From assembly GCA_927362715.1 (NCBI GenBank), contig CAKMIX010000003.1, forward strand, positions 1 through 64,000: 64,000 bases of DNA, in the 5' to 3' direction. Positions 1 to 64,000 of this stretch are shown piece after piece. Positions within the stretch are counted from its first letter, which is position 1. Every line of letters starts with the position of its first letter. The DNA is from an uncultured Clostridia bacterium. GTDB lineage: Bacteria > Bacillota > Clostridia > Oscillospirales > Acutalibacteraceae. Under the pieces are notes generated by a model that was given only the letters and a program-made list of their open reading frames with translations, was not told the DNA's origin and ran no database searches. Both the position numbers and the translations under genes were made by a program.

Positions 1-773
1 TGCTCGGCTGGCTGGAAATCGTCAAGGTCAGGGTGAAGCCCACCACCTTCGGCTCTTATGAGAGCATGGTGAAGCAGACCATCGAGCCGTATTTCCGCCC
101 CAAGCCGATTACCTTAAAGGACTTGGAAGCGAGGCACATCCAGCAGTTTTATTCGGAAAAGCTGCGGACGGTCAAGCCCAATTCCGTGATTCACTACCAC
201 GCTGTGATCCATCAGGCGTTAAAATACGCCATGAAAACCGATCTGGTAGCGCAGAACGTGGCGATGAAGGTAGACCGCCCAAAGAAGAACGATTTCCAGC
301 CGGTATTTCTGGATGCGGCGGAGCTACAGCACTTATTTGAAGTGGTCAAGGGTACAAAGCTGGAACTGCCGGTGCTGGTCGCCGCCTTTTACGGTTTGCG
401 CCGTGGCGAGGTGCTGGGGCTCAAGTGGGACGCCATCGACTTTGAGCGTGGAACGCTGACCATCAAACGGACGGTGACCTCCGTCAATGTGGGCGGGAAA
501 ACGCAGATCATCGAGCAGGAGTCGGCAAAAACAAAATCCAGTATGCGCACCCTGCCGTTGGTGGGAAGATTCAAGGAATACTTTGCGGAGGTCAAGGCGG
601 CGCAAGAGCTGAACAAGCAGGTCTGCGGCAACTGCTATAACTACGAATACGACGGCTTCGTCTTCGTAGATGAGCTGGGCGAGCGGATGAGGCCCGATTA
701 CCTGACCTCGCAATTCCCCGTATTCATTCAGCGGCACGGCTTGAAAAAGATGCGCTTCCACGATCTCAGGCAC
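1..773 (+). pseudogene. Tyrosine integrase, 5' fragment (interrupted by the ICE)
   Basis: Open from the left edge in the frame reading LGWLEIVKV, this encodes the N-terminal SAM-like DNA-binding domain and most of the catalytic domain of a phage/ICE tyrosine recombinase. The first catalytic arginine is in YGLRRGEVLGLKW and the box II start is FHDLRH. Directly after HDLRH, at 769-773, homology stops and the ICE begins; the frame runs on into ICE sequence to 911 with unrelated residues. The missing part, SCASLLLANGVPLKQIQDWLGH onward with the nucleophilic tyrosine, is at 59287-59505 in the same orientation. Joining the two pieces restores a continuous integrase reading frame. The gene is therefore disrupted and its product inactive while the ICE is present. 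Confidence 0.93.
769..773. repeat. Left attachment core (attL), GGCAC
   Basis: GGCAC here is repeated at 59282-59286. Left of it is integrase coding sequence; right of it is ICE sequence. The crossover must lie within these five bases. Symmetry of flanking ACGACAAA arms (789-796, and inverted at 59260-59267) places the centre of the circular-form site on the CA dinucleotide of the core (inference). Confidence 0.8.
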
Positions 774-778
774 CCGTA

Positions 779-784
779 TGTCAA
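779..784 (-). promoter_or_regulatory. -35 half promoter at the left end (TTGACA)
   Basis: Perfect sigma-A -35 hexamer reading leftwards out of the ICE. In the integrated state the matching -10 window (756-761) reads GTGGAA, so no promoter is formed. In the circular form it lies 17 bp from the TATAAT at 59269-59274 (7 bp from the right end, 5 bp core, 5 bp from the left end). Confidence 0.75.
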
Positions 785-803
785 GCCCACGACAAAAAAA
801 TTT

Positions 804-962
804 CTATCTTTTTTCAAATTTGAAATGGCGATTTCTCTTAGGGCTTTCCTGTGCTTCGCGCTTTTGCTCGGCATTAAGGAAGGCCCTCAACTTGTGCCTT
901 TCATCCGGTAAAACACATGCAAACACTTGGTTGCCGATTCTACAGTAAAACGCCGCTTTCAT
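804..962 (-). CDS. Small hypothetical protein at the left ICE end (52 aa)
   Basis: An ATG at 962 follows a GGGGAACAGG-type weak ribosome site and opens a 52-codon basic reading frame starting MKAAFYCRIG. It overlaps the last 23 bases of the first serine recombinase gene in another frame. Similarly placed short genes occur beside serine recombinases of other transposons, but I do not recognise this sequence. The AT-rich, lysine/arginine-rich end and the overlap leave it uncertain. Confidence 0.35.
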   Translation of the reverse strand: MKAAFYCRIGNQVFACVLPDERHKLRAFLNAEQKREAQESPKRNRHFKFEKR

Positions 963-2508
963 TGCCTGTTCCCCTGTTTGCTGAAATGTTAAAGACATCC
1001 TGCATTTTATAGACTATCTCGATCCGGTTTCCAGGAAACACATACACCTTGTCAATTAAGGCATCAATCAGTGATTGTGTCAGACTGTCGGCCCCGGAAA
1101 CTTCCCTTATGATTTCCCGCCGCTTGACTTTGGCCTCATAGTCTGCCTGGGCCTGTTTGGTCTGTGCCGCTGCCATTGTGCAGACATTCTTCACTCGGAC
1201 CAGCTCTGCGTCATATCTGGCTTTCTGCTCTTTGTAAGTGCCCAGGGCGATCTCACCAAGGGCAAACTGCTCATAAAGCTGCCGTTTGGCATCCTGCAAA
1301 ACCTGAACTTTCTTCTCATATTCTGCTTGCTGAATAACCTGCAAATCAAGGTTGTCTTTGCCGTCTCCATCAACCCCCAGCACGGTATCTACCTGTGCCC
1401 GGATGATCTGAAATACAGCCGTTTCCAATTCCTCCGCCTTGACCGACATACCATGACAAGCAAAATCCGTGTTTACCTGGGAGTGCCGACAATAGAACTT
1501 CGGATATTGTGTAGTCCGTGACAGTGCATGGTCGCAGCAGCCGCAGAACACTTTCCCGCGTAGAGGGTAATCATGCTGCTTTTTGTTTGGGATAGAAAAG
1601 CGGCGTATGCCGGCTTTTGCCTGCTCGAATAACTCTTTGCTGACAATCGCCGGATGGTGATCCGGTATCTTGTACCATTCGCTTTCATCTTTCAGCCTTA
1701 TGCGGTGCCCGCCGATCTCGGTAACAGCCCGCTTGCCTATGACATAGGTGCCGATATAGCGTTCATCCTCCAACATACGCAGGACGGTTGAACTGCTCCA
1801 TGTTCCATGCGTCCGCGATACATCATAGAAGCTCTGTCCCTTGCTCTTGCGGTATTCTCCAGGTGTGGGGATATTCCGCCGGAACAACTTCCTGGTAATC
1901 TCCGCCGCTGTGGTTCCCTCGGCAGCCCACCGAAAGATCAGGCGGACAATTTCAGCCACATTCTCGTCAATCTCCATACGTCCATCCGCGCTTTTCCGGT
2001 ACCCATAGGGGCAAATCTTGCTCTGGTACTCGCCGCGCTGCATTTTTGCGTATTTGGCGGTTTTCGTCTTGACCGACATATCCCGGCTGTAGCACTCACT
2101 GATAAGATACTTAAAGGCCACATCAATGCCCCCGGTATCTCCCTTGAAATTGATGGTGTCAAAATCATCACTGACAGAGATAAACCGCGTATGGTACAGG
2201 GGAAATACCCGCTCAATGAAATATCCGGTCTCAATGCTGTTACGGCCAAAGCGGGAAAGGTCTTTCACCATGATACAGTCGATCTTTCCGGCCTGAACCA
2301 TTTCCAAAAGCTCCTGAACGGCAGGACGCTCAAAATTTGCGCCGCTGTGCCCGTTGTCTACAAACTCCAAAACCTCGGCCCGGTCCCATTCCGCCAGCGA
2401 CATGGCGTGTTCCCGCAGGATCGCCCGCTGGTTGGGAATACTCATGCTTTCGGTTTTTGTGTCCTCCAAAGAAAGACGGATATAAAATGCGATTACAAAT
2501 TTCTGCAT
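940..2508 (-). CDS. Large serine recombinase 1 (522 aa)
   Basis: Site-specific recombinase of the resolvase/invertase superfamily. The resolvase domain begins YIRLSLED with the likely nucleophile Ser13, followed by NQRAIL and the KDLSRFGRNS helix. A Recombinase domain with the HGTWSSSTVLRMLEDERYIG signature covers about residues 170-290. A zinc ribbon (CGCC...C...C) is near 310-350 and a coiled coil near 400-460. It overlaps the preceding recombinase gene by 16 bp and is nearest the left end, so it is a candidate for the integrase itself. Which of the three proteins catalyses integration or excision cannot be decided from sequence. The start at 2508 fits the family length and the overlapping arrangement. 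Confidence 0.93.
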   Translation of the reverse strand: MQKFVIAFYIRLSLEDTKTESMSIPNQRAILREHAMSLAEWDRAEVLEFVDNGHSGANFERPAVQELLEMVQAGKIDCIMVKDLSRFGRNSIETGYFIERVFPLYHTRFISVSDDFDTINFKGDTGGIDVAFKYLISECYSRDMSVKTKTAKYAKMQRGEYQSKICPYGYRKSADGRMEIDENVAEIVRLIFRWAAEGTTAAEITRKLFRRNIPTPGEYRKSKGQSFYDVSRTHGTWSSSTVLRMLEDERYIGTYVIGKRAVTEIGGHRIRLKDESEWYKIPDHHPAIVSKELFEQAKAGIRRFSIPNKKQHDYPLRGKVFCGCCDHALSRTTQYPKFYCRHSQVNTDFACHGMSVKAEELETAVFQIIRAQVDTVLGVDGDGKDNLDLQVIQQAEYEKKVQVLQDAKRQLYEQFALGEIALGTYKEQKARYDAELVRVKNVCTMAAAQTKQAQADYEAKVKRREIIREVSGADSLTQSLIDALIDKVYVFPGNRIEIVYKMQDVFNISANRGTGNESGVLL

Positions 2509-4151
2509 TGTTCCACCGCCTTTCCATATTCCTCAAATTCACTCTTGAAGCGGAAGCTCACACGGATTTCCTTGTCATGGGTAATCTCGATCCTCTCAAT
2601 CAGCCTGTCAATCAGGGCAGCGGTCAGGGTATGATCTTTTTCCAGGACTTTTGCATCCTGTTCCAGCTCCTTATATTTGGCAAGCTGAGCGTCCATGACG
2701 GCAAGCCCGTTTTCCAAAGTGCTGATCTCGTCAGAGAGTTTGGCAATGGCTGCTTCATAATCCTTTTTCATGGTGAAGTATTCTTCACTGGTAAGCACTT
2801 TCTGCACGAAGTTCTCATAAAGACCACGGACAAAACGGCGGTTCCTATCAATTTCCTGCTTCTTTGCGGAAATGCCCGCTTTCAGATCATCACGCTCTTT
2901 CTTCCGTTTTACCTCTGCCTCTAAGACAAAGGAATAATTACCTAAAGCAACCGTCAATTCCTGCTGCAATATGGCAACAACAGCATCGAGCAGATCCTTT
3001 TCGGTGACGGAAACACCCAGGCACCCGTTCTTGTCTACACGGCTTTTGGTGAGACAATGGAACAGGTAAACATCCGACCCTTTCTTCCGCTTATTGCGCT
3101 GCCGATGGAGGCTGCCGCCACAGTGGGCGCAGAACACTTTCCCCTTAAAGATGTTCGGGGTATAAGGGTCAACCTCATGTGCCTTGCTTTCTTCGCACAC
3201 CTGCCTGCGGTATGCCTTTACTGCCTCAAAAACTTCATGGCTGATAATGGCCTCATGGGTATTGGTGGCGATAATCAGGTTATCCTCGTCTGCCTGTACC
3301 TGCTGGTGGTCCACAATTTTTGTCTTGCCCTGCACCAGATCACCGGTATAAACTTCACTGTCCAGTATCTTTGCAACCGTGCGGGTCTGCCATTTGCCGG
3401 AGCCGACCAGGTTTTCATGGGTGATCTCGCCCGTGGCACGTTTCCGGTGGCTGGGCGTCTGTATGCCCTGTTCGTTCAGCCTGCGGGCAATATCATTCAG
3501 CCCTACATGCTCATAAGCCCACTGGAAAATCTGAAATACAACCTCGGCGGCCTCCGGGTCAATGAGCAGTTTATGGCAGTTCTCCGGGTCTTTCCGGTAG
3601 CCATAAGGGGCCCGTGCGCCAATGTATTCACCGTCTTTCATGGCCTGCCTTGCCTGGGCTTTGATCTTGCGCCCAATGTCCAGCGCATAGGCTTCATTTA
3701 TCATGTTTTTCAGGGGCAGCATAATACCGCCGTGAAGGTTGCTGGCATCCGCTGTGTCAAACTGGTCTGTTAGGGCGATAAAGCGTATCTGATGCGCCCG
3801 GAAATACTGCTCGATATAGTAGCCGGTATCAATGGAATTGCGTCCCAGCCGGGACAAATCCTTTACGATCACACAGTCGATCAGCCCGGCCTCAATATCA
3901 GAAAGCATCTGCTGGAAACCCGGACGGTGGAAATTGGTGCCTGTAGCGCCGTTGTCCACATAGGTGTTGTAAACAACAAATTCCGGCCTTCCTGCCAGAA
4001 AGTTTTCCAGCACCAGCTTTTGGTTCTCAATGGAATGTCCGCGCTTTTTGTTATCCTCCACGGACAGCCGGATATAAAGGGCGGTGCGGATATAGAGGGA
4101 AGTATCGCACACCGGCGTTGCCGTCTGATTCTTTCTGCTCTTTCTTGCCAT
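2493..4151 (-). CDS. Large serine recombinase 2 (552 aa)
   Basis: Same architecture as its neighbours: resolvase domain with YIRLS (likely nucleophile Ser30) and KDLSRLGRNSIDTG, Recombinase domain with GKWQTRTVAKILDSEVYTG, a zinc ribbon CAHCGGSL...C...C, then a long coiled coil before a beta-rich C-terminal tail. The ATG at 4151 directly follows the stop codon of recombinase 3 and the 3' end overlaps recombinase 1, so the three are surely co-transcribed and translationally coupled. The sequence diverges clearly from recombinases 1 and 3, so this is not a recent tandem duplication. Confidence 0.93.
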   Translation of the reverse strand: MARKSRKNQTATPVCDTSLYIRTALYIRLSVEDNKKRGHSIENQKLVLENFLAGRPEFVVYNTYVDNGATGTNFHRPGFQQMLSDIEAGLIDCVIVKDLSRLGRNSIDTGYYIEQYFRAHQIRFIALTDQFDTADASNLHGGIMLPLKNMINEAYALDIGRKIKAQARQAMKDGEYIGARAPYGYRKDPENCHKLLIDPEAAEVVFQIFQWAYEHVGLNDIARRLNEQGIQTPSHRKRATGEITHENLVGSGKWQTRTVAKILDSEVYTGDLVQGKTKIVDHQQVQADEDNLIIATNTHEAIISHEVFEAVKAYRRQVCEESKAHEVDPYTPNIFKGKVFCAHCGGSLHRQRNKRKKGSDVYLFHCLTKSRVDKNGCLGVSVTEKDLLDAVVAILQQELTVALGNYSFVLEAEVKRKKERDDLKAGISAKKQEIDRNRRFVRGLYENFVQKVLTSEEYFTMKKDYEAAIAKLSDEISTLENGLAVMDAQLAKYKELEQDAKVLEKDHTLTAALIDRLIERIEITHDKEIRVSFRFKSEFEEYGKAVEQCRNL

Positions 4152-5789
4152 TTATCCCACCATCCTTTCCTTGAACTGCACAACGGTCTCCGCCGCCTGC
4201 TTTGCGAGCTTTAATGCCTTCTGGTATTCATCCTGATAGTTGAATTCAATATGTAGGTCATTCTTTCCCAAAACTGTAATGCTACGTATAAGCTGTGCCA
4301 CCACCCGGCGGTCCAAATCCTCCAGAGTGGAGAACTTCATAAAATGGGCCATCCAGCGGTTGCGCTCGCTCCGGTTTTCCAGCACATCGGTCAGCTTTTC
4401 GTTCAGCTCGGCAATGGCCTGTTTCAGCAGGTCAATATCCGCATTGTACTTGCGCTTATAAGAAAGAAATTCCTCTTTCGTCAAAATGCCGCTGACAAGG
4501 TTCTCATAGAGCTTTGTCTTGAAGCCCTCAATCTTTGCCATGCGTTTTTCATTGGCGGCGATCTGCCCAGCATATTCCTGGGCCAGCTCCCGGTTGATCC
4601 GTTCCTGGCTGATACCTGAGAGAAGGGCATCCAGGGAGGCCACATTGTCAATATGGCCTTTCAGACTGTCCCGGACACACTCAATCAAATCTTCCTCTTT
4701 GAGCATGACGGAACCATTGCAGCCGCCTTTCTTTCCTGTCGGGCAGTAGTAATAGTGATACTCCCTGCCTTTGTAGTGGTTGGTTTTCCGGGTCATCCGG
4801 CAGCCGCAGCACCCACAGATCAGAATACCGGAAAACAGGTACACCTTATTTTCCTTTGGGGAAGTCCGGGTATCGATCCGCTTGATCCTCTGTACCAGGT
4901 CGAAGTCGTGCCGCTCCACAATCGCTTCATGGGTGTCCTCCACCCGAATCCATTCATCTTCCGGCTTGTTTTCCCGCTCCTTTAATTTGAAGTGGGGTGT
5001 GGTCTGCCGGCCCTGCACCAGCGTACCCGTGTAGGTTTCGTCCTGCAAAATACGGATAATGGTCGTTGCCGACCAGCGACAGTCCTTTTTATCTGTATAT
5101 CCTCCCTTTGCATGGGGCATCCCCTGGCTCCTTTTATATGCCAGCGGGGAGAGAATACCCAGCCGGTTCAGCTCATTTGCAATATGTGCCGCACTGAACC
5201 CCTCCAGGCGTTTCCTGAAAATGTCCTGTACCACATTGGCGGCATACTCGTCAACCTCCAGGCGCTTGTGCTTGTCACCGGTCTTGATGTAGCCATAGAC
5301 AGCGAAAGCCCCGACAAAATCGCCGCTGCGCCGCTTCACATCCAGGGCGCTCCGGGTCTTAATGGAAATATCCCGGCTGTACGCCTCATTCATTATGTTT
5401 TTTACGGAAACGGTCAGATCGTCGCCCGTGTCATTCAGGGTGTCCACATTATCGTTGATCGCAATAAAGCGTACCCCATAGGCAGGAAATACCCGGCGCA
5501 TATAGCGCCCTGTTTCAATGTACTCACGTCCCAGCCGGGACAGGTCCTTGACAATGACACAGTTGGCTTTGCCTTCCTTGATAAGTTCCATCATTTCCTG
5601 AAATGCTGGCCGGTCAAAAAGGACTCCGCTGTAACCGTCGTCAATCTTTTCGTCCACAACCTCAATCTCCGGGTGCTGGACGATATAGTTATCAATCAGT
5701 TTTCTTTGGTTCGCAACACTGTCGCTTTCCGTTGATTTGTCATCCGTATAAGAGAGACGGATATACTTGATCGCTCTGTAAACCTGCAT
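4152..5789 (-). CDS. Large serine recombinase 3 (545 aa)
   Basis: First gene of the recombinase operon. The start at 5789 (MQVYRAIKYIRLS) follows the ribosome site AAAGGAGTG; a longer frame from 5849 has no ribosome site and runs through the promoter region. Ser13 is the likely nucleophile; KDLSRLGREYIETG, a Recombinase domain (CRWSATTIIRILQDETYTG) and a zinc ribbon (CGCCGCRM...C...C) follow, then a coiled coil. Upstream at 5878-5883 is a TATAAT on this strand with a weak -35, and a 21-bp sequence at 5854-5874 repeated inverted near the right end. Confidence 0.93.
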   Translation of the reverse strand: MQVYRAIKYIRLSYTDDKSTESDSVANQRKLIDNYIVQHPEIEVVDEKIDDGYSGVLFDRPAFQEMMELIKEGKANCVIVKDLSRLGREYIETGRYMRRVFPAYGVRFIAINDNVDTLNDTGDDLTVSVKNIMNEAYSRDISIKTRSALDVKRRSGDFVGAFAVYGYIKTGDKHKRLEVDEYAANVVQDIFRKRLEGFSAAHIANELNRLGILSPLAYKRSQGMPHAKGGYTDKKDCRWSATTIIRILQDETYTGTLVQGRQTTPHFKLKERENKPEDEWIRVEDTHEAIVERHDFDLVQRIKRIDTRTSPKENKVYLFSGILICGCCGCRMTRKTNHYKGREYHYYYCPTGKKGGCNGSVMLKEEDLIECVRDSLKGHIDNVASLDALLSGISQERINRELAQEYAGQIAANEKRMAKIEGFKTKLYENLVSGILTKEEFLSYKRKYNADIDLLKQAIAELNEKLTDVLENRSERNRWMAHFMKFSTLEDLDRRVVAQLIRSITVLGKNDLHIEFNYQDEYQKALKLAKQAAETVVQFKERMVG

Positions 5790-5853
5790 ACAAAAACACT
5801 CCTTTCGTCGCGGAAAAATCCCGCAATTCAAGGAGTGCAGTTCGTACATTCGT

Positions 5854-5883
5854 TATTCAATTCCTTTTCCCAAGAATATTATA
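5854..5883 (-). promoter_or_regulatory. Recombinase operon promoter -10 and 21-bp operator-like site
   Basis: TATAAT at 5878-5883 on the minus strand with only a weak -35 (CTGCTT at 5901-5906, 17-bp spacing). The 21 bp at 5854-5874 would cover the transcription start. Its exact inverted copy is at 59193-59213, in the leader of the transfer operon. The placement suggests a regulator binding site shared by the recombination and transfer operons (inference). Confidence 0.5.
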
Positions 5884-5924
5884 ACGCTCCCCGCGGGAAA
5901 AAGCAGCCCCCAATTCAAAAAAAT

Positions 5925-6155
5925 TTACCGTAAGACGCCCTGCAAACATTCTTCCAGTGTAGCGCCGCCCTGGGCGAAGCTGGCCCGGACAGTAAACTTG
6001 CCACACTTGAAGCAGTAGGGGTCTTTGATCTGCCGGACAAACTCGGCGATCCGTTCTTCTCTGGATAAGTCTTTATTTACTGACACATGGCGAATATCCG
6101 CCAGCGGTTCAGCAGAAATATCCTTCTGTCCTGATAAAGTATATGGTTCCTGCAT
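5925..6155 (-). CDS. Small protein, DUF6870-like (76 aa)
   Basis: Starts at ATG 6155 after GGAAAGGAGCG. It contains a CFKCG pair and the segment EEFV-like/RIAEFVRQIKDPYCFKCG followed by TLEECLQG, as in short proteins found near the recombinases of clostridial ICEs; I recall the name DUF6870 but am not certain. Two cysteines only, so metal binding is unproven. It lies upstream of the recombinase operon but is separated from it by that operon's own promoter. Confidence 0.65.
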   Translation of the reverse strand: MQEPYTLSGQKDISAEPLADIRHVSVNKDLSREERIAEFVRQIKDPYCFKCGKFTVRASFAQGGATLEECLQGVLR

Positions 6156-6265
6156 GGCACACGCTCCTTTCCGTTCTGCAATATAGTGACATCAAAACCA
6201 CATGAATAAGCCGGACCCATCCATAAGGAAGCAGGCCCGGCTCATGGTATCTGATTTCGATTTTG

Positions 6266-6523
6266 TTATGCCGTATTTGCCACGCCCCCCGGCAGCCCTG
6301 CATCAAGCAGAGCGGGGCTGCCATAGGCTGCGGCCAGCTTTACCGCATCATAGCCCCGCCATTGCCGCCGCTTTGCCAGAGCAAGCGCACAGGGCAGGAA
6401 CTCCCCTTCAAGTCCGTGAGAGGTTGTGAAAAAGTACCATTGTGATCTGCGTCGTTGTCGCGCCCGGCCTGCCACAGCCAGGTCAATGGGTTGCGTGGAT
6501 CGCTCGGACAGCCGGTGCATCAC
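6266..6523 (-). CDS. Possible small basic protein (85 aa)
   Basis: This frame begins right at an unusually long Shine-Dalgarno, TAAGGAGGTGAT, complementary to the 16S 3' end. That leaves the apparent GTG/ATG start too close; a CTG about 11 bases downstream is also possible. The product is arginine/alanine rich with no recognised domain. It follows the sigma-factor gene. The 600-bp stretch 6156-6756 holds nothing else I can support except the boxA-like motif at about 6592-6614. Confidence 0.35.
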   Translation of the reverse strand: MMHRLSERSTQPIDLAVAGRARQRRRSQWYFFTTSHGLEGEFLPCALALAKRRQWRGYDAVKLAAAYGSPALLDAGLPGGVANTA

Positions 6524-6591
6524 CTCCTTAGCTGTCTGTCATTGCGCCGCCCCATTTGCCGCTCGGAACACAGAATGACGTACCTATGGCA

Positions 6592-6614
6592 ACGTATATT
6601 CAGTTGTCAAAGAA
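6592..6614 (-). promoter_or_regulatory. boxA-like motif (TGTTCTTTGACAACTGAATA)
   Basis: On the minus strand the sequence resembles rRNA boxA antitermination sites. Its ACAACTGAATA part recurs at 46867-46879 and, as ACAAAACTGAATA, at 59131-59143, each time in a gap upstream of a new gene block. Function is inferred only. Confidence 0.4.
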
Positions 6615-6756
6615 CAGGAGAGGGCGGGCAGTTATGACAATTCACGTCTGCTGTGTGCCGGGGCGTCTGCCACACGGCCACACCCTCCAGGCTTGTCCTG
6701 CCGAAAATATGTCCCTCTATTATTCATTTCATTTTCGGGGGCAAAGTTGCCGTCTG

Positions 6757-7179
6757 TCAGGAAAGTTCTTTCAAAAACTTTTCCAGACTTCGCAAGCCGG
6801 CATTGATAGAACGAGTAATTCGGCTCTTATGGATGCCCTCCGCTTTTGCAATATCTGATTTGCTCATGCCAAGAAAATAATGCGCATAAATCCGATTCCG
6901 CTGTTTCTCCGGCAAAGAGGCAAGTGCCTGATACAGCTTGGCATTTTCTTCTTTCCGTTCCAAAATATCCGCAGGCGTCAGGACAATTACCAGAGCGTCA
7001 CGCTCAACATTGGCATCATAGTCCAGCGAAAAATAAGCCTTATGCCGGTATGTACGCAGGAAATGAGCTGCCTCACTCAATTTGTATTCGTAGAGCAAAT
7101 CGGCAACCTCGTCCGGCACTTCCACGATCATATCTGTTGTATAAAAAGGGTAGTAATCCCTCAAATTGATCTCTTTCAT
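6757..7179 (-). CDS. Sigma-70 family RNA polymerase sigma factor (140 aa)
   Basis: A compact sigma-like protein. The C-terminal half contains region 4: LPEKQRNRIYAHYFLGMSKSDIAKAEGIHKSRITRSINAGL, a clear helix-turn-helix that recognises -35 elements. There is little recognisable region 2, as is usual for the short sigma-like regulators of Tn916/Tn1549-type elements. The start is ATG 7179 after GGAGGACACCCTA; its codon overlaps the TAA of an upstream leader frame, implying translational coupling. An 18-bp repeat (6684-6701 and 7280-7297) flanks the gene. It probably controls ICE genes (inference). Confidence 0.85.
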   Translation of the reverse strand: MKEINLRDYYPFYTTDMIVEVPDEVADLLYEYKLSEAAHFLRTYRHKAYFSLDYDANVERDALVIVLTPADILERKEENAKLYQALASLPEKQRNRIYAHYFLGMSKSDIAKAEGIHKSRITRSINAGLRSLEKFLKELS

Positions 7180-7493
7180 TAGGGTGTCCTCCAATTTCGA
7201 TTTTTAAGTTGATAGCTGGCAAAATCGAAACCAGAGGGCGGGGAGCGGCAGCCGGGAGTACCATCTGCTACAGAGTAGTCCTCCAGGCTTGTCCTGCTTG
7301 TATATAGCAAAAGAGCGCATACCTGTTTGGTTCCAGGTGCGCGCTCAATGGCATATCTTGATGAACATTGGGGGATAAGATAGAAATGTGTCGATACAAA
7401 AAGCGCCGCAGCTTTGTAAGCTACGGCACCAGAAGATATTAGGCTATATCGTTGTCGTTTCCTGTAGAAATATCGGACTAACCCAATGTGCAT
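7179..7493 (-). CDS. Leader reading frame overlapping two terminators (104 aa)
   Basis: ATG 7493, after a GGGGG ribosome site, opens a frame beginning MHIGLVRYFYRKRQ that runs through two strong hairpins and ends with a TAA overlapping the sigma-factor ATG. A TATAAT at 7567-7572 (minus strand, weak -35) could start the transcript about 70 bases upstream. This layout is that of ribosome-controlled attenuation: translation of the leader would disrupt the terminators and allow sigma-factor expression. I see no domain; the product is probably not functional as a protein. Confidence 0.45.
   Translation of the reverse strand: MHIGLVRYFYRKRQRYSLISSGAVAYKAAALFVSTHFYLIPQCSSRYAIERAPGTKQVCALLLYTSRTSLEDYSVADGTPGCRSPPSGFDFASYQLKNRNWRTP
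7307..7346 (-). terminator. Second intrinsic terminator within the sigma-factor leader
   Basis: Thirteen-bp arms 7313-7325 and 7334-7346 (one wobble) followed on the minus strand by CTTTTG. Also inside the leader frame; with the hairpin at 7397-7427 it forms a tandem attenuator. Confidence 0.65.
7397..7427 (-). terminator. Intrinsic terminator within the sigma-factor leader
   Basis: Ten-bp arms 7405-7414 and 7418-7427 (one G-U pair), 3-nt loop, followed on the minus strand by GCTTTTTG. It lies inside the leader reading frame. Confidence 0.7.
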
Positions 7494-7617
7494 GTTTACC
7501 CCCATATCCGGGGGAGAACAAGCGGATTAGAATATTATTTGTTGATTTCCCCCTGTTTATGGGGACATTATACAGAGACACTTCCTCATTCTATCGACAT
7601 TTCATCATCATGTTGTC

Positions 7618-8130
7618 CTAAAGTTCCCCTAAATTTGTCTTTTGATTTTCGGCATTGAATTTATATCCAACGCCTCGAACACAGACAATATAGTTGCGGG
7701 TATCAGAGGAAACTTGAAGTTTATGACGGACACGGCTCATTAAATTATGGATTGTCTTTGCTGTAATATCGATATATTCCTCACCCCATATCTGACAGGC
7801 AAGGGTCTCAAAGGTCAATATCCGGTTTCTGTTTGATATAAGTAGGTACAGAGCATCAAATTCTTTTACCGTCAATTCGATCTCCATATCACCAACACAG
7901 ACCTTGCGCAATTCCAGACAAAAGTACAGTTCGCCTTCTCGAATCTCCGTTAAAGGCTTGTCTATATATCCGGGAGCTTTGGAATTAGAAGTGGCACATG
8001 GATGCTTAACAGCAGAAACGGGCTGTTCCAGACTATGACAAATATATTTTAATAATTCCTGCCGCTGTCTGTCATTAAGCAGGGTCAACAGCTTTTCCGC
8101 GATCTGTTGACCATTTTCAGACAAATCCAA
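7618..8130 (-). CDS. OmpR/PhoB-type winged-helix regulator without receiver domain (170 aa)
   Basis: The C-terminal 100 residues are a typical transcriptional-activator winged helix: LTVKEFDALYLLISNRNRILTFETLACQIWG, then TIHNLMSRVRHKL and YIVCVRGVGYKF. The N-terminal 60 residues are not a phosphoreceiver, so this is a stand-alone DNA-binding protein. The start is the TTG at 8130; the strong ribosome site GGGAGGTGGTGAC lies 20 bases further up, in front of a three-codon frame (ATG GGA AAT TAG), which may be a tiny leader. It is divided from the cargo genes by the IS110 insertion. Confidence 0.8.
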   Translation of the reverse strand: MDLSENGQQIAEKLLTLLNDRQRQELLKYICHSLEQPVSAVKHPCATSNSKAPGYIDKPLTEIREGELYFCLELRKVCVGDMEIELTVKEFDALYLLISNRNRILTFETLACQIWGEEYIDITAKTIHNLMSRVRHKLQVSSDTRNYIVCVRGVGYKFNAENQKTNLGEL

Positions 8131-8199
8131 TACTGCTAATTTCCCATGTCACCACCTCCCTATATTGTCAAGTGATTTTTCCTTTAAAATTAAGGATTT

Positions 8200-8684
8200 T
8201 TCAAGTTACTATCTCAGATGAATGAGCCATGGAGATGGACATTTCTCTGTATCTGATACGAAAATAGCTGGTTTTGGGTACACGAAGTAAAACGTCTTGA
8301 TATTTCGCTTTACATGGCCTTGTATATACCCATCCATCTATGGCGGCGCACCTCCCGTGTCTACCAGGATCTCCCGCTTCTTTGCAGGGCCCTCACTTCC
8401 TTCGTCCCGTCTGCCCATAACCAGGGTGTCAGCTTAGCTCCTTTACAGGGTCATGCCCTATGGTGATTATTCCTGCCGACTACTGGCTCATTCTTTGTCT
8501 TGTATTTACTGACTTCCCGTATGTTTCTTCATCCCGGCACCTTGCGGTGGACGTTTCACCGTGAATGATGATACATACTTCACAGCTGTCCTGTCACAGC
8601 TGGATTCAACTCACTGATTTCGACGGATGAGCTCAATCCAACCGTGGCAGGCATGATTCATGGTTTTGTTTATGCTTTCTTCCT
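8200..8684 (-). ncRNA. Candidate bridge-RNA region downstream of the IS110 transposase
   Basis: About 485 noncoding bases follow the transposase stop. They contain hairpins such as 8583-8602 (7-bp arms CAGCTGT/ACAGCTG) and no supported reading frame. In the IS1111 subgroup the bridge RNA lies in the downstream noncoding end, which fits this layout. Exact RNA ends and guide loops were not determined. Confidence 0.5.
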
Positions 8685-9971
8685 TTATGCGGCCTGTATC
8701 TGAGGTCTTCGGATATCTCCCAGCATCTTTGCAGGATCATAATCCACGCCCTTTGTCAGTATTACATAAAAGATCCTGATTACTTTACATGCGACCGCCA
8801 CTACAGACTGCATCTTTTTCAGGGGATTCTCCCTGCGTGTCCGATAATACTCATGGATCGCCTTAAACTCCGGATTCCTCCCAACCAGTGACAACGCCGC
8901 TTCATACAGTACGTATCTCAGGCGTTTCCGCCCTCTGTAGCTGATCCTGCTTTCCCCTTTGTGCTTTCCGGACTGATTTGTCACAATCGCATATCCTGCC
9001 AGCTTCTGCAGCTGTTTGGGATCATCGAAACGCTTAATGTCCCCCACCTCCGCAATAAATCCGCTGACGGTGATCACTCCGACTCCCTTGATTGCCATCA
9101 GTTTATCGATATAGGGAATCTCTTTCAGTTTTTCTCCGATCATCCCGAGCAGTTCTTCCACTCTTGACGCGTATACATCCATATCATTCAGAAGGTTCCG
9201 CAGTTCCATCCTTGCTGCTTCCGGTGCTTCCTTACTGCCAACGCTGTGCTCTGCAGCCGATACCAGGGTCTTTGCCCTCTTCATTCCGGCGCCTCTCAGC
9301 TTTGCGTCTCTCCAGATCCGGTTTACACCCTCGACACCCAATTTTCGGATATCTTCCGGCAGCGGGGCCACCTGTAGCACCATTCTTCCGCTGACCGCTT
9401 TTAAATCCCTGTAAACGTCCTTATATTCAGGGAAGTAGATGGAAAACCATCTGGCGATCCGGTTTTTGGCCCTGGTAAGCTCCTCCTGTGCCTGGAAGCG
9501 CAGGTTTGATAAACTCCTGATCTCCGCATAGATCCCAGTCGGTATGTAGGGATAAGAAAATCTCCCTTCATTCACAAGACCGGCAATGGTTTTTGGATCT
9601 TTACGGTCATTCTTGTTGGGATTGTTGTCATCCAGTTCTTTTGACTTCTTCACATGATGGGGATTCACATGCACTGGTTTCATTCCGCTGTCCTGCAGGA
9701 ATTTCCCAAGCGCAAACCAGTAATGACCAGTCGGCTCCATACCGGGGATTACAACGGATTTTCCATTTTTATCCTGCAATTCCTCTATCCATGCCTTAAA
9801 TGTCTGGAAACCAGCTTCGTTATTGCTGAACTCAAATGGTTTCCTGGTGTATTCGTAATTTCTCCAGTCAAAAGCACGGGCAAAATGGGTTTCACTTCCA
9901 ATATCAATGCCAACAATTAAAGTTTTTTCATTAATGGAAGCAATTTTTGCGTTTTGTGTGTTATACTTCAT
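8685..9971 (-). CDS. IS110-family DEDD transposase (428 aa)
   Basis: RuvC-like N-terminal domain with D in VGIDIGSETH, E in GMEPTGHYW, and DxxD in NDRKDPKTIAGL; the C-terminal Tnp20 domain contains IKGVGVITVSGFIAEVGDI and GESRISYRGRKRLRYVLYEA with the likely catalytic serine region. Full length for the family and apparently intact. The ATG at 9971 follows AGAGAGGTATCTGAA. Enzymes of this family act with a structured RNA from the element's own noncoding end (bridge RNA, established for IS621). Confidence 0.93.
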   Translation of the reverse strand: MKYNTQNAKIASINEKTLIVGIDIGSETHFARAFDWRNYEYTRKPFEFSNNEAGFQTFKAWIEELQDKNGKSVVIPGMEPTGHYWFALGKFLQDSGMKPVHVNPHHVKKSKELDDNNPNKNDRKDPKTIAGLVNEGRFSYPYIPTGIYAEIRSLSNLRFQAQEELTRAKNRIARWFSIYFPEYKDVYRDLKAVSGRMVLQVAPLPEDIRKLGVEGVNRIWRDAKLRGAGMKRAKTLVSAAEHSVGSKEAPEAARMELRNLLNDMDVYASRVEELLGMIGEKLKEIPYIDKLMAIKGVGVITVSGFIAEVGDIKRFDDPKQLQKLAGYAIVTNQSGKHKGESRISYRGRKRLRYVLYEAALSLVGRNPEFKAIHEYYRTRRENPLKKMQSVVAVACKVIRIFYVILTKGVDYDPAKMLGDIRRPQIQAA

Positions 9972-9975
9972 TTCA

Positions 9976-10046
9976 GATACCTCTCTGTTCTATAAGATTT
10001 GTACTAACCTGCCAAGTCAGTAAATCTTATTTTACTCTGAGGTATC
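9976..10046 (-). promoter_or_regulatory. Long hairpin upstream of the IS110 transposase
   Basis: Outer arms GATACCTC/GAGGTATC (9976-9983, 10039-10046) and inner arms ATAAGATTT/AAATCTTAT (9992-10000, 10022-10030) make one interrupted stem just before the start codon. It may be the subterminal inverted repeat of the IS1111 subgroup or a translational control. Confidence 0.55.
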
Positions 10047-10131
10047 CTTTTTTCTCAACCACCTTTCTCGGAATTCCCTATATTTGAATTATACAGGAAG
10101 CTCCTTCAAATTTGTTATTTTATAAGTTCGT

Positions 10132-10166
10132 CGGCTCTGCGTCTGTGCGTCTGGCTCTATGATGAT
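10132..10166. repeat. Direct repeat copy 1 flanking the transglutaminase gene
   Basis: Shares CGGCTCTGCGTCT and TGGCTCTATGATGAT with 10904-10930, but has an 8-bp internal duplication (GTGCGTCT). The pair brackets the gene. Confidence 0.75.
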
Positions 10167-10167
10167 T

Positions 10168-10884
10168 TTACGTTTTTTCTATTATTACAGCTTTTCGTAT
10201 CTTTTTTACATTTCTGTTCATCAGATGCCGCCCCAGATTTCGATATGCAAATGCTTTGATAAATGACATTTCTTGTTGATGTTCTTTCAGCAAGTCGTCT
10301 GGGCAGTCATATACACCAAAATCCTGATTGATACCCTCGCTTTGGATATAAGTGTTGTTCCTATTAAAATCAATAACAGGTTGATGAAAATTCTTTACAG
10401 CAACACCATAACCACAAAATGCACCACTGCAATCGCTGTGTATTTGTTGTAATTTGGAGAGATATTCCTTGTCTAAAATAAAGGCTTCTAATTCATACCA
10501 AGCATCGTCAAAGAATACCTCTACCCAACTGTGCAGCACATTTTTCGGAGCGGATTTATAAACCAATCCCGTCATCGCTCCCTTTTGCAGTTTTTTATCA
10601 ATCGTAAAGCCATGTATTCTGCAAGGGATATTGCAGGCTCTAAGCAATGCCATAAATAAGGTTCCTTTGGTATTACATTGACCGTAACCATCCGCCAGAA
10701 CCTTAGACGCAGGGATAGCGTCGTCTATGTTATATCCAAATAAGATTTCATCACGCACAAAGTTATAAACAGCTTTTATGCATCCAAAAGTATCTAATTT
10801 TTGCCACGCTCTTGCTTGTATCAGCTTTTGAATATTTGCATTTGAGTAATCAAGCATATTTGTTTCCTGTATGTATCTATCCAT
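10168..10884 (-). CDS. Transglutaminase-like (papain-fold) protein (238 aa)
   Basis: Contains the transglutaminase core: LADGYGQCNTKGTLFMALLRACNIPCRIHGF with the catalytic cysteine, HSWVEVFFDDAWYELE with the histidine and downstream acidic residue. No signal peptide, so cytoplasmic. It is last in a compact AT-rich cargo operon after a small membrane protein and a BtrH-like protein. Near-identical direct repeats lie just upstream of its ribosome site (10904-10930) and across its stop region (10132-10166). The role could be peptide or amide-bond chemistry on a metabolite or protein; the substrate is unknown. Confidence 0.75.
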   Translation of the reverse strand: MDRYIQETNMLDYSNANIQKLIQARAWQKLDTFGCIKAVYNFVRDEILFGYNIDDAIPASKVLADGYGQCNTKGTLFMALLRACNIPCRIHGFTIDKKLQKGAMTGLVYKSAPKNVLHSWVEVFFDDAWYELEAFILDKEYLSKLQQIHSDCSGAFCGYGVAVKNFHQPVIDFNRNNTYIQSEGINQDFGVYDCPDDLLKEHQQEMSFIKAFAYRNLGRHLMNRNVKKIRKAVIIEKT

Positions 10885-10903
10885 TACGCTATATCCTTTC
10901 TAT

Positions 10904-10930
10904 CGGCTCTGCGTCTGGCTCTATGATGAT
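10904..10930. repeat. Direct repeat copy 2 flanking the transglutaminase gene
   Basis: 27-bp copy of the repeat at 10132-10166, lying between the membrane-protein stop and the transglutaminase start. Confidence 0.75.
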
Positions 10931-10940
10931 ATGTAATATT

Positions 10941-11237
10941 CTAAAACAGCGTCAATAAATATCCGTCAATCAGAGCAATCAACAAATACATGATCAATGC
11001 TCTGCTAAATGCTTCAATATGTTTTGTGGGATTTTGATACAACTTCTTTTCTTGAATTTTCGTAAAACGGATTCGCTTTGTGTTTCTCCACCATAAAAGG
11101 TCAATGATAAGCAAGTCAAAAAAATTCAATCCCTGTCCGATTACGGTTAGCGCAAGAAAATTGTGCCAATAGTTCTTTTCTCGAATAAGCAATCCCAATG
11201 CAAACAGCAGACATAAGAACAGCAGAAAATTTGACAC
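10941..11237 (-). CDS. Small membrane protein (98 aa)
   Basis: Hydrophobic segments at about residues 1-18 and 24-50 and a C-terminal segment at about 78-97 (ALIMYLLIALIDGYLLTLF), with a basic linker containing RIRFTKIQEKK between them. No family recognised. It sits 8 bases after the BtrH-like gene and 56 bases before the transglutaminase gene, so it is probably part of the same functional unit. Confidence 0.7.
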   Translation of the reverse strand: MSNFLLFLCLLFALGLLIREKNYWHNFLALTVIGQGLNFFDLLIIDLLWWRNTKRIRFTKIQEKKLYQNPTKHIEAFSRALIMYLLIALIDGYLLTLF

Positions 11238-11245
11238 AAACGCTA

Positions 11246-11881
11246 TTATTTTATTGCTCTCCTTATCTCATATTTGCCCTTATTTGTCTGCATACGAACA
11301 GCCCATACAGTGTTTGGTTTGGATAATCCGGGATAGGAACAATCAAATGCAAGCCGCAGTTCCTCGTAAGGTATTGTCTGTATATCAGTCCTGCCACAAT
11401 CAAGAAAATACAAAATCTGAGCTTCATCGTCATAACCTATTGCCAATTCATAATGAAATGGGATATGTTCTTTATGATATAGCTTTTCAAAATGCGGCAG
11501 ATAAAACATATCAAGCGCACCTATCATACACGGATAGCCTGCATCAATCTCTGATTTGATTTTTGCAAGAGCCTTTTCAAAGGATTTGTATTCACATACT
11601 TTATAATCAAATCCAACAATAGGGGCGAGAAACTCATACATTTTCCGTGTTCTCCCATCACCCAGCGCAACCATGCGTTTGAGTTCCGCTTTTGGCGTTT
11701 TCATATAGCAAAACGAACCAAAGCTGCTCAATACAAAGAAAAATTTAGGCGGTAATTTTTCCCCTGTATCGCATATATATAAATCCTCGACTCCATTCCA
11801 CATACACACATAGTCATCCATACGATGAGTAAGTTCTATGATTTTTTCACAATGTTTTACCTCCAGTTTTCTATTTATCAC
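11246..11881 (-). CDS. BtrH N-terminal / C39-peptidase-like protein (211 aa)
   Basis: The central and C-terminal parts resemble the BtrH_N/C39-like cysteine-peptidase fold: KIKSEIDAGYPCMIGALDMFYLP, then HYELAIGYDDEAQILYFLDCGRTD, the pattern seen in BtrH, which transfers an acyl group in butirosin synthesis. The usual N-terminal catalytic cysteine region is only partly recognisable (HCEKIIEL near the start). It may be an acyltransferase or peptidase in a small biosynthetic or modification pathway with the adjacent transglutaminase-like protein (inference). Confidence 0.65.
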   Translation of the reverse strand: MINRKLEVKHCEKIIELTHRMDDYVCMWNGVEDLYICDTGEKLPPKFFFVLSSFGSFCYMKTPKAELKRMVALGDGRTRKMYEFLAPIVGFDYKVCEYKSFEKALAKIKSEIDAGYPCMIGALDMFYLPHFEKLYHKEHIPFHYELAIGYDDEAQILYFLDCGRTDIQTIPYEELRLAFDCSYPGLSKPNTVWAVRMQTNKGKYEIRRAIK

Positions 11882-11909
11882 GATAAATTCAAATTTGTCG
11901 CTTTGCCAA

Positions 11910-12095
11910 TTAATTTGACATTTTCGTTTCAGGTCTTTTAACGACTGTTACCTGTAAATCCTTTGCTTCAATCAAACTTTCCTGCTTGCACTTCGGGCAG
12001 TAGAGGGGAAAGTTTTTCAGTTCCGTATCTTCCCGTATCTGCAACCTTGTTTTGTTCCCGCAGACAGGGCAGCGTATCCATTCTGTTTTCTCCAT
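11910..12095 (-). CDS. Cysteine-rich KTR-domain protein (61 aa)
   Basis: Zinc-ribbon-like: RCPVCGNKTRLQIREDTELKNFPLYCPKCKQE with two CxxC pairs and the KTR motif that names the family. Such proteins are common beside cargo of Tn916-like and other clostridial ICEs; function is unknown. Starts at ATG 12095, 14 bases after the preceding gene. Confidence 0.9.
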   Translation of the reverse strand: MEKTEWIRCPVCGNKTRLQIREDTELKNFPLYCPKCKQESLIEAKDLQVTVVKRPETKMSN

Positions 12096-12109
12096 AGAAA
12101 CCTCCCGCC

Positions 12110-12631
12110 TTATTTCGTCCTCGACTTTTGTTCCAGTTCCGCACCGTAACGAATAACTATAGCAAGTAAAATCAAACAGATACCAATAGTAATACCGCCT
12201 GCATCATCAAATCTGTTCCATTCTGTCAAACCAATTTTCTCATAGATACCATCCATAATCCCCATAGATATGACAGATAAAACAATCTCCATAATTCCAA
12301 GCTGCTTTATCCTTTCTGCTCCTGCATTTGTAAAGGGCGTTCCTTCCTTCAGCTCCGCCGTAAAATAGCGATAGGCAAATGCTGTGATAATACCTCCAAA
12401 CAGCAAAGAGATAGCCGCAGCGGTCAAAGTCCCTACGAGCTGTCCCTTGCTTATTTCAGCCGTGACTGACAGGAAATGAAGGAACTGATTTTCCATGTTT
12501 AACACATCTGTCGCCACAAGAGTTGCCCCGATTGATGTCAATACCACTCCCACGACAGCAAATATCAAAATAATTTTTGAGAGTATCTGCAACACCCTCA
12601 TTCCTTTTTGGATTTTCTCTAAATTGCTCAT
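12110..12631 (-). CDS. DUF2975-like four-helix membrane protein (173 aa)
   Basis: Four hydrophobic segments at about residues 18-40, 62-85, 115-130 and 148-165 with a conserved-looking GTPFTNAGAERIKQLG loop between the second and third. This matches the DUF2975 pattern of small membrane proteins often paired with a tiny regulator. First sizeable gene of the AT-rich cargo operon. Confidence 0.75.
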   Translation of the reverse strand: MSNLEKIQKGMRVLQILSKIILIFAVVGVVLTSIGATLVATDVLNMENQFLHFLSVTAEISKGQLVGTLTAAAISLLFGGIITAFAYRYFTAELKEGTPFTNAGAERIKQLGIMEIVLSVISMGIMDGIYEKIGLTEWNRFDDAGGITIGICLILLAIVIRYGAELEQKSRTK

Positions 12632-12635
12632 TCTT

Positions 12636-12719
12636 TTATTTTCCTTTCCTATTTATCCATACAGCGATTCCGCATAAAGCTACTGCTACTACAAGCAAAC
12701 CAATACCGATATAAACCAT
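12636..12719 (-). CDS. Tiny single-pass membrane peptide (27 aa)
   Basis: ATG 12719 follows GGAGGGTAACAG. The product is one hydrophobic helix (VYIGIGLLVVAVALCGIAVW) with a basic tail INRKGK. It ends four bases before the next start, so the two genes are coupled. Too short for standard gene callers; the ribosome site and transmembrane pattern support it. Confidence 0.6.
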   Translation of the reverse strand: MVYIGIGLLVVAVALCGIAVWINRKGK

Positions 12720-12817
12720 AATCTGTTACCCTCCTTGTTACATGTATTTCTTCAGATAATTTGTTTTCATTTTTAAGATACCCTTCCTTTGCTAAGCAAT
12801 GTTTCGTTTATCTAAAT

Positions 12818-13564
12818 TCACCACCCCATATCCATCAGCCATCTGTTTACCCTTTCCTCCCGCTGCTTTTCCATACTGTTTCCCGGCTTGCCGAGCTTCA
12901 GCTCCCCGCGAATACGGCCATCCAGCAGATACATGATCCGGTCACAGGTACTGGCTACCTTGCTGTCATGGGTCACGATCAGGATAGACATTCCCTCCCG
13001 GTTCAGCTTCAGCAGTTCCGCCACCACTTCCTCTGCCGCGCTTTTATTCAGCGCGCCGGTTGGTTCATCGGCAAATAGGATTTCCGGCTCGTTCATGATG
13101 CTCCGGCAGATACACGCCCGTTGGAGCTGTCCGCCGGAAACCTGCGTGATCTGACGGCTCCCCAATTCGGAAATGGAAAGCTGCCGCATCCGCCTTTTCG
13201 CTTCTGCCATAAGCTCGGACTTTGACTTTCCGCCTTTGCCTTTATTGGCCTGCATCACCGGCAGTAAAATGTTGTCCAGTATGTTCAGATTGGCGATCAT
13301 GTTCATCTGCTGAAAAATAAAACCCATCTGATGCAGACGCAAATCAGCTTTTGCGTCCTCGGAAAGCCCGGTGATCTCCGTGTCACCCAGCCAGACTTTT
13401 CCGCCGGTCGGCTGATCCATGCCCGATACATTGTAGAGCAGCGTAGACTTCCCGGAGCCGGACGGCCCCATGACCGCCAGCATTTCACCCTGTTTCATCT
13501 CAAAGGAAACCTGATGCAATATCTTGTCTTTATTCAAATTTTCTACTCGAAGCAGTTTGTCCAT
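12818..13564 (-). CDS. ABC transporter ATP-binding protein, MacB/LolD type (248 aa)
   Basis: Walker A GPSGSGKST, signature VSGGQLQRACICRSI, Walker B ILFADEPTGALN and the switch histidine in IVTHDSK. The ALNKSAAEEV segment and length fit ATPases that partner FtsX-like permeases. The start at ATG 13564 (MDKLLRVENL) follows AAAGGAG; a longer frame to 13591 has no ribosome site. Last gene of the exporter cassette under the TetR regulator. Confidence 0.93.
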   Translation of the reverse strand: MDKLLRVENLNKDKILHQVSFEMKQGEMLAVMGPSGSGKSTLLYNVSGMDQPTGGKVWLGDTEITGLSEDAKADLRLHQMGFIFQQMNMIANLNILDNILLPVMQANKGKGGKSKSELMAEAKRRMRQLSISELGSRQITQVSGGQLQRACICRSIMNEPEILFADEPTGALNKSAAEEVVAELLKLNREGMSILIVTHDSKVASTCDRIMYLLDGRIRGELKLGKPGNSMEKQREERVNRWLMDMGW

Positions 13565-13569
13565 TTGCG

Positions 13570-15804
13570 TTACTCCTTTCCCCTGCAGCACTCATAGGCT
13601 TTGATTTGCCCGATTTGCGAGATGCCGGCCCAAACCGCCAAAATCGCTACCCCTAAAATGACAATCGGTATGCCAGCCATCACTTGCCCCCAGTTTATGA
13701 CAAACCGAAAACTGTCCGCCCCAAAAGACTTCAAAACCATCCCGCACAGACTTTCCCCACACAGGTTGCCTAGGGTAAGCCCCACCACGATGCCTGATAC
13801 GGCAGGCAGAAGCCCTTTTACAAAATAGGTGCGTTTTATTGTTTCGCTTGTAAATCCCAGGGCTTTACGCAAAGAGATCGCGTAACGCTCCCGCTCCACA
13901 ATGAGTTTCAGAAACAGCGTCAGCACCACGGCTGTAACCAGCACGGCGATCCCCACTGCTACCCGCGATGCCAGCCGAAGCTGCGCCAATGTCTGCGCAT
14001 AAGTGTCCCGAACATAGCCCTCAATGTCCGTCACATCTACACCCATCCCACGATACCTTGCCATCCACTGCTGCCTATCCGTCGATTCTTCCAGAGAGGC
14101 GTACAGGACGTTCCAAATCACGGGAGCAGTATCAGGCCGATTGTGGATTTTCGCCGTTTTGCCGCCATTCGTAATATCGGAATAAATACCGCAGACGGCG
14201 TAGCTTGACTTTTTCCCATTTACATTTAAGTCCAGCGTATCACCGACAGACAGCTTCAATTCTTCCGCGTTCAAAGAGGACAGCGCGATCTCGTTTTCAT
14301 TCATTGGTAGTGTTCCGGCTGAAAAGCTGACAGGAAAAATACTATGGTCGCCCGCTTCAACCGTCAGATTGACCGTCCCGCCATCCGGCAGAGCCGCCGG
14401 ATAGGAACAGGTCTGGAGGACTGTGTATTTTCTCACCTGTGGGTCTTTCCCCAGCGCAGCAGCAATTTGAGCGGTCATACTGTCAATGTCTTTGATCTGT
14501 CGAATGTCAATACGGATTTCCGCACTGCCAATTCCCATATAGGTTACAAACTTTGGGGAGGAAACCGTGTTATAAAGGTTTTGCGGAACGAGCATCAAAA
14601 AGGTACAGGCTGCTGTAACAAATCCAATCAAAAGAACCTTCCCATATCCTTTACCGGCTTTCTGCGCCTGGAACATTGCATCCAGCGCGGATATTTTGTC
14701 TGTCTTTTTTAAGGAATGGCGGATAGAGAGAAGAATGATACCCTCGGCCAATAGCGCCGCCAAGAGGGTGGCAAATATTTTTAGGCCTCCTTGATCTGCC
14801 GTTCCGTATAGCTCCTGAAGCTGCCTGGCAAGCGGCTTTTGAAGGATAGCCGCCATTCCCAGCCCAATGAACGCGCCACAGAGGGAGAACAAAAGATATT
14901 TCGCAAAATAAAGCCGTCTGATTTCCTTCCGCCCGATTCCAAGAGCTTTCAGCATACCAACTTCTTTTCTGTCCCGCTCCATCTGCAAGGACAGGATGAA
15001 ATGGATACAAAGCATGGAAATCAGCAGCATAATGATACTCATAAGAAAGATCACAAAAATCATTGTTCCATCGGATAGCGCGTTCATCATGCGAACCAGA
15101 GGCCGGGTGATGGTCGGACCATTAGCGGGAAGACCGCTGGCGGTATAGGCTGTCTGAAAGACATTCATATCAACCCCATCCCGCAGCAGAAATTCAATCA
15201 GATATTCTTCCTCACCCTGGTCGCGCAGCAGCGCATAATCTGCCGCACTGACAAGAAAGCGTTTTGACGAAGCCATCATGGAGTTCATCTGCGCGTCCCG
15301 GATAAATCCCGCAACCGTAAGCGTCTGGCCTTCAATCGTCATGGTACTTCCTGCCGCCAAGCCATATCGGTCACGGTAGCAGATGGGGACATAGACCTCT
15401 CCCGGCAAAACCTCCGGACATGTGCCATCCATGCCCAGCAGAAAGTCGAACCGTTTTCCCTGCACACAAAGCCCATTATCCTGGGCGCTGTCGATCAGGC
15501 TTTGACCGTCCAGTGCGACATTGCTGTTATCCAGATTCAAGAAGTGGCATATTTGCCAATCCTGTACTTCTTCACGACTTTCAGAAAAACGAGTAAGCGC
15601 CGCATCATCTACGGCTCCGGTGTGCATCTGTATGAAGTCGGGGACAATGGCACTGTCCATCAAAGTGCTGATGGCTCCCAACAGATTACTGCAAAGAAGC
15701 ACCGTCAACGCCAGCAGCGCAGCAGAAATCGCCATAAAGAAAACCGTAGCAGCAGACATCAGCTTATTTTGTTTGACATCATTCCAAATTAGTTTCTTTA
15801 ACAT
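13570..15804 (-). CDS. FtsX-like ABC transporter permease (744 aa)
   Basis: Begins MLKKLIWNDVKQNKL at 15804 after GGAAAGGAATT; the longer frame to 16116 lies inside the MFS gene. One membrane helix near residues 15-40, a large extracytoplasmic domain, three helices around 255-380 (first FtsX domain), a second extracytoplasmic domain, and three C-terminal helices, typical for single-polypeptide permeases of peptide/drug exporters. It overlaps the MFS stop by 7 bp and is followed by its ATPase. Likely exports an antimicrobial peptide or drug (inference). Confidence 0.9.
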   Translation of the reverse strand: MLKKLIWNDVKQNKLMSAATVFFMAISAALLALTVLLCSNLLGAISTLMDSAIVPDFIQMHTGAVDDAALTRFSESREEVQDWQICHFLNLDNSNVALDGQSLIDSAQDNGLCVQGKRFDFLLGMDGTCPEVLPGEVYVPICYRDRYGLAAGSTMTIEGQTLTVAGFIRDAQMNSMMASSKRFLVSAADYALLRDQGEEEYLIEFLLRDGVDMNVFQTAYTASGLPANGPTITRPLVRMMNALSDGTMIFVIFLMSIIMLLISMLCIHFILSLQMERDRKEVGMLKALGIGRKEIRRLYFAKYLLFSLCGAFIGLGMAAILQKPLARQLQELYGTADQGGLKIFATLLAALLAEGIILLSIRHSLKKTDKISALDAMFQAQKAGKGYGKVLLIGFVTAACTFLMLVPQNLYNTVSSPKFVTYMGIGSAEIRIDIRQIKDIDSMTAQIAAALGKDPQVRKYTVLQTCSYPAALPDGGTVNLTVEAGDHSIFPVSFSAGTLPMNENEIALSSLNAEELKLSVGDTLDLNVNGKKSSYAVCGIYSDITNGGKTAKIHNRPDTAPVIWNVLYASLEESTDRQQWMARYRGMGVDVTDIEGYVRDTYAQTLAQLRLASRVAVGIAVLVTAVVLTLFLKLIVERERYAISLRKALGFTSETIKRTYFVKGLLPAVSGIVVGLTLGNLCGESLCGMVLKSFGADSFRFVINWGQVMAGIPIVILGVAILAVWAGISQIGQIKAYECCRGKE

Positions 15805-17039
15805 GGCAAATTCCTTTCCAATGCTTTGACGCTTTTCATGGAACCCAGCAGCAGAGCCGTCAGGCCGAGCAACCCGCCCGCCACCATGACGATGCTGGCA
15901 GCGCCCCGTCCCACGCTGATGTGAAACTGCGCCGCCGCCCCGTCCGCCGCTGTGCCTGCCAACGCATAGGCCACCACATACCCGATCTGCGATAGGAAAC
16001 CGATCACACCCCAGGCCCGTCCTTGCAGTTCGTCCGGGATGTTGATCCTGACCAGATAATCCAGGCAGTTGTTGGCAAACGGCAAAGTGGCAAAGAACAG
16101 AAAACCAAACAGGCACATCAGGTAAATATTTTCCCGGATTCCAAACCCAATCATGCCGATCCCGGCCAGAAGCAAGGACACACTCAAGATTTTAACATAT
16201 TCCCGCTTAATACCTTTCGCACCTAAAAACAGGCTGGATACCAGCATCCCACAGGCACAGACAGTTTCCCCAACGCCAAGTGTGGCGCTGTCCGCAAAAT
16301 CCAGAATCATAGGCTGGGCTAGGGTTTGGAATGTTCCCATAAAACAGGTCATAACCGCGGAAACCGCAATCAAAACGGAAATGCCCCGATTACCCGCTAT
16401 CGCACTCCAGCCCTGACGCAGACTTTCTCCAAAGGAAGGCTTATTCTCGACGGTTTTTCTGGCGATCTCTTTCCGAATCACTGCCGCACCGATCACGGTA
16501 GGGAAAAAAGTGCAAATGTCAATCACCAGCAGCAGCTTAATGTCGCTGACCGCCAGCAGCCCGCCGGCCAGGATAGGGGAGATCAAATACCTTGCGCTCC
16601 CGGCAATGCTCACCATGCCGCTGGCTTTGGAATATTCCTCACTGGTCAGGAGGTCCGTCACAGTTGCCCGATAGGACGGTTCCAGCAGGGCGGAGAATGT
16701 AGAGCTGATGAAAACACCGACACATATCTGCCAGAGAGCCGCTTCGCCATTCATCATGCACAGCAGTATGTAAAGGATGCCAAACGCCGAGCAACCGTCA
16801 CCTACCATCATGAGTAAACGCCTGTCGTGACGGTCTGCCAATACGCCAGCCGGGACACTGAGCAGCAGAGTGGGCAGGAAAGCCAGCAGCGTAACCAGCG
16901 CCATACTCCCGGCGCTTCCCGTCTGCTGAAACACATATACGCCCAGCCCGAAGCTGGTCAGTCCTCCGCCAATGGCCGAAATGAACTCGCCTGCCCATAA
17001 CAGCAAAAATTTTGAAAAATTGCTTTTCTTATATTTCAT
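15798..17039 (-). CDS. MFS efflux transporter, macrolide-exporter-like (413 aa)
   Basis: Twelve hydrophobic segments with the MFS loop motif GVLADRHDRRLLMM between helices 2 and 3, and general similarity to Mef-type and related drug exporters (SNFSKFLLLWAGEFISAIG at the start). Starts ATG 17039 after GGAGGATTGAGAGG. Encoded after a TetR repressor and before an ABC exporter, pointing to a toxic small-molecule or peptide substrate. No specific drug can be assigned. Confidence 0.88.
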   Translation of the reverse strand: MKYKKSNFSKFLLLWAGEFISAIGGGLTSFGLGVYVFQQTGSAGSMALVTLLAFLPTLLLSVPAGVLADRHDRRLLMMVGDGCSAFGILYILLCMMNGEAALWQICVGVFISSTFSALLEPSYRATVTDLLTSEEYSKASGMVSIAGSARYLISPILAGGLLAVSDIKLLLVIDICTFFPTVIGAAVIRKEIARKTVENKPSFGESLRQGWSAIAGNRGISVLIAVSAVMTCFMGTFQTLAQPMILDFADSATLGVGETVCACGMLVSSLFLGAKGIKREYVKILSVSLLLAGIGMIGFGIRENIYLMCLFGFLFFATLPFANNCLDYLVRINIPDELQGRAWGVIGFLSQIGYVVAYALAGTAADGAAAQFHISVGRGAASIVMVAGGLLGLTALLLGSMKSVKALERNLPC

Positions 17040-17125
17040 CCTCTCAATCCTCCATAGATTATAGACCGTCTGCCTGTCAGTGTAAGGGCTGAAAATAAAG
17101 GAACCATCCTGTTCCTCTATTTTCG

Positions 17126-17764
17126 TTATTCTTTTTGGCCGTTTTGAAATATAGGGAGAATAGCAGCCTGCATACTTCCCCGTTCCATCCCCAACAACCG
17201 TTCCAGATTATAAATAAAGGCCGCAACCTTTTGTTGACGCTCGGTCTCGCTATGCTGCACCAAGGCATCGAATACCGTGTTGGAATACAACAGCGTCATT
17301 TCTGCCACCTCTGCCGGATAGTCTGTATGGCAGATTCCCTGTGCAATTCCTTCTTCAATCAGGCTGGTGATGAGAGGGTTGATCCCGACCAGCAACCCGT
17401 CCTGCATTTTCTGGTGGAGCAACGCATTTTGCGGTTTATGAACCTGCTCCATAACTTCCTGACCGAGATTTCCATCTACATTTAAGGCCATCATCATCAT
17501 AGTCAGCCGCTGCAATACAGGTATGCCTTTTTGATTGAAAATGTCCGTCGCCTTTTTTATGAGCTGTCTCGACATCCTCTCAATCATGGCATCCAGAATA
17601 TCTTCTTTTGACTTGAAATGATAGTATAGTGTTCCTCTGGCAATGCCAATCTCATTCAATATGTCATTTGTACTGGTGTTATCGAAGCCCTTTGTTCCAA
17701 ATAACCGTTCCGCTACATCCAGAATTTCATTTTTGCGTTCTTCTGCTTCTTTTACAATTCGCAT
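17126..17764 (-). CDS. TetR-family transcriptional regulator (212 aa)
   Basis: N-terminal TetR helix-turn-helix: RKNEILDVAERLFGTKGFDNTSTNDILNEIGIARGTLYYHFKSKEDIL; the remainder is a helical ligand domain. ATG 17764 was chosen because upstream codons in the same frame cover the palindromic operator 17787-17815. It most likely represses itself and the downstream MFS/ABC genes until a drug or metabolite binds. Confidence 0.92.
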   Translation of the reverse strand: MRIVKEAEERKNEILDVAERLFGTKGFDNTSTNDILNEIGIARGTLYYHFKSKEDILDAMIERMSRQLIKKATDIFNQKGIPVLQRLTMMMMALNVDGNLGQEVMEQVHKPQNALLHQKMQDGLLVGINPLITSLIEEGIAQGICHTDYPAEVAEMTLLYSNTVFDALVQHSETERQQKVAAFIYNLERLLGMERGSMQAAILPIFQNGQKE

Positions 17765-17786
17765 TTTATCCCACCATTCCCGCCAA

Positions 17787-17815
17787 ATACTTACCGACAT
17801 TCTGTCGGTAAGTAT
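17787..17815. promoter_or_regulatory. Perfect 29-bp palindromic TetR operator
   Basis: Thirteen-bp arms (17787-17799 and 17803-17815) with a TTC spacer, centred 37 bases upstream of the tetR start; core half-site TACCGACA/TGTCGGTA. A typical autoregulation site. Confidence 0.85.
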
Positions 17816-17875
17816 TCTACCATAATTCAAGTAAAAAAGCAAGCAGAATATTCCTGATAACTACTGGCAAGCAAT

Positions 17876-18010
17876 GCAATCTTCCGTAAGATTGCGTATT
17901 TTAGAGGATTTCCCGTTGCCGTGAAACCCTCTAAAATGCTTGTTGGTGACATGTCCCCAAACCCCTGAGATCGCCACCTGCGGTGACGGCTGCGCGTTCC
18001 TTCGGAACGC
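17876..18010. other. Candidate oriT: cluster of three inverted repeats
   Basis: Hairpins at 17876-17895 (8-bp arms), 17899-17936 (9-bp arms TTTTAGAGG/CCTCTAAAA) and 17994-18010 (7-bp arms), plus a small one near 17973-17983, between the relaxase stop and the TetR operator. No reading frame. Dense inverted repeats next to a relaxase gene suggest the nick region, though a transcription terminator is an alternative for the last hairpin. Confidence 0.45.
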
Positions 18011-18033
18011 TGAAAACCCAAAGCAACATAAAA

Positions 18034-19452
18034 CTATTGTCGGGATTTTTGCTTGTCTTTCTGCTGCTCCTGGGAAGCAGGAATGTCCAGCAGATAGTCT
18101 ACATTGGCCTTGATATTGTGAAGCTCCTTCATATCAGACCGGGCCTGCTTATAGGCGGCATAGGCTTTCCGTTTCTGTTCCAGCAGACCGGCGTATTCCT
18201 CCCGGAGCGATTTGACGGAGGGCAGTTTCGTGATTCCTATGCTGTCAAAATATTTCTTCGCCGCCTGGTGTAATAGAATATCCGCCTCATGCTCTGCCCG
18301 GAACTTTTTACTATAACCGGCCTTGCGGTAATCTATATAAACCGCCCGCGTTTTTGCATAGTTGACGATCTGTTTCTGCAATTCTCCGTTAGCGGTCATC
18401 TGCGATTCCAGTTCCTTGATCTGTGCTGACAGTGCATTAAAGCTGACGGTAGCCGCCGCAGCTTTTTCCTGCAAATCTTCATAACTCATATCCCCGTGCT
18501 CTTTCAGGTAGATCACTGCCTGGGAGAGCTGTTTTAAGTTAAACACCTTCGCCCAGCGTTCATAGCCCGGCCCCTTTCCGGCCCGGACCGCTGCCTCAAT
18601 ATCCACCAAAAGCCCAACCTTCGGAGCTGCCTTTGGTGAGAAAGTACGGCGGGGCTTTACCGTGCGGGTGCCTTCGATCCGTTCCCGTATGGCCTGCTCG
18701 GTATAGTCGCCTTTCAGCGTATTGCACCGGGTATAGTTTTTCTGCCCCGGCACCCGGAGCCGGAGGTTCCTGCGTTCCCGGTTGACTTCGATTCCGGCAG
18801 CCTCCAGCTTTTTCAGAAATTCCTCAAAGTCTTTCGGCCTTTCTTCCAGAGCTGCGTTGATTGCCCGGCGTAGCTGCTCCTGAAAAGAGGGCTGTTTTTC
18901 GTTTCCCAGCCATGTGCCATAGTGGTCCCTGCTGGGTTTTGGATTTTCCACGATAGACAGACCGTGCTCCAGACACAGCTTGTCATTCATGCGCCGGATC
19001 GCCCAGGTAGAGCCCCAGAAGTTGCGGAATTTCCGGGTACAGTCAAGGGCAGTGGAATTGATGATGATGTGATCATGAACATGGTGCTTATCCACATGGG
19101 TACACACCACAAAAGCATGATTGCCCTTTGTCAGTTTCAGTGCGAGCTCCCGCCCGATCTGGTTCGCTTCTTCCGGCGTGACCTCGCCGGGCTTGAAGGC
19201 TTGCCGGAGGTGGTAGGCGATCACATCATCTGCGCCCCGGTCCCGTCCGGTCAGATTCAAATACTGCCGCTTGGAAAGAAGGAACTCCGCATCCGCAATC
19301 CGGGTATCACACGCATAGCCATAAATGAATTTTCCAAAATCCGTTTTCTGCGGATTCTCCACATAGTCAATGATGTCCGCAATGGCCGTAGACACATCCC
19401 GTCCTTTTCCCACATGCAGAGGCATTAGTCTTGTGGTCGCTATCAGGATCAC
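18034..19452 (-). CDS. MobP-type relaxase (472 aa)
   Basis: Conjugative relaxase that nicks oriT and pilots the strand. The N-terminal domain has the three-histidine motif HVDKHHVHDHIIINS and an upstream DIIDYVENP tyrosine candidate. The C-terminal third is a charged coiled-coil region. The annotated GTG (19452) is almost on top of AAGGGGG, so initiation at the CTG two codons on, or at the ATG in LMPLHVG, is possible. In related elements mobC is close upstream; here the AbiE pair and a DUF3849 gene lie between. Confidence 0.92.
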   Translation of the reverse strand: MILIATTRLMPLHVGKGRDVSTAIADIIDYVENPQKTDFGKFIYGYACDTRIADAEFLLSKRQYLNLTGRDRGADDVIAYHLRQAFKPGEVTPEEANQIGRELALKLTKGNHAFVVCTHVDKHHVHDHIIINSTALDCTRKFRNFWGSTWAIRRMNDKLCLEHGLSIVENPKPSRDHYGTWLGNEKQPSFQEQLRRAINAALEERPKDFEEFLKKLEAAGIEVNRERRNLRLRVPGQKNYTRCNTLKGDYTEQAIRERIEGTRTVKPRRTFSPKAAPKVGLLVDIEAAVRAGKGPGYERWAKVFNLKQLSQAVIYLKEHGDMSYEDLQEKAAAATVSFNALSAQIKELESQMTANGELQKQIVNYAKTRAVYIDYRKAGYSKKFRAEHEADILLHQAAKKYFDSIGITKLPSVKSLREEYAGLLEQKRKAYAAYKQARSDMKELHNIKANVDYLLDIPASQEQQKDKQKSRQ

Positions 19453-19463
19453 CCCCTTGTCAA

Positions 19464-19490
19464 AATGAAAGAGCTGCCCGGAAGGACAGC
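19464..19490 (-). terminator. Weak intrinsic terminator between abiEii and the relaxase gene
   Basis: GCTGTCC/GGGCAGC hairpin with a 4-nt loop (wobble included) followed on the minus strand by TCTTTCATTTT. It lies just upstream of the relaxase ribosome site. Confidence 0.5.
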
Positions 19491-19506
19491 CCTTAGTATG
19501 TATTCA

Positions 19507-20484
19507 TTATAGCGCCGGTGTATCTTTTTGCTTTGGCGCCCGCCCGCCGCATTTCCATAGCGCCATCGGGTGATGTTCAATACGCGGGAGAATATCAGCG
19601 TCGTCAAACAAAAGACCCGGCTGATATTTTCCCTCCGCAAAAGCCTGCCAGAAGGACAGCTCCGTATCTTCCGGTTTTAGAATCGCGGCTAAATAATCCT
19701 TTACCTGTTTCTGCGCGGAGGCCAGGTCAAAGCGTTCTCCACGGCGCAGCACCGGTGTAAGGTCCGTCCTGATTTTCCGTGCGGATATGCTGCCGATACC
19801 ATCGAGGTCAAAGTGTTCCGGCACGGTTTCCGAAGCAATCGCCGCGTAGAACATAATACACTTTCTGAAAAGCGGTTCCTGCGTCTCGTCAAACAATCCA
19901 TACTTTTGCATATTGAACATATCATATAAATCCCGCGGCGCCGCCCGGTTTAAGAGGGCAACCGTCTTTGCGGAGAAGATTTCCAGAGGATCAACGCTTA
20001 ATACTGTAAGCTTCTGATCGTTCCATGGCAAATAAACCGGTCTGCGGGAAACAGGCAGCGTATGACAGCGGAGCATATAGTTGATCTCTATTTTCAGGTT
20101 GTCTTTCATTCCTCCGGCATTCACATACTCGTACACGAAGGAATCCAGCGCGTGGTATTGCTTTGATTTCAAACTCAGCGTATAGCCGGAAGCCGCCATG
20201 TATTTTTGTATGTGTTCATTGATCTGCGCCCGCTCCACCAGCATGGGTTCCCTTGATACATCCTTTGAGAAATCGAGGTCTATATCAACCGACAGGCGGG
20301 GCAGATCAAAAATCGTCAAATTGATTGCCGTGCCACCTTTCAGGGCGAGGCTGTCCGCAAGCAGCCCATCGCTTTCCATAAAAGAAAGAACGTCCGCGAG
20401 GCGGCAGACCTTCTCAAAGGTGTCACGGACAAAGCCGAGTTCTTTGGCCTGCCTGCCAAGCGTAATACGGTCAAAGCGCATCAT
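19507..20484 (-). CDS. abiEii: AbiEii/AbiGii nucleotidyltransferase toxin (325 aa)
   Basis: Type IV toxin of the AbiE abortive-infection family. The nucleotidyltransferase core is LALKGGTAINL followed by RLSVDIDLDFS, the DxD motif, with KTVALLNRAAPRDLYDMFNM further on. The start overlaps the antitoxin stop by 14 bp. AbiEii proteins use NTPs to block growth, reported to target tRNA; the antitoxin represses the operon. It may protect the host from phage or stabilise the ICE (inference). Confidence 0.92.
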   Translation of the reverse strand: MMRFDRITLGRQAKELGFVRDTFEKVCRLADVLSFMESDGLLADSLALKGGTAINLTIFDLPRLSVDIDLDFSKDVSREPMLVERAQINEHIQKYMAASGYTLSLKSKQYHALDSFVYEYVNAGGMKDNLKIEINYMLRCHTLPVSRRPVYLPWNDQKLTVLSVDPLEIFSAKTVALLNRAAPRDLYDMFNMQKYGLFDETQEPLFRKCIMFYAAIASETVPEHFDLDGIGSISARKIRTDLTPVLRRGERFDLASAQKQVKDYLAAILKPEDTELSFWQAFAEGKYQPGLLFDDADILPRIEHHPMALWKCGGRAPKQKDTPAL

Positions 20485-21235
20485 AATCAGTTACCCCCTT
20501 ATTTATGATTGTTTTCAAATCTTTTGGAGCAAACAGTTTCCATCTGTTATGAAGAACAAAATCGCCCTGCTTTTCAAAGAGATAGGTTTTACTGGCAGAA
20601 GACCGTTTTTCACATTCCGCAAAAAACGGTTCCGGTAAAGACAGTTCCTCTTTCCATGCTTCAAGAATATATCCGGCCTTTTGATATAGCTGCGCCCGGC
20701 CATACAGTTCCAGCGCGTCAAGCAGTTTGTTGTAATCAAGCGAAGGAATCAGGAGAATGCAGCGCAGCAATTCTTCCAGGCCTCCGATCTTTTCAAAATC
20801 CGCTATACTGTCTATCACGGTCCGCTCTAAAGAAGTCACGCGGATGCCGGTGTCTGTTTTTATGATGTCCGCATTTCCCCGGCAGACCATCGGACAGTAA
20901 TTTACGCTGTCATAAGAGAACGGGCGGACGCGCTTTTGGGTGGTGAAATACACATCATAAAAAACCTGGTTCGCATATCCGTAGTATTCAAAGGCGCTGT
21001 GGTGGGACACACAGGCATCGTCTGTCACGCGGGAAGCTATCTGGTAGCGGTTCGGGATCGCCTGTCCGGTTTCCATGCTGATGACCGCATATAGATTGCG
21101 GCGCACACGCTCGATATATCCTTTTTGCAGATAACTCTTTATCTGCCATACAGCGGAGCTTTCTGATCCGGCGAGCTGCACCATATCATCATGTGTAAAA
21201 CAGCGCAAAGCGGCAAGCTCTTTGTATAGTTCCAT
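20471..21235 (-). CDS. abiEi: AbiEi antitoxin / transcriptional repressor (254 aa)
   Basis: N-terminal winged helix (KELAALRCFTHDDMVQLAG...IKSYLQKGYIERVRRNLYAV) and C-terminal antitoxin domain (SHHSAFEYYG, TSLERTVIDSI), as in AbiEi. Starts at ATG 21235 after GGAGGCTGTGCA; the longer frame covers the promoter. The promoter is TTGTAA/TATAAT (21283-21288, 21260-21265, minus strand), with an 11-bp-arm inverted repeat further up at 21327-21362. Confidence 0.92.
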   Translation of the reverse strand: MELYKELAALRCFTHDDMVQLAGSESSAVWQIKSYLQKGYIERVRRNLYAVISMETGQAIPNRYQIASRVTDDACVSHHSAFEYYGYANQVFYDVYFTTQKRVRPFSYDSVNYCPMVCRGNADIIKTDTGIRVTSLERTVIDSIADFEKIGGLEELLRCILLIPSLDYNKLLDALELYGRAQLYQKAGYILEAWKEELSLPEPFFAECEKRSSASKTYLFEKQGDFVLHNRWKLFAPKDLKTIINKGVTDYDAL

Positions 21236-21259
21236 TGCACAGCCTCCTTTTTTGTTTTT

Positions 21260-21288
21260 ATTATAACGCAAAGCAAGAGAAATTACAA
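21260..21288 (-). promoter_or_regulatory. abiE promoter
   Basis: Minus strand -35 TTGTAA (21283-21288), 17-bp spacer, -10 TATAAT (21260-21265), leading directly to the abiEi ribosome site. Confidence 0.75.
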
Positions 21289-21326
21289 TGGTTTTGAGCA
21301 GATTTAGAAATAATCGTTTTTTAAAC

Positions 21327-21362
21327 CGCACAAAACAATAGGGAAAGTATCTGTTTTGTGCG
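21327..21362. promoter_or_regulatory. Inverted repeat upstream of abiE, likely AbiEi operator
   Basis: Perfect 11-bp arms CGCACAAAACA/TGTTTTGTGCG (21327-21337, 21352-21362) with a 14-bp spacer, upstream of the abiE -35. AbiEi antitoxins are known to bind inverted repeats at their promoter. Confidence 0.65.
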
Positions 21363-21376
21363 AATTTGAAAATTCT

Positions 21377-21886
21377 TTACCGTTCCGGCTCTTTCCGTTT
21401 TGTTGGTGTATGTACGGCTGCCGTCTGCTCTGTATTCTGTTTCATACTTTCGCGGATCGAGACTTTTTTCCCATGTTTCTTTGTATAATCGAGCCGGGCC
21501 TGTGTAAGAAAGAGATCGACAAGTCCGGGGTGGCTGCGGTCCACCACAAAGTAAACATTCCGGTCCTGGCCGAAGCCGTCCGGGTTCTCATAGACCGGAA
21601 TGGTTTTCGCCCAGGCTTTATTATCACGGGAAATACGCCCATCCCAATCTTTTTGCCGGACCGTGTTGGCAAGAACATAAAACATCCGGTCATAGCCGAA
21701 CTCTTCCAAAACCTGATGTACTGCCTCCGTGCCGAGGTGGTTATCCCGGTAGTGATCGGCAATGGCCTGTTCGATTGCCTCCTTACAGGCGATATTTGCC
21801 TTATAGGAAGCGCGGTATTGTTCCAGCTCTCCATGCTCACGCGCATAGGAAGCCGGATAGATATATAGTTGTGTTGTGTCTTTCAT
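21377..21886 (-). CDS. DUF3849-domain protein (169 aa)
   Basis: Starts at ATG 21886 after GGAGGGATCAC. The sequence TQLYIYPASYAREHGELEQYRASYKANIACKEAIEQAI and the VDRSHPGLVDLFL segment fit DUF3849 proteins of ICEs. The C-terminal tail KVSIRESMKQ followed by a basic stretch ending EPER matches the motif shared by many proteins of this element. Function unknown; possibly a protein delivered with the DNA. Confidence 0.8.
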   Translation of the reverse strand: MKDTTQLYIYPASYAREHGELEQYRASYKANIACKEAIEQAIADHYRDNHLGTEAVHQVLEEFGYDRMFYVLANTVRQKDWDGRISRDNKAWAKTIPVYENPDGFGQDRNVYFVVDRSHPGLVDLFLTQARLDYTKKHGKKVSIRESMKQNTEQTAAVHTPTKRKEPER

Positions 21887-21902
21887 GTGATCCCTCCAAA
21901 TA

Positions 21903-21971
21903 GAAAAAGCTGCCTTGTGAGACAGCCCCGAATAGTGAAAAAGAGGGCGGGACACTGAAAATGCCCCGCCC
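21903..21971 (-). terminator. Tandem intrinsic terminators
   Basis: Hairpin 21945-21951/21965-21971 (GGGCGGG/CCCGCCC) followed by TCTTTTT, then 21909-21914/21921-21926 followed by TTTTTC, both on the minus strand, between two codirectional genes. Confidence 0.75.
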
Positions 21972-21977
21972 ATAAGT

Positions 21978-22268
21978 TTATCCAAATACAAAATCCCTGA
22001 GTGCGTGGTTTGCGCCGCCGATCATCCCGACCAGCCAGGCCGCCGCCATTGGCAGACCGTAGGGGCTTATCAGAAACGCGATCACCAGCCATGCAAGCCC
22101 GGCCCACATTCCGGCAGTAAAGAACAGCACCAGCGACGCCAGAAATACAATGCCTGATAAAATCCCCAGCACCGCGCCGGACGCAATCACCAGGAACTTG
22201 CACACCAGATAAAGAAGCCCCGTAACCAGGACAAAGGGAAACGCCAACAGTTTGAATATCAGACGCAT
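21978..22268 (-). CDS. CD1845-like small membrane protein (96 aa)
   Basis: Three to four hydrophobic segments (LLAFPFVLVTGLLYLVCKFLVIASGAVLGILSG; FLASLVLFFTAGMWAGLAWLVIAFLIS) and a YGLPMAAAWLVG end, as in the CD1845 family of ICE membrane proteins. Function unknown; usually beside the mobilisation genes, as here. Confidence 0.8.
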   Translation of the reverse strand: MRLIFKLLAFPFVLVTGLLYLVCKFLVIASGAVLGILSGIVFLASLVLFFTAGMWAGLAWLVIAFLISPYGLPMAAAWLVGMIGGANHALRDFVFG

Positions 22269-22359
22269 AGGTCAAGCCTCCTTCCACGGGAAAATATCAT
22301 ATCCCTCTGCCAAAATTCTACCGTGCCGGTTCCCGAAAAGCAACGGCTATTTTCTCCGT

Positions 22360-22704
22360 TTATGAAATGTTTGCAAATCCCCGGAGCAGCTTATCCATGC
22401 CATTCCACAGGTCATCCAGCCGGGTACGCAGATCTTCCACATCCGCAGCATAAACGCTGCCGGTCTCATTGGCACGCCGGGTGTACTGGTTCAGGTTGTT
22501 GGAGCAGATACGAAGGAGGCGTATCATTTCCTGAATGTCGCTCATATCCAGGTGAATGATATAACCGTCCACCGCCATCTTGCGAAGATAAGCGGAAAGG
22601 TTGGTGATCCCCATCTCCGCCATGTGTTCTTTTACCAGCTCTGCCTCTTGCTCGGACATGACGAATTCCACCCGGACAGATTTTTTGCTGCGCCCGCCCT
22701 TCAT
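22360..22704 (-). CDS. mobC: MobC-like relaxosome protein (114 aa)
   Basis: Starts MKGGRSKKSVRVEFVMSEQEAELVKEHMAEMGITNLSAYLRKMAVDGYI, a ribbon-helix-helix-like N-terminus, then a helical stretch with LLRICSNNLNQYTRRANETG, typical of MobC proteins that help the relaxase open oriT. The start overlaps the end of the upstream gene. Confidence 0.9.
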   Translation of the reverse strand: MKGGRSKKSVRVEFVMSEQEAELVKEHMAEMGITNLSAYLRKMAVDGYIIHLDMSDIQEMIRLLRICSNNLNQYTRRANETGSVYAADVEDLRTRLDDLWNGMDKLLRGFANIS

Positions 22705-23405
22705 CGTTCCGGCCCCTTGTTCGGGGAAGGCGGCTTCGGGGAAGCTGCAGCGGCTGTCCGCGCTTCTTTGAGCCTGCCGCGCATGGACGCCTTTTTTAAT
22801 TTTTCCATGTATTCCTGAACATTGCCCGGCTTTGCATGGTAATCCCGTTTCAGTCGTTCCCGGCGCAGGATCACCGCCAGCTCCCGCTCGCTTTCCGGCG
22901 CGTACTGTATGGATTTTGGGGTGCCATGCTCCGGCATAAGTTCATTGATCTGCCGTCTCCGTGACTGGTACGGCAAAGTAAACTGTACGCCGTCCTCGAA
23001 TGTCACCGTTACCCGGTCAATGGGACAGGACAACGATTTCACCCGCTCCACATGGGAAGGGTAATCCAGAGGGTAGATGGTGCCGGTCACTTTTCCATCC
23101 TGCAAACCATCCAATGTAAGGGCATAAGCTAAAATCGGGTCATTCGCCTGCTCATGGTAGAACATCCACACTTTATTTTCGTTGCTATCCTGTAAATACA
23201 CCTCCCGCTCGCTCAAACAATAGGTGCCGCAGGGCCGGGACATCCACAGGAGATTGCACTTCTCCGGCTGCATATTTCTGGCAAGGTTTTGGATCAGTTC
23301 TTTATCCATGTCAAAATCTTCTTTATAATGCTGTGTATGCAGTTCTACGACTTGGCCCAGAAAGTCCAGCACGTCAACACCTTCAAATTTTGTCCCCATA
23401 CTCAA
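22701..23405 (-). CDS. ICE accessory protein, unknown (234 aa)
   Basis: No recognised domain. Central part has WMSRPCGTYCLSEREVYLQ and QANDPILAYAL, patterns I associate with uncharacterised ICE proteins. The C-terminus carries KASMRGRLKEAR followed by a proline/lysine tail ending GPER, a member of the shared C-terminal motif set. It overlaps both neighbours by 4 bp (ATGA type). Confidence 0.7.
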   Translation of the reverse strand: MSMGTKFEGVDVLDFLGQVVELHTQHYKEDFDMDKELIQNLARNMQPEKCNLLWMSRPCGTYCLSEREVYLQDSNENKVWMFYHEQANDPILAYALTLDGLQDGKVTGTIYPLDYPSHVERVKSLSCPIDRVTVTFEDGVQFTLPYQSRRRQINELMPEHGTPKSIQYAPESERELAVILRRERLKRDYHAKPGNVQEYMEKLKKASMRGRLKEARTAAAASPKPPSPNKGPER

Positions 23406-24328
23406 AGTCCCCTTTCCGGGACAGGCGGTGTGATCTGCCTCGCCTCATGCTCCGGGCGCTCGGATTTCAGGCGGTCCAGGACAGAGGGCTTTTCTTCCGG
23501 CAAGGTTTCCGGTGCAAGCTCCCGGATTTCCTCATGGGTCTGGCCGTCTGTCAGGTCCGGTTTTACCGGGGGCTCGTTGTTCAGCCTGCCGTCCAGCATA
23601 TTATAATTGCCGGTCTGTCCTTCCTCGTAAAGCTCCGCGTTCCGTAGATAGCTTTCGGGCGGCTGGAAGGGCTGCCCGGCGAACAGGATTTCCCGCTGTG
23701 CTTCAAACTGCCGGAGAACGCCGTTTTTCAGCCGGGCAAACTCCGCATACTGATCCGATGTAAGCCCGCGCTCCAGCATTTCCGCCTGAGAATGGGCCCA
23801 GCCCTCACCGTAGAGGAAATAATACATATCCGCCCGGTCTGTGACAAAACATAGGGAACCGTCGCCGTTATCGTAATAGGAGGTAAGCCCGTCCTGATAG
23901 TGATAGCGTTCCTCACGGCCCAGATAGACCCGGTTGTCTGCCGCAAGCATGGCGACCATGCCGGCATAATTGCTGTGTACCGCGGAACGGATTTCCACCA
24001 AAGGGTCCGGCTCTTTAGAAAGCTGCCTGCCGGGAATCTCATTCAGTTTTTCCACCGCCGCGTTTCGGGGCGTCTGTTCCTCATGGGCGCGGGCAGCTCT
24101 GTCCGGCTGTGTTCCGTCCCTTCGGACAGCACCCGGTTCCTTTTCCTTTACAAAATAGTGGACGTTGGCAGTCGTGCGGCTGTTACATTCCTTCGCGTAA
24201 GCCTCGGCTGCCTCCTGGGAAGCAAATTCAAGGGGCTTGTCGTCCTCCTTGCACCAGCTTTCCGCCCGTCCAAAAATTGAAGCGGCGCTGCGCACCGCCC
24301 ATACACCGTAAGTCTTTTCTTTTTCCAT
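23402..24328 (-). CDS. ICE accessory protein, unknown (308 aa)
   Basis: ATG 24328 (MEKEKTYGVW) follows GGAGGTGCCG; an earlier GTG overlaps the ribosome site. The N-terminal 60 residues (VWAVRSAASIFGRAESWCKEDDKPLEFASQEAAEAYAKECN) look like a small ICE domain seen in similar cargo proteins. The tail EKPSVLDRLKSERPE is another instance of the shared C-terminal motif. Function unknown. Confidence 0.72.
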   Translation of the reverse strand: MEKEKTYGVWAVRSAASIFGRAESWCKEDDKPLEFASQEAAEAYAKECNSRTTANVHYFVKEKEPGAVRRDGTQPDRAARAHEEQTPRNAAVEKLNEIPGRQLSKEPDPLVEIRSAVHSNYAGMVAMLAADNRVYLGREERYHYQDGLTSYYDNGDGSLCFVTDRADMYYFLYGEGWAHSQAEMLERGLTSDQYAEFARLKNGVLRQFEAQREILFAGQPFQPPESYLRNAELYEEGQTGNYNMLDGRLNNEPPVKPDLTDGQTHEEIRELAPETLPEEKPSVLDRLKSERPEHEARQITPPVPERGL

Positions 24329-24340
24329 CGGCACCTCCTG

Positions 24341-24973
24341 TTATCGTTCCTGCTGCTTTTCCGGTTTTAGCCGGGCAGACGGTTCCGCTGTTTTCGTTTC
24401 TTTAAGCCGCTGCCGGAGGGAGGGCTTGCGTTCCGGCTCCGTATCTGTGATATTGACGTACTCGCCGATGATACAAAGCGCCTCGCCATAGCTGCCGGAA
24501 GCAAATACCCGGTCCTTCATTTCCTTTGCCTGGTCTGTAAGCCCATGCTCCCGCAAAGTGCGGGCAGCGATCCCCACCAGATTAAAAATATTGCCATCCT
24601 GCCCGATCAGCGCACAGTCCGGCTTTTCCGGCTCCGGCGCCGGTTCCCCGATAAACCCGCCCAGGCGGTTGGGAACAAAATCAGAGAGCCATGTGCCGCC
24701 GAAAGTATCATGGGTCTGTAAACGCCACACGGCAAGTTTTCCAATCTCCAGGTCCACACCCTCAAAGGGATAGAGCAGACAGGTAAGGCCGTCATACTCA
24801 AAAGCGGAAATATCCTGGAACTTCGCGCCGTTTTTCAGAATACCGGCCTCGGTGAACATTTCATTGATCCCGTCAAGCCATTCCTGCAGCTCGCCGCCGC
24901 AGCCCTGCAAGATCAGGCCGTCTTTTCCCTCCATACGGCGAAGGTCCACTGTTTCAATATGGTTGATACTCAA
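24341..24973 (-). CDS. ICE accessory protein, unknown (210 aa)
   Basis: The TTG start at 24973 is preceded by GGAGGCGATTTT; the longer frame upstream lies in the neighbouring gene. The C-terminal half, ALIGQDGNIFNLVGIAARTLREHGL...YGEALCIIGEYVNIT, is a recurrent domain of clostridial ICE proteins with no known activity. Ends with RKPSLRQRLKETK and a tail closing QQER, the shared C-terminal motif. Confidence 0.78.
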   Translation of the reverse strand: MSINHIETVDLRRMEGKDGLILQGCGGELQEWLDGINEMFTEAGILKNGAKFQDISAFEYDGLTCLLYPFEGVDLEIGKLAVWRLQTHDTFGGTWLSDFVPNRLGGFIGEPAPEPEKPDCALIGQDGNIFNLVGIAARTLREHGLTDQAKEMKDRVFASGSYGEALCIIGEYVNITDTEPERKPSLRQRLKETKTAEPSARLKPEKQQER

Positions 24974-24984
24974 AAAATCGCCTC

Positions 24985-25509
24985 CTATCGTTGTTGTTGG
25001 TTTTCTTTCCTGTGCCGAACGACTTTGCCCTCCGGCGTTTTTCTTAGCTGCTGCCGGAGGGAGGGCTTTTGTTCCTCTTTCTGTAAATCCGTAAGGATCG
25101 CAGATAAGGGCTGTTCCCACCGGCTCCCGAAACCCCGTACCATCGTTCCGGCCAGTGCGCCGTTTTCCCTGAACATTTTCAGTGTGTCAAAAGCCCGGTC
25201 AAAAAGAGAAATGTTTCCGGAATCTACACATGGGGCAAAGTGGATCACCCCTTTGGGATAGTTCCTGCCAGTCCCGATCCAGCCCCGTACAAAGCTATCA
25301 AAATCCTTTATGATACCAGCAGCCGCCAGTTCTTCCGCATGGCTGCCTGGAAGTCCCTTCGTTTTTCCAAACTGTTTTCCCAGGACCAGCACACCGGTCT
25401 TTGGATTGAACAGAAAGCGCCGGTTGTCGATCTGCTGCATGTCAATGGCCTGCGTCCCGGTATCGATCCGCATGATCTCCGGCACAATCGGTATTTTTTC
25501 TATAGGCAT
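24985..25509 (-). CDS. ICE accessory protein, unknown (174 aa)
   Basis: Starts at ATG 25509 after TTTGGAGGG. Not recognised as a named domain; the segment RFLFNPKTGVLVLGKQF and a GRNYPKGVIHFAP motif are the clearest features. The end QKPSLRQQLRKT plus a basic tail ending QQQR belongs to the shared C-terminal motif set and closely matches the next gene's tail. The 113-bp structured repeat lies upstream. Confidence 0.72.
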   Translation of the reverse strand: MPIEKIPIVPEIMRIDTGTQAIDMQQIDNRRFLFNPKTGVLVLGKQFGKTKGLPGSHAEELAAAGIIKDFDSFVRGWIGTGRNYPKGVIHFAPCVDSGNISLFDRAFDTLKMFRENGALAGTMVRGFGSRWEQPLSAILTDLQKEEQKPSLRQQLRKTPEGKVVRHRKENQQQR

Positions 25510-25525
25510 CCCTCCAAACTGTCAT

Positions 25526-25552
25526 AAAAATAGAGCGCCAAAAAGCGCCCTT
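25526..25552 (-). terminator. Weak intrinsic terminator before the 174-aa gene
   Basis: Six-bp stem GGGCGC/GCGCTC (one wobble) with a T-rich loop followed by TATTTTTAT on the minus strand, just downstream of the large stem-loop. Confidence 0.45.
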
Positions 25553-25665
25553 TGTCCGCAACTTAGCCCCATTTCAGAGGCCGGGAGTATTCTAATATAG
25601 GTGCCCCGTAAACAGGGCCTTAAAACCCTTGAAAACACTGGCCTGATTGAGCTAAGTTGCGGACA
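25553..25665 (-). promoter_or_regulatory. 113-bp long-armed stem-loop between operon genes
   Basis: Perfect 15-bp arms at 25553-25567 and 25651-25665 enclose further imperfect pairing (TCAGAGGCC/GGCCTGA) and an inner GCCC/GGGC hairpin. It fills the gap between the Cys-rich VLP gene and the next gene. It could be a structured RNA control element or a MITE-like insertion. Confidence 0.6.
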
Positions 25666-25667
25666 CA

Positions 25668-26045
25668 TCACCCCCTGTTTTGCCGCCTGCGCCGTTTCCG
25701 ATCCCGCTCGGATTTCCGTCTGGCAAAGGTCCGGCAATAATCGGAGCAATACACCTGGCTTGTGACCGGAAGGTAAGCCTTTCCGCAGACCGGGCATATC
25801 TTCTGCCTGAGAGAAGTATCTTCACCGGTCAGGGCAGATTCCAGCTTTGGCTCCGTAGGCAGCACCGCCGCCCGGAAATAACGGCAGAACGCGCCGGTCC
25901 ACCATTTATTCAGCATGAAACAGGGACAGTCCAGGGGGAGGCAGAGCTTATCCTGGCAGTCATAATTGGCGCACAAATTCGTCACCAGCCTTCGGATCGC
26001 CGCCCGCTCGGATCGTGTCAGTTCTCTTTCCGGCAGGGCGCTCAT
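25668..26045 (-). CDS. Cysteine-rich VLP-domain protein (125 aa)
   Basis: N-terminal Cys_rich_VLP pattern: RRLVTNLCANYDCQDKLCLPLDCPCFMLNKWWTGAFCRYFRAAVLP, then a second zinc-finger-like part CPVCGKAYLPVTSQVYCSDYC and an arginine/lysine-rich end. Two probable metal sites. The start overlaps the topoisomerase stop by 4 bp. Conserved in clostridial ICEs; function unknown, DNA or RNA binding is plausible. Confidence 0.88.
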   Translation of the reverse strand: MSALPERELTRSERAAIRRLVTNLCANYDCQDKLCLPLDCPCFMLNKWWTGAFCRYFRAAVLPTEPKLESALTGEDTSLRQKICPVCGKAYLPVTSQVYCSDYCRTFARRKSERDRKRRRRQNRG

Positions 26046-28150
26046 TTGCGCCCGCCTTTCTTCGCCGGAAATTCCAGCTTGAAATTCACATACTTGCCGC
26101 CCGTATCATCCAGCACCACAACCGCGTCATAGGTCCGGCCTGTTTTTTCACTGTAAAGCCCGGACATGGAAACGCGGCCCTCTTTCAGAAGGGCCGCCGC
26201 AACGATTTTTGTCAGGGTTTTCTTCTTGCCGGTAAAGAATTTATTGTCTTTCCAGAGGGCAAAGGAGCAGTCCTGATTTTCACAGAAAAATCCCTTTTTG
26301 CCCTCATACACAGTGCCGCCGCAGCGGGGACAGGTGCCGACAGCCTCGCGCCGGGTTCCTTTTGCATCGGGGAACAGGCCGGCAAACCGTTCCTCCGGTG
26401 CGGTATGTTCTTTGACAAGCGCCCGGCTCATATCGGCGATTCCTTCCATGAAAGCCTCCGCGCTGATCTCGCCGCGCTCCACCTGTTTTAGTCTGGATTC
26501 CCATTCCGCGGTAAGCAGCGGGGATTTGATATTATCCGGCAGGACCGTAATCAGGTTGGTTCCCTTTTCCGTGGGAATGAGCTGTTTCTTCTTTCTCTGC
26601 ACAAAGCCGGTTGCTACCAGCTTTTCCAGTGTGGCGGCACGGGTAGCCGGGGTGCCTAAGCCTTTGCGCTCTGCATCCTCCGGCGCGTCTGCCGCGCCTG
26701 CCGTTTCCATAGCTGCCAACAGGGAATCCTCCGTATAGTGCTTTGGCGGGGAGGTCTTGCCTTCCCGGACGCCTGCTGCCACCGGTTCAAAGGTCTGGCC
26801 CTGGGTAAGCTCCGGCAAGGCCGCGTCTGCGGGGTCCGCCTTTTCCGGTTCCGCGTGTTTCAGCCCCATGCGGTAGAGCCGTTCAATTTCCTTCCAACCT
26901 GCCTGCAAGACGGTCTTTCCTTTCGCTGTGAAGGGATGGCCCGCACAATCCAGTACCGCCGTGACCGCCTCAAAGCGGTGCGTCTGGCCGGTGGCGCAAA
27001 GGAGCCTCATGGCGATCAGCGTCAGAACATCCCGCTCCCCGGAAGGCAGGACAGACAGGTCCGTCCGGGCGATCTCCACGGTGGGAATAATGGCGTGGTG
27101 GTCGGTGACTTTACTGCCGTCCGTCACCCGGTCAATATCCGGTTCGCCCAGGCAGCCTTTCCCGAAAGGCATGTTGTCCCGCAGCCACAGGATCAGGGAG
27201 GTAGCGGTTGCCTGCATATCCTCGGTCAAATACTGGCTGTCGGTACGGGGATAGGTCGCCAGCTTTTTCTCATAGAGGGATTGCAGGTAGTCAAGGGTCT
27301 GCTGGGCGGTGTAGCCGTAGATACGGTTACATTCCCGCTGCAAGGTCGTCAGATCATAGAGGCGGGGAGGCTGTACGTTCTTTGTCTGTTTTTCCACTGA
27401 AAGGACAGAAGCCGTCTGCCTGTCACATTCCCTGCGGACCGCCTCTGCCGCCTGTTTCTCCGTTAGCTTATCACCGGAAGCAGTAAAACCGCCGCAAGTG
27501 ATCTCCGGGACATAGAAGGGCCTGCTGGTAAATCCCTGAATCTCTGCCTCACGCTGCACCAAAAGCGCCAGCGTTGGGGACATGACGCGCCCGACATTCA
27601 GGGTGACACCGTACAGGACAGAAAACAGCCTGGTCGCGTTGATCCCAACCAGCCAGTCCGCACCGGCCCGGCAGACCGCGGCATCATAGAGGCGGTCATA
27701 ATCCTTACCGGGGCGCAGGTGTTCAAATCCGTCCCGGATCGCCGCGTCCTCCATACTGGAAATCCAGAGGCGTTCCATCGGTTTTCTGCATCCGGCGTAC
27801 TCATAGACCAGACGGAAGATCAGCTCACCCTCGCGTCCGGCGTCAGTGGCGCACACCACGGAATCCACCCGTTTGTCCTTCATCAGCCGACACAGGAGGT
27901 CAAGCTGTTTCTTCTTGTCCTTCGGCACCTCATATTTCCATTCGTCCGGCAGAATCGGCAGATCACCATAGCGCCATCTGGCATACTGTTCCCCGTAGGC
28001 TTCAGGCTGTGCCAGCTCCAGAAGGTGGCCGACGCACCAACTCACCAGGTAGCCGCCTCCTTCCAGATAGCCGTCCTTCTTCTCATTTGCGCCCAATACC
28101 GCCGCCAACGCCATAGCGACAGAGGGCTTTTCTGCAATCACTAATTTCAC
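26042..28150 (-). CDS. topB: DNA topoisomerase III (702 aa)
   Basis: Type IA topoisomerase. TOPRIM domain at the N-terminus (KLVIAEKPSVAMALAAVLG, ATDAGREGELIFRLVY), active-site tyrosine in LATYPRTDSQYL near residue 305, and C-terminal zinc-ribbon CPRCGGTVYEGKKGFFCENQDC. Plasmid- and ICE-type TopB proteins resolve intermediates in conjugative replication. Full length. A terminator-like hairpin lies just upstream (28174-28199). Confidence 0.96.
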   Translation of the reverse strand: MKLVIAEKPSVAMALAAVLGANEKKDGYLEGGGYLVSWCVGHLLELAQPEAYGEQYARWRYGDLPILPDEWKYEVPKDKKKQLDLLCRLMKDKRVDSVVCATDAGREGELIFRLVYEYAGCRKPMERLWISSMEDAAIRDGFEHLRPGKDYDRLYDAAVCRAGADWLVGINATRLFSVLYGVTLNVGRVMSPTLALLVQREAEIQGFTSRPFYVPEITCGGFTASGDKLTEKQAAEAVRRECDRQTASVLSVEKQTKNVQPPRLYDLTTLQRECNRIYGYTAQQTLDYLQSLYEKKLATYPRTDSQYLTEDMQATATSLILWLRDNMPFGKGCLGEPDIDRVTDGSKVTDHHAIIPTVEIARTDLSVLPSGERDVLTLIAMRLLCATGQTHRFEAVTAVLDCAGHPFTAKGKTVLQAGWKEIERLYRMGLKHAEPEKADPADAALPELTQGQTFEPVAAGVREGKTSPPKHYTEDSLLAAMETAGAADAPEDAERKGLGTPATRAATLEKLVATGFVQRKKKQLIPTEKGTNLITVLPDNIKSPLLTAEWESRLKQVERGEISAEAFMEGIADMSRALVKEHTAPEERFAGLFPDAKGTRREAVGTCPRCGGTVYEGKKGFFCENQDCSFALWKDNKFFTGKKKTLTKIVAAALLKEGRVSMSGLYSEKTGRTYDAVVVLDDTGGKYVNFKLEFPAKKGGRK

Positions 28151-28173
28151 TTGTCATCCTCCATTTCTTTGAA

Positions 28174-28199
28174 ATACAAAAGGCAGCCAGATAGCTGCC
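28174..28199 (-). terminator. Intrinsic terminator between the DUF5688 and topB genes
   Basis: GGCAGC (28182-28187) pairs with GCTGCC (28194-28199), followed on the minus strand by TTTTGTATTT. Confidence 0.65.
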
Positions 28200-28200
28200 C

Positions 28201-29226
28201 TTATAAACTCGGTTCCTGTTTTGCCGCTGTTTTTGCCTTCGGTGCTTTTTCTGCCTGTTCTTTTACCTGCACCTTATTTTCTGCCAGCCGTTCCAGGAGC
28301 CCCTTTTCCTGTTTCCGGCCAAGAGTTTTTGCCGTCCGGTCATAATACTGCACCTTATCGGAAAGAAGGTCAGCCGGAGCGACCTGTGTCGCATTAACTT
28401 CCATAACCATGTTTTCCAGTTCCTTTGCCTGCATATCGCCATTATCCGGTACGATCAGCACCTCATGTATAGACGAGGGGAGAACATAGAAATTCTTTCC
28501 AAGCAGCTCACCGATTTTATCCAGAACCCCGTCCCGCGCGAGAATCCCGGAACCGTTTACTTTACTGGCATTTGTCAAAACATACATTGGCATAGTAGCT
28601 GCATCCAATGGTTCTGTGCGCTCAAACAGATTTTCCGGTTTTGACGAGAACATGATTTCGTCCATCATATCTTCCATACTGTAAAAACAGACAGGGCTTC
28701 TTGCCGTTTCTGCCGCAACCGCGTCCTGATGAAGCTGCTCTTTAGTAACACCCCACAATTCCATCATACGATCTGTAACAACAGCAGAGGCAACACCCTC
28801 TTTGCTCTCTATGACCTGAATCCGGTAGACCGCCGCCAACTCTCCGCACGGGGTAAACGGTTTATCTTTCAAATACTCCCGGTTTTGTTCGGGGTCGCAT
28901 AGACGGATAGCAAGCATGGGCTTTACTTGTCCGTAATCCATTAAGTCCGATACTTCAAAGGGAATCCTGGTATCTTGCTCCGTCCTGATCTGTACGATTT
29001 CCCGTATGATTTCATCCATTGGCCGCCCCTGCGCAAGCTGCTTGGCATAGGGTTCCAAATAGATTGTCGGGACAGTAATTTCTCCGTCGTTTCGGATCAT
29101 AAGGCCGGTAAGCCTCCGGTCATTTCCTTTTGTCACTTCTTCCAGAGTGATATGAGCCTCCTGATACTCCGGCGGTAAATACTCCCGGATATGGTTTTTG
29201 ATATATTCCGCAATTTCAGTATTCAT
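28201..29226 (-). CDS. DUF5688 family protein (341 aa)
   Basis: The pattern EVTKGNDRRLTGLMIRNDGEITVPTIYLEPYAKQLAQGRPMDEIIREI and later MYVLTNASKVNGSGILARDGVLDKIGELLGKNFYVLPSSIHEVLIVPDN is typical of the DUF5688 proteins of clostridial ICEs. Function unknown. The C-terminus has LLERLAENK and a lysine/alanine tail resembling, but not exactly matching, the shared tail motif. Its start overlaps the stop of a 44-aa membrane protein (ATGA). Confidence 0.88.
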   Translation of the reverse strand: MNTEIAEYIKNHIREYLPPEYQEAHITLEEVTKGNDRRLTGLMIRNDGEITVPTIYLEPYAKQLAQGRPMDEIIREIVQIRTEQDTRIPFEVSDLMDYGQVKPMLAIRLCDPEQNREYLKDKPFTPCGELAAVYRIQVIESKEGVASAVVTDRMMELWGVTKEQLHQDAVAAETARSPVCFYSMEDMMDEIMFSSKPENLFERTEPLDAATMPMYVLTNASKVNGSGILARDGVLDKIGELLGKNFYVLPSSIHEVLIVPDNGDMQAKELENMVMEVNATQVAPADLLSDKVQYYDRTAKTLGRKQEKGLLERLAENKVQVKEQAEKAPKAKTAAKQEPSL

Positions 29227-29357
29227 CCATTATTCCTCCGTTCCAAATTTTCGTAACCTTCATCCGCCATTTTTCCTGCCTGCATCAGACAGAGCAGCAC
29301 AACGCCGGCTACTGTACCGGCTGTAAATGCAAGAAAATGTGTTATCATGCTCCACAT
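29223..29357 (-). CDS. DUF3789-like single-pass membrane protein (44 aa)
   Basis: ATG 29357 follows AAAGGAGGCGTTTTT. The product begins MWSMITHFLAFTAGTVAGVVLLCLMQ, one transmembrane helix, followed by a short polar tail. This size and sequence fit DUF3789, found beside DUF5688 and TopB in ICEs. Short, but the ribosome site and the 4-bp overlap with the next gene make it convincing. Confidence 0.78.
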   Translation of the reverse strand: MWSMITHFLAFTAGTVAGVVLLCLMQAGKMADEGYENLERRNNG

Positions 29358-29377
29358 AAAAACGCCTCCTTTCGGGC

Positions 29378-29409
29378 AAAAGAAAACGCCCACTGTTCAA
29401 GTGAGCGTT
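29378..29409 (-). terminator. Intrinsic terminator after the SLOG gene
   Basis: Nine-bp arms AACGCCCAC/GTGAGCGTT (29385-29393, 29401-29409; one wobble) followed by TTCTTTT on the minus strand. Confidence 0.75.
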
Positions 29410-29432
29410 GTGCCAAGTTTTTCTATCCTGTT

Positions 29433-29924
29433 TTACTTTTTGGGGAGATAGATTTCTCCCACGGGTATTTCCCGCAGTTCTTTTTTCATTTGGTGTGCGA
29501 AGCGGATCGTCCTTACGGTTCCGCCTTTTTCCCGCCCGTCATACACCGCGATTACCCGGTCAGAGTGTTCCACCATATAGCGGTTGCGGTGGGAGTAGAC
29601 GCTGGGCTGGTATTCTTCCCGTATCACGACGACATCACAACAAGCCTCCAGCATTTCATAGGTCCGCCCCTTTGCTCTGAGACTGTCCAGCCGTTTCTGA
29701 TACGGGATTACGGCAATCAGTTCCAGTGACGGATCATCTTTCTGTTTTTCTATAACCATTTCCACAAAATATTGGTCCACACCTTCAGCGAACCCACTCA
29801 TAAAGCAGGTAAAGCCGTCCGCAACCGCTTTTTCAATTTCATGCAGCAGGGCAGCCTTTACATAGTTGATCTGATTCTGCGGTAAATCCCTGTGTCCCGT
29901 GACACAGCATGTTTTCTTTTCCAT
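29433..29924 (-). CDS. SLOG-fold (DUF1273/YpsA-like) protein (163 aa)
   Basis: Starts CCVTGHRDLP, the nucleotide-binding loop of SLOG/YpsA-like Rossmann proteins, with FMSGFAEGVDQYFVEMVIE and SDRVIAVYDGREKGGTVRTIRFA as the second binding motif. Such proteins bind nucleotides or nucleotide derivatives; on mobile elements their role is unknown, perhaps sensing stress signals or modifying nucleotides. First gene after the XRE-controlled promoter. Confidence 0.88.
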   Translation of the reverse strand: MEKKTCCVTGHRDLPQNQINYVKAALLHEIEKAVADGFTCFMSGFAEGVDQYFVEMVIEKQKDDPSLELIAVIPYQKRLDSLRAKGRTYEMLEACCDVVVIREEYQPSVYSHRNRYMVEHSDRVIAVYDGREKGGTVRTIRFAHQMKKELREIPVGEIYLPKK

Positions 29925-29957
29925 CTGGCACCTCCAATAATAGATTAAAACTACCGC

Positions 29958-29994
29958 CTTGCTATATTGTAATAGGTTTATTTTAGCAAGTCAA
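29958..29994 (-). promoter_or_regulatory. Promoter with overlapping inverted-repeat operator
   Basis: On the minus strand -35 TTGACT (29989-29994), 17-bp spacer, -10 TACAAT (29966-29971). Inverted repeat CTTGCTA (29958-29964) / TAGCAAG (29984-29990) overlaps both elements, a good repressor site. The divergent XRE gene is the obvious candidate regulator. Confidence 0.75.
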
Positions 29995-30068
29995 CGCAAA
30001 TACCCTTTTTCATCTACCGAATATTTGCCTCCTGTAAGGTACAATCTATTATGTAAAAGGAGGTGACT

Positions 30069-30386
30069 ATGATGTATGAAGATTTTGTCCCGGAACGGCT
30101 GGCAAAGCTAAGGGCGCTAAAGGGTGTATCTGCCCGTGACATGTCTTTGTCACTGGGTCAGGCGAACAATTACGTCAATAATATTGAGAATAAGAAGTCA
30201 CTTCCCGCCATGCAGTCCTTTTTCTACATCTGCGAATATCTCGGCGTAACACCCCAGGAATTCTTTGATGAAGGAAATGCCTGCCCGCAGACGCTACAGG
30301 AATTTATAACCGAGGCCAAAAAACTGGACTCAAAATCAATGGAATATATTCTCGGCATTATGAAAGAACTCAATAGCAAACGGTAG
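30069..30386 (+). CDS. XRE-family helix-turn-helix regulator (about 105 aa)
   Basis: The only substantial plus-strand gene of the ICE. Lambda-repressor-like fold: RLAKLRALKGVSARDMSLSLGQANNYVNNIENKKSLPAMQSFFYICEYLGVTPQEFF, then a short helical C-terminus. GGAGG lies 5 bases before the ATG at 30069 (a second ATG is at 30072). A plus-strand promoter candidate is TTGCCT, 16 bp, TATTAT just upstream. It probably represses the divergent SLOG-topB operon and itself. Confidence 0.9.
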   Translation: MMYEDFVPERLAKLRALKGVSARDMSLSLGQANNYVNNIENKKSLPAMQSFFYICEYLGVTPQEFFDEGNACPQTLQEFITEAKKLDSKSMEYILGIMKELNSKR

Positions 30387-30387
30387 A

Positions 30388-30412
30388 GCGGCCAGCAGTT
30401 GGCCGCTTTTCT
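30388..30412 (+). terminator. Intrinsic terminator of the XRE gene
   Basis: GCGGCCA/TGGCCGC hairpin directly after the stop, followed by CTTTTCTT. Confidence 0.85.
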
Positions 30413-30530
30413 TAATATTGTACCCGGTAATCTCCTGATAATGTCCAATCCCTATACCGGCGATAATCCCTGTTTTGTCCTAAAATGATCCGCCTTTTGT
30501 CTGACGGTTCAAATTCCTGCTACATTTTTA

Positions 30531-30944
30531 TCATTTCCCGGTGCTGCCAAAGGCTCCGGTGCCACGCTGCTCCCCAAGTTCCGTCACAAAATCCGCGATT
30601 ACTACCGGCGTAATGACGAGCTGGCCGATCCTTGACCCTTTGGGAACATGCCGCATCTGGCTGCTCACATTGCTAAGGATCGCGTGGATTTCCCCGCGGT
30701 AGCCGGAATCTACAGGCGGCAGCTCGCAGACCAGCCCTTTGACGGCCATGCTGCTGCGGGGGAACACATATCCGGCAAACCCATCCGGCACCTCGATCCC
30801 AAATCCCAGAGGGATTTTTGCGATCTCACCGGGCTGTAAGGTGCAGTCATAAGGCATATACACATCCGCACCGGCATCGTTCCCATGTGGCCGGTAGGGT
30901 CTCTGGCCCTCCGGCACACCAAAATCGATCAGCTTAATCTTCAT
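30531..30944 (-). CDS. dut: Trimeric dUTPase (137 aa)
   Basis: All five dUTPase motifs are visible: NDAGADVYMP, PRSSMAVKG, LPPVDSGYRGEI, GSRIGQLVI and the C-terminal RGTGAFGSTGK. It hydrolyses dUTP to dUMP, keeping uracil out of DNA and feeding thymidylate synthesis. Together with ThyX next door it may secure dTMP supply when the ICE is copied in a new host. Confidence 0.95.
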   Translation of the reverse strand: MKIKLIDFGVPEGQRPYRPHGNDAGADVYMPYDCTLQPGEIAKIPLGFGIEVPDGFAGYVFPRSSMAVKGLVCELPPVDSGYRGEIHAILSNVSSQMRHVPKGSRIGQLVITPVVIADFVTELGEQRGTGAFGSTGK

Positions 30945-31698
30945 GGGCGCCGCCTTCCATAAGCACCGGGTAATCCGCTGCCAAAATCCCGCCGGGCGTC
31001 ATGCTGCCCGCGATCTTTCTTCCGCAGCTCATTTTCCCCTCCAGGCATTTATCCCTCTGGCAGAAAGGGCCGGTAAGATCGGGAGCAAAGAGTACCGGGC
31101 TCAACGAAAAAAGCTCCTGCCAGATTTTCAGGAGCACGATCCGGGTCTCGTCCGTATTGCGCCGGCATACCCGCTGGCCGATGATATGTTTCCACTGGTA
31201 AGGCGTGGCACTAATAATCAGCACATTTCTAAGGCCCTGGGGCGTGGCATAGCCCGCCGCATCGTGCCCGATCCCTGCCGCGCACAGTTCTTCGTAACAA
31301 TCCATATCGGATTTACAGCTTTCCAGATACATTTCCTGAATTGCCTTCGGCGCAGTCAAAATCTCATAGGGTACGGCAAAGTCTGCCTGCCCCGCATAGT
31401 TGCTGTACTGTAAGGACGCGCTCATAAACTTTACTTCGTTCTGGTGCCTGGTGATCTGTGCCAGGAAACGCCTGCTTGCGCCTACAATGGCAACGGTAAT
31501 GACCGCGAATTTCTGGACCGTGGGGTGCGGGAGCTTGCTGATCGCTGTTACGGTATCATTGCTGAACGACTTTTCATAAAGCGCCGTCAGGTCCTCCATT
31601 GTATTGATCTTATGCCCGCGCTGGGTAAGTCTGGCCGCAAACACCATGTTTTTCTCGGCCTCCGCCACCGCCTGGCAGTTCAAAACCTTTACTTCAAT
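30934..31698 (-). CDS. ThyX-like FAD-dependent thymidylate synthase, variant motif
   Basis: Fold and spacing resemble ThyX: FAVITVAIVGASRRFLAQITRHQNEVKFMSASLQYSNY and RNVLIISATPYQWKHIIGQRVCRRNTDETR. The canonical RHRxxS(x)nSxR signature is here RHQNEVKFMSASLQY, so the third residue is Gln rather than Arg. An extra cysteine-rich tail (FCQRDKCLEGKMSCGR) follows. The first conventional start is TTG 31683; the in-frame ATT at 31698 would add EVKVL, the normal ThyX N-terminal strand. It overlaps dut by 11 bp. Confidence 0.78.
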   Translation of the reverse strand: MEVKVLNCQAVAEAEKNMVFAARLTQRGHKINTMEDLTALYEKSFSNDTVTAISKLPHPTVQKFAVITVAIVGASRRFLAQITRHQNEVKFMSASLQYSNYAGQADFAVPYEILTAPKAIQEMYLESCKSDMDCYEELCAAGIGHDAAGYATPQGLRNVLIISATPYQWKHIIGQRVCRRNTDETRIVLLKIWQELFSLSPVLFAPDLTGPFCQRDKCLEGKMSCGRKIAGSMTPGGILAADYPVLMEGGAHED

Positions 31699-32020
31699 TC
31701 TGTTGATTGGTCTGTCCCTCCTTTACAATCGCTTTCAGTAAAAACAGATAGTTAAGACTGTCTGTGATCTTTTCGTCCCATGTGCCGGCGTCGAAACTCA
31801 CGCCATCGGCAAAGCACATGTCATACAGGGAAACGATATGTTTTGCCAGCATCCCGGCAAGGGCACACTCCGGTGTCGTGTGCTGCAATGCAGCGGCAGC
31901 CTTGAAAGCTCCCAGCCGGTCCGTATCGTCCCCGGTGTATTCCTTTGTTTTCTTTTGCAGGATTTCCCTGCATAGAGCCACCTGCCCGTCAAAAACGGCA
32001 ATGACCTCTTTCTGTGTGAT
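31694..32020 (-). CDS. MazG-like / nucleotide-metabolism helical protein (about 108 aa)
   Basis: Helical protein with LCREILQKKTKEYTGDDTDRLGAFKAAAALQHTTPECALAGMLAKHIVSLYDMC...DEKITDSLNYLFLLKAIV, similar in pattern to phage MazG/DUF1599-like proteins that act on nucleotides. The strong ribosome site AAAGGAGGG precedes an ATG (32027) in the wrong frame; the right frame shows CTT-ATC-ACA at the expected start. Either a non-AUG start is used or a 4-base insertion (CCTT) has put the ATG out of frame. Confidence 0.6.
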   Translation of the reverse strand: MTQKEVIAVFDGQVALCREILQKKTKEYTGDDTDRLGAFKAAAALQHTTPECALAGMLAKHIVSLYDMCFADGVSFDAGTWDEKITDSLNYLFLLKAIVKEGQTNQQN

Positions 32021-32079
32021 AAGGCATCCCTCCTTTGAAAATGGATTTGTCCCGAATCCTGTATAGAATCCGGGACCAT

Positions 32080-32562
32080 TTACGCGCTCGGCAGATAAAT
32101 CCAGTCGTGCATCAGGCACACGCTGGGCTCGTCCTCCCTGGGGACCAGCCGGTAGGTACATTCCCCGTAAACGGTCCGCTTGTCCTCGATCTCCATTTCA
32201 TAAGCCTTGTAAAAGCGGTATTCGATATTGGAGATAATACATTTAAGCGTCTGCAATGCCTCCCGCTGGGAGGTCACGATCAGGTCACGGTCCACGCTGC
32301 GCTGTAGGAACAGCAGCGACTTGTAAAGCTGTACCTCCGTGCGGTAGGGCCGGCAGTCCATCGTCTCCAGCCAGTGGCAGAAGGCTACCGGGCCGCTTTC
32401 AACCAGTTCCCGCTCCGGGTGGTAATACTCGTAGCAGTCCAGGTTGGCCGTGTTCAGCAGGTACAGCATTTCCCTGATCTCATTTTCCGGCATGTCGTAA
32501 AACCTAAGAAGGGAGCGGTACAGATGCACATAGCCGGGTATTGAAACAATGGTATTCACCAT
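32080..32562 (-). CDS. Hypothetical ICE protein (160 aa)
   Basis: Starts ATG 32562 after AAGGAGGATTTTTCT. All-helical and aromatic-rich (YVHLYRSLLRFYDMPENEIREMLYLLNTANLDCYEYYHPERELVESGP); the end is LVPREDEPSVCLMHDWIYLP. No domain recognised. It stands between the adhesin-sortase gene and the nucleotide-metabolism genes. Confidence 0.7.
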   Translation of the reverse strand: MVNTIVSIPGYVHLYRSLLRFYDMPENEIREMLYLLNTANLDCYEYYHPERELVESGPVAFCHWLETMDCRPYRTEVQLYKSLLFLQRSVDRDLIVTSQREALQTLKCIISNIEYRFYKAYEMEIEDKRTVYGECTYRLVPREDEPSVCLMHDWIYLPSA

Positions 32563-32587
32563 AGAAAAATCCTCCTTGTAAATGACT

Positions 32588-32613
32588 GGTGCGGGAGCAC
32601 ATGCCCCCGCACC
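32588..32613 (-). promoter_or_regulatory. Strong hairpin without T-tract after the adhesin-sortase gene
   Basis: GGTGCGGG/CCCGCACC arms around a GCATGTGC core. No U-run follows, so it is more likely an RNA-processing or stability hairpin than a terminator. Confidence 0.55.
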
Positions 32614-32627
32614 GGTTTTCAGTCTGT

Positions 32628-35600
32628 TCAGTTGTTTACTTCCACCAGCTTTGCCATGACGATGAAGCGGCTCGCGCCTCCGGGCGTACAGGTGGAAAGG
32701 GTCAGCACCTTATCGCTGCTTGTCACCGTGACGTCCGTTTCCACAACGGAACGCTCCGCCATAGCGGTAAGCCAGGTCGTATAAGCGCCGTCATCCTTCC
32801 AGCTAAGACGCCAGGGAGAGGTATCGCTGCCGGATTCGGAAGGCTTTGCCACAAACGCCGCGAAAATCTCACAGAGATAACCGCCCTCCGGGGTCACAAG
32901 GTACATCTGCTTATGGGTATCAAAGTAACTCTGCTCGTCATACTCATTCAGGACTGCGAACATGGAGCCGTCCCGCATGTTATGGCCGTAAATAATGGTG
33001 TTCCGGTCAGAAAAATCCGCCTTGTTCTCATAATCCGCGAACAGGCATCCCACCTTATTGTAGGTGCCGTCATACAGGTGGTGCAGGTAATACTCGTTGT
33101 CGTCCGCCTGCGTTACCGGGTAGTTGATGACCGTATCGGGAAGGTTCAGCCAGCCGATGATGTCCGGCCCGCTTTCCCGCAAAGATTCAAAATCCACCGC
33201 AGGAAGGACCACGGAAGGGGCTGACCCAGCAGGTTCCGTTTCAGCGGGCGCCATCCCGGTCTCCATATCCTCCGGCGTTTCGGTCTGCTCCGGCAGTTCC
33301 GGCAGCTCCACCAGCCCCGCAAGGTCATCATAAGCCCCGGCGCTTTCGCTGTACTGGCAGAGGTCACGGACCATCAGGAAGCCGCTGCCTAACGCCAGTG
33401 CCGCGCAGAGGGAGAGGACTGCAATGCCCGCAGACTTTGTCCTGGAGGTCTGTCTGCTGTATTTTCCTTTCTTGAAATAGAGGGCAGCAAACACCCCGCC
33501 GCCGATCAGGGCCAGTGCCAGGAGGCCGCCGTACAGGAAAATAAAATTGTCATCCCCGGTCTGCGGTACTGCCTTATCAGGATTAGACGGTGTGGAAGGC
33601 TTGGACGGTGTTTTCGGATTATCAGGAGTTTCCGGTTCTTCCGGTTTCTCATTAAAGAACTGGACCGTTGCGGTCTGGTCCGCCTTGATCTCCACCGTGG
33701 CCGCGTCAGGAATGATATAGTCCTTGCTTGCTCGGTTAGAAAGCTCGGTTACGGTATAAATGCCAACGCGCAGCCCCTTGACCTCGATCACGCCGGATTT
33801 CGGTGTGGTGAAGGTCTCGCAGTAAGAACCGTCCGCGCTCTTGACCTCAATGGCAAAGCCGTCCTTGCGTCCGTCACTGGAATCTTTGGTGATTTTCAGG
33901 TTTCCGCGGTATGCCTCATTGGTAAAGCCCCGGCCTGCCTCGCCGTTTTCGATCACAACGGTCTGGCCGTCCTCGGTGATCGCAAAGTAATACGCCTTTT
34001 CGTCAGGCTGGTAGCCCTCCGGCGCTTTCTTTTCCTTTACGAAATAGCCCTTAGCCAGAAGATTCTCCGCCATGTGGAATCCGCCGTCTGTCTCTTTCAG
34101 GGTGCCGACCAGCGTATCTTCGGCATCCAGCTCCTTGTTGCTGTTGGTGTCCTCATACAGTTCAAACACCGCGCCGGAGAGGAAGCGCAGGAAAGTATTT
34201 TCTTTGTCGCTCTCCACAGAGGAAGGTTCATCCACCGCCTCGGTCTTATGGAGCTGTACCCGTCCGCGGATCAGGGTATCATCCACACGGATTTCGATTG
34301 TCTGTCCGTCCACACCGATATAGATATGGTGTTCCTCCGGGCTCACCGTATAGAGCGCGGGAGCGGAGATTTCCTTTACGATCCAGTGGCCGTAAGGGAT
34401 ATTTTCAAAGGCAAAGCTGCCGTCCTCGCCGGTGGTTACGGTAAGCAGCGCGTTTTCTTCGGTAAATTCCTCGGTATCAGGCGTAAACAGGCCCATCACC
34501 GCGCCGGCCAGCTTCACATCCTCGCTGCCGTCTGTGCTCTCGCCATATTTCACGCCGTCAATGTGCCCGCGGAGCAGGTCATTGGGAACAGCCTCACCCT
34601 CATTGACAAGAATCTGTACCAGCGCCGCCTCCTGGCCCGCATATTCAAAGACTACCGGGTATTTGGTATCGGAAAGCACATAGGCGCTGTTGGTGGTGCG
34701 CTCCTGCACATAATAGCTGCCAAAAGGAAGGTCGGAATCAAAGCAAGCGTCATAGCCGCCCGCCTCATTTGCGGAAACGGAGACCACTTCCAGAAGCCCG
34801 CCTGCCGGGATCACGCTGCCATCCGCCGCCGTCAGGTCAGCGGAAGCATACAGGCCAAAGGAAATGTCCTTGTATTCCTCATTTATGCCAAGCCCGAAAA
34901 GCTCGTCTGTTTCCAGGGCTTTGAACAGGGCCACATCCACCTTCTGGCGCTCGTCATACAGGGATGCGGCGGTCTGCGTGATCTCCACGGTCTCGCCTGC
35001 ATAGGTCAGCTCCGCATATTCCGGGGCCGCATTTACGACCATGCCAGCCGGCGCCTGCCGTTCTTCCAGACGGTAACGGCCCAGGTACAGAAGCCCGCTT
35101 GTGGCGGTTCCATCTTCCCCGGTGGTAAGAGTCTCTACAACCGTGTCCTTTGCTACTCGGAGGGTCCCGTCGCCGGTATAAATATCCTCGTCAGCGATCA
35201 CATCATAGACCGCGCCGGGAAGCCCGGCCACTTCATACACCGGCTGATACAGGCCGCCGTTTTCCTGGACGGAAGCGAACACCTCGCCGGTCTTTGTAAT
35301 GGTGAGCTGGCCCTTCTGGGGCATGTTGTACTGTGTGACGGTCACAACCGCCTCGCTGCCGTCAATAGTGAACGGCACGGGCTCACTGGAAAGGACATAA
35401 CCGTAAGGCGCCGCCACCTCATAAAGCTCATAATCCCCGGTATGCAGAGGTTCCGGCAGCATGAGCCAGCCTTCGTCCGAAACATAGAAGGTATCAAGGG
35501 TCTCCGGGTTCGGGTAGAAAATTTCCTGGGTGACAAATTCCCTGGTGGAAAGGTCCTTGATCTGGAAGCCGGTGCCGGTCATCGGAATAATGTTCCCGGT

Positions 35601-37550
35601 CTCGGCGTCGCATTTCTCCACTTTGAGCCTTGCGGTAATGGTGCGGTTATTCAGGATATAGCTGTAGGTCTGGCCGTTTGCGGAAATAAATACCGTAAAA
35701 TCCGGGATAAAAGCCTTTCCATCCTCACCGGCTACCTGGTGGACCGTATAATGGCCGTAAGGGAGCATTTTGGAGGAAGCAAAGCCATCACTGTCCGTGA
35801 TGAGCAGGTCGCGCTCGCTTTCCTTCGCCGCATCATAGCTGCCCGCCGCCTTCAGGTAGATTTCAAAGACAGCGCCGGCCTCCGGGCGCTCGATCACTCC
35901 CTCATTCGGTTCTTCCGTATTTTCATCTTTGGACACATCCGGGTCCGGGTCGTCCGTATGCTTTACAAGCTGGATATTGCCATAGATCACGGTTTCCGTG
36001 ACCTGGTTTTCCGTGGTGTTCAGCTCCACCTCGTACAGCGTCGGGGAAGCGCCCACCTCGTAGACCGTATCATCCAAAAGGTAGCCAGTGCTGGGCTCGA
36101 TCTCCCGTACCGTCCAGCTATCGCCGCAGACATAGTAGCGGGTCATAAAACTGCCGTCCGGCCCGGTGGTATAGGTATCTACCAGATCGCCACCACAATA
36201 AATCCCATAGGTCGCCCCGGCAAGGGTGGCGTCGCCCTGGGCGGTCCCGGTGTCCGCGTCGCTCTTTACCACATGCACACGGAATTTCTTCAGGATATTG
36301 CTGAAATGGACGGAAGAAGTCTGGCCGCTCTCAATGGTGATGTACTGTGCGGAAGGGGTCACATAGCGGTCAACCGGGATTTCCGTCACCAGATAGGTGC
36401 CGGGCAGGAATTTCTTTTCCACCTGGCCGTTATCCCTGGTAGTAACAGTCTCATTGACTTCATTTCCCAAAATATCCGTGCCGGAAATGCGGAAGGAAAT
36501 GCCGGACACAATGCCGTCCTCACTGGTCTTGACGATCTTTGCGGTTCCGTAGGTCTCCGTTTTGATGTTCATAAAGAAGGAAACCGGGTCGCTGGCGCCG
36601 GTCATCATAGTCTGGTAGCCGGGCCTGCCCCAGATCAGCATATCATTGGCAACCGGAATATCTTTTCTGAACTTAAAAGAAACCGGGTCCATAATCATGT
36701 TTTTGCTGGTGAAGGTGTACTGGTTGCCGTTCCTGCTCACGGTCACGCCGCTGCCGGAAAGCATTTCCAGGTCAATATTCAGGTTGTTGGTGTCGGTAAC
36801 AGTCAGGGTATAGACCTTTCTGCTGGTGTCCCATTTCAGTTCCAGAACAGGGGCATCCCCCTTATTCGCTGCAGTAAAGGAAGGGACGGTGGAGTGGGAC
36901 GCCACCTGTTCCAGAATCCAGTTGTATGCCTTTTCCGCAGGACGCCCGGCAACCACGCTGTAATACTGGTCCGCCGAAGCATGGCCGTTGCTGTGTCTGC
37001 TGTAGGGGTCGCTCCGAAGCTGCTGCTGGTATTCCCAGAGGATGATCTGCGTCGCAATCTTATAATCGTCCTCATTGATCCCGGAAACAGGAAGGAAGGC
37101 GCCGGGTTTCCAGCCATAGATCGCCGTCAGGGTAATGCCGCGCTTGGCAGCAGAAGGGAGCATATTCAGATAATCGCTGTTGGTCCCATTCTCCGAAGTA
37201 TAGGTATTTTCGGAAGTGTTATAGGCAATCCCGCTCTCCACACAGTAAACATGATGGCTGATACCTTCTGAATCCGTCAGCATATAGTGCCGGTAGGCAT
37301 TGCCGCCGGAACTGGTGCGGACATCTACTGTGCCATCCGAATGATAGGCAAGAAAGGTATAGGGTGCAGGCGCGTAATAATGCTGCCCGTCAGACCCTAC
37401 ATACTGGTCGCCCAGCCAGGAGCTTGCTTTCTGGCCCACGCCTGCCGCAAACGCCTGGGCGGGGAGCAGACTAAAGACGCATACCGCGCAGAGTAAAAAT
37501 GCCACGATCCTGTGCAGACCGCGGCGGTGTGTGTTTGTTTTCATATTCAC
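32628..37550 (-). CDS. SpaA/Cna-B-type adhesin fused to class B sortase (1640 aa)
   Basis: Signal peptide (FLLCAVCVFSLLPAQAFAAG), a thioester/adhesin-like N-terminal domain (VYCVESGIAYN, YKIATQIILWEYQ), then many SpaA/Cna-B repeats (for example GAVFEIYLKAAG, GAVYDVIADEDIY, GAVFELYEDTNS). Near residue 1355 is a sorting-signal-like VPQTGDD followed by a hydrophobic helix and KKGKYSR. With no stop, the frame continues into a second membrane helix (SAGIAVLSLCAALALGSGFLMV) and a complete class B sortase: DIIGWLNLPDTVINYPV, YGHNM (His), VLTLSTC (Cys), ASRF (Arg). In related ICEs these are two genes. The protein would mediate surface attachment during mating and may anchor itself or partners. GTG 37550 or ATG 37544 is the start. 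Confidence 0.9.
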   Translation of the reverse strand: MNMKTNTHRRGLHRIVAFLLCAVCVFSLLPAQAFAAGVGQKASSWLGDQYVGSDGQHYYAPAPYTFLAYHSDGTVDVRTSSGGNAYRHYMLTDSEGISHHVYCVESGIAYNTSENTYTSENGTNSDYLNMLPSAAKRGITLTAIYGWKPGAFLPVSGINEDDYKIATQIILWEYQQQLRSDPYSRHSNGHASADQYYSVVAGRPAEKAYNWILEQVASHSTVPSFTAANKGDAPVLELKWDTSRKVYTLTVTDTNNLNIDLEMLSGSGVTVSRNGNQYTFTSKNMIMDPVSFKFRKDIPVANDMLIWGRPGYQTMMTGASDPVSFFMNIKTETYGTAKIVKTSEDGIVSGISFRISGTDILGNEVNETVTTRDNGQVEKKFLPGTYLVTEIPVDRYVTPSAQYITIESGQTSSVHFSNILKKFRVHVVKSDADTGTAQGDATLAGATYGIYCGGDLVDTYTTGPDGSFMTRYYVCGDSWTVREIEPSTGYLLDDTVYEVGASPTLYEVELNTTENQVTETVIYGNIQLVKHTDDPDPDVSKDENTEEPNEGVIERPEAGAVFEIYLKAAGSYDAAKESERDLLITDSDGFASSKMLPYGHYTVHQVAGEDGKAFIPDFTVFISANGQTYSYILNNRTITARLKVEKCDAETGNIIPMTGTGFQIKDLSTREFVTQEIFYPNPETLDTFYVSDEGWLMLPEPLHTGDYELYEVAAPYGYVLSSEPVPFTIDGSEAVVTVTQYNMPQKGQLTITKTGEVFASVQENGGLYQPVYEVAGLPGAVYDVIADEDIYTGDGTLRVAKDTVVETLTTGEDGTATSGLLYLGRYRLEERQAPAGMVVNAAPEYAELTYAGETVEITQTAASLYDERQKVDVALFKALETDELFGLGINEEYKDISFGLYASADLTAADGSVIPAGGLLEVVSVSANEAGGYDACFDSDLPFGSYYVQERTTNSAYVLSDTKYPVVFEYAGQEAALVQILVNEGEAVPNDLLRGHIDGVKYGESTDGSEDVKLAGAVMGLFTPDTEEFTEENALLTVTTGEDGSFAFENIPYGHWIVKEISAPALYTVSPEEHHIYIGVDGQTIEIRVDDTLIRGRVQLHKTEAVDEPSSVESDKENTFLRFLSGAVFELYEDTNSNKELDAEDTLVGTLKETDGGFHMAENLLAKGYFVKEKKAPEGYQPDEKAYYFAITEDGQTVVIENGEAGRGFTNEAYRGNLKITKDSSDGRKDGFAIEVKSADGSYCETFTTPKSGVIEVKGLRVGIYTVTELSNRASKDYIIPDAATVEIKADQTATVQFFNEKPEEPETPDNPKTPSKPSTPSNPDKAVPQTGDDNFIFLYGGLLALALIGGGVFAALYFKKGKYSRQTSRTKSAGIAVLSLCAALALGSGFLMVRDLCQYSESAGAYDDLAGLVELPELPEQTETPEDMETGMAPAETEPAGSAPSVVLPAVDFESLRESGPDIIGWLNLPDTVINYPVTQADDNEYYLHHLYDGTYNKVGCLFADYENKADFSDRNTIIYGHNMRDGSMFAVLNEYDEQSYFDTHKQMYLVTPEGGYLCEIFAAFVAKPSESGSDTSPWRLSWKDDGAYTTWLTAMAERSVVETDVTVTSSDKVLTLSTCTPGGASRFIVMAKLVEVNN

Positions 37551-37576
37551 GATAGAAAGACCTCACTTTCATAAAA

Positions 37577-37606
37577 TAGGTAAGGACGGCGCATTACTCG
37601 CCGTCC
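37577..37606 (-). terminator. Hairpin at the DUF4366 stop, possible terminator
   Basis: GGACGGCG/CGCCGTCC arms (37584-37591, 37599-37606) overlap the stop codon and are followed by TTACCTATTTTATG, a weak T-tract. Confidence 0.5.
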
Positions 37607-38778
37607 TCATGGGTGCTATCCTCAAAGTCATCCTCGGAGAGATATTCCGGTTCGCCGTAAGCCTCGTCCGGGTCAAAGCCCTCCCCGTAGCCGTCGTCCT
37701 CGTCAAATTCGTCCTCGTCCGCCGCTTGCTGCTTCGGGCGCACGATCTTCACATAGTAACCGACGCCTCCGACTGCAAGCAGGGCAACAATGATAAAGAT
37801 AATCGTGCCGACGCTGCCGGTATCTTTCTTCGACTGTTCCGGTTCAGCCGGTTCCTCCGGCTCTGCCGGCTTTTCTTTCCCGATGCAGCCGTTTAAGTCA
37901 TTTTTGCAGACCGGGCAGCCGGTATTGACTTTTCCGGCCTCGCATTTTTCCTTACAGGTGCAGACATCCGCAGCCGGGATCACGCTCACGCTGCCATCAT
38001 TCTTTTCCGCAAGGGCCATCAGGTCCGCCTCGGTAACGCCATTCAGGAAATACACGTTGTTGTCGTCACGCTTGCCGTCAATGATAAGATAGAACACATT
38101 CCCGGCCTCGGTGGTAATGGTGTAAAACTGTTTATCCCCATCCTCGCCGGTTGCACTGTCCAGCACGGTCCCGGTTCCCTCCGGGGTGAAAGCACCATCC
38201 GGGACGGAGGAAGTGGTGGGTTCCGGTGTGCCGGAATTTCCTGTACTGCCGGAGCTGCCGCCCTGGGAGTTTGTGCCGCCCGAAGCCGTTCCCGTATTGG
38301 AACTGCCGGAATTGCCGCTTTGGGTGCCGGTGCCCGTGCTGCCGGAAGAAGCTGCCGGGGTCTGCGCCGGTTTCGTTGCCGGTGTGCTGCTCTGGCTCGC
38401 CTGCGTGGGGGCAGCCGGTTTTTCCGTGGGCGCCGGTTCCTTATAATAGGGGTTGTCAAACTTCACGGTATCAGAACGGTTCCCGGCATAGTCCACCGCA
38501 TAGACGCTCACTTTTTTATCCGTGCCGGCATAATCCTTCAGCGAGACAGAGGCTTTCCCGTCTACAAGGGAATTTACACGGGTCTTGTCGATATAGACAG
38601 CCTCCACGCCGGAATTGTCGTCGCTGCTTACGATCTTTACGGTTTCCTCATCCAGCACCGCCGTAAGCGTGGGCGGCGTGGTGTCCTTGTCACCGGCGGC
38701 AAAAGCCGTCATGGGTAAGGTCATGGCGCCTATGAGAAAGACAAGCGCCACAAGGAGAGAGATTCGTTTAGTCCTCAT
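37594..38778 (-). CDS. DUF4366 (CD1107-family) conjugation surface protein (394 aa)
   Basis: Signal peptide (ISLLVALVFLIGAMTLPMTAFAAG), an Ig-like region, a long low-complexity Ser/Gly/Thr/Pro linker around residues 120-200, then DUF4366: QFYTITTEAGNVFYLIIDGKRDDNNVYFLNGVTEADLMALAE with a cysteine cluster CTCKEKCEAGKVNTGCPVCKNDLNGC, a membrane helix and an acidic cytoplasmic tail. A standard component near the VirB4/M23 genes of clostridial ICEs; probably part of the cell-envelope part of the transfer machine. Confidence 0.9.
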   Translation of the reverse strand: MRTKRISLLVALVFLIGAMTLPMTAFAAGDKDTTPPTLTAVLDEETVKIVSSDDNSGVEAVYIDKTRVNSLVDGKASVSLKDYAGTDKKVSVYAVDYAGNRSDTVKFDNPYYKEPAPTEKPAAPTQASQSSTPATKPAQTPAASSGSTGTGTQSGNSGSSNTGTASGGTNSQGGSSGSTGNSGTPEPTTSSVPDGAFTPEGTGTVLDSATGEDGDKQFYTITTEAGNVFYLIIDGKRDDNNVYFLNGVTEADLMALAEKNDGSVSVIPAADVCTCKEKCEAGKVNTGCPVCKNDLNGCIGKEKPAEPEEPAEPEQSKKDTGSVGTIIFIIVALLAVGGVGYYVKIVRPKQQAADEDEFDEDDGYGEGFDPDEAYGEPEYLSEDDFEDSTHEDGE

Positions 38779-39013
38779 GCACTTCCTCCTGTTCCTGCGG
38801 CGAAGGTTCCTGTACGGACGCCATCTGCCGCGTTTTTAAGAATTCGGCCAATTCCTGGGGCGTCAGGTGATAGCTGCGGGCCACCGCCACAAAATCGGTG
38901 TTCTCCAGCTCCGTTTTCTGTTTCTCCAAATCCCGGAGCCTGGCCTGCTGCTCCGCGATCTTCGCCTTGGTCTTTTCAATGTCTTTTGCCAGTTTTTCAA
39001 TTTTAGGGTTCAA
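38768..39013 (-). CDS. DUF4315 small coiled-coil protein (81 aa)
   Basis: Coiled coil KIEKLAKDIEKTKAKIAEQQARLRDLEKQKTELEN followed by TDFVAVARSYHLTPQELAEFLK, the DUF4315 pattern. TTG start at 39013 after GGAGGTAACAAA. Overlaps the next gene by 11 bp. Always found between the M23 hydrolase and DUF4366 genes in this ICE type. Confidence 0.92.
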   Translation of the reverse strand: MNPKIEKLAKDIEKTKAKIAEQQARLRDLEKQKTELENTDFVAVARSYHLTPQELAEFLKTRQMASVQEPSPQEQEEVHED

Positions 39014-39031
39014 TTTGTTACCTCCATTCTG

Positions 39032-41719
39032 TTAAGGCAGACGGCCAAAGGTGTAGAAGTGGCTCTGCCAGTAACTTGTATTGATATTTGCGTAAGAGAT
39101 CGGGTCCCCACAATGGATCATCATTCCGTTACCCACATAGATTCCCACATGGCTCGCGCCGCTGGTGTTATAGGTCCCCTGGAAGAAAATCAGGTCGCCG
39201 GGCCTTGCGTCCGCGCTCGATACAGGCGTACACACGCCTAGAAGCCCATCCGCGGTAAGCCGTCCGAAGTTCCAGCCGGTATGGTTGACTACCCAGGAAA
39301 CGAAGCCCGAACAGTCAAAGGAAGTGGAAGGGCTTGCACCGCCCCACACATACGGATAGCCTAAGTATTTCTCCGCCTCCGCGATCATGGCCGCGAACTG
39401 TTCATCCGCAAGGGCCTCCGGTGGAATATCGTAATCAAAGTAGCTGCCGCCTCCGCCCGCGCCAATGTCTGGCAGGCCGATACTGTTGGTATCGCCGGTA
39501 TCTGCAAAATACAGCGGGTTTAAATACTGCCCGTCCACCAATACCTCCAGGTGCAGGTGCGGCCCGGTAGAATTGCCAGTGCTGCCGACCTTTGCGATCA
39601 CATCCCCGGCTTTTACTTCCTGACCCACGGACACAAGAAGCTGCGAACAGTGGCCGTATTTCGTGGTAAGGGTATGCCCCTCGTAAGCCTCGCCTTCAAT
39701 GGCGACACACAGGCCGTAGCCGCCTGCGTTTCCTGCCAGCGTCACTGTTCCGTCATGGCCGGCTAAGATTTCCGTGCCCTGGGCCATGCCGATGTCAACA
39801 CCGGTATGGTAGTCCTTTCCCCCGCTGATGGGGTGTACCCGGTAGCCGTAGTAGCTGGTGACATAGGGCAGCCAGTTTATTCCAAAGACATTTTTCACAT
39901 ACTGCCGGTTGCCCTTGGTCTGCAATAGAATCTCACAGATTTCTTTCTGCTCGGAGCTCATGCGCTGTACCACCAGGTTTGCAAGATGCGTGGCCGTGAG
40001 CTTTACATTCAAGATGTGCCATTCATAGGGCACTTCTTCCTCGGTTTCCTCGCCGGTCTCCGGGTCAACATGGGTCTCTGTCCGGTAGCGGATTTCCGTT
40101 TCCTCCGTAAAGGTAAGGGAATACTGCTCATTGAAAAGCTGCCGCAGGACGCCCTCGATCTGCTCATAGGTAAAATTCTGATAGGCAGAAGTGAGATAGC
40201 CCATCAGGATATAGGGGTCATGCTCGATAGCGCCGATGTTATAGCGGTACTCGTCATAACCGGGCCGGTCTGTTTCCACACGGTCTATTTCCATTTGCAG
40301 GTCTGTTTCCCACTCGGTATAGATAAGCTCCGCGTTGTTGATGTCCTGATCCTCCGCCAGATAGGTAGAGGCGGCGATACTTCCCAGGCCCCCGGTCCCG
40401 ATATTGGAAAACGAGGAAAACAGCGAAGAAATGAGAAATACCACCAGAAGCAGAAGGACGAGAATGCCGCAGATAACCGGGTGGCGCTTGACGGTGTTTA
40501 CCACCGAGGCAGCGATCTTTTCCGTTGTAACGGCTGCGTCCTTTGCCCGCTTTCCGGTTTTCTGTGCCTCCCTTGCGGCTTTGGCATACTGCCGTTTCAG
40601 CTTTTGCTTCTGCCACATCCGGGCAAGGAGATTTTTCTTTAACTCCGGGTGATCCGAAAGGGCCTGCCGGTAGGCAAGCTGCGCGTTAGCCCTCGCTGAT
40701 TTCTGCTGCAGCTTTGTCACCCGGCGGTAAGGCGCTGTTTTATGGCGGTGGTACAGGGTGCGCACCCCGGCCTCACCCACAAGCTCTGTGCGGTGGGCGG
40801 CTTTCACGCCAACATTTTCTTCCTCCGCCTGGTAGATTTTCTTATGCGCGTAACCGACAGCCGTATTTGCAGCCGCCTTTACCGGGCGCATGGGAAGGGA
40901 ACCCTTTACATGGGCCCGCTGGGATTTTACTTCCTGCTCAAATTTCAGCCGCTTTTTTGCTTTGCCGGTCTCCGGGTCGGAAGCCGTCTCCATACGCAGT
41001 TTTTTCCGGGAAGGCAGACGCGCCTCGGCGTCCTCCAGCTTCTTTTCCATACGCTCGGCCCTGCGCCTCGCCTGGGTCAGCTTTTTATCCGCCGCCTCCG
41101 GTGGCAGCTCGTCAGCGGTAAATTCCAGCTTGGAAGGCCGTTTTGGTTCTCCTTCGGCTGATCCCGGCTGTTTCTCCTGGGGTTCCTCGGCTTTTGCCGC
41201 CTCCTGGAAACGCTGCTGGTATTTGTTGCCGTGCTGGTGCATCCGGCGTCTGCCCGGTGTTTCCCCGGCATTTGTACTGCCGCCATCTGAAGCAGCGGAA
41301 GCCTCCGAACTGCCGGAACCGGACAACTCCTGGCCGCCGCGCCGGGAAAAGTCTGCATCCTGGCGCCGAAACCTGCCGGAATCCTGCTGCCTGCTTTCGC
41401 GGAAGCTGTCACGCCCGGAAAAATTCGGCCCGCTTTGCTGTGAATCGCCGCGGCTGTCCGGAACAGAATCCCCGGACGCCTGCCGGGAAGCAGTATAATC
41501 CACACTGGAATCCGCTGCCGGAACTGTGCCGTCCTCCGAACCCCCTTGATACAGGTTCCTTCCTCTATGTCGGTTATCTTCCTGAACAGGAGCATCACGG
41601 GCCCGGCGCAGATCAAAATCCTGGCCGCGCACCTCACCAGCCCGGACGTCTGTTTCTGTTTTCCTTGCCGGCTGCCGTACCGCGTCTTTGGGTCGTCTGA
41701 ACTCTTTATCACGGGACAT
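39032..41719 (-). CDS. M23 + NlpC/P60 bifunctional cell-wall hydrolase of the T4SS (895 aa)
   Basis: A disordered, charged N-terminal 400 residues, a membrane helix (VICGILVLLLLVVFLISSLFS), a VirB8-like/linker region, then two peptidoglycan hydrolase domains: LytM/M23 (GYRVHPISGGKDYHTGVDIGM; GHCSQLL; GPHLHLEV) and NlpC/P60 (VWGGASPSTSFDCSGFVSWV with the catalytic Cys; ASHVGIYVGNGMMIHCG with His). It opens the wall for the conjugation channel, the role of VirB1-like enzymes. GGAGGTGATGGAT places the start at ATG 41719. Confidence 0.93.
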   Translation of the reverse strand: MSRDKEFRRPKDAVRQPARKTETDVRAGEVRGQDFDLRRARDAPVQEDNRHRGRNLYQGGSEDGTVPAADSSVDYTASRQASGDSVPDSRGDSQQSGPNFSGRDSFRESRQQDSGRFRRQDADFSRRGGQELSGSGSSEASAASDGGSTNAGETPGRRRMHQHGNKYQQRFQEAAKAEEPQEKQPGSAEGEPKRPSKLEFTADELPPEAADKKLTQARRRAERMEKKLEDAEARLPSRKKLRMETASDPETGKAKKRLKFEQEVKSQRAHVKGSLPMRPVKAAANTAVGYAHKKIYQAEEENVGVKAAHRTELVGEAGVRTLYHRHKTAPYRRVTKLQQKSARANAQLAYRQALSDHPELKKNLLARMWQKQKLKRQYAKAAREAQKTGKRAKDAAVTTEKIAASVVNTVKRHPVICGILVLLLLVVFLISSLFSSFSNIGTGGLGSIAASTYLAEDQDINNAELIYTEWETDLQMEIDRVETDRPGYDEYRYNIGAIEHDPYILMGYLTSAYQNFTYEQIEGVLRQLFNEQYSLTFTEETEIRYRTETHVDPETGEETEEEVPYEWHILNVKLTATHLANLVVQRMSSEQKEICEILLQTKGNRQYVKNVFGINWLPYVTSYYGYRVHPISGGKDYHTGVDIGMAQGTEILAGHDGTVTLAGNAGGYGLCVAIEGEAYEGHTLTTKYGHCSQLLVSVGQEVKAGDVIAKVGSTGNSTGPHLHLEVLVDGQYLNPLYFADTGDTNSIGLPDIGAGGGGSYFDYDIPPEALADEQFAAMIAEAEKYLGYPYVWGGASPSTSFDCSGFVSWVVNHTGWNFGRLTADGLLGVCTPVSSADARPGDLIFFQGTYNTSGASHVGIYVGNGMMIHCGDPISYANINTSYWQSHFYTFGRLP

Positions 41720-41764
41720 ATCCATCACCTCCAGTCTGAATTATCGTTGTTGGTCTGCCGACGC

Positions 41765-44236
41765 TCATGCCCCCGCCACTTCATCCGGCCTTGTGGTAAG
41801 GACCGAATACAAAAGGGTGTCCTTCGGGAAATGATCCACAAAGGGAATAATCACGTTGCCAAAGAACAAAAGGCCCTCGCCGGGGCCGGAATGGGTCACA
41901 TAGGAAAGCTGGTGGGGCGAAATGCCTAACTGCTTCGCCAAAATCTGCCGGTCTCCCTGAGCCTGGTTGAGCATGTAGATAAAATCTGAGTTTTCAAAAA
42001 TGTTCTCGATCTCCCTGGAAGCCAGCAGGTCCTTCACATTCTGAGTTAAACCACTGGGAATACCGCCCCATTTTCTAAACCTTTTCCAAATTTCGACGCT
42101 AAAACTCCCTGTCTGGCCTTTCAGCAGGAGGTGGAATTCGTCGATATAGAACCAGGTCGTCTTATGCTTGGAGCGGTTGGCCGTAACACGGTTCCAGACC
42201 GCGTCCTGCATGATAAGAAGGCCGATCTCTTTCAGGGCCTTTCCCAATGACTTCAACTGGAAGCACAGTACCCGGTGGTGATCCATCTGGATATTGGAAC
42301 GGTGGTTAAACACATTCAATGAACCGTTGACGTAGATTTCCAGCGCCGTGGCAATATTCTGTGCCTCCGGCTCGCTCTGTTTGCGAAGGAGGTCGTACAG
42401 GTCCCCCAGGATCGGCATGTTTTCCGGGCGCGGGTCCTGCAAATAGTCCCGGTACACAAGCCTTGTGCAGCGGTCAATGATCGTCTTTTCAATGGGGGAA
42501 AGCCCCTCCTTGCCGCCGATGATAAGGTCACACAGAGACAGGATAAAATCACTTTTCAGGGTGATCGGGTTTTCATCGTCCGAATAGTCCAGGTTAATGT
42601 CCATCGGATTGATGTAGTTGGTGGAGTTAGGGGAAATGTCAATGACCTGCCCCTGGTCTCCAAACTGTTTTACCAAAGGTCCATACTCATTTTCCGGGTC
42701 TGCTATGATAACGTCGTCCTCCGTCAGAAGAAACACATTGACGATCTCACGCTTGGCAGAGAAAGATTTGCCACTGCCGGGCGTACCCAGGAACAGACCG
42801 TTGGGATTTTTCAGGTTTTTGCGGTTCGCCATAATCAGGTTATTGCTAAGGGCATTGAGACCGTAATACAAAGCTTCGCCCTCCTGGAACAGTTCGCAGG
42901 TGGTAAACGGTACGAAAATAGCCGTGCTGCTGGTGGTAAGCCCGCGCTCGATCTCGATCTGGTTCTGTCCCAGGCATAGAGAGGACATAAGGCCCTGCTC
43001 CTGCTGGAAGTCCAGACGTTTCAGGGCGCAGTTGTATTTCTGCGCCACACCGGAAGCGGCGAAAATATCGTTAAACAGCTTTTGGCGCTTCGGGGCGATA
43101 TTTTCCACCAGCACCGTCACAAGGAACATCCTTTCATTCCTGCTCTGCAAATCCTGCAAGAGATTTTTCGCTTCTTCGCCATAAGTGGCAAGGTCGGTAG
43201 GTATGATGTCCATGTCATAGCCGGAGCGGACCGCTTTTTTCTGTTCCTCAATCGTCATTTTCTGCAAATCGGACATCTTGCGTTTGATGTTCTTGATCGC
43301 CTGGGCCTGGTCGATAGACTGGATATGAAGGTTCACCGTTACGGCGTCGTTCAAGTCCAAAAGGTCGGCAAGCAGCCGGTCCGTCAGCTCCGGGGCCAAA
43401 ATCTGCAAGAAGGACACCGCGCCGGAATGGTCGCCCACCCGGAAGGTTTTACCGTCCTGTGAGAAGGAGAGGCCGGAAGGGGCGATATAGTCCTTTGTGG
43501 AGAGCCCGGTTTTCGGCAAATCCGACCAGTTAAAATGAAATTTCTCCTGGCCGTCCGGGTGGAGCTGGCTGTGCAAAAGCTCCAGACGTTCCAGCCCGTT
43601 CAGGGGCCTTGCCTGCGCGCCCAGGGCTTTGAAGTTCCCCAGCACATCCGTTTCGATCCGTTCCAGACGCATTTTCGCCGTGCGAAGGTCCTCCGCCTCA
43701 ATCCCAAACGTGATATATTTCCGCTTGGTAAGACCGTTGTTGCCCTTTTGGAGCTGGTTCTTCAGCATATCCGCGTACTCCCTGCGGATTCCGTCGTACT
43801 CGTCGCCACGGGTAGGAATATCTATGCTCCGAACAAAGTCCTGCATATTGGCCCGCTGGTTGATGAAAGTGAGCTGCACATGGATCGAGGCGTCAAAGTA
43901 ATTGAGAAAATCGCAGTAGCCCTCAAAAATCTGCGCTTTGTCGTCCGCCTGCGCGAGCTGGTAGTTAATATCAAAGAACTGTACCGTCTTGGTGTAAAAA
44001 TTGCCGCTCACACGGCAGATACCGTCCCGGTACATTTCCTTATAGGGAATACTCTGCTGGACCGTCTGCGGGGCGTCCGCTTTCAGCCCGGAAAAAAAGC
44101 CGGGCCTTTTCTTCGGCCCGGCAGGAGAGGCAGTTTTACTTCCTGCCTTTCTTGCTTCGGCGCGGGTCTTTTTTGCCTGCTTTACGTTTCTTTGCAGACG
44201 TTTTTCCTGCGCCTCCTGCTGTTTGGTTTTTGGCAA
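41765..44236 (-). CDS. virB4: VirB4-type conjugation ATPase (823 aa)
   Basis: T4SS energising ATPase. Walker A GLFLGTPGSGKSFSAKRE near residue 480, Walker B TTWFYIDEFHLLLKG near 685, followed by SGLTQNVKDLL. The N-terminal half (KDGICR-like RDGICRVSGNFYTKTVQFFDINY) matches VirB4/TcpF-family proteins. TTG start 44236 after GGAGGTATCACAGA; its first 101 bases overlap the prgI gene in another frame. Confidence 0.95.
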   Translation of the reverse strand: MPKTKQQEAQEKRLQRNVKQAKKTRAEARKAGSKTASPAGPKKRPGFFSGLKADAPQTVQQSIPYKEMYRDGICRVSGNFYTKTVQFFDINYQLAQADDKAQIFEGYCDFLNYFDASIHVQLTFINQRANMQDFVRSIDIPTRGDEYDGIRREYADMLKNQLQKGNNGLTKRKYITFGIEAEDLRTAKMRLERIETDVLGNFKALGAQARPLNGLERLELLHSQLHPDGQEKFHFNWSDLPKTGLSTKDYIAPSGLSFSQDGKTFRVGDHSGAVSFLQILAPELTDRLLADLLDLNDAVTVNLHIQSIDQAQAIKNIKRKMSDLQKMTIEEQKKAVRSGYDMDIIPTDLATYGEEAKNLLQDLQSRNERMFLVTVLVENIAPKRQKLFNDIFAASGVAQKYNCALKRLDFQQEQGLMSSLCLGQNQIEIERGLTTSSTAIFVPFTTCELFQEGEALYYGLNALSNNLIMANRKNLKNPNGLFLGTPGSGKSFSAKREIVNVFLLTEDDVIIADPENEYGPLVKQFGDQGQVIDISPNSTNYINPMDINLDYSDDENPITLKSDFILSLCDLIIGGKEGLSPIEKTIIDRCTRLVYRDYLQDPRPENMPILGDLYDLLRKQSEPEAQNIATALEIYVNGSLNVFNHRSNIQMDHHRVLCFQLKSLGKALKEIGLLIMQDAVWNRVTANRSKHKTTWFYIDEFHLLLKGQTGSFSVEIWKRFRKWGGIPSGLTQNVKDLLASREIENIFENSDFIYMLNQAQGDRQILAKQLGISPHQLSYVTHSGPGEGLLFFGNVIIPFVDHFPKDTLLYSVLTTRPDEVAGA

Positions 44237-44570
44237 TCTGTGATACCTCCTTTTTGGATATAGATTTATAGAGATTTTCCGTCCGGTAAGGACGGTTCTT
44301 CGGCCAGAGCTTATAGCGGAGCCGGTTCCTCAGCAATTTCTCGGCAGGCTGCCCGTCCTTCTCATACATGGCAAAGAAGAAAAAGGGCATCATCAGGCCG
44401 ATCATAAGGAGCACCGCCGCCGAATTGCCAATGGCGCCGCGGGTAAAGAAATATACCGGCAACCCCACCAGCGCGGCCAGACTGAAACAAATAAGCTGGC
44501 GCTTTGTCAGGCCAGCGGCTACTTTGGTCTTGACTTTGGTTAAGTCTTTAGGTACGGGTACATAAGGCAT
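44136..44570 (-). CDS. prgI: PrgI-family membrane protein (144 aa)
   Basis: Two adjacent transmembrane helices (LICFSLAALVGLPVYFFTRG and SAAVLLMIGLMMPFFFFAMY) then the conserved KLLRNRLRYKLWPKNRPYRTEN, as in PrgI/VirB3-like proteins that dock VirB4. An extended lysine-rich C-terminus runs into the virB4 gene. Confidence 0.93.
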   Translation of the reverse strand: MPYVPVPKDLTKVKTKVAAGLTKRQLICFSLAALVGLPVYFFTRGAIGNSAAVLLMIGLMMPFFFFAMYEKDGQPAEKLLRNRLRYKLWPKNRPYRTENLYKSISKKEVSQIAKNQTAGGAGKTSAKKRKAGKKDPRRSKKGRK

Positions 44571-44603
44571 TTCATTGTCACCTCCGATCTGCGAGAATCT
44601 TTT

Positions 44604-45158
44604 CTATCCAATCTGCGGCATTGTGATACTGCAATCCACTTCGTTGCCCCACACGTCCCAGCCGGGCGTCTGCTGCCTGGCGAAAAGCTCCACCCTGGGC
44701 TGATCTCCCATGAGCTTTACGATCTTGTCCCGCACTTCATCGGGCTTCTTGCTGTGCTGTTCGATATGGGAGATCACAAATTGGTGGATTCCCGCACACT
44801 GGCGTTTCGGGTGCCCGCGTGTTGCCAGCAGGCACACCTCCGCATTAGAGCGGGTCCAGAAGCCCATCCCATAAAACCATGTATCGGCTTTCCGGTTCTG
44901 CTTCAGCCACAGAAACGCCAGGGTCTTATAGTGGAAGCCCCATGCCTCGATTACCCGGAACGCCTCATTGAGCTGCGGGAAGGTAGCCCATAGAAAAAGC
45001 GCACTGTCTTTGGCCGCAAGGTTTGCAACCGGCAGTGCGCATATTTCATCTATGCTCATGGTGGGGTAATGGTTTTCCGCCACGCCTTTGCCGCGCTTCA
45101 TGTCATAGCGCCAGGGCGGGTCCGCGTACACAATGCCATATTTTCCGGCCTCCGCCAT
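44604..45158 (-). CDS. MT-A70 family adenine methyltransferase (184 aa)
   Basis: Catalytic DPPW in YGIVYADPPWRYDM, AdoMet-fold elements (LAAKDSALFLWATFPQL, AWGFHYKTLAFLWLKQN) and HPKRQCAGIHQFVIS. Methylates N6-adenine in DNA (or RNA in eukaryotic relatives). No restriction enzyme is encoded nearby, so it may protect the ICE from recipient restriction or mark its own DNA (inference). The start overlaps the spoVG-like stop. Confidence 0.93.
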   Translation of the reverse strand: MAEAGKYGIVYADPPWRYDMKRGKGVAENHYPTMSIDEICALPVANLAAKDSALFLWATFPQLNEAFRVIEAWGFHYKTLAFLWLKQNRKADTWFYGMGFWTRSNAEVCLLATRGHPKRQCAGIHQFVISHIEQHSKKPDEVRDKIVKLMGDQPRVELFARQQTPGWDVWGNEVDCSITMPQIG

Positions 45159-45598
45159 CAGCGGGCCTGCTCACTCTTGGCAGGTGCGGGCTTTGCCGGC
45201 TGCGTCTTGACCTTTCCGGCATTTTCTTTCAGGGCGCCGGTCAGGGAAGGCTTTTCCGCACCCCTGGTCGCTTCAAGGGTGGCCTGCAAATTTTCAATCG
45301 CCTGGCCGTACCCTTCGATCAGGGCGTCACCCAGTTGCCTGCGGAAGTCCGCCGTCACCGGCCAGCACACATCCCTCCATTTTCCCTGTTTATCCTGGGT
45401 GGAAGGCATGTTGACATACAGGCCGTTTTCGCCGGAGCAGATACGGAAGCCGTCGATTTTAATACAGTCTCCAATCGTCACGTTGGCAAAGGCCATAAGA
45501 TTTCCCATCGGGGCAATCGGGCGCACGGTCACATCCAGCTTCAAGCCTTCGGACGCCTGAGTGTCCGGCTGCATGGGTTCGGTATTGGTTTTACTCAT
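45158..45598 (-). CDS. SpoVG-family protein with C-terminal extension (146 aa)
   Basis: SpoVG core: LDVTVRPIAPMGNLMAFANVTIGDCIKIDGFRICSGENGLYVNMPS. SpoVG proteins bind nucleic acids and influence gene expression. Unlike chromosomal SpoVG it has a tail KPSLTGALKENAGK plus a basic, proline-rich end closing in EQAR, the shared C-terminal motif of this ICE. It lies inside the secretion gene cluster, between the TrbL-like and MT-A70 genes. Confidence 0.92.
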   Translation of the reverse strand: MSKTNTEPMQPDTQASEGLKLDVTVRPIAPMGNLMAFANVTIGDCIKIDGFRICSGENGLYVNMPSTQDKQGKWRDVCWPVTADFRRQLGDALIEGYGQAIENLQATLEATRGAEKPSLTGALKENAGKVKTQPAKPAPAKSEQAR

Positions 45599-45637
45599 AA
45601 TGAAAGTTCCTCCTTGTTAGAATGTAGTTGTTACCCG

Positions 45638-46501
45638 CTAATGCGAGTTAAAAATGCTCTTTGATAACGAGCCTGTCTTAAAGAGGGCGAAGGCCAGCAG
45701 GACGGTATATCCCGCCGTGCCCCAGATCGCACCGTGAATATCGCCGGACGAGGGGATCGACTGGACCAGCACCGCGTAGATCGCGACGCATACCAGGATC
45801 AAGAACCCCTGGAATCCCAGGGCGAACAGGGAACGAAGATAGTTCGTCCCCATCTGTCCCCATTCACGGTTTGCCATTGTGGAAAACGGTATGGGTGCCA
45901 GACTGACCGTGAGATATATTTCAATCATGCGGCCATAGACAATGACAAAGATTACAATAGACAGTACCCACATGCACAGGTTGATGATGTTAGTTTCCAG
46001 CCACAGGCCGATCAGCTCCCACATCCCCATTGCTTCAAGCTGCGTTTCCAGGTCAGCCAGCGCCGCCGTGACATCCAGATTTCCGTTTATCACGCCGGCG
46101 CTCTGCGATACCACATTTTGGGCGACATCAAACACCGCCATGACAATCGTAAAGCAGTTGGTAAGCAGGTAGGTGGCTACAAAGGTCTTGAAGATCCACT
46201 TGAAGATGTTGAACGTATCAAAATCGTGCATGTTATTCTTTTCCAAAATCATCTGAATCAGCTCATATACCAGCACAAAGGTCAGAATAATGCCCGCAAT
46301 GGGAATGACGACGGTTTCAGAAAGATTCTGGATCATACTGAACACGCCGCCATTCCAGCCCTGCGGGGTCTGTCCGACCTGCCCGGCCACATCCGCGACC
46401 TGGCTGTTTACCGATTCAAAAATACTGGTGTACTGCCCGGTGATTGCTTCGATCAGGCCCTCTTTGATCCAGTCTGTTATCCAGTCAAACAGACTGCCCA
46501 T
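45638..46501 (-). CDS. TrbL/VirB6-like channel protein (287 aa)
   Basis: Polytopic: helices around residues 60-85 (VVIPIAGIILTFVLVYELIQMIL), 105-130, 165-195, 210-240 and 250-275, with an amphipathic start MGSLFDWITDWIKEGLIEAITG. Typical of the TrbL/VirB6 inner-membrane channel protein of Gram-positive ICEs. Six bases after the Maff2 gene. Confidence 0.88.
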   Translation of the reverse strand: MGSLFDWITDWIKEGLIEAITGQYTSIFESVNSQVADVAGQVGQTPQGWNGGVFSMIQNLSETVVIPIAGIILTFVLVYELIQMILEKNNMHDFDTFNIFKWIFKTFVATYLLTNCFTIVMAVFDVAQNVVSQSAGVINGNLDVTAALADLETQLEAMGMWELIGLWLETNIINLCMWVLSIVIFVIVYGRMIEIYLTVSLAPIPFSTMANREWGQMGTNYLRSLFALGFQGFLILVCVAIYAVLVQSIPSSGDIHGAIWGTAGYTVLLAFALFKTGSLSKSIFNSH

Positions 46502-46507
46502 CGGCTA

Positions 46508-46723
46508 TTAACCGAACAGGCCGGACAGGAGCGGAATCAGCGTGGCACCCACCAGGGCGATACCGCCGCCCGCCATAAGCTGTTTCATACCCTGAGACTT
46601 GGCACCGGGATTGTCATTGCCATAGCCTTCCAAGAGGTTGATAACACCCCATGCGCCGAGACCCGCGCCCAGGGCGATCACGAGAATTTTCAAAGTGTCA
46701 ATCGCGCTTGCGAAAAATGCCAT
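46508..46723 (-). CDS. Maff2-family membrane protein (71 aa)
   Basis: Two hydrophobic segments (LKILVIALGAGLGAWGVINLL; LMAGGGIALVGATLIPLLSGLFG) joined by GYGNDNPGAKSQGMKQ, the signature of Maff2 mobile-element proteins, VirB2-pilin-like in size and topology. First gene after a terminator-rich gap, preceded by AAGGAGGAC. Confidence 0.92.
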   Translation of the reverse strand: MAFFASAIDTLKILVIALGAGLGAWGVINLLEGYGNDNPGAKSQGMKQLMAGGGIALVGATLIPLLSGLFG

Positions 46724-46783
46724 AAAGTTAGTCCTCCTTAAAATTCATAAAATTTATTGTTGTGGCCGCATTGGGCCTGAAAC

Positions 46784-46835
46784 GAAAAAAAGCCGCCGCC
46801 ATGCTCAAATAGAAAACCTACAAAAACATGGCGGC
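46784..46835 (-). terminator. Strong intrinsic terminator upstream of the Maff2 gene
   Basis: GCCGCCATG/CATGGCGGC arms (46795-46803, 46827-46835), followed on the minus strand by GGCTTTTTTT. Codirectional genes lie on both sides. Confidence 0.85.
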
Positions 46836-46861
46836 AGCATAAGGGGCAGGACAAGACCTGC

Positions 46862-46885
46862 GGGGAATATTCAGTTGTCAGGGAG
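46862..46885 (-). promoter_or_regulatory. Repeat of the ACAACTGAATA leader motif with mini-ORF
   Basis: On the minus strand AAAGGAGG is followed by TTG CGG ATT CGT GAT TCT CCC TGA, a 7-codon frame ending at the ACAACTGAATA motif; a GCAGG/CCTGC hairpin and then the 46784 terminator follow. Looks like a leader-peptide attenuator. Confidence 0.4.
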
Positions 46886-46926
46886 AATCACGAATCCGCA
46901 ATGGGCGCCTCCTTTCCAAAGGGTAT

Positions 46927-46965
46927 ATAAAAGCCCGCCATATAATAAGAAAATAATACAGCGGG
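46927..46965 (-). terminator. Intrinsic terminator after virD4
   Basis: CCCGC/GCGGG base with AU-rich extension (46934-46938, 46961-46965), T-rich tail CTTTTATA on the minus strand. Confidence 0.65.
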
Positions 46966-46968
46966 ATT

Positions 46969-48816
46969 TTACGCGGTTGTCTGTGCTGCCAGTTCTTCCG
47001 GCGTGATCTCATAGTTGGGGTACAGCTCTCCGGGACGTACAGGCAGCCTTGTAGACAGGTATTTCTCTATGTCAAAGGCATTCTTTTCGTCAAAATCCGA
47101 AAGGTATTTGTAATTCGGGTGTTTGGTAATATCGTACTTCCGGGACAGGAAGGGACGTACGCCTCTGATCTGCAGGAGGCATTTGCCGCCGTCCATCACC
47201 GCAAGCTCGTCAACGGACATTAAATCTTTGCCCAGCTTTTGGAAATTCTGTCCGTGGGATTCCTGGGTGCCCTTCGTGACGCTGGTGTTATACATATCAA
47301 TGGTTTCTTTCCCCAGCAGGGAATTCCAGCTTTTCAAGGTGGTTTCCTCCTTACCGCCCAGGAAAAGAGAAGAATCACAGTTGCCTATAATCGTGTCCAT
47401 GTTGTCCTTATAAAGCGCTTTGAGCTGGCTCTGTGCCTGCAATACCAGGCAGGCGGATATTTCTCTTGAACGGATCGTTGCCATCAGCTTTTCCAGGTTC
47501 GGGATTTGGCCGATATTGGCCGCCTCGTCGATCAGGCACCGCACATGGACCGGGAGCCTGCCCCCAAATTTATCATCCGCCCGCTCACAGAGCAGGTTGA
47601 ATAGCTGGGTATAAGCCATACTGACAAGGAAATTAAAGGTCGCATCCGTATCACTGATGATAAAGAACAGTGCCGTTTTTCTGTCGCCCACCAAATCAAG
47701 CTCCAGCTCGTCATACATGGTAATCTCCCGGACTTCCTTAATGTCAAACGGGGCAAGTCTGGCGCCGCAGCTAATTAAGATCGACTTAGCCGTCTTGCCG
47801 GCAGCCAGCTTGTATTTTTTATACTGCCGGAGGGCGAAGTGGTCCGGGTCTTTCTGTTCCAGAGCATCAAAGAGCAGGTCAACCGCATTTTTGAAAGTCT
47901 CGTCATCCTCCCGGACTTCCATAGCGTTTATCATTTCCACCAGCGTAGAAAAGTTCTGCTCATTGGAAGGAGCTTCATAATAGATGTAGCCGATCAGAGC
48001 CGTATAGAGCAGCGTTTCGGCCTTGACCCAAAAATCGTCCCCGGATTTTCCTTCGCCTTTCGTGTTGGCGATCAGCACCGTTACCAGTTTGAGAATGTCC
48101 TTCTCATTGTGGATATACGCAAAAGGGTTATAGTGCATACTCTTTGAGAAATTGATGGTGTTGAATACCTTGATTTTATACGGCTCATACACGATCTTCC
48201 CATTCTTGCCCCGGACCGGCTTTCCGTCCTTATCCAGCTTCGGTGTGCCCCGGCTTAACAGCTTTCCAACCTCAATCAAGACCGTGCCTTTCGGATCGGT
48301 AACGACATAAGAGCTGTGCATCTGCATGAGATTGGGCTTGATAAAAAACCTCGTTTTGCCGGAGCCGGAACCGCCGACCACCAGCACATTTTTATTCCGG
48401 GCGTTGGCCGGGTTCTTCGGCCTGCCGGACATCATAAGCCCCTCGCTCTGCGTCAGAATGATGTTATTTTCCGGCTTTGGGTCCATAAATGGGGCAATAT
48501 CCGTTTTGCTGCCCCAGCGGGCAGAACCGTATTCCACGTTTTTGCGGTACTTTTTGGCGTCCTTTCCTTTGAGATACACCGCCAGCCGCACAATGACCGC
48601 ACCGCCAAGACCCACCAGCCAGTCCATCGCCGCACCGGGCCACATGCTCTGAAAGGCCAAAGTGAAACCTTCACTTAGCCCCAGCAGTTTTTGCGAAGCA
48701 TCCGCTCCGGGAGCCAGCCGCACCGCCTGGCCCAGCTTTGCGAATACAAAAAGGAACAGAAGGTAAGGCAGGTGGAGGATCACCTGCTTTTTCAGGGTGT
48801 CGGTATCTATCTTCAA
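46969..48816 (-). CDS. virD4: VirD4/TraG-type coupling protein (615 aa)
   Basis: Two N-terminal membrane helices, Walker A VVGGSGSGKTRFFIKPNLMQ, then YVVTDPKGTVLIEVGKLL, Walker B VRCLIDEAANIGQIPNLEKLMATIRSREIS. Links the relaxase-DNA substrate (and protein substrates) to the secretion channel. Overlaps the pcfB stop by 4 bp, the usual PcfB-PcfC pairing. Confidence 0.96.
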   Translation of the reverse strand: MKIDTDTLKKQVILHLPYLLFLFVFAKLGQAVRLAPGADASQKLLGLSEGFTLAFQSMWPGAAMDWLVGLGGAVIVRLAVYLKGKDAKKYRKNVEYGSARWGSKTDIAPFMDPKPENNIILTQSEGLMMSGRPKNPANARNKNVLVVGGSGSGKTRFFIKPNLMQMHSSYVVTDPKGTVLIEVGKLLSRGTPKLDKDGKPVRGKNGKIVYEPYKIKVFNTINFSKSMHYNPFAYIHNEKDILKLVTVLIANTKGEGKSGDDFWVKAETLLYTALIGYIYYEAPSNEQNFSTLVEMINAMEVREDDETFKNAVDLLFDALEQKDPDHFALRQYKKYKLAAGKTAKSILISCGARLAPFDIKEVREITMYDELELDLVGDRKTALFFIISDTDATFNFLVSMAYTQLFNLLCERADDKFGGRLPVHVRCLIDEAANIGQIPNLEKLMATIRSREISACLVLQAQSQLKALYKDNMDTIIGNCDSSLFLGGKEETTLKSWNSLLGKETIDMYNTSVTKGTQESHGQNFQKLGKDLMSVDELAVMDGGKCLLQIRGVRPFLSRKYDITKHPNYKYLSDFDEKNAFDIEKYLSTRLPVRPGELYPNYEITPEELAAQTTA

Positions 48817-49283
48817 CGCTCCGGCCCTCCATGCTCCTTATTCTTTACCTTGTCACGGCCAAGCGTCTGCGCCAGCTCTTTGAATTTGGCGAGCTGGGAA
48901 AGCAGCGACGGCCTGGTGCTGCGGGCAAGGTCTTTTCTTGTATATTCCTTAAATGCCGCGGTCAGTGCGTCCGCCTGGTTTGCCTTGAAATATACCGTCC
49001 ATTTGGGCGGGTCCGTGTCGGGATCCTTTTCAATGTGATAACGGACCTCATGCTTTTTGGCAATCCGTTCAAAAGAGCGAATCCGCCCGGTCACTTCAAT
49101 GGTACTGGCGCCGGGGTCCCTGGCGGTCAGCCGTTTCATGCTGTTACGGCCAACTTTCGGGGTATTGCGGTTCTGCTCCATCTTTTGAAGCGCGGCGGCA
49201 ATGGCTGCTTTCAGCACCCGCCCGGACAGCTTTGTTGCCTGGACCGTGACTGACATGGTTCTTTGTTCAATATCTTCCTGCAC
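48813..49283 (-). CDS. pcfB: PcfB-family (DUF3801) accessory coupling protein (156 aa)
   Basis: Contains the PcfB pattern SVTVQATKLSGRVLKAAIAAALQKMEQ...GRNSMKRLTARDPGASTIEVTGRIRSFERIAKKHEVRYHIEKD. PcfB works with the VirD4 protein PcfC in substrate docking in Enterococcus pCF10. GTG 49283 has correct spacing from AAGGAGG; ATG 49289 abuts it. The tail RPSLLSQLAKFK with a basic end closing GPER carries the shared C-terminal motif. Confidence 0.92.
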   Translation of the reverse strand: MQEDIEQRTMSVTVQATKLSGRVLKAAIAAALQKMEQNRNTPKVGRNSMKRLTARDPGASTIEVTGRIRSFERIAKKHEVRYHIEKDPDTDPPKWTVYFKANQADALTAAFKEYTRKDLARSTRPSLLSQLAKFKELAQTLGRDKVKNKEHGGPER

Positions 49284-49319
49284 CTGCATCCTCCTTCCTG
49301 AAAAAATGTAGTCTGTTCA

Positions 49320-50120
49320 TTACCGCACCTCACTTAGCACCTGCTGGCGCGGGGCGTGTTCATGGGCTTTCGCCGCCTGTTCGATCTGAATACGGGCGTG
49401 CCGAAGGAGCGTCTTAATCATGGAAGCCGGTTCTTTCACTTCCGAAAGGTGCTCCGTCATGCCTTTGCACTCGTCCGGCAGATAATCCGCCATTGCTTTA
49501 CAGGCATCTTCCAAACTTCCGATGAAGCCCCAGCAGCTATCCGAAAGCTCGCCGTTTTTATACAGCTCAAAACCATAGCACTCACCCCGGAGATAGGCGT
49601 CATACTCGGCAACCTCGCCCCGAAGCAAATCCTCGGCTTTCTTTCGGAGGGTGCCGGTCATTTTCTCCCCGCCGAACTCTTTCAGCGCATCCTCTTTGGA
49701 AACATATACCCAACCTACCTGCCCGCTGTCCCAGGGATCGTGAAAGCTCTCGGTCTGCATGGCAAGGCCGCTGTGATCCAGAAGATACAGGGGCATCACA
49801 ATGTATTTTTCAGAGATCACCCGGAGCATGGTATCATCCACGGCGCGGGGATCGGGGTGGTCGCCGGTCATTTTCCGGCTCCAGACCATATTTACCATGC
49901 GCTCATAGCGTTCCATGCCGCGCTCGTTGTTGCCAACGGTGTTTAGGTACATTTCCCGAAGAAAATCGTCCTTGTCAACATAGTTGTGGTGATCGCCCAG
50001 GGCATAGCGGGGGTAGAAGCATACCATTGTTCCGAAGTTATCATTAACCTCACGGGGACTGATCAGCATATCGTCCGGCTGCACCATTAAGGCATAGGGT
50101 TCCTGTTCTGCCATCAGCAT
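49320..50120 (-). CDS. ICE accessory protein, unknown (266 aa)
   Basis: Soluble protein starting EPYALMVQPDDMLISPREVNDNFGTMVCFYPRYALGDHHNYVDKDDFLREMY, a pattern recurrent in hypothetical ICE proteins. No catalytic motif seen. The end SMIKTLLRHARIQIEQAAKAHEH is basic but lacks the PS motif. Lies between pcfB and a YodL-domain gene. Confidence 0.75.
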   Translation of the reverse strand: MLMAEQEPYALMVQPDDMLISPREVNDNFGTMVCFYPRYALGDHHNYVDKDDFLREMYLNTVGNNERGMERYERMVNMVWSRKMTGDHPDPRAVDDTMLRVISEKYIVMPLYLLDHSGLAMQTESFHDPWDSGQVGWVYVSKEDALKEFGGEKMTGTLRKKAEDLLRGEVAEYDAYLRGECYGFELYKNGELSDSCWGFIGSLEDACKAMADYLPDECKGMTEHLSEVKEPASMIKTLLRHARIQIEQAAKAHEHAPRQQVLSEVR

Positions 50121-50126
50121 AAGCCA

Positions 50127-51239
50127 TCAGCTCCTTTCCGGTTCTTTCTTTTTCTCCGGCGTCTTAGGTTCTGCTTTTGCCGCCTGCTTCTTTGCGTCGT
50201 CAAGCTGCTCCCGTAGCGACACATCCCGCTTTGCCTCCGGCTGCCGGGCACCGCCCAAAAAATCCGGCACTTCCTTAAATCCAATGCTGTCCACATAGTA
50301 GGCGGTGTCGCTGCCTTTTTCGTGGAGCACTACCACATCAGAGACAGAAAGGGAGTGTCCTCTAAAATCCTCCGGGTGGTCGGTGTTAAAGCGGGTATAA
50401 ATATCTTCCAGTGTTTCGCCGGGTGAAAGCTCCGCCGCATAGACCATTTGGTAATTGTCCCTGTCTACCGGGAGCCCTTTCTTTTCCAGCCAGTCAAGAG
50501 ACATAAAGCGCAGGTCGTCGGTGCTGTCCGATAAGTCAAGCTGGTAAATGGAGTAGGCGCTGATCCCGTATTCCTTTTCATAGGCGGCAATGCGATTCAG
50601 CAGCGGTCTGGCCTCGCCGTCCAAATGTTCCTCCTGAATGACAGTTGCCATCCTCATGCGTATCTTTCCGGTCTGCCCGGAAAGCAGTTCGTCCGACATG
50701 CGTTCTTTTTCCTCATGGAAATCGGGGTGCATATCCGCATAAGCGTCACTGTACTGCCGCAGGAACACATCCAGGTCAAAGGCCAGGTCCGTGGAATCGT
50801 CCAGCCGCATTTCTTCCCGCTGCGCCTCCTGTGCGGCCATCTGCGCCCGCTGTGCCTCCTGTTCTTCAGGGGAAGGGACCGGCTGCTTGACCGCCAGGAT
50901 TTTCCCGGCAATGCGGACAAACTGCTCCGGGTGCTCAAACTGCTGCCGGTATTTCTCCATAAGGTCTGCGGGAAGGTCTGTAAAATCTTCCTCGCCAAGC
51001 CCGCAGAGAAAGAAATTCCCGGCAACAATATCATAGATATTGCCCTCGTCATCACGGAGAGCACGGTTCAGGGGAAGCCCCATATATTTGCCGTCATCAT
51101 TACAGATCAGGGCAACCGGGTCCTCGTAAGGGTAAACAGCCTGAATGTCCCCGCCGACAGCGGTCTGCAATGCCTCCAGACCTTCGCCAATATCCACCGC
51201 ATAGGGGACTTCCCCAGGCTCTACCATTAACACGTTCAT
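50127..51239 (-). CDS. DUF3846 + YodL-domain protein (370 aa)
   Basis: N-terminal DUF3846 (LMVEPGEVPYAVDIGEGLEALQTAVGGDIQAVYPYEDPVALICNDDGKYMGLPLNR), a coiled linker, and a C-terminal YodL domain (AYSIYQLDLSDSTDDLRFMSLDWLEKKG...SVSDVVVLHEKGSDTAYYVDSIGFKEV). Ends VSLREQLDDAKKQ with a lysine-rich tail, the shared C-terminal motif. Domain combinations like this are typical of the polyvalent proteins of ICEs and phages. Overlaps the DUF4314 gene by 4 bp. Confidence 0.88.
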   Translation of the reverse strand: MNVLMVEPGEVPYAVDIGEGLEALQTAVGGDIQAVYPYEDPVALICNDDGKYMGLPLNRALRDDEGNIYDIVAGNFFLCGLGEEDFTDLPADLMEKYRQQFEHPEQFVRIAGKILAVKQPVPSPEEQEAQRAQMAAQEAQREEMRLDDSTDLAFDLDVFLRQYSDAYADMHPDFHEEKERMSDELLSGQTGKIRMRMATVIQEEHLDGEARPLLNRIAAYEKEYGISAYSIYQLDLSDSTDDLRFMSLDWLEKKGLPVDRDNYQMVYAAELSPGETLEDIYTRFNTDHPEDFRGHSLSVSDVVVLHEKGSDTAYYVDSIGFKEVPDFLGGARQPEAKRDVSLREQLDDAKKQAAKAEPKTPEKKKEPERS

Positions 51240-51607
51240 AACTGCATATCCTCCTTCTTTTTATTCGGCTTTGCCTGCCGCCTGCCTTCTTCCCGTTCTT
51301 TCCCTGGTTGCGTTTTGGAAGCGGTAAGCCTGCTTACGACAGAACCCTTCGCCGCATTCTCCGCCTCAATCTCTTTTGCGGATAGCCTGCGAAAACTGTC
51401 CATGTCCGGGATAAGGGCAAGCCCGCTGCCATTGTCCCATTTCACATGAATCTGCGACTGGTCATCCACATAGTTAACCGTTCCCCTCATTCCTGCCGGA
51501 ACCGGTGCAAACGGATCATCCATCCCAATCAGTTCCAGCCTTGTACCGGGAGGGTATGACTGCCGGTAAGATTCTGCCATGCGCCGATTCTTTTCCCACT
51601 CATTCAT
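51236..51607 (-). CDS. DUF4314 protein (123 aa)
   Basis: YPPGTRLELIGMDDPFAPVPAGMRGTVNYVDDQSQIHVKWDNGSGLALIPDMDSFRRL is a clear DUF4314 (small SH3-like beta fold). The tail KGSVVSRLTASK and a very basic end belong to the shared C-terminal motif set. Overlaps both neighbours by 4 bp. Confidence 0.92.
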   Translation of the reverse strand: MNEWEKNRRMAESYRQSYPPGTRLELIGMDDPFAPVPAGMRGTVNYVDDQSQIHVKWDNGSGLALIPDMDSFRRLSAKEIEAENAAKGSVVSRLTASKTQPGKEREEGRRQAKPNKKKEDMQL

Positions 51608-52440
51608 AAGCTGCTCCTTTCTTCTGACTGATGTTTTTCTCCCCGTCGGATCGGTTGCCCGGACTCTTTTGCGCCCAGCTTCGCCGCCGCCAGTTTCCCC
51701 AGCACGGAAGGCTTTTCCGACTTTTCGGGCAAAGAAATACCGCCCTCCGAAACCTCGGCGGCGGTGTGCTCTGCCTTGACCGGCTCCTGGCCCTCTACGG
51801 TATAACCGGGAAGGAGGGCACCGTGAACGGTAAAGTGGCGTTCATATTTTTTCGGAATCTGCGGGGAAATTTCAGTAAACAGGTGGGAGTAGGCTTTCTT
51901 GCGCCCATCCAGATATTTCATAGCGGCGGCTTTGTCTGTATAACGCTTCTGGTTCTGTCCGGCGATCTTTTCCCCATATCCCTCCTTTGGGGAATTCACA
52001 TACACATCCCAGGTCACATACCAGGCAACCGGAACGCTTTGTTGCGTTTCCCGGTCATATTTGGTATCTTCCCAAACGCTGCAAGTCATCTTATAGACAC
52101 GGTTGCTGATTTCCTCGGCATCCCGCCAGTTACCGGTTTTGCGCCATTCATTTCCCGTATGCACAACCTCCGGTGTCCGCAGATATGCCAGCGCACGGTT
52201 CAATTTCTGCGTGACTGCTGCCTGTTGTTCCCATTGTTTTGCCGCCGCCTGCACGATTGCAAGGGCTTTCTGCTCGCCGTCCATGCTGTCCTGACGCAGT
52301 GCCTCCAGTACATCCGCGCTCTGCGTAATCAGGGAAGATATATCCACATCCTCACAATATACGCTGTGATCCAATTTAAGCTGGCTGCCTTCCGTCAGAT
52401 AATCAAAACGGTAAACCTGGTAATCCTTGTTTTCTTCCAA
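51604..52440 (-). CDS. Polyvalent-type ICE protein, LPD25-like (278 aa)
   Basis: TTG start 52440 after AAGGAGGTGGAACA. The central section RYTDKAAAMKYLDGRKKAYSHLFTEISPQIPKKYERHFTVHGALLPGYTVEG resembles a large-polyvalent-protein-associated domain (I recall LPD25, not certain). The N-terminal 120 residues may be a helical fold of their own. Ends EKPSVLGKLAAAK with a basic tail, the shared motif. Confidence 0.7.
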   Translation of the reverse strand: MEENKDYQVYRFDYLTEGSQLKLDHSVYCEDVDISSLITQSADVLEALRQDSMDGEQKALAIVQAAAKQWEQQAAVTQKLNRALAYLRTPEVVHTGNEWRKTGNWRDAEEISNRVYKMTCSVWEDTKYDRETQQSVPVAWYVTWDVYVNSPKEGYGEKIAGQNQKRYTDKAAAMKYLDGRKKAYSHLFTEISPQIPKKYERHFTVHGALLPGYTVEGQEPVKAEHTAAEVSEGGISLPEKSEKPSVLGKLAAAKLGAKESGQPIRRGEKHQSEERSSL

Positions 52441-52452
52441 TGTTCCACCTCC

Positions 52453-54483
52453 TTAAATCTCCGGCGCGTGGGACTTCTTGGGAGCCGCTTGCGCCGGCGC
52501 ACTTTTTTCTGTCGGCCTTGCCGCCGCAAGCTGTCCGATCACCGAAGGGCGTTCCATCGTAAATATGGAAATTTGCTCATTTTCAGCCAACGGTACAGCC
52601 TGCACCGCAAGAGGCAGCGTTGTTTCCGCGTGGGTAAGGGTGTGCTGCAATTTCAAATCTGCCACGATCTCGTCAAACACCGCATTGATCGCCCTGCGTT
52701 CCTCACCCTGGGGATAGGCTTTCAAAACTTCTGTCTCCCCGGATTTATCCATAACGAGGGCTACCGCGCAATCCGCATGGCCTGCCAGATAATCAGAAGC
52801 ATAGGGCAGCTTATCCTTGACATAACAGGCAAAAGCCCTGGCTGTCATTTCCGTGTTGCTGTCCCAATAGCCGCCGTCTTTTTCACATTCCTTTCCCATT
52901 TTTACGGAATTGCGGTAGAAGTTGGTCTCTGTCCGCCCGATCTGCGGGGTTTCCTGCTCCTGAATCCCGTGAAGCATCCGCTCGAACATTTCCAGACGGT
53001 CACGTTCACTTTTGGGGATCACATGGCCGCTGACGGATTTCTTTAAGGTGCTGATCTTATCCACGGAACCGACCTTCCCGGAAAGGAAAGCGTCTTTTAA
53101 TGCTGCGTACTGTTCCAGCGTACTTTCACTGCCATACCGCTTCAAGGAGCCAAGCACCGCCGAATCCAGCCAGCTTGCCGCGTTTTTCTTTGTCCGGCTG
53201 TTCTGTGCCTCGGTGCGTTTGGCCGCCTGTTCCGGCATCTCCGGTTTGTACTTCATGGTATCAATGAGCTTTTGGAACAATGGGTAAAGGCGGGGCTGTT
53301 CTGAGAGCATCCCTTTCGCGCCCATCTTTGCCCCCAGGTAGTCGTCAAAGCCGTGCCACCATTCATGCGCCAGGGAACCGGCCCCGTGCATCTTCGTAAG
53401 GTTGATGACCTTGCGGAGCGGTTCATAATGGGCCGCGGCGTTGCCGCTGCCTCTGGCACCGAAAGCGATAGCAAGCGTGCCGCCAAAGGCAATGTCCTGA
53501 TCGCTGATCTGCAAGGCAGCCGCCAGGTCTTTCAATGCTTCAAACCCCATGTTCAGGGACGCCTGCCGGTCATTCTGGTTCATCCAGTTTCCAAACTCGC
53601 CGCCACGGAAGCCGAAAGTATCAAGATAATGCTGCCCGGTGATCTCCTGGCCGCGCCGGTAGTCCGGCCCAGTCCTTCTCACATGCGCAAGCTGCGGAGG
53701 GGTAAACCGGACCTTTCCGCCTTTGCTCCGCTGCCGGGCAAAATCCTGTACCCATTTCAGGGCTGCCTCGCGGGATTCCAAGTTTGTCTGCAAAATAGAA
53801 TAGCCCTTCGTCACATAATAAGTGCCGGGTTTCCAGTCGTTATTTCTGGAATAGGTGTTTTTTCCGTCATTGAAGTGGATCGCATAGCCCTTTGGCACCT
53901 TCTGGTCTTTGGAAACGCCAAACTGTTCCTGCTGCGCCTTCTGCGTGAAATCCCGGTCAAAGTGGGAAGCCGAGCGGATATGTAAGGTCTGCACCAGCTT
54001 ATTGGTAATGACCGGGTTATCCAGGGCTTTCTTCGTAGCGCGGTAATGGGTTCCGCTGGCCCAGCCCTGCACCTGCTCCACATATCCATTCTGTATCAGA
54101 AAGCGGTCATAGGCTTGCATGGCGTCATCCAATGTGCGCACATCCTCGATCACGGCCTGTAGCTGCCGGACGGTCTCAATATATTCCTCCTGCCTGGCAC
54201 GCCTAAGCTCCGGGGTCTTGTCGCTGTACCGGTATTGGGGAGAAGCCCCCAGGCTGTCCCGCGCCTTTTTGATGAAATAGACAACACCGAGGGAAACACC
54301 ACCGTCAAGCATGGCCTGATAGTCCGGCTTTTTCCAGACATTATCCTTCTTGACGAATTTCTTCGCCTCCCGCTCATTCATGGCGCCCAGGTCGTCTACA
54401 TATAGACCGCGGTCTTTCCAGAGGTCTTTTTTCGCGCCTCCGATCTTTTCCCCAAAATCTTCATGCTGTAAATTTTCTGCCAA
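52453..54483 (-). CDS. LPD1-domain polyvalent protein with HEWWH motif (676 aa)
   Basis: The core GFRGGEFGNWMNQNDRQASLNMGFEALKDLAAAL...SLAHEWWHGFDDYLG is LPD1 (large polyvalent-protein-associated domain 1) with a metallopeptidase-like HEWWH. The N-terminal 250 residues add a second unassigned domain. TTG start 54483 after GGAGGTGATAATGT; an ATG 3 bases upstream in another frame opens only an 8-residue peptide. Ends ERPSVIGQLAAAR, the shared motif. Such proteins are thought to act in the recipient early after transfer. Confidence 0.88.
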   Translation of the reverse strand: MAENLQHEDFGEKIGGAKKDLWKDRGLYVDDLGAMNEREAKKFVKKDNVWKKPDYQAMLDGGVSLGVVYFIKKARDSLGASPQYRYSDKTPELRRARQEEYIETVRQLQAVIEDVRTLDDAMQAYDRFLIQNGYVEQVQGWASGTHYRATKKALDNPVITNKLVQTLHIRSASHFDRDFTQKAQQEQFGVSKDQKVPKGYAIHFNDGKNTYSRNNDWKPGTYYVTKGYSILQTNLESREAALKWVQDFARQRSKGGKVRFTPPQLAHVRRTGPDYRRGQEITGQHYLDTFGFRGGEFGNWMNQNDRQASLNMGFEALKDLAAALQISDQDIAFGGTLAIAFGARGSGNAAAHYEPLRKVINLTKMHGAGSLAHEWWHGFDDYLGAKMGAKGMLSEQPRLYPLFQKLIDTMKYKPEMPEQAAKRTEAQNSRTKKNAASWLDSAVLGSLKRYGSESTLEQYAALKDAFLSGKVGSVDKISTLKKSVSGHVIPKSERDRLEMFERMLHGIQEQETPQIGRTETNFYRNSVKMGKECEKDGGYWDSNTEMTARAFACYVKDKLPYASDYLAGHADCAVALVMDKSGETEVLKAYPQGEERRAINAVFDEIVADLKLQHTLTHAETTLPLAVQAVPLAENEQISIFTMERPSVIGQLAAARPTEKSAPAQAAPKKSHAPEI

Positions 54484-54512
54484 ACATTATCACCTCCAGT
54501 CTGTGCAAAAAT

Positions 54513-55415
54513 TTACCGCTCCGGCGTGGAACGGTTTTTCTCTGATTGATGAAGTTTCGGGCGGTTCCCCGCGAGCCGGTCCGTTTCCCTGCGTACCAGG
54601 GCGTCAACCGCGCCCAAATCCTCCGGGGCAACAGCAAATTCCCGGTAGTTCTCATACCACAAGCCTGCCCGGACCGCCGCAATGGGGGGTATCTTTTCCG
54701 GGCCGGAAGGGAGAAGTCGGTAAACCGGCGCTTCATCATAAAGGAGCATCTGCCGGGCCGTCCCCAGCGGTATGCGGTACATGTCTGTATCGGGGTTCTG
54801 TGCCGCCTCCATATAGCTGATGTTCAGAAGTTCCTCCAAATCCTGGGCCATGTAGGAAAACGCCTGCTCTTTCCACCGGCTGAACATGCCGGAATAGTGG
54901 TGCTGCCATTCTGTGACCTGCTCCGGCCTGTAGCAGAACCCCCAGCTTTTCAAGGCGTCTTTTTCGCAGAGTTCCATAGAGTGCCATTTTTCAAGGCTGA
55001 CTGTTTCCATGCGTCCATTTGGACGATATATGTCAACACCATAAGGGGAGAGGGTATTTCTTTTCACGTCCTGGCGCAGCGTATCTAAGTCCAGCATCAT
55101 AACGTCACCGTACAGGCGGCCATCCTCTTTCCGGTCCGTGTGAAACAGGAAAGCCCTTGCCCCGATATATTCCGTTGTAAAGATCATCTGGTGGAGGTCT
55201 GCCGTGGAGCAGTAGGCGTGCAGGGCATCCGACAGCCACATGTGGTTTTTCCCCATAATGGCAACCGAATCCGCCCCGGTATTCGTCACCAGGGAATGTA
55301 TATTAAATTCTAATTCCCGCAGGAAGTCGCCCGCGAAGATATGGAGCTCATAAGCAAATGTAATAAGGTCCGTGTCGCGGATCAAATGAATCTGCGGAAG
55401 CGGTTCATTGTTCAA
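54513..55415 (-). CDS. YodL/DUF4316-like protein (300 aa)
   Basis: TTG start 55415 after AAAGGAGGAATTTGA. The C-terminal part, TDMYRIPLGTARQMLLYDEAPVYRLLPSGPEKIPPIAAVRAGLWYENYREFAVAPEDLGAVDALVRRE, matches the DUF4316-like segment of ICE YodL proteins as I remember it. The N-terminus (IHLIRDTDLITFAYELHIFAGDFLRELEFNI) is unassigned. The tail ends STPER but lacks the PS-L motif. Confidence 0.7.
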   Translation of the reverse strand: MNNEPLPQIHLIRDTDLITFAYELHIFAGDFLRELEFNIHSLVTNTGADSVAIMGKNHMWLSDALHAYCSTADLHQMIFTTEYIGARAFLFHTDRKEDGRLYGDVMMLDLDTLRQDVKRNTLSPYGVDIYRPNGRMETVSLEKWHSMELCEKDALKSWGFCYRPEQVTEWQHHYSGMFSRWKEQAFSYMAQDLEELLNISYMEAAQNPDTDMYRIPLGTARQMLLYDEAPVYRLLPSGPEKIPPIAAVRAGLWYENYREFAVAPEDLGAVDALVRRETDRLAGNRPKLHQSEKNRSTPER

Positions 55416-55448
55416 TCAAATTCCTCCTTTCACTCTGAACCTGATAAT

Positions 55449-56240
55449 CTACCGGCTGTCCTTGTCGCGGGAAGGAGCCGGCTGCTTTTTCGCCGGTTCC
55501 ACTTTTGCCGCCTGCTCCCTCATGGCTTTCAGAACAGAGGGACGGCGCTCTGCGGATTGTTCCAATCTTTCCAACATGTCCAGTGCTTTTTCCGCACTCT
55601 TTTTCACTGTCCCCATGCACGCACGGCTGGCGCGGTAAGGAGCCTTGACATACCGGGCAATCTCACCACCGGTCTTTGCCTCCTGAACCGCTTCCTTTCC
55701 CATCAACGCCAAGCGCATATTTTTCAGGTGTTTCCCTGCCTCGTGGTACTCGGACACAAAGGCGTCAATCTTTGCCATTGCCCGGTTACTGGCCTGTTGG
55801 TGGTTTTCCGCACCCTGGCAAATCGTTTCCAATGCCGGTTTCAAGTGAAGAAAACGGGTGATCCCATTCAGGGCAGCAACACCGCGTTCCTTAAAATCCG
55901 CCAGGATATGCTTGCATCCCTCAACGATCCGGCCTTTCAGTTCCGATAATTTCTGCTGCATGGAAGTGACATTCGCCTCCAATGCCTTGCAGGTCTTTTG
56001 GAGGGATGCTTTCAGGGAATGATCCTGCATTTTCAGCAAATCCTCCCGCATAGCTTCCAATTCTCCAAGCGCAACAGAGAGACGGCTTTCCATCGTTGTG
56101 ACAGATTCAATGAGTTTCGCAAAGTCCTCATAACCCGCAGCGTTGTGTTCCTTTAGGAGCGCAAGCAGCGCTTTCACCTGTTCATTTTCGGCAATGGGCT
56201 GTTCCATCCCATCGACAGGTTGTGTGATTTCACCTGCCAT
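55449..56240 (-). CDS. Coiled-coil ICE protein, DUF6674-like (263 aa)
   Basis: Mostly helical with heptad-like spacing (ESRLSVALGELEAMREDLLKMQDHSLKASLQKTCKALEANVTSMQQKLSELKGRIVEG). I recall DUF6674 for such proteins but am unsure. The C-terminus RRPSVLKAMREQAAKVEPAK and basic end carry the shared motif. Its ATG directly follows the stop of the HTH gene. Confidence 0.68.
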   Translation of the reverse strand: MAGEITQPVDGMEQPIAENEQVKALLALLKEHNAAGYEDFAKLIESVTTMESRLSVALGELEAMREDLLKMQDHSLKASLQKTCKALEANVTSMQQKLSELKGRIVEGCKHILADFKERGVAALNGITRFLHLKPALETICQGAENHQQASNRAMAKIDAFVSEYHEAGKHLKNMRLALMGKEAVQEAKTGGEIARYVKAPYRASRACMGTVKKSAEKALDMLERLEQSAERRPSVLKAMREQAAKVEPAKKQPAPSRDKDSR

Positions 56241-56525
56241 TTATGAATCCCTCCCGTCCTCCGGGGGCTGCCCGCCGGCGATCTTGCTCACAATTTCCGG
56301 CCCGGTCTCATAAATCTGCATCAGGCGTTTTGCCGTGCCGCTGGGCTGAACGGCGCCGCTGGTCCAGAGACGGACAGTGGAGGGCGTAACGTTCATTAGA
56401 AGCGCAAAGCCCTTTTCGTTCATATCCAATTTTTCCATAAGCGCCTTAACCATATCGGGGCCATATTCCGGGCACCGGGCGGCCTCGGCGATCATCTGCA
56501 AAGCGGTATTTTCTGTTTTCGTCAT
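56241..56525 (-). CDS. Helix-turn-helix regulator (94 aa)
   Basis: XRE/HigA-like fold: PDMVKALMEKLDMNEKGFALLMNVTPSTVRLWTSGAVQPSGTAKRLMQIYE. Starts ATG 56525 after AGGAGGATTTTAGC. It sits inside the cargo operon between the primase and coiled-coil genes; a candidate regulator of ICE operons. Confidence 0.88.
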   Translation of the reverse strand: MTKTENTALQMIAEAARCPEYGPDMVKALMEKLDMNEKGFALLMNVTPSTVRLWTSGAVQPSGTAKRLMQIYETGPEIVSKIAGGQPPEDGRDS

Positions 56526-56540
56526 GCTAAAATCCTCCTG

Positions 56541-57521
56541 TTAAATTGAAATAGCCGCCTGTTTCTGGCGGCATTGTAGTTGGCGGTCCTTGATCTGTTC
56601 CCTGGTATATAGCAGCTTTTCGTTATAGTCCTTTCCGACGCGGGGTGGGTTGACGCCTACCCGTATGTGCTTAAAACGCTGATCCTTATGGAGCATGGCT
56701 TTGATTTTCCGGGCATTGGTAAGGCCGCCAAAATCATTGTCCATGTAAAGCGTGACCCGCTTTATTTCCGGGTGGCGTTCCAGAAATGCCGTCAGCGCCA
56801 CATGGGAAGTGCCTCCCAGGGATAAGCGGTAGCCATCCCATTTCCAGCCTTCAAGCTCCTGCAGCGTGGCATGGGAAAGGGCGTCAATGGGAGCCTCAAA
56901 AACAGCCACATGACGGCTGCCCGGATTCCGCGGCGGGTAGCAGAAGCTAAATTCCTTGTCGCTGCCGTAAACATCCTTTCTGAGATTGCCGGTGATACTG
57001 CGCATACAGGCAAACTTCGCTTTCCCCGCGTTGTCCTTACCGACAAACACACAGACCGGTTCTCCATGATACCGGGCTTCATAGAAAAGCCCGTTCCGAA
57101 AGCACCGGCTAATCACGTCCGAGCTGATTCCGCGCCGCTGCATATACGAGACCGCGGCGGTAGCGCACCGTCTGGCCCAGGGCAGCGTAAACGGTTTCTT
57201 TTCCGGCTCTTTCCGCGCCTGCTTTGCTGCCGCGCTTTGGTAAGCCGGCACCTGCCGGATTTCTCCGCCTGCCAGTGTTTGCACCGCATCCACCAGACCA
57301 TAGCCCCGAATCTGGATCAGGTAATCCAGGGCGTTGATACTCCGGCCCCGGCTGTTCCAGTACCAGTACCGTTTCCCGGTCACATAGACCAGGCTGTCAT
57401 GCTCCTTGTGGCGGTAATTGGGGCCGTCCCGTTTGAGTACGCCGGGCTCATGGGATTGCAGATAGGCGAACAGGTCTGCCTCCCGTGCCGCCTGAATCTG
57501 CTCTTTGGTTACGCCGGGCAT
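56541..57521 (-). CDS. DUF3991/TOPRIM primase-like protein (326 aa)
   Basis: N-terminal DUF3991 zinc-less helical part (EADLFAYLQSHEPGVLKRDGPNYRHKEHDSLVYVTGKRYWYWNSRGRSINALDYLI) and C-terminal TOPRIM domain (HVAVFEAPIDALSHATL with the Glu; VTLYMDNDFGGLTNARK with DxD). Primes synthesis on the transferred strand or in rolling-circle replication. A 12-codon leader frame (ATG after GGAAGGAGGCG) ends at this start, indicating translational coupling. Confidence 0.93.
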   Translation of the reverse strand: MPGVTKEQIQAAREADLFAYLQSHEPGVLKRDGPNYRHKEHDSLVYVTGKRYWYWNSRGRSINALDYLIQIRGYGLVDAVQTLAGGEIRQVPAYQSAAAKQARKEPEKKPFTLPWARRCATAAVSYMQRRGISSDVISRCFRNGLFYEARYHGEPVCVFVGKDNAGKAKFACMRSITGNLRKDVYGSDKEFSFCYPPRNPGSRHVAVFEAPIDALSHATLQELEGWKWDGYRLSLGGTSHVALTAFLERHPEIKRVTLYMDNDFGGLTNARKIKAMLHKDQRFKHIRVGVNPPRVGKDYNEKLLYTREQIKDRQLQCRQKQAAISI

Positions 57522-57575
57522 GGTGCGGGCACAGATTTTCGTTTCATCGTGCTTCGCCTCCTTCCTGTGATGATA

Positions 57576-57599
57576 TGAAAAAAGACGCCCGAAAGCGCC
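57576..57599 (-). terminator. Intrinsic terminator after the replication-protein gene
   Basis: Hairpin GGCGC/GCGTC (one wobble) followed by TTTTTTC on the minus strand, between the replication-protein and primase genes. Confidence 0.55.
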
Positions 57600-58471
57600 T
57601 AACAGCCGTACAGGTCATGGTTGACCTCCGCACGGTAATAGCTATCCATCGTTGCCGGGGCGTTATACAGCGCCGCCAGCAGATAAGCCTTGATGTTGTT
57701 GACTTTCGTAACATTCTTGTCGATACAGTCAAAAACATACTCCAAGTGGCCGGAATTGATCTTTAAGAACCGGCTCCTGACAACCTCCCGTGGGAAGTCG
57801 TCTCCGGCAATGCGGATATATGGCCGTCTTGACAGCACCGTTTCCAGCATAAGCTCCACAGTCTCGTCCATGCGTTCCTGTCCGTACCGTGGAACCAGGA
57901 AGTCATACTCAACATTCTCTTTGATAATTTCACGGTATGCCTCTGCCATATCCATCCGATCAATCCCATCCTGACAGCCTGCCGTTTCCGGCTCTGCCGG
58001 ATAGATTGATTGATGTGTCCTTGATATATCCGTTTTTGATTTTTTAGTCCTTTGTGGATTAGTATTTAATTGTGCGGGATTTTCCTGTTCAGGTTCCGCC
58101 TGTTCAGGTTTTGCCTGTCTTGGATTTACCTGTCTTGGATTTTCCCGTTTAGGTGAAACACCTTGTTTTACGCCGGTTACAGGCTTTTCGTGGATCGTGT
58201 ACTCAATATCGCCGAGCTGTCCGTTTTCATAGCGGAGGCGCTGCCTGGTGAGATACCCGTGCCGTTCCAGCTCCTTCAGGGCGGTAGTAATGGAATCCAC
58301 GCCATCCCTGCAAATATGGGCCAGCCCCTTTGTGGTATAATCCCAATCTTCCGGCAGCGACAGCATAAGGGAAAGAAGCCCCTTCGCCTTTAAGGACAGT
58401 TCCGTATTGCGCAGGTGGTGATTGCTCATAACCGTAAAGTCCTTTGTTTTCTCTACACGGAATACAGCCAT
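57599..58471 (-). CDS. Replication initiator-like HTH protein, DUF6017 type (290 aa)
   Basis: N-terminal winged helix of RepA/DnaD type: RNTELSLKAKGLLSLMLSLPEDWDYTTKGLAHICRDGVDSITTALKELERHGYLTRQRLR. A variable middle has repeats of NPRQ/EPEQ type, and the C-terminus MAEAYREIIKENVEYDFLV...IRIAGDDFPREVVRSRFLKINSGHLEYVFDCIDKNVTKV fits DUF6017. Probably starts replication of the circular ICE. Confidence 0.9.
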   Translation of the reverse strand: MAVFRVEKTKDFTVMSNHHLRNTELSLKAKGLLSLMLSLPEDWDYTTKGLAHICRDGVDSITTALKELERHGYLTRQRLRYENGQLGDIEYTIHEKPVTGVKQGVSPKRENPRQVNPRQAKPEQAEPEQENPAQLNTNPQRTKKSKTDISRTHQSIYPAEPETAGCQDGIDRMDMAEAYREIIKENVEYDFLVPRYGQERMDETVELMLETVLSRRPYIRIAGDDFPREVVRSRFLKINSGHLEYVFDCIDKNVTKVNNIKAYLLAALYNAPATMDSYYRAEVNHDLYGC

Positions 58472-58500
58472 TTCACAGCCTCCTTTCTTCGGTTATTCCG

Positions 58501-59022
58501 TTACAAAGCGCGGTCCCTGCGGTCATAATGGAGATGGCCGCCTGAGACCTTCGCATGGTTTTTCAGTTTGACTTCGCCCCGTTCCTGGCTCTCTAAGAAT
58601 TTCTGATGGCCGGCCTCCGTAAGAAACAGGCGCATCTTATCGCCCTTGTCCCCAACAGGGGAATCATAGGACAGCACATCAAAGACGATCATGTGCTTTA
58701 CCTCTGGGTCAAATCGTTCCAGCCCCATGATGTCATGCCCCTTAAGTTTCTCCGCGCCAGACTGCTGCCTGGCCTCGGCGATCCTTTCCCCAATGGTCCG
58801 GGGCGGGTGGGGCAGCCGGTAATTTTCCTGAATATCCCGCACCAAATCCATGCACTCACGATCCGACAGGACACGCACCTTTGCCATAAGGCTTTCCGCT
58901 GTCTCCCGCAGCTCGGAATTGTTTGAGTAGCGCACGGTCATGTAAAGCTCATTCAGGACCTTTGCCTGGCAATCTCCTTCGACCTGAAAGAGCATCTTTT
59001 TTTCCATTTCATTCAGTTCCAT
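58501..59022 (-). CDS. First gene of the transfer operon, unknown (173 aa)
   Basis: ATG 59022 (MELNEMEKKMLFQVEGDCQAKVLNELYMTVRYSNNSELRETAESLMAKVRVL) follows AAAGGAGCCACAC. Helical N-terminal half; the C-terminal third (YDSPVGDKGDKMRLFLTEAGHQKFLESQERGEVKLKNHAKVSGGHLHYDRR) is basic. No domain recognised; recurrent as the first gene in this ICE type. It follows a leader with an intrinsic terminator, so it and the genes after it may be controlled by attenuation. Confidence 0.75.
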   Translation of the reverse strand: MELNEMEKKMLFQVEGDCQAKVLNELYMTVRYSNNSELRETAESLMAKVRVLSDRECMDLVRDIQENYRLPHPPRTIGERIAEARQQSGAEKLKGHDIMGLERFDPEVKHMIVFDVLSYDSPVGDKGDKMRLFLTEAGHQKFLESQERGEVKLKNHAKVSGGHLHYDRRDRAL

Positions 59023-59053
59023 GTGTGGCTCCTTTCTTCTAAAAATCTGCATG

Positions 59054-59146
59054 AAAAAAGGGCGTCCACCTAATAAGATGAAACGCCCACGGCAATCAGC
59101 GGTCAGGCAAAATGCCGGACCGCTGGCACTATTCAGTTTTGTCGTT
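59054..59146 (-). promoter_or_regulatory. Attenuator-like leader of the transfer operon
   Basis: Reading on the minus strand: the ACAAAACTGAATA motif (59131-59143) just after an AAAGGAGG site, then hairpin CAGCGGTC/GACCGCTG (59097-59104, 59118-59125), then a terminator GGGCGT/ACGCCC (59060-59065, 59083-59088) with TTTTTT, all before the first gene. Confidence 0.65.
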
Positions 59147-59192
59147 AATGTAACAGCCTCCTTTTTTCGTCAATTTTCTCGCCATATTTCAA

Positions 59193-59213
59193 CTTGGGAA
59201 AAGGAATTGAATA
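59193..59213. repeat. 21-bp inverted copy of the recombinase-operon site
   Basis: Exact reverse complement of 5854-5874. It lies in the transfer-operon leader about 55-75 bases downstream of the circle-junction promoter. Confidence 0.7.
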
Positions 59214-59218
59214 GACGG

Positions 59219-59266
59219 CGACAAACGCTGAAACCCCTTGAAAATCAAGGCTTTTTCCGTTTGTCG
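59219..59266. promoter_or_regulatory. Hairpin adjoining the right attachment site
   Basis: CGACAAAC/GTTTGTCG outer arms (59219-59226, 59259-59266) enclose CCTTG/CAAGG. Its outer arm overlaps the TTTGTCGT arm of the attachment site, so it may serve recombinase binding, RNA structure or both. Confidence 0.6.
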
Positions 59267-59268
59267 TT

Positions 59269-59274
59269 ATTATA
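59269..59274 (-). promoter_or_regulatory. -10 half promoter at the right end (TATAAT)
   Basis: Perfect sigma-A -10 reading leftwards into the transfer operon. In the integrated state the -35 window (59292-59297) reads GAGGCG. In the circular form TTGACA from 779-784 comes to 17 bp upstream. Confidence 0.78.
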
Positions 59275-59281
59275 CCGTAAT

Positions 59282-59286
59282 GGCAC
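59282..59286. repeat. Right attachment core (attR), GGCAC
   Basis: Matches 769-773; the integrase frame resumes immediately after it. Confidence 0.8.
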
Positions 59287-59505
59287 AGCTGCGCCTCCCT
59301 CTTGCTCGCCAACGGTGTGCCGCTCAAACAGATTCAGGACTGGCTGGGGCACTCGGATTTTTCCACCACGGCAAACATCTACGCCCATCTGGATTACAGT
59401 TCGAAACTCTCCTCGGCGCAGGCGATGGTGAGCGGTATGCCCCTTCCCGAAGCGGGAGATTTCGGCAGCAGATGGGAGCAAAACGCAGAAAAAAGCGGGG
59501 AATAA
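59287..59505 (+). pseudogene. Tyrosine integrase, 3' fragment
   Basis: Encodes SCASLLLANGVPLKQIQDWLGHSDFSTTANIYAHLD, the end of box II with the GH motif and the tyrosine nucleophile in ANIYAHLD, then a short C-terminus ending at TAA 59503-59505. It continues the frame of the 5' fragment exactly. The element that owned it would have used the neighbouring tRNA-Ser 3' end as its attachment site (inference). Confidence 0.93.
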
Positions 59506-59584
59506 AGCAAAAAGCTGTTCTTTCCAAAATTTATGGAAAGAACAGCCCAAAATCGGGTGATTTTCGGAGCGGGCACAAAAAAGA

Positions 59585-59619
59585 AAAAATCCAGAAACCC
59601 GCATGGTTACTGGATTTTT
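59585..59619. terminator. Bidirectional terminator between integrase end and tRNA-Ser
   Basis: Arms AAAAATCCAG/CTGGATTTTT (59585-59594, 59610-59619) can terminate the plus-strand integrase and the minus-strand tRNA. Confidence 0.8.
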
Positions 59620-59622
59620 CGA

Positions 59623-59711
59623 TGGCGGAGCGGGTGGGATTCGAACCCACGAGCCCGTGAGGACTACCTGATTTCGAGTCAGGCCCGTTATGACCACTTC
59701 GATACCGCTCC
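59623..59711 (-). tRNA. tRNA-Ser (anticodon CGA)
   Basis: 89 nt including encoded CCA. Acceptor GGAGCGG pairs with CCGCTCC, discriminator G; D arm starts TATCGAAGTGG; anticodon stem CCTGA/TCAGG with loop CTCGAAA; long class II variable arm; T-loop GGTTCGAATCC. The anticodon CGA reads UCG serine codons. Confidence 0.96.
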
Positions 59712-59816
59712 CTATATGCTCAACCGCTGTTTTTCCTCGCTTTTTTTCGATGAAAAAGGGCTTTGGAAAGAACTGACGGAAAGAACAGCAAACTTATTCA
59801 ATTTTCGAACCGGGTA

Positions 59817-59912
59817 AAACCCGCATGGTTACAAGGTTTTTGGTGGACGAAACGGACAGCTCCCCGCAAGATTTCGAGTGCGCCCCGTTATGACCACTTC
59901 GATACGTCTCCG
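59817..59912 (-). pseudogene. Degenerate tRNA-Ser copy
   Basis: 22 bp of the D-arm region (59884-59905) are identical to the intact tRNA (59684-59705), the anticodon-loop ATTTCGAGT is kept, and the 16 bp at 59817-59832 match 59595-59610 of the terminator. The acceptor and T arms are ruined. A decayed tandem copy, perhaps left by an earlier integration event. The rest of the 59712-60242 gap shows no gene I can support. Confidence 0.75.
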
Positions 59913-60242
59913 TATAAAATGTAAGTAAGGAAGACGAAAATCGCCTTGCCTTATTGCTCAAATATTTTAGCAAAAACAGGGTGGGATGTCAATACAAATC
60001 TTCGGAGAAACCAAAATAACGATGATGGCTTTAGACTTATCGCAAAATTCGTGTCGAATCAGCGTAAACCAAGGAGATGGTTCGACGTCCCCAGAAGGCA
60101 CAAAGCCGCCTTCTGTGTTTTCTGCCGAAGCGGCAAGCCGTAAAAAAGAAAGACAACCCGTGGTATTTAGCGGCAAAGTCCGTTTTTTGGGACACACGGT
60201 ATGCTATATTATAAGCAATCTGAAACGAAAGGGAGGTTCTGT

Positions 60243-61055
60243 ATGCGAATCAAAATCAGATTATCCAAAAAGAAGTTGCAAAAAAGAGCACATGCGGCGG
60301 AGCTTCCCGCCGTCAGAAAAGCGGTCGCGCCGTCCGTGGTGCGGGTCTATTTCCCTGCGCGGGGCTTTGCCTGTACGTATTACAACGACAAATTCGATCT
60401 GCGGCGCGGCGACATCGTGTATGTGGACGGGAAGTTAGAGGGCTTGCGCGGCTTTGTGACGGAGGTTTCCTACAACTTCAAGATCAAGCTGTCGGAATAC
60501 AAGCGCGTGATCGCGCAGGCAAGCACCGAGGTCAAGGGCAAATTTTATACGGCAGGGGAACAGCTTATCACGTTTTCCCCCGAAACACTGCCCTACAAAA
60601 AGGCGGCCGCATGGTTCCTGCCGCCGGCAGACCCCGACGAAGCATACGCGCGCGGCAGCGGGGCAGGGGAGACGCTCCTTTTAGAGAGATTCCCGAAAAA
60701 GATAGAACCGCAAGCTGTCGAGCGCGGCGAGGCATATTATGCGGAAAACCGTGTGGTATATCTCGAACTTGCAGGCGCGCGCGGACGCGCTGTTGTGGAG
60801 GGGAGAAAGCCCTATGAGGTAGAGTTTACCTATCAAAACGGCGAGATCGGCGGCTTGCTTTGTACCTGTTATGAGGTGTCCGCTTGCAGGCACGAAGCCG
60901 CCGCCTTGCTGCAGCTTCGCGAGCTGCTTCAAATCATCGAAAAGCAGTATGCAGAGCAGTTCGAGCAAAGCGGATATTTCGCCGCCGTGCGTAAGGCGAC
61001 ACTGCTGGAATATGCCGTTGATAATCGCGAGAACGGTGGGTTTACGCTGGAGTGA
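60243..61055 (+). CDS. SWIM zinc-finger protein (270 aa)
   Basis: ATG 60243 follows AAAGGGAGGTTCTGT. The C-terminal half has the SWIM finger: LCTCYEVSACRHEAAALLQL (CxC...CxH), preceded by the usual AYYAENRVVYLELAGARGRAVVEGRKPYEVEFTYQNGEIGG beta hairpins. SWIM proteins bind DNA or protein, often with SNF2 helicases. The N-terminal 60 residues are basic. It appears to be chromosomal, outside the ICE. Confidence 0.9.
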   Translation: MRIKIRLSKKKLQKRAHAAELPAVRKAVAPSVVRVYFPARGFACTYYNDKFDLRRGDIVYVDGKLEGLRGFVTEVSYNFKIKLSEYKRVIAQASTEVKGKFYTAGEQLITFSPETLPYKKAAAWFLPPADPDEAYARGSGAGETLLLERFPKKIEPQAVERGEAYYAENRVVYLELAGARGRAVVEGRKPYEVEFTYQNGEIGGLLCTCYEVSACRHEAAALLQLRELLQIIEKQYAEQFEQSGYFAAVRKATLLEYAVDNRENGGFTLE

Positions 61056-61068
61056 GGGACAAACGGAA

Positions 61069-61119
61069 AGACAGGGGTCGGTTCTATGTCGTTTTAAGAC
61101 ACAGAACCGCCCCCTGTCT
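61069..61119. terminator. Bidirectional hairpin terminator
   Basis: Long near-perfect inverted repeat with outer arms AGACAGGGG/CCCCTGTCT and inner CGGTTCT/AGAACCG between convergent genes. Confidence 0.8.
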
Positions 61120-61144
61120 ACATAGTGCTTCCCTGATCAGCCCG

Positions 61145-62395
61145 CTACGCGATGATCTCCATTTCCTCTGCATTGAATGTAAATGAATCCGTCTTTACTT
61201 CGTTTTCGCAGAACGCGAGCAGTTCTTCATACGAAGCGGTGCGGATGTCGATGCGCTCGACGTCCTTATTGAAAATGCCCCACTGCTCGCCCGCGTTGAA
61301 GGTCTTGTATGTCCATTTGATGCGGTTGATGTCGTTGCGGCGGTACTTGCGCTGCGCATAGCTTTCTTTTTCGCCGTTGTTGTATTCGCCGACGAGTACG
61401 GCTACTCCCCAGTCCTCACGCGCGGTTTTGAGCTCGTTGACACGGTAGCGCACCATGCCGCGTTCGGTGTCGTACAGGTGCAGCTGGTACATAAGATTTT
61501 CATAGCCTCGGCTTTCGGGATCGGGCAGCACCGTTGTGGACCAAACGCCCTCAAAGGAGATCACATGGTTCGGGTCTATTTCGCGCACGGCGTGATAGAG
61601 CGTATCATAGGCCTCGTTCGTGCGGCGGGTCGCCTCTTCGCTTTCCGCTTCCCAGGCGTATTCCCCTGTGTAGCCGCTGTTGTTCTGCGGCTCGTTTAAA
61701 AGGTCATAGGCGGCGACTGCTTTATTGTCCTTGTACCGTTCAGCGATCGCTTGCCAGAGTGCGACGGTCTGCGCCATGCGTTCTTCGCTTTCATAAAGCT
61801 CGTTGCGCCCCGCCTTGCCGGTGCAGTGGTTCATGCTCTGCCCGCCCGGCGCGCCGTGTAAGTCTAAAATGACGTAAATGCCGTGTGCCGCGCATGTTTC
61901 CAGCAGCCAATCGAGGCGCTGAAAGCCGGGATTGTCAGCCGCATTCTGTGTAAGCCAACTGCCGTCCTCGTTCATAAAATTGCGGTACCAGAACGGCACG
62001 CGCACGCAGTTGAAGCCGAGCTTCTCAATTTGCGCAATGTCCGCTTCCGTGATGAAGTTTTCCTCATACGCCGCCACCAGCGCGGCGGTCTGCTCTGCGC
62101 CGAACCGCTCGGTTAAGACCTCCAGCGTGTCGTAATAGCCCCAGTCCTCCGTGTATTCCTCTACAAAGCTCATCCAGGTCTCCATGAGCATCCAGTTGCC
62201 GAGGTTGACGCCGTGGAGCACCACCGTCTCGCCCGATTCGTTTACAAGTCCTCCGTTCTGCACGGTCAGAAGCTGTAAATCTTTCGGATTTTCATTGCCG
62301 TATTCCGCCAAAGTACGCGGCGCGCTTTGGCAGCTTGCTAAAAGAATGCAGACCGCCAAAATGCACGCGAACATACGCGCAAAAGCCTTTTTCAT
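61145..62395 (-). CDS. Glycoside hydrolase family 5 lipoprotein (416 aa)
   Basis: Lipoprotein signal MKKAFARMFACILAVCILLASC with lipobox cysteine. (beta/alpha)8 cellulase-like: HGVNLGNWMLMETWM, FNCVRVPFWYRNF, VILDLHGAPGG, acid/base Glu in AAYDLLNEPQN, nucleophile Glu in VAVLVGEYNN. Probably an endo- or exo-beta-glucanase on the cell surface. Start ATG 62395 after GGAGGAACTTCGAA; the longer frame is in the next gene. Confidence 0.9.
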   Translation of the reverse strand: MKKAFARMFACILAVCILLASCQSAPRTLAEYGNENPKDLQLLTVQNGGLVNESGETVVLHGVNLGNWMLMETWMSFVEEYTEDWGYYDTLEVLTERFGAEQTAALVAAYEENFITEADIAQIEKLGFNCVRVPFWYRNFMNEDGSWLTQNAADNPGFQRLDWLLETCAAHGIYVILDLHGAPGGQSMNHCTGKAGRNELYESEERMAQTVALWQAIAERYKDNKAVAAYDLLNEPQNNSGYTGEYAWEAESEEATRRTNEAYDTLYHAVREIDPNHVISFEGVWSTTVLPDPESRGYENLMYQLHLYDTERGMVRYRVNELKTAREDWGVAVLVGEYNNGEKESYAQRKYRRNDINRIKWTYKTFNAGEQWGIFNKDVERIDIRTASYEELLAFCENEVKTDSFTFNAEEMEIIA

Positions 62396-62423
62396 TTCGA
62401 AGTTCCTCCTTTTTATGGATGGC

Positions 62424-64000
62424 TTATTTCTGTTCGATCGCCGCTGTTGCTTTATTTGCAGCTTTGATTTTTTGGTAGGTTTCGTCTGAAAACTTCGGCG
62501 CACGGTCATAGGTGAACAGCCCGTTTTGCTCCTGTTCCACATCGTAAAGCTGGGTGTAGCAAAAGCCGAACATTTTGCGATTACCGGTAAGGGCTGTTGT
62601 CAGCCCCGCATAGCGTGCGGCAAAATCGGTCTCGTTGTGCACGTCCTCCCCGTAGCCCCATGACTTATACTGCGCGTCCGCCGCCCACTTGATGCCGCCG
62701 TATTCGCTTACGAAGGTCGGCTCGCCGTTATAGTGCTGCCTGCCGGGATGGTCTTGCAGCACGTGCTCATACAGTTCGCCGTCTGTCTCAAGCCGGGCAA
62801 AGGAAGCCTTGAATTCCGCCGGATCGTAGCGGTAGTCGTGCACATCGTAAATATCGGTTTTTACGTGGAAATTGCCGCTTGTGTCAATGCATGGGCGGGT
62901 GGGGTCAAACGCCTTGGTCGCGTCATAGACGGCGGCAATCAGTCCGTCGCGCTGTTTTCTGCCGTGTGTATCCCACGTTTCGTTAAACGGGCACCAGCCC
63001 ACGATACACGGGTGGTTGCAGTCGCGCGCGAGCGCTTCGAGCCACTGCGGCAAAAAGACTTCGAGCGCCGCGGGAGCGGATGTGTCTAAGCCCCAACTGC
63101 CGAATTCGCCCCAAACGAGATACCCGTACCGGTCGCAGAAATACAAAAACCGCGGGTCGAACACCTTTTGGTGCAGCCGTGCGCCGTTGAAGCCTACGGA
63201 CTGCGCAAGCTCGATGTCCCGGATCAGCGCCACGTCGTCGGGCGCGGTATAAATGCCGTCGCGGTAATACCCTTGATCGAGCACGAGCCGCTGAAATACG
63301 CTCTTCTCGTTGATAAGAAAACGCATCCCGTCCAGCCGCACTGTCCTAAGTCCGAAATAGCTTTCGACCGTGTCGCCGGAGAAAGTCAGGCGCAAATCGT
63401 AAAGCCTGCCGTGCCCGACCTCCCACAAATGCGTTTCCGCAAGCGGGATTTGCACGACCGTCTCCCCGCAGGCGTTTTTGACCTCCTGCACGCCGACGGA
63501 TTTCCCCTTGTAAGACGCCTCACAGCGCAAATCGCCTTTGCCGCAAAGCACGGTGTGTACGGTCACGCACCCCGCAGAGGGATCGGGGTAGAGACGGATG
63601 CTTTTGATGTAATTTTGCGGTGTGTATTCGAGATACACGCTCTGCCAGATCCCTGTGGTGCGCGTGTAGCTGCAACCGTAGCTTTTTTTGCGCGCGCTCT
63701 GTTTGCCGGAGGGGACAAGTCCGTTGCGTGTGTCGTCCTCACAGAGAATGAACAATTCGTTTTCGCCTTCCCGGACAAGGTCGGTGATCTCAAAGGCAAA
63801 CGACGTGTACCCGCCCATATGCCTGCCCGCAGGCTTGCCGTTTACAAGCACGGTGGTCAGGTAATCCGCCGCGCCGATATGCAAAAATACGCGCCCGGCG
63901 CCTTTTTGAATTTCTACAGCCTTTCGGTACCACGCAAGGTTGATGAAATCCGTATAACCTATGCCGGAAAGCACGCTTTCGGGACAGAACGGAACTTGTA
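62424..64000 (-). CDS. Glycoside hydrolase family 2 enzyme, N-terminus beyond the edge
   Basis: Open at the right edge (frame begins VPFCPESVLSGIGY). Sugar-binding and Ig-like domains (AADYLTTVLVNGKPAGRHMGGYTSFAFEITDLV), then the TIM barrel with acid/base Glu in GWCPFNETWD and nucleophile Glu in FVSEYGGIKW. Beta-galactosidase, beta-glucuronidase or beta-mannosidase activity cannot be told apart. It is followed 28 bp later by the GH5 gene, so the two may degrade one glycan. Confidence 0.92.
   Translation of the reverse strand, partial: QVPFCPESVLSGIGYTDFINLAWYRKAVEIQKGAGRVFLHIGAADYLTTVLVNGKPAGRHMGGYTSFAFEITDLVREGENELFILCEDDTRNGLVPSGKQSARKKSYGCSYTRTTGIWQSVYLEYTPQNYIKSIRLYPDPSAGCVTVHTVLCGKGDLRCEASYKGKSVGVQEVKNACGETVVQIPLAETHLWEVGHGRLYDLRLTFSGDTVESYFGLRTVRLDGMRFLINEKSVFQRLVLDQGYYRDGIYTAPDDVALIRDIELAQSVGFNGARLHQKVFDPRFLYFCDRYGYLVWGEFGSWGLDTSAPAALEVFLPQWLEALARDCNHPCIVGWCPFNETWDTHGRKQRDGLIAAVYDATKAFDPTRPCIDTSGNFHVKTDIYDVHDYRYDPAEFKASFARLETDGELYEHVLQDHPGRQHYNGEPTFVSEYGGIKWAADAQYKSWGYGEDVHNETDFAARYAGLTTALTGNRKMFGFCYTQLYDVEQEQNGLFTYDRAPKFSDETYQKIKAANKATAAIEQK

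Follow-up and report, generated by a model that had tools for sequence, protein, structure and literature searches.

A consensus sigma-A promoter divided between the two ends of a triplet-serine-recombinase conjugative element and completed when the ends are joined

We consider it highly probable that a consensus sigma-A promoter is divided between the two ends of the integrated element studied here, one hexamer at each, that joining of the ends is needed to complete it, and that in the circle it is likely to transcribe the replication/transfer operon. The analysis covered a 64-kb stretch of DNA from an uncultured Clostridia bacterium (the window, 64,000 nucleotides). Both hexamers claimed in a preliminary description, on the minus strand near the left and right ends (Table 1), were found when the letters were checked, as TGTCAA and ATTATA, and joining the ends in silico at their common GGCAC (769-773 and 59282-59286) gave a 12/12 match with a spacing of exactly 17 bp, as that description had also claimed. 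The joint then reads, on the minus strand, TTGACA-TACGGG-TG-CCATTACGG-TATAAT. None of 400,000 random joins gave 12/12, and 23 gave 11/12. No intact 12/12 promoter with 17 bp was present within the 64-kb window. Sites with two or fewer mismatches at this spacing numbered five in the window (shuffle mean 3.6; five or more in 29/100 shuffles), and the best of them, an 11/12 match at 59964-59992, lies outside the element.

In the integrated state, neither half has a good partner hexamer. When spacings of 16-18 are allowed, the best partner at the right end is GAGGCG, which matches TTGACA at 2/6 positions, and the best at the left end is TGGAAG, which matches TATAAT at 3/6; GTGGAA, the left partner named previously along with GAGGCG, occurs at a spacing of 17. 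Among relatives, the integrated-state partner hexamers match at no more than 4/6 positions in all 128 right-end sites and all 34 distinct left ends. The element has a defining trait of a circle-joint promoter, namely hexamers on opposite ends that are correctly spaced in the joint only. No joined attP was found in 59 genomes or in viral_contigs (3-mismatch sites in seven genomes read as attR), so these collections provide no evidence for the circle.

The joint promoter faces the replication/transfer operon on the same strand (Table 1). With three large serine recombinases side by side at one end, and with a type IV secretion system, coupling protein and relaxase, the element has the traits of a triplet-integrase ICE. 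The first operon gene, DUF5720, has 1229 relatives at E ≤ 0.001; its more likely start is suggested by a GGAG stretch before it. The element also carries MFS/ABC cargo.

Table 1. Coordinates of the features discussed, as positions in the window
Feature	Position	Strand	Basis or remark
-35 half TTGACA, left end	779-784	-	sequence; kept in relatives' left ends
-10 half TATAAT, right end	59269-59274	-	sequence; kept in relatives' right ends; predicted transcription start ~59262
Crossover dinucleotide CA (putative), left copy (attL)	771-772		common to relatives' junctions, at dyad centre
Crossover dinucleotide CA (putative), right copy (attR)	59284-59285		common to relatives' junctions, at dyad centre
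Outer arm of attP dyad, left end, ACGACAAA	789-796		dyad offsets 18-25
Outer arm of attP dyad, right end, TTTGTCGT	59260-59267		dyad offsets 18-25
Interrupted tyrosine-recombinase gene, 5' part, up to ...HDLRH	33-772	+	PF00589 on ORF 33-911; window begins at contig start
Interrupted tyrosine-recombinase gene, 3' part	59284-59505	+	reads HSCASLLLANGV... to stop
Predicted leader RNA of junction promoter	59045-59262	-	fold z-score -3.1; alignment of 21 leaders
Intrinsic terminator in leader, before first gene	59054-59088	-	GGGCGT...ACGCCC then T6; -16.0 kcal/mol
Terminator-like hairpin just inside right end	59236-59250	+	hairpin scan
DUF5720, first operon gene	58501-59052	-	Pfam PF18987; ORF from 59052, start more likely 59022
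HTH_36/DUF6017 protein, replication-initiator-like	57599-58471	-	Pfam; putative function
DUF3991/Toprim_2, primase-like	56541-57521	-	Pfam; putative function
VirD4-type coupling protein	46969-48816	-	PF02534
TrbL/VirB6-like	45638-46501	-	PF19478
VirB4/TraG-like ATPase	41765-44236	-	PF19044
M23 + NlpC/P60 cell-wall hydrolase	39032-41728	-	profile search
MobA/VirD2-type relaxase	18034-19452	-	PF03432
Large serine recombinase, internal of three	4152-5849	-	profile search
Large serine recombinase, middle of three	2493-4151	-	profile search
Large serine recombinase, external, adjoins left end	940-2508	-	profile search; homologues found

Comparison with the ends of related ICEs, which the preliminary description had proposed, bore out its expectation, with both hexamers and their spacing conserved in the window's own att family and the geometry kept in three further pairs. 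Within the family, TATAAT is kept in 117/118 right ends when the -10 hexamer is left free in the search, and TTGACA in 30/30 left ends when the -35 is left free and the remainder of the pattern holds one mismatch or none, although the patterns fixed the spacing and flanking bases, so that these counts are not independent of common descent. The one divergent -10 is TATATT in L165, one -35 outside that count is TTGCCA in L204, and positions +4, +17 and -16, near the hexamers, vary among relatives. A left end was recognised in 22 of the 44 genomes that have a right end, and none in the other 22. More broadly, TTGACA lies within 350 nt downstream of the recombinase stop in 22/57 loci (mean 3.9 for letter permutations), seven of which belong to the window's own family and some others of which may be chance; A/T-run hexamers score higher in the same count, up to 32.

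In the strongest test made, a promoter is also rebuilt as -35/6 bp/dinucleotide/9 bp/-10 in all three completed pairs from other att systems, whose recombinases are ~32-33% identical and which have other targets and a GA core. Their right ends were located via the interrupted gene, with no -10 demanded. The G518 joint reads TTGACA-17-GATAAT, and those of G031 and G631, both inserted in spoVT, read TTGACA-17-TATAAT, with the two ends of each of these latter pairs on different contigs and linked by spoVT alone. With the -10 left free, TATAAT occurs in 6/6 MKATGIVRRI-GA right ends (G031 and G631 included) and in 0/18 rows judged to be chance. Transfer-competent relatives without a split promoter, which the preliminary description would have counted against its reading, did not appear among the three pairs, of which G518 alone was examined for transfer genes and has them downstream of the joint promoter; however, three further elements are unpaired, with no right end found for G470 in 140 kb, nor for G616 and G746.

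Conservation of this kind could also reflect recombination rather than transcription. Of the GGCAC core proposed earlier, which is common to both window ends and gives the 17-bp spacing, relatives share only CA, which lies at the centre of the att dyad and is likely the crossover dinucleotide. Both hexamers fall within attP, where a likewise conserved inverted repeat is made up of the core and the outer arms, and the -35 partly obeys the dyad (at offsets 9 and 12 in the window and at 8-10 and 12 in G631). It is nonetheless very improbable that the hexamers are merely part of the site bound by the serine recombinase, with an incidental likeness to a promoter: the dyad is broken at offsets 11, 13 and 14 in all four systems compared, and by most of the window's -10, and the hexamers persist in the same geometry even where the arms, the core dinucleotide and the target differ and the recombinase has diverged over most of its sequence. 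A role in binding the recombinase does not by itself account for hexamers that persist across distant recombinases, other targets and a GA core.

These observations support a model in which the serine recombinases would excise the element by crossover at CA and the joining of the ends, as reproduced in silico, would assemble the promoter at the joint. RNA polymerase would start near position 59262 and read leftward through a leader of ~175 nt into the genes for DUF5720, the HTH_36/DUF6017 protein, the primase-like protein, type IV secretion and the relaxase, which follow on the same strand in that order and may form a single transcript. In the integrated element, each half instead faces DNA of the interrupted gene. 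Since the promoter is complete only in the joined ends, the model predicts that the transfer genes come on once the element has excised.

The claim that excision turns on the transfer operon stands as far as the split promoter, its conservation, its orientation and the lack of a good partner hexamer in the integrated state are concerned, but it must accommodate a feature absent from the preliminary description: a conserved intrinsic terminator that lies downstream of the predicted start site and ahead of the first gene and may block the transcript. Its helix is 99.4% paired across 21 chosen leaders, at a position ~175 nt into the leader, and the window's leader folds better than 199/200 shuffles; a terminator scan restricted to loops of 3-8 did not list it. 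The terminator could stop most transcripts, and promoter assembly alone may therefore not suffice. We suggest that, like T1 in Tn916, it keeps transcripts arriving from the chromosome out of the operon, and its conservation predicts that the circle's own transcript relies on antitermination in the leader or on leaky read-through. No canT-like antiterminator RNA was identified, and Rfam returned only the tRNA in the window at gathering score, with no leader match; three weak hits around the leader, below that threshold, appear to be chance. A possible small leader peptide (GGAGG then NTG TTW CAT TAA, by eye) was dropped because its start codon and spacing are not kept. In the RNAalifold prediction, GGAAAAAG in the 5' part of the leader pairs with the U-run of the terminator, mostly through A-U pairs.

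The terminator, together with the hairpin and T-run directly after the start site in G518, would also fit a working junction promoter that yields mainly a short leader RNA, with the operon transcribed from other promoters or by read-through that starts in the recombinase genes and crosses the joint, much as Tn916 is described, in the passages available from PMC11658703, as reading across its joint from orf7. We regard this as unlikely, since the window holds no further 12/12 promoter with 17 bp, and hairpins resembling terminators, seen by eye just upstream of the -35 in some relatives (L031, L034, L171, L183 and L184), would shut off recombinase read-through. A role in recombinase expression and re-integration instead of transfer, as in Tn4451, is very improbable for the joint promoter: the three recombinase genes share the operon's strand and would come last on a transcript around the circle, but they are separated from the promoter by more than 50 kb that includes the transfer genes, and the first genes that the promoter meets are those for DUF5720, the HTH_36/DUF6017 protein and the primase-like protein.

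In 79/96 distinct flanks, the insertion falls within the HxxRH motif of a tyrosine-recombinase gene, at the codon for its second His. Such a choice of active-site codons suggests a recombinase reading DNA that is kept constant by the protein-level constraint on its rivals. We met no description of serine recombinases aimed at tyrosine-recombinase genes in the open-licence PMC literature, as far as the passages seen extend. By a narrow balance, we favour a broader model in which triplet-serine-recombinase ICEs in general sense their excision through a built-in split promoter, kept in attP as an unvarying 6-2-9 module, used with at least three integration specificities and coupled to a terminated leader that would confine transfer-gene expression to the circle; the window's own family would also aim at the HxxRH codons of other elements' tyrosine recombinases, with one crossover freeing the rival integrase gene and arming the element's own transfer. 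If true, this would be a simple physical reason why a class of gut-bacterial conjugative elements does not express its transfer genes before excision: recombination itself builds the promoter, and no regulator is required. The 6-2-9 geometry is also a checkable signature by which element ends and att sites could be recognised from sequence.

Circle-joint promoters of the Tn4451 type have their -35 and -10 on opposite ends, are active in the circle only and drive the recombinase directly. In 2000, Lyras and Rood reportedly described such a joint promoter in Tn4451 and Tn4453, mobilizable elements with a large serine recombinase, where it serves tnpX. The element described here is likewise a serine-recombinase element whose circular joint forms a promoter, but it is conjugative and its promoter faces the replication/transfer operon rather than tnpX. 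The integrase of Tn916 is of the tyrosine type. According to the passages on Tn916 in PMC11658703, its transfer genes are expressed after circularisation, a terminator, T1, at the operon entry insulates the integrated element, and canT acts as an antiterminator. A terminator likewise precedes the transfer operon here, as judged from sequence and comparison, and is predicted to insulate; however, the promoter that Tn916 uses, Porf7, is pre-existing and lies beyond the joint, whereas here the promoter itself is split. Streptococcal ICEs with a serine-integrase triplet, as covered in part of PMC4701971, resemble this element in that three large serine recombinases adjoin one another at one end and insertion disrupts a gene, with 2-8 bp repeats. 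The targets named there are mutT, traG (a gene of another ICE) and hsdM, whereas the window's family inserts into tyrosine-recombinase genes, and the passages on them mention no joint promoter of the kind present here. ICEKp1 and ICEclc have state-dependent int promoters, a promoter lying in one end being brought next to int (PMC13023037, in the portion available), and there too the joining of ends changes which promoter drives a gene, although that promoter is not described as split between the ends. In the open-licence PMC literature, within the passages seen, we came across no account of transfer genes served by a split promoter, which is not proof of absence. Joint promoters as such are known from Tn4451; the one described here faces transfer genes and, on the sequence comparisons made, recurs across att systems.

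Joined as they would be in an excised circle, the two ends of the element form a consensus promoter sequence. A minus-strand TTGACA at the left end and a minus-strand TATAAT at the right end, as claimed in the preliminary description, are both present, and joining the ends at their common GGCAC does give the predicted 17-bp spacing, the joint reading TTGACA-TACGGG-TG-CCATTACGG-TATAAT. This promoter is directed out of the left end and into the right end, where it faces the DUF5720 operon. No intact TTGACA/TATAAT promoter with 17 bp occurs anywhere in the 64-kb window, where sites with up to two mismatches number 5 versus a shuffle average of 3.6. When window sequence was joined at random 400,000 times, one partner supplying the -35 and the other the -10, no join scored 12/12 and 23 scored 11/12. 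At the level of sequence, the split promoter is confirmed.

Features of the element, its ends and the right flank (window coordinates)
Feature	Position	Strand	Basis or remark
-35 half, TTGACA	779-784	-	
Three large serine recombinases	left end of element	-	Pfam
External recombinase (one of the three)	940..2508	-	
Cargo: IS110-type transposase, transglutaminase-like protein, ABC transporter with FtsX permease, MFS transporter	8685-17039	-	
AbiEii-like nucleotidyltransferase and weak AbiEi-like antitoxin pair	19507-21331	-	
1640-aa protein: thioester domain, nine SpaA stretches, C-terminal sortase-like domain	32628-37550	-	
Relaxase	inside element	-	Pfam
Cell-wall hydrolase, VirB4-like ATPase, TrbL-like, VirD4-type proteins	inside element	-	Pfam
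DUF5720, HTH_36/DUF6017, primase-like protein	right end of element	-	Pfam
Leader, predicted	59045..59262	-	
Leader terminator	59054..59088	-	
Leader region with near-invariant blocks	59054-59262	-	
-10 half, TATAAT	59269-59274	-	
Terminator-like site	59512-59548		between tRNA-Ser and right end
Host tRNA-Ser(cga) gene	59623-59711		points at right end
Promoter-like site, 11/12 with TG	59964-59992	-	upstream of tRNA-Ser(cga), aimed at right end

The recognised genes inside the element lie on the minus strand, Pfam having been given only minus-strand ORFs there. Among them, the 1640-aa protein is an unusual fusion.

In the integrated state, the best TTGACA match upstream of the -10 (spacing 16-18) was at most 4/6 at all 128 right-end sites, a set that keeps duplicates and counts only TAT[AT][AT]T sites, and the best TATAAT match downstream of the -35 was at most 4/6 at 34 of 34 distinct left ends. 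The integrated flanks consist largely of codons for a conserved protein motif, a constraint that may keep them from providing the missing promoter half. The element interrupts a tyrosine-recombinase gene (PF00589) at ...HDLRH. A survey of 118 right-end sites among the matches listed, 3 with flanks too short, left 96 distinct flanks, of which 86 carry the loose motif H[STCGAN]x[ASVGIT][STAVGH] in the split-codon frame and 79 a stricter version that adds the later G/R-H/W and Y. Loci L064, L074 and L106 have a recognisable target though the motif failed; L059, L084, L085, L094, L130, L131 and L144 look like different targets. Ten diverse flanks compared with Pfam gave PF00589 at E<0.001 in 7 cases, of which 3 also exceeded the curated cut-off, and left flanks inspected by eye read HxLRH or HxFRH. 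Members of the family insert at the HxxRH motif, in its second His codon, and do so in a variety of tyrosine-recombinase genes (59284-59505; right flanks L047-L165); insertion there would inactivate the resident element's integrase until excision.

The preliminary description proposed comparing the split hexamers and their spacing in related elements, and both halves are kept. Scanning genome contigs with a right-end pattern whose -10 hexamer was free gave at least 119 loci with 120 sites, two of which, on a Vibrio and a Planctomycetia contig that lack the rest of the end, were judged chance; among the matches listed, the -10 half is ATTATA at 117 of 118 right ends and AATATA at one. For the left ends, 45 of the 119 loci were picked and 44 genomes scanned with a pattern that left the -35 free and allowed three mismatches at most, giving 47 rows. 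All 30 rows with 0-1 mismatch have TGTCAA. The 17 with 2-3 mismatches comprise 4 with TGTCAA and 13 without, which look like chance matches because a reversed control pattern gave 27 matches at up to three mismatches. In 22 of the 44 genomes this pattern found no TGTCAA left end; contig breaks or divergence of the ends could account for this. Left-end sites matched by a regular expression across the loci number 35, of which 32 are distinct; all are TTGACA, and they overlap those of the scan. Because the family search patterns fix the spacing and flanking bases, these counts speak for retention of the hexamers but are no independent evidence on the spacing.

The comparison extended to other att systems. 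The external recombinase, used as a protein query, matched in 166 of 197 genomes searched. TTGACA also follows its distant homologues (45% identity at L211; 32-33% at L215, L217, L218 and L221), at the likely element end, with different arms and targets; at L211 (G442), the left end adjoins a tRNA-like target, identified by eye, not a protein gene. In 57 loci from two recombinase searches (60 minus 3 duplicates), TTGACA lies within 350 nt downstream of the recombinase stop at 22, 7 of them from the window's own att family; this is the highest count of all its letter permutations (mean 3.9; second highest 16). In the same 350 nt, the reverse complement of TTGACA is present at 9 of the 57 loci and A/T-run hexamers at up to 32.

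Partner ends were completed for three other elements (G518, G031 and G631) and sought but not completed in G470, G616 and G746. The G518 joint, TTGACA-CAAGAA-GA-TTGTTGTGC-GATAAT, has both ends on a single contig, its right end located via homology of the interrupted serine-recombinase gene, at SKD|LSR. The joints of G031 (TTGACA-CGTTCA-GA-CTAATGCGT-TATAAT; contigs C75 and C68) and G631 (TTGACA-CAAGCA-GA-TGCTTGTGT-TATAAT; contigs C28 and C17) have their ends on separate contigs and target spoVT, whose start located the G031 right end; the G631 recombinase is 46% identical to that of G031 (residues 201-514). The target names spoVT and serine recombinase were read from translations. The spacing is 6 + 2 + 9 = 17 in the window and in all three completed pairs. 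When 391 genomes were searched for right ends of the spoVT type with the -10 free, 24 of them yielded a total of 26 rows: TATAAT is present in 6 of 6 MKATGIVRRI|GA ends, G031 and G631 included, and in L315 and L316, which have the same core and a different upstream peptide. The other 18 rows are without TATAAT and look like chance matches. To judge from these joints, the split promoter recurs outside the window's own att system.

An unlikely alternative is that the conserved bases are only part of a recombinase binding site. The window attP is symmetric around the dyad centre at offsets 2, 3, 6, 7, 9, 12, 18-25 and 29; symmetry is broken at 8, 10, 11 and 13-17. On one side the -35 spans offsets 8-13, and the opposite side carries the -10 at offsets 11-16. 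In G518 and G631, the -35 does fit the dyad in its inner part; offsets 11, 13 and 14 are asymmetric in 4 of 4 att systems compared. Positions +4, +17 and -16 vary among relatives (counted in 43 right-end and 31 left-end sequences, a few probably chance). Such a pattern is not one that a homodimeric recombinase would by itself require. To judge by the sequence comparisons, the split promoter would most likely serve as an excision-gated switch for the transfer genes.

Of 44 tblastn matches to DUF5720 (duplicates included), 36 place the first-gene ORF 231-236 nt from the crossover; in the remaining 8, DUF5720 lies deeper inside the element. Among 92 right ends with >300 nt inside, 48 had no DUF5720 tblastn match, 2 of them chance sites. 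A hairpin and then a T-rich run starts 186-201 nt from the crossover in 25 of 42 cluster representatives and at 212-213 nt in 3 more, with neither in the other 14. In an alignment of 21 of those 25, the terminator helix is 99.4% paired, a biased figure since members were chosen for having the hairpin. Of 500 shuffles, none reached its covariation score or its count of 6 cells with a change on each side, but 82 reached its 2 pairs with double change and 361 its 9 pair types. The leader also contains near-invariant blocks CCTTTTCCAA and TGTTnCATTAACGACAAA, the latter a repeat of the attP arm ACGACAAA; these may be a second binding site or an RNA element. In L031, L034, L171, L183 and L184, a terminator-like hairpin seen by eye upstream of the -35 would act as an insulator between the recombinase genes and the joint promoter. 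In G518, a long hairpin and T-run directly follow the predicted start site (L237:13500-13620), and the transcript is a possible candidate for a circle-specific small RNA.

The joint promoter of Tn4451 is reportedly a precedent. Further precedents are the serine-integrase triplets of streptococcal ICEs (PMC4701971) and state-dependent int promoters (PMC13023037). In Tn916, T1 stops transcription coming from the chromosome, and the transcript made from the circle gets past it by means of canT RNA (PMC11658703); by that account, the element of the window shares with Tn916 the logic of a terminator ahead of the transfer genes.
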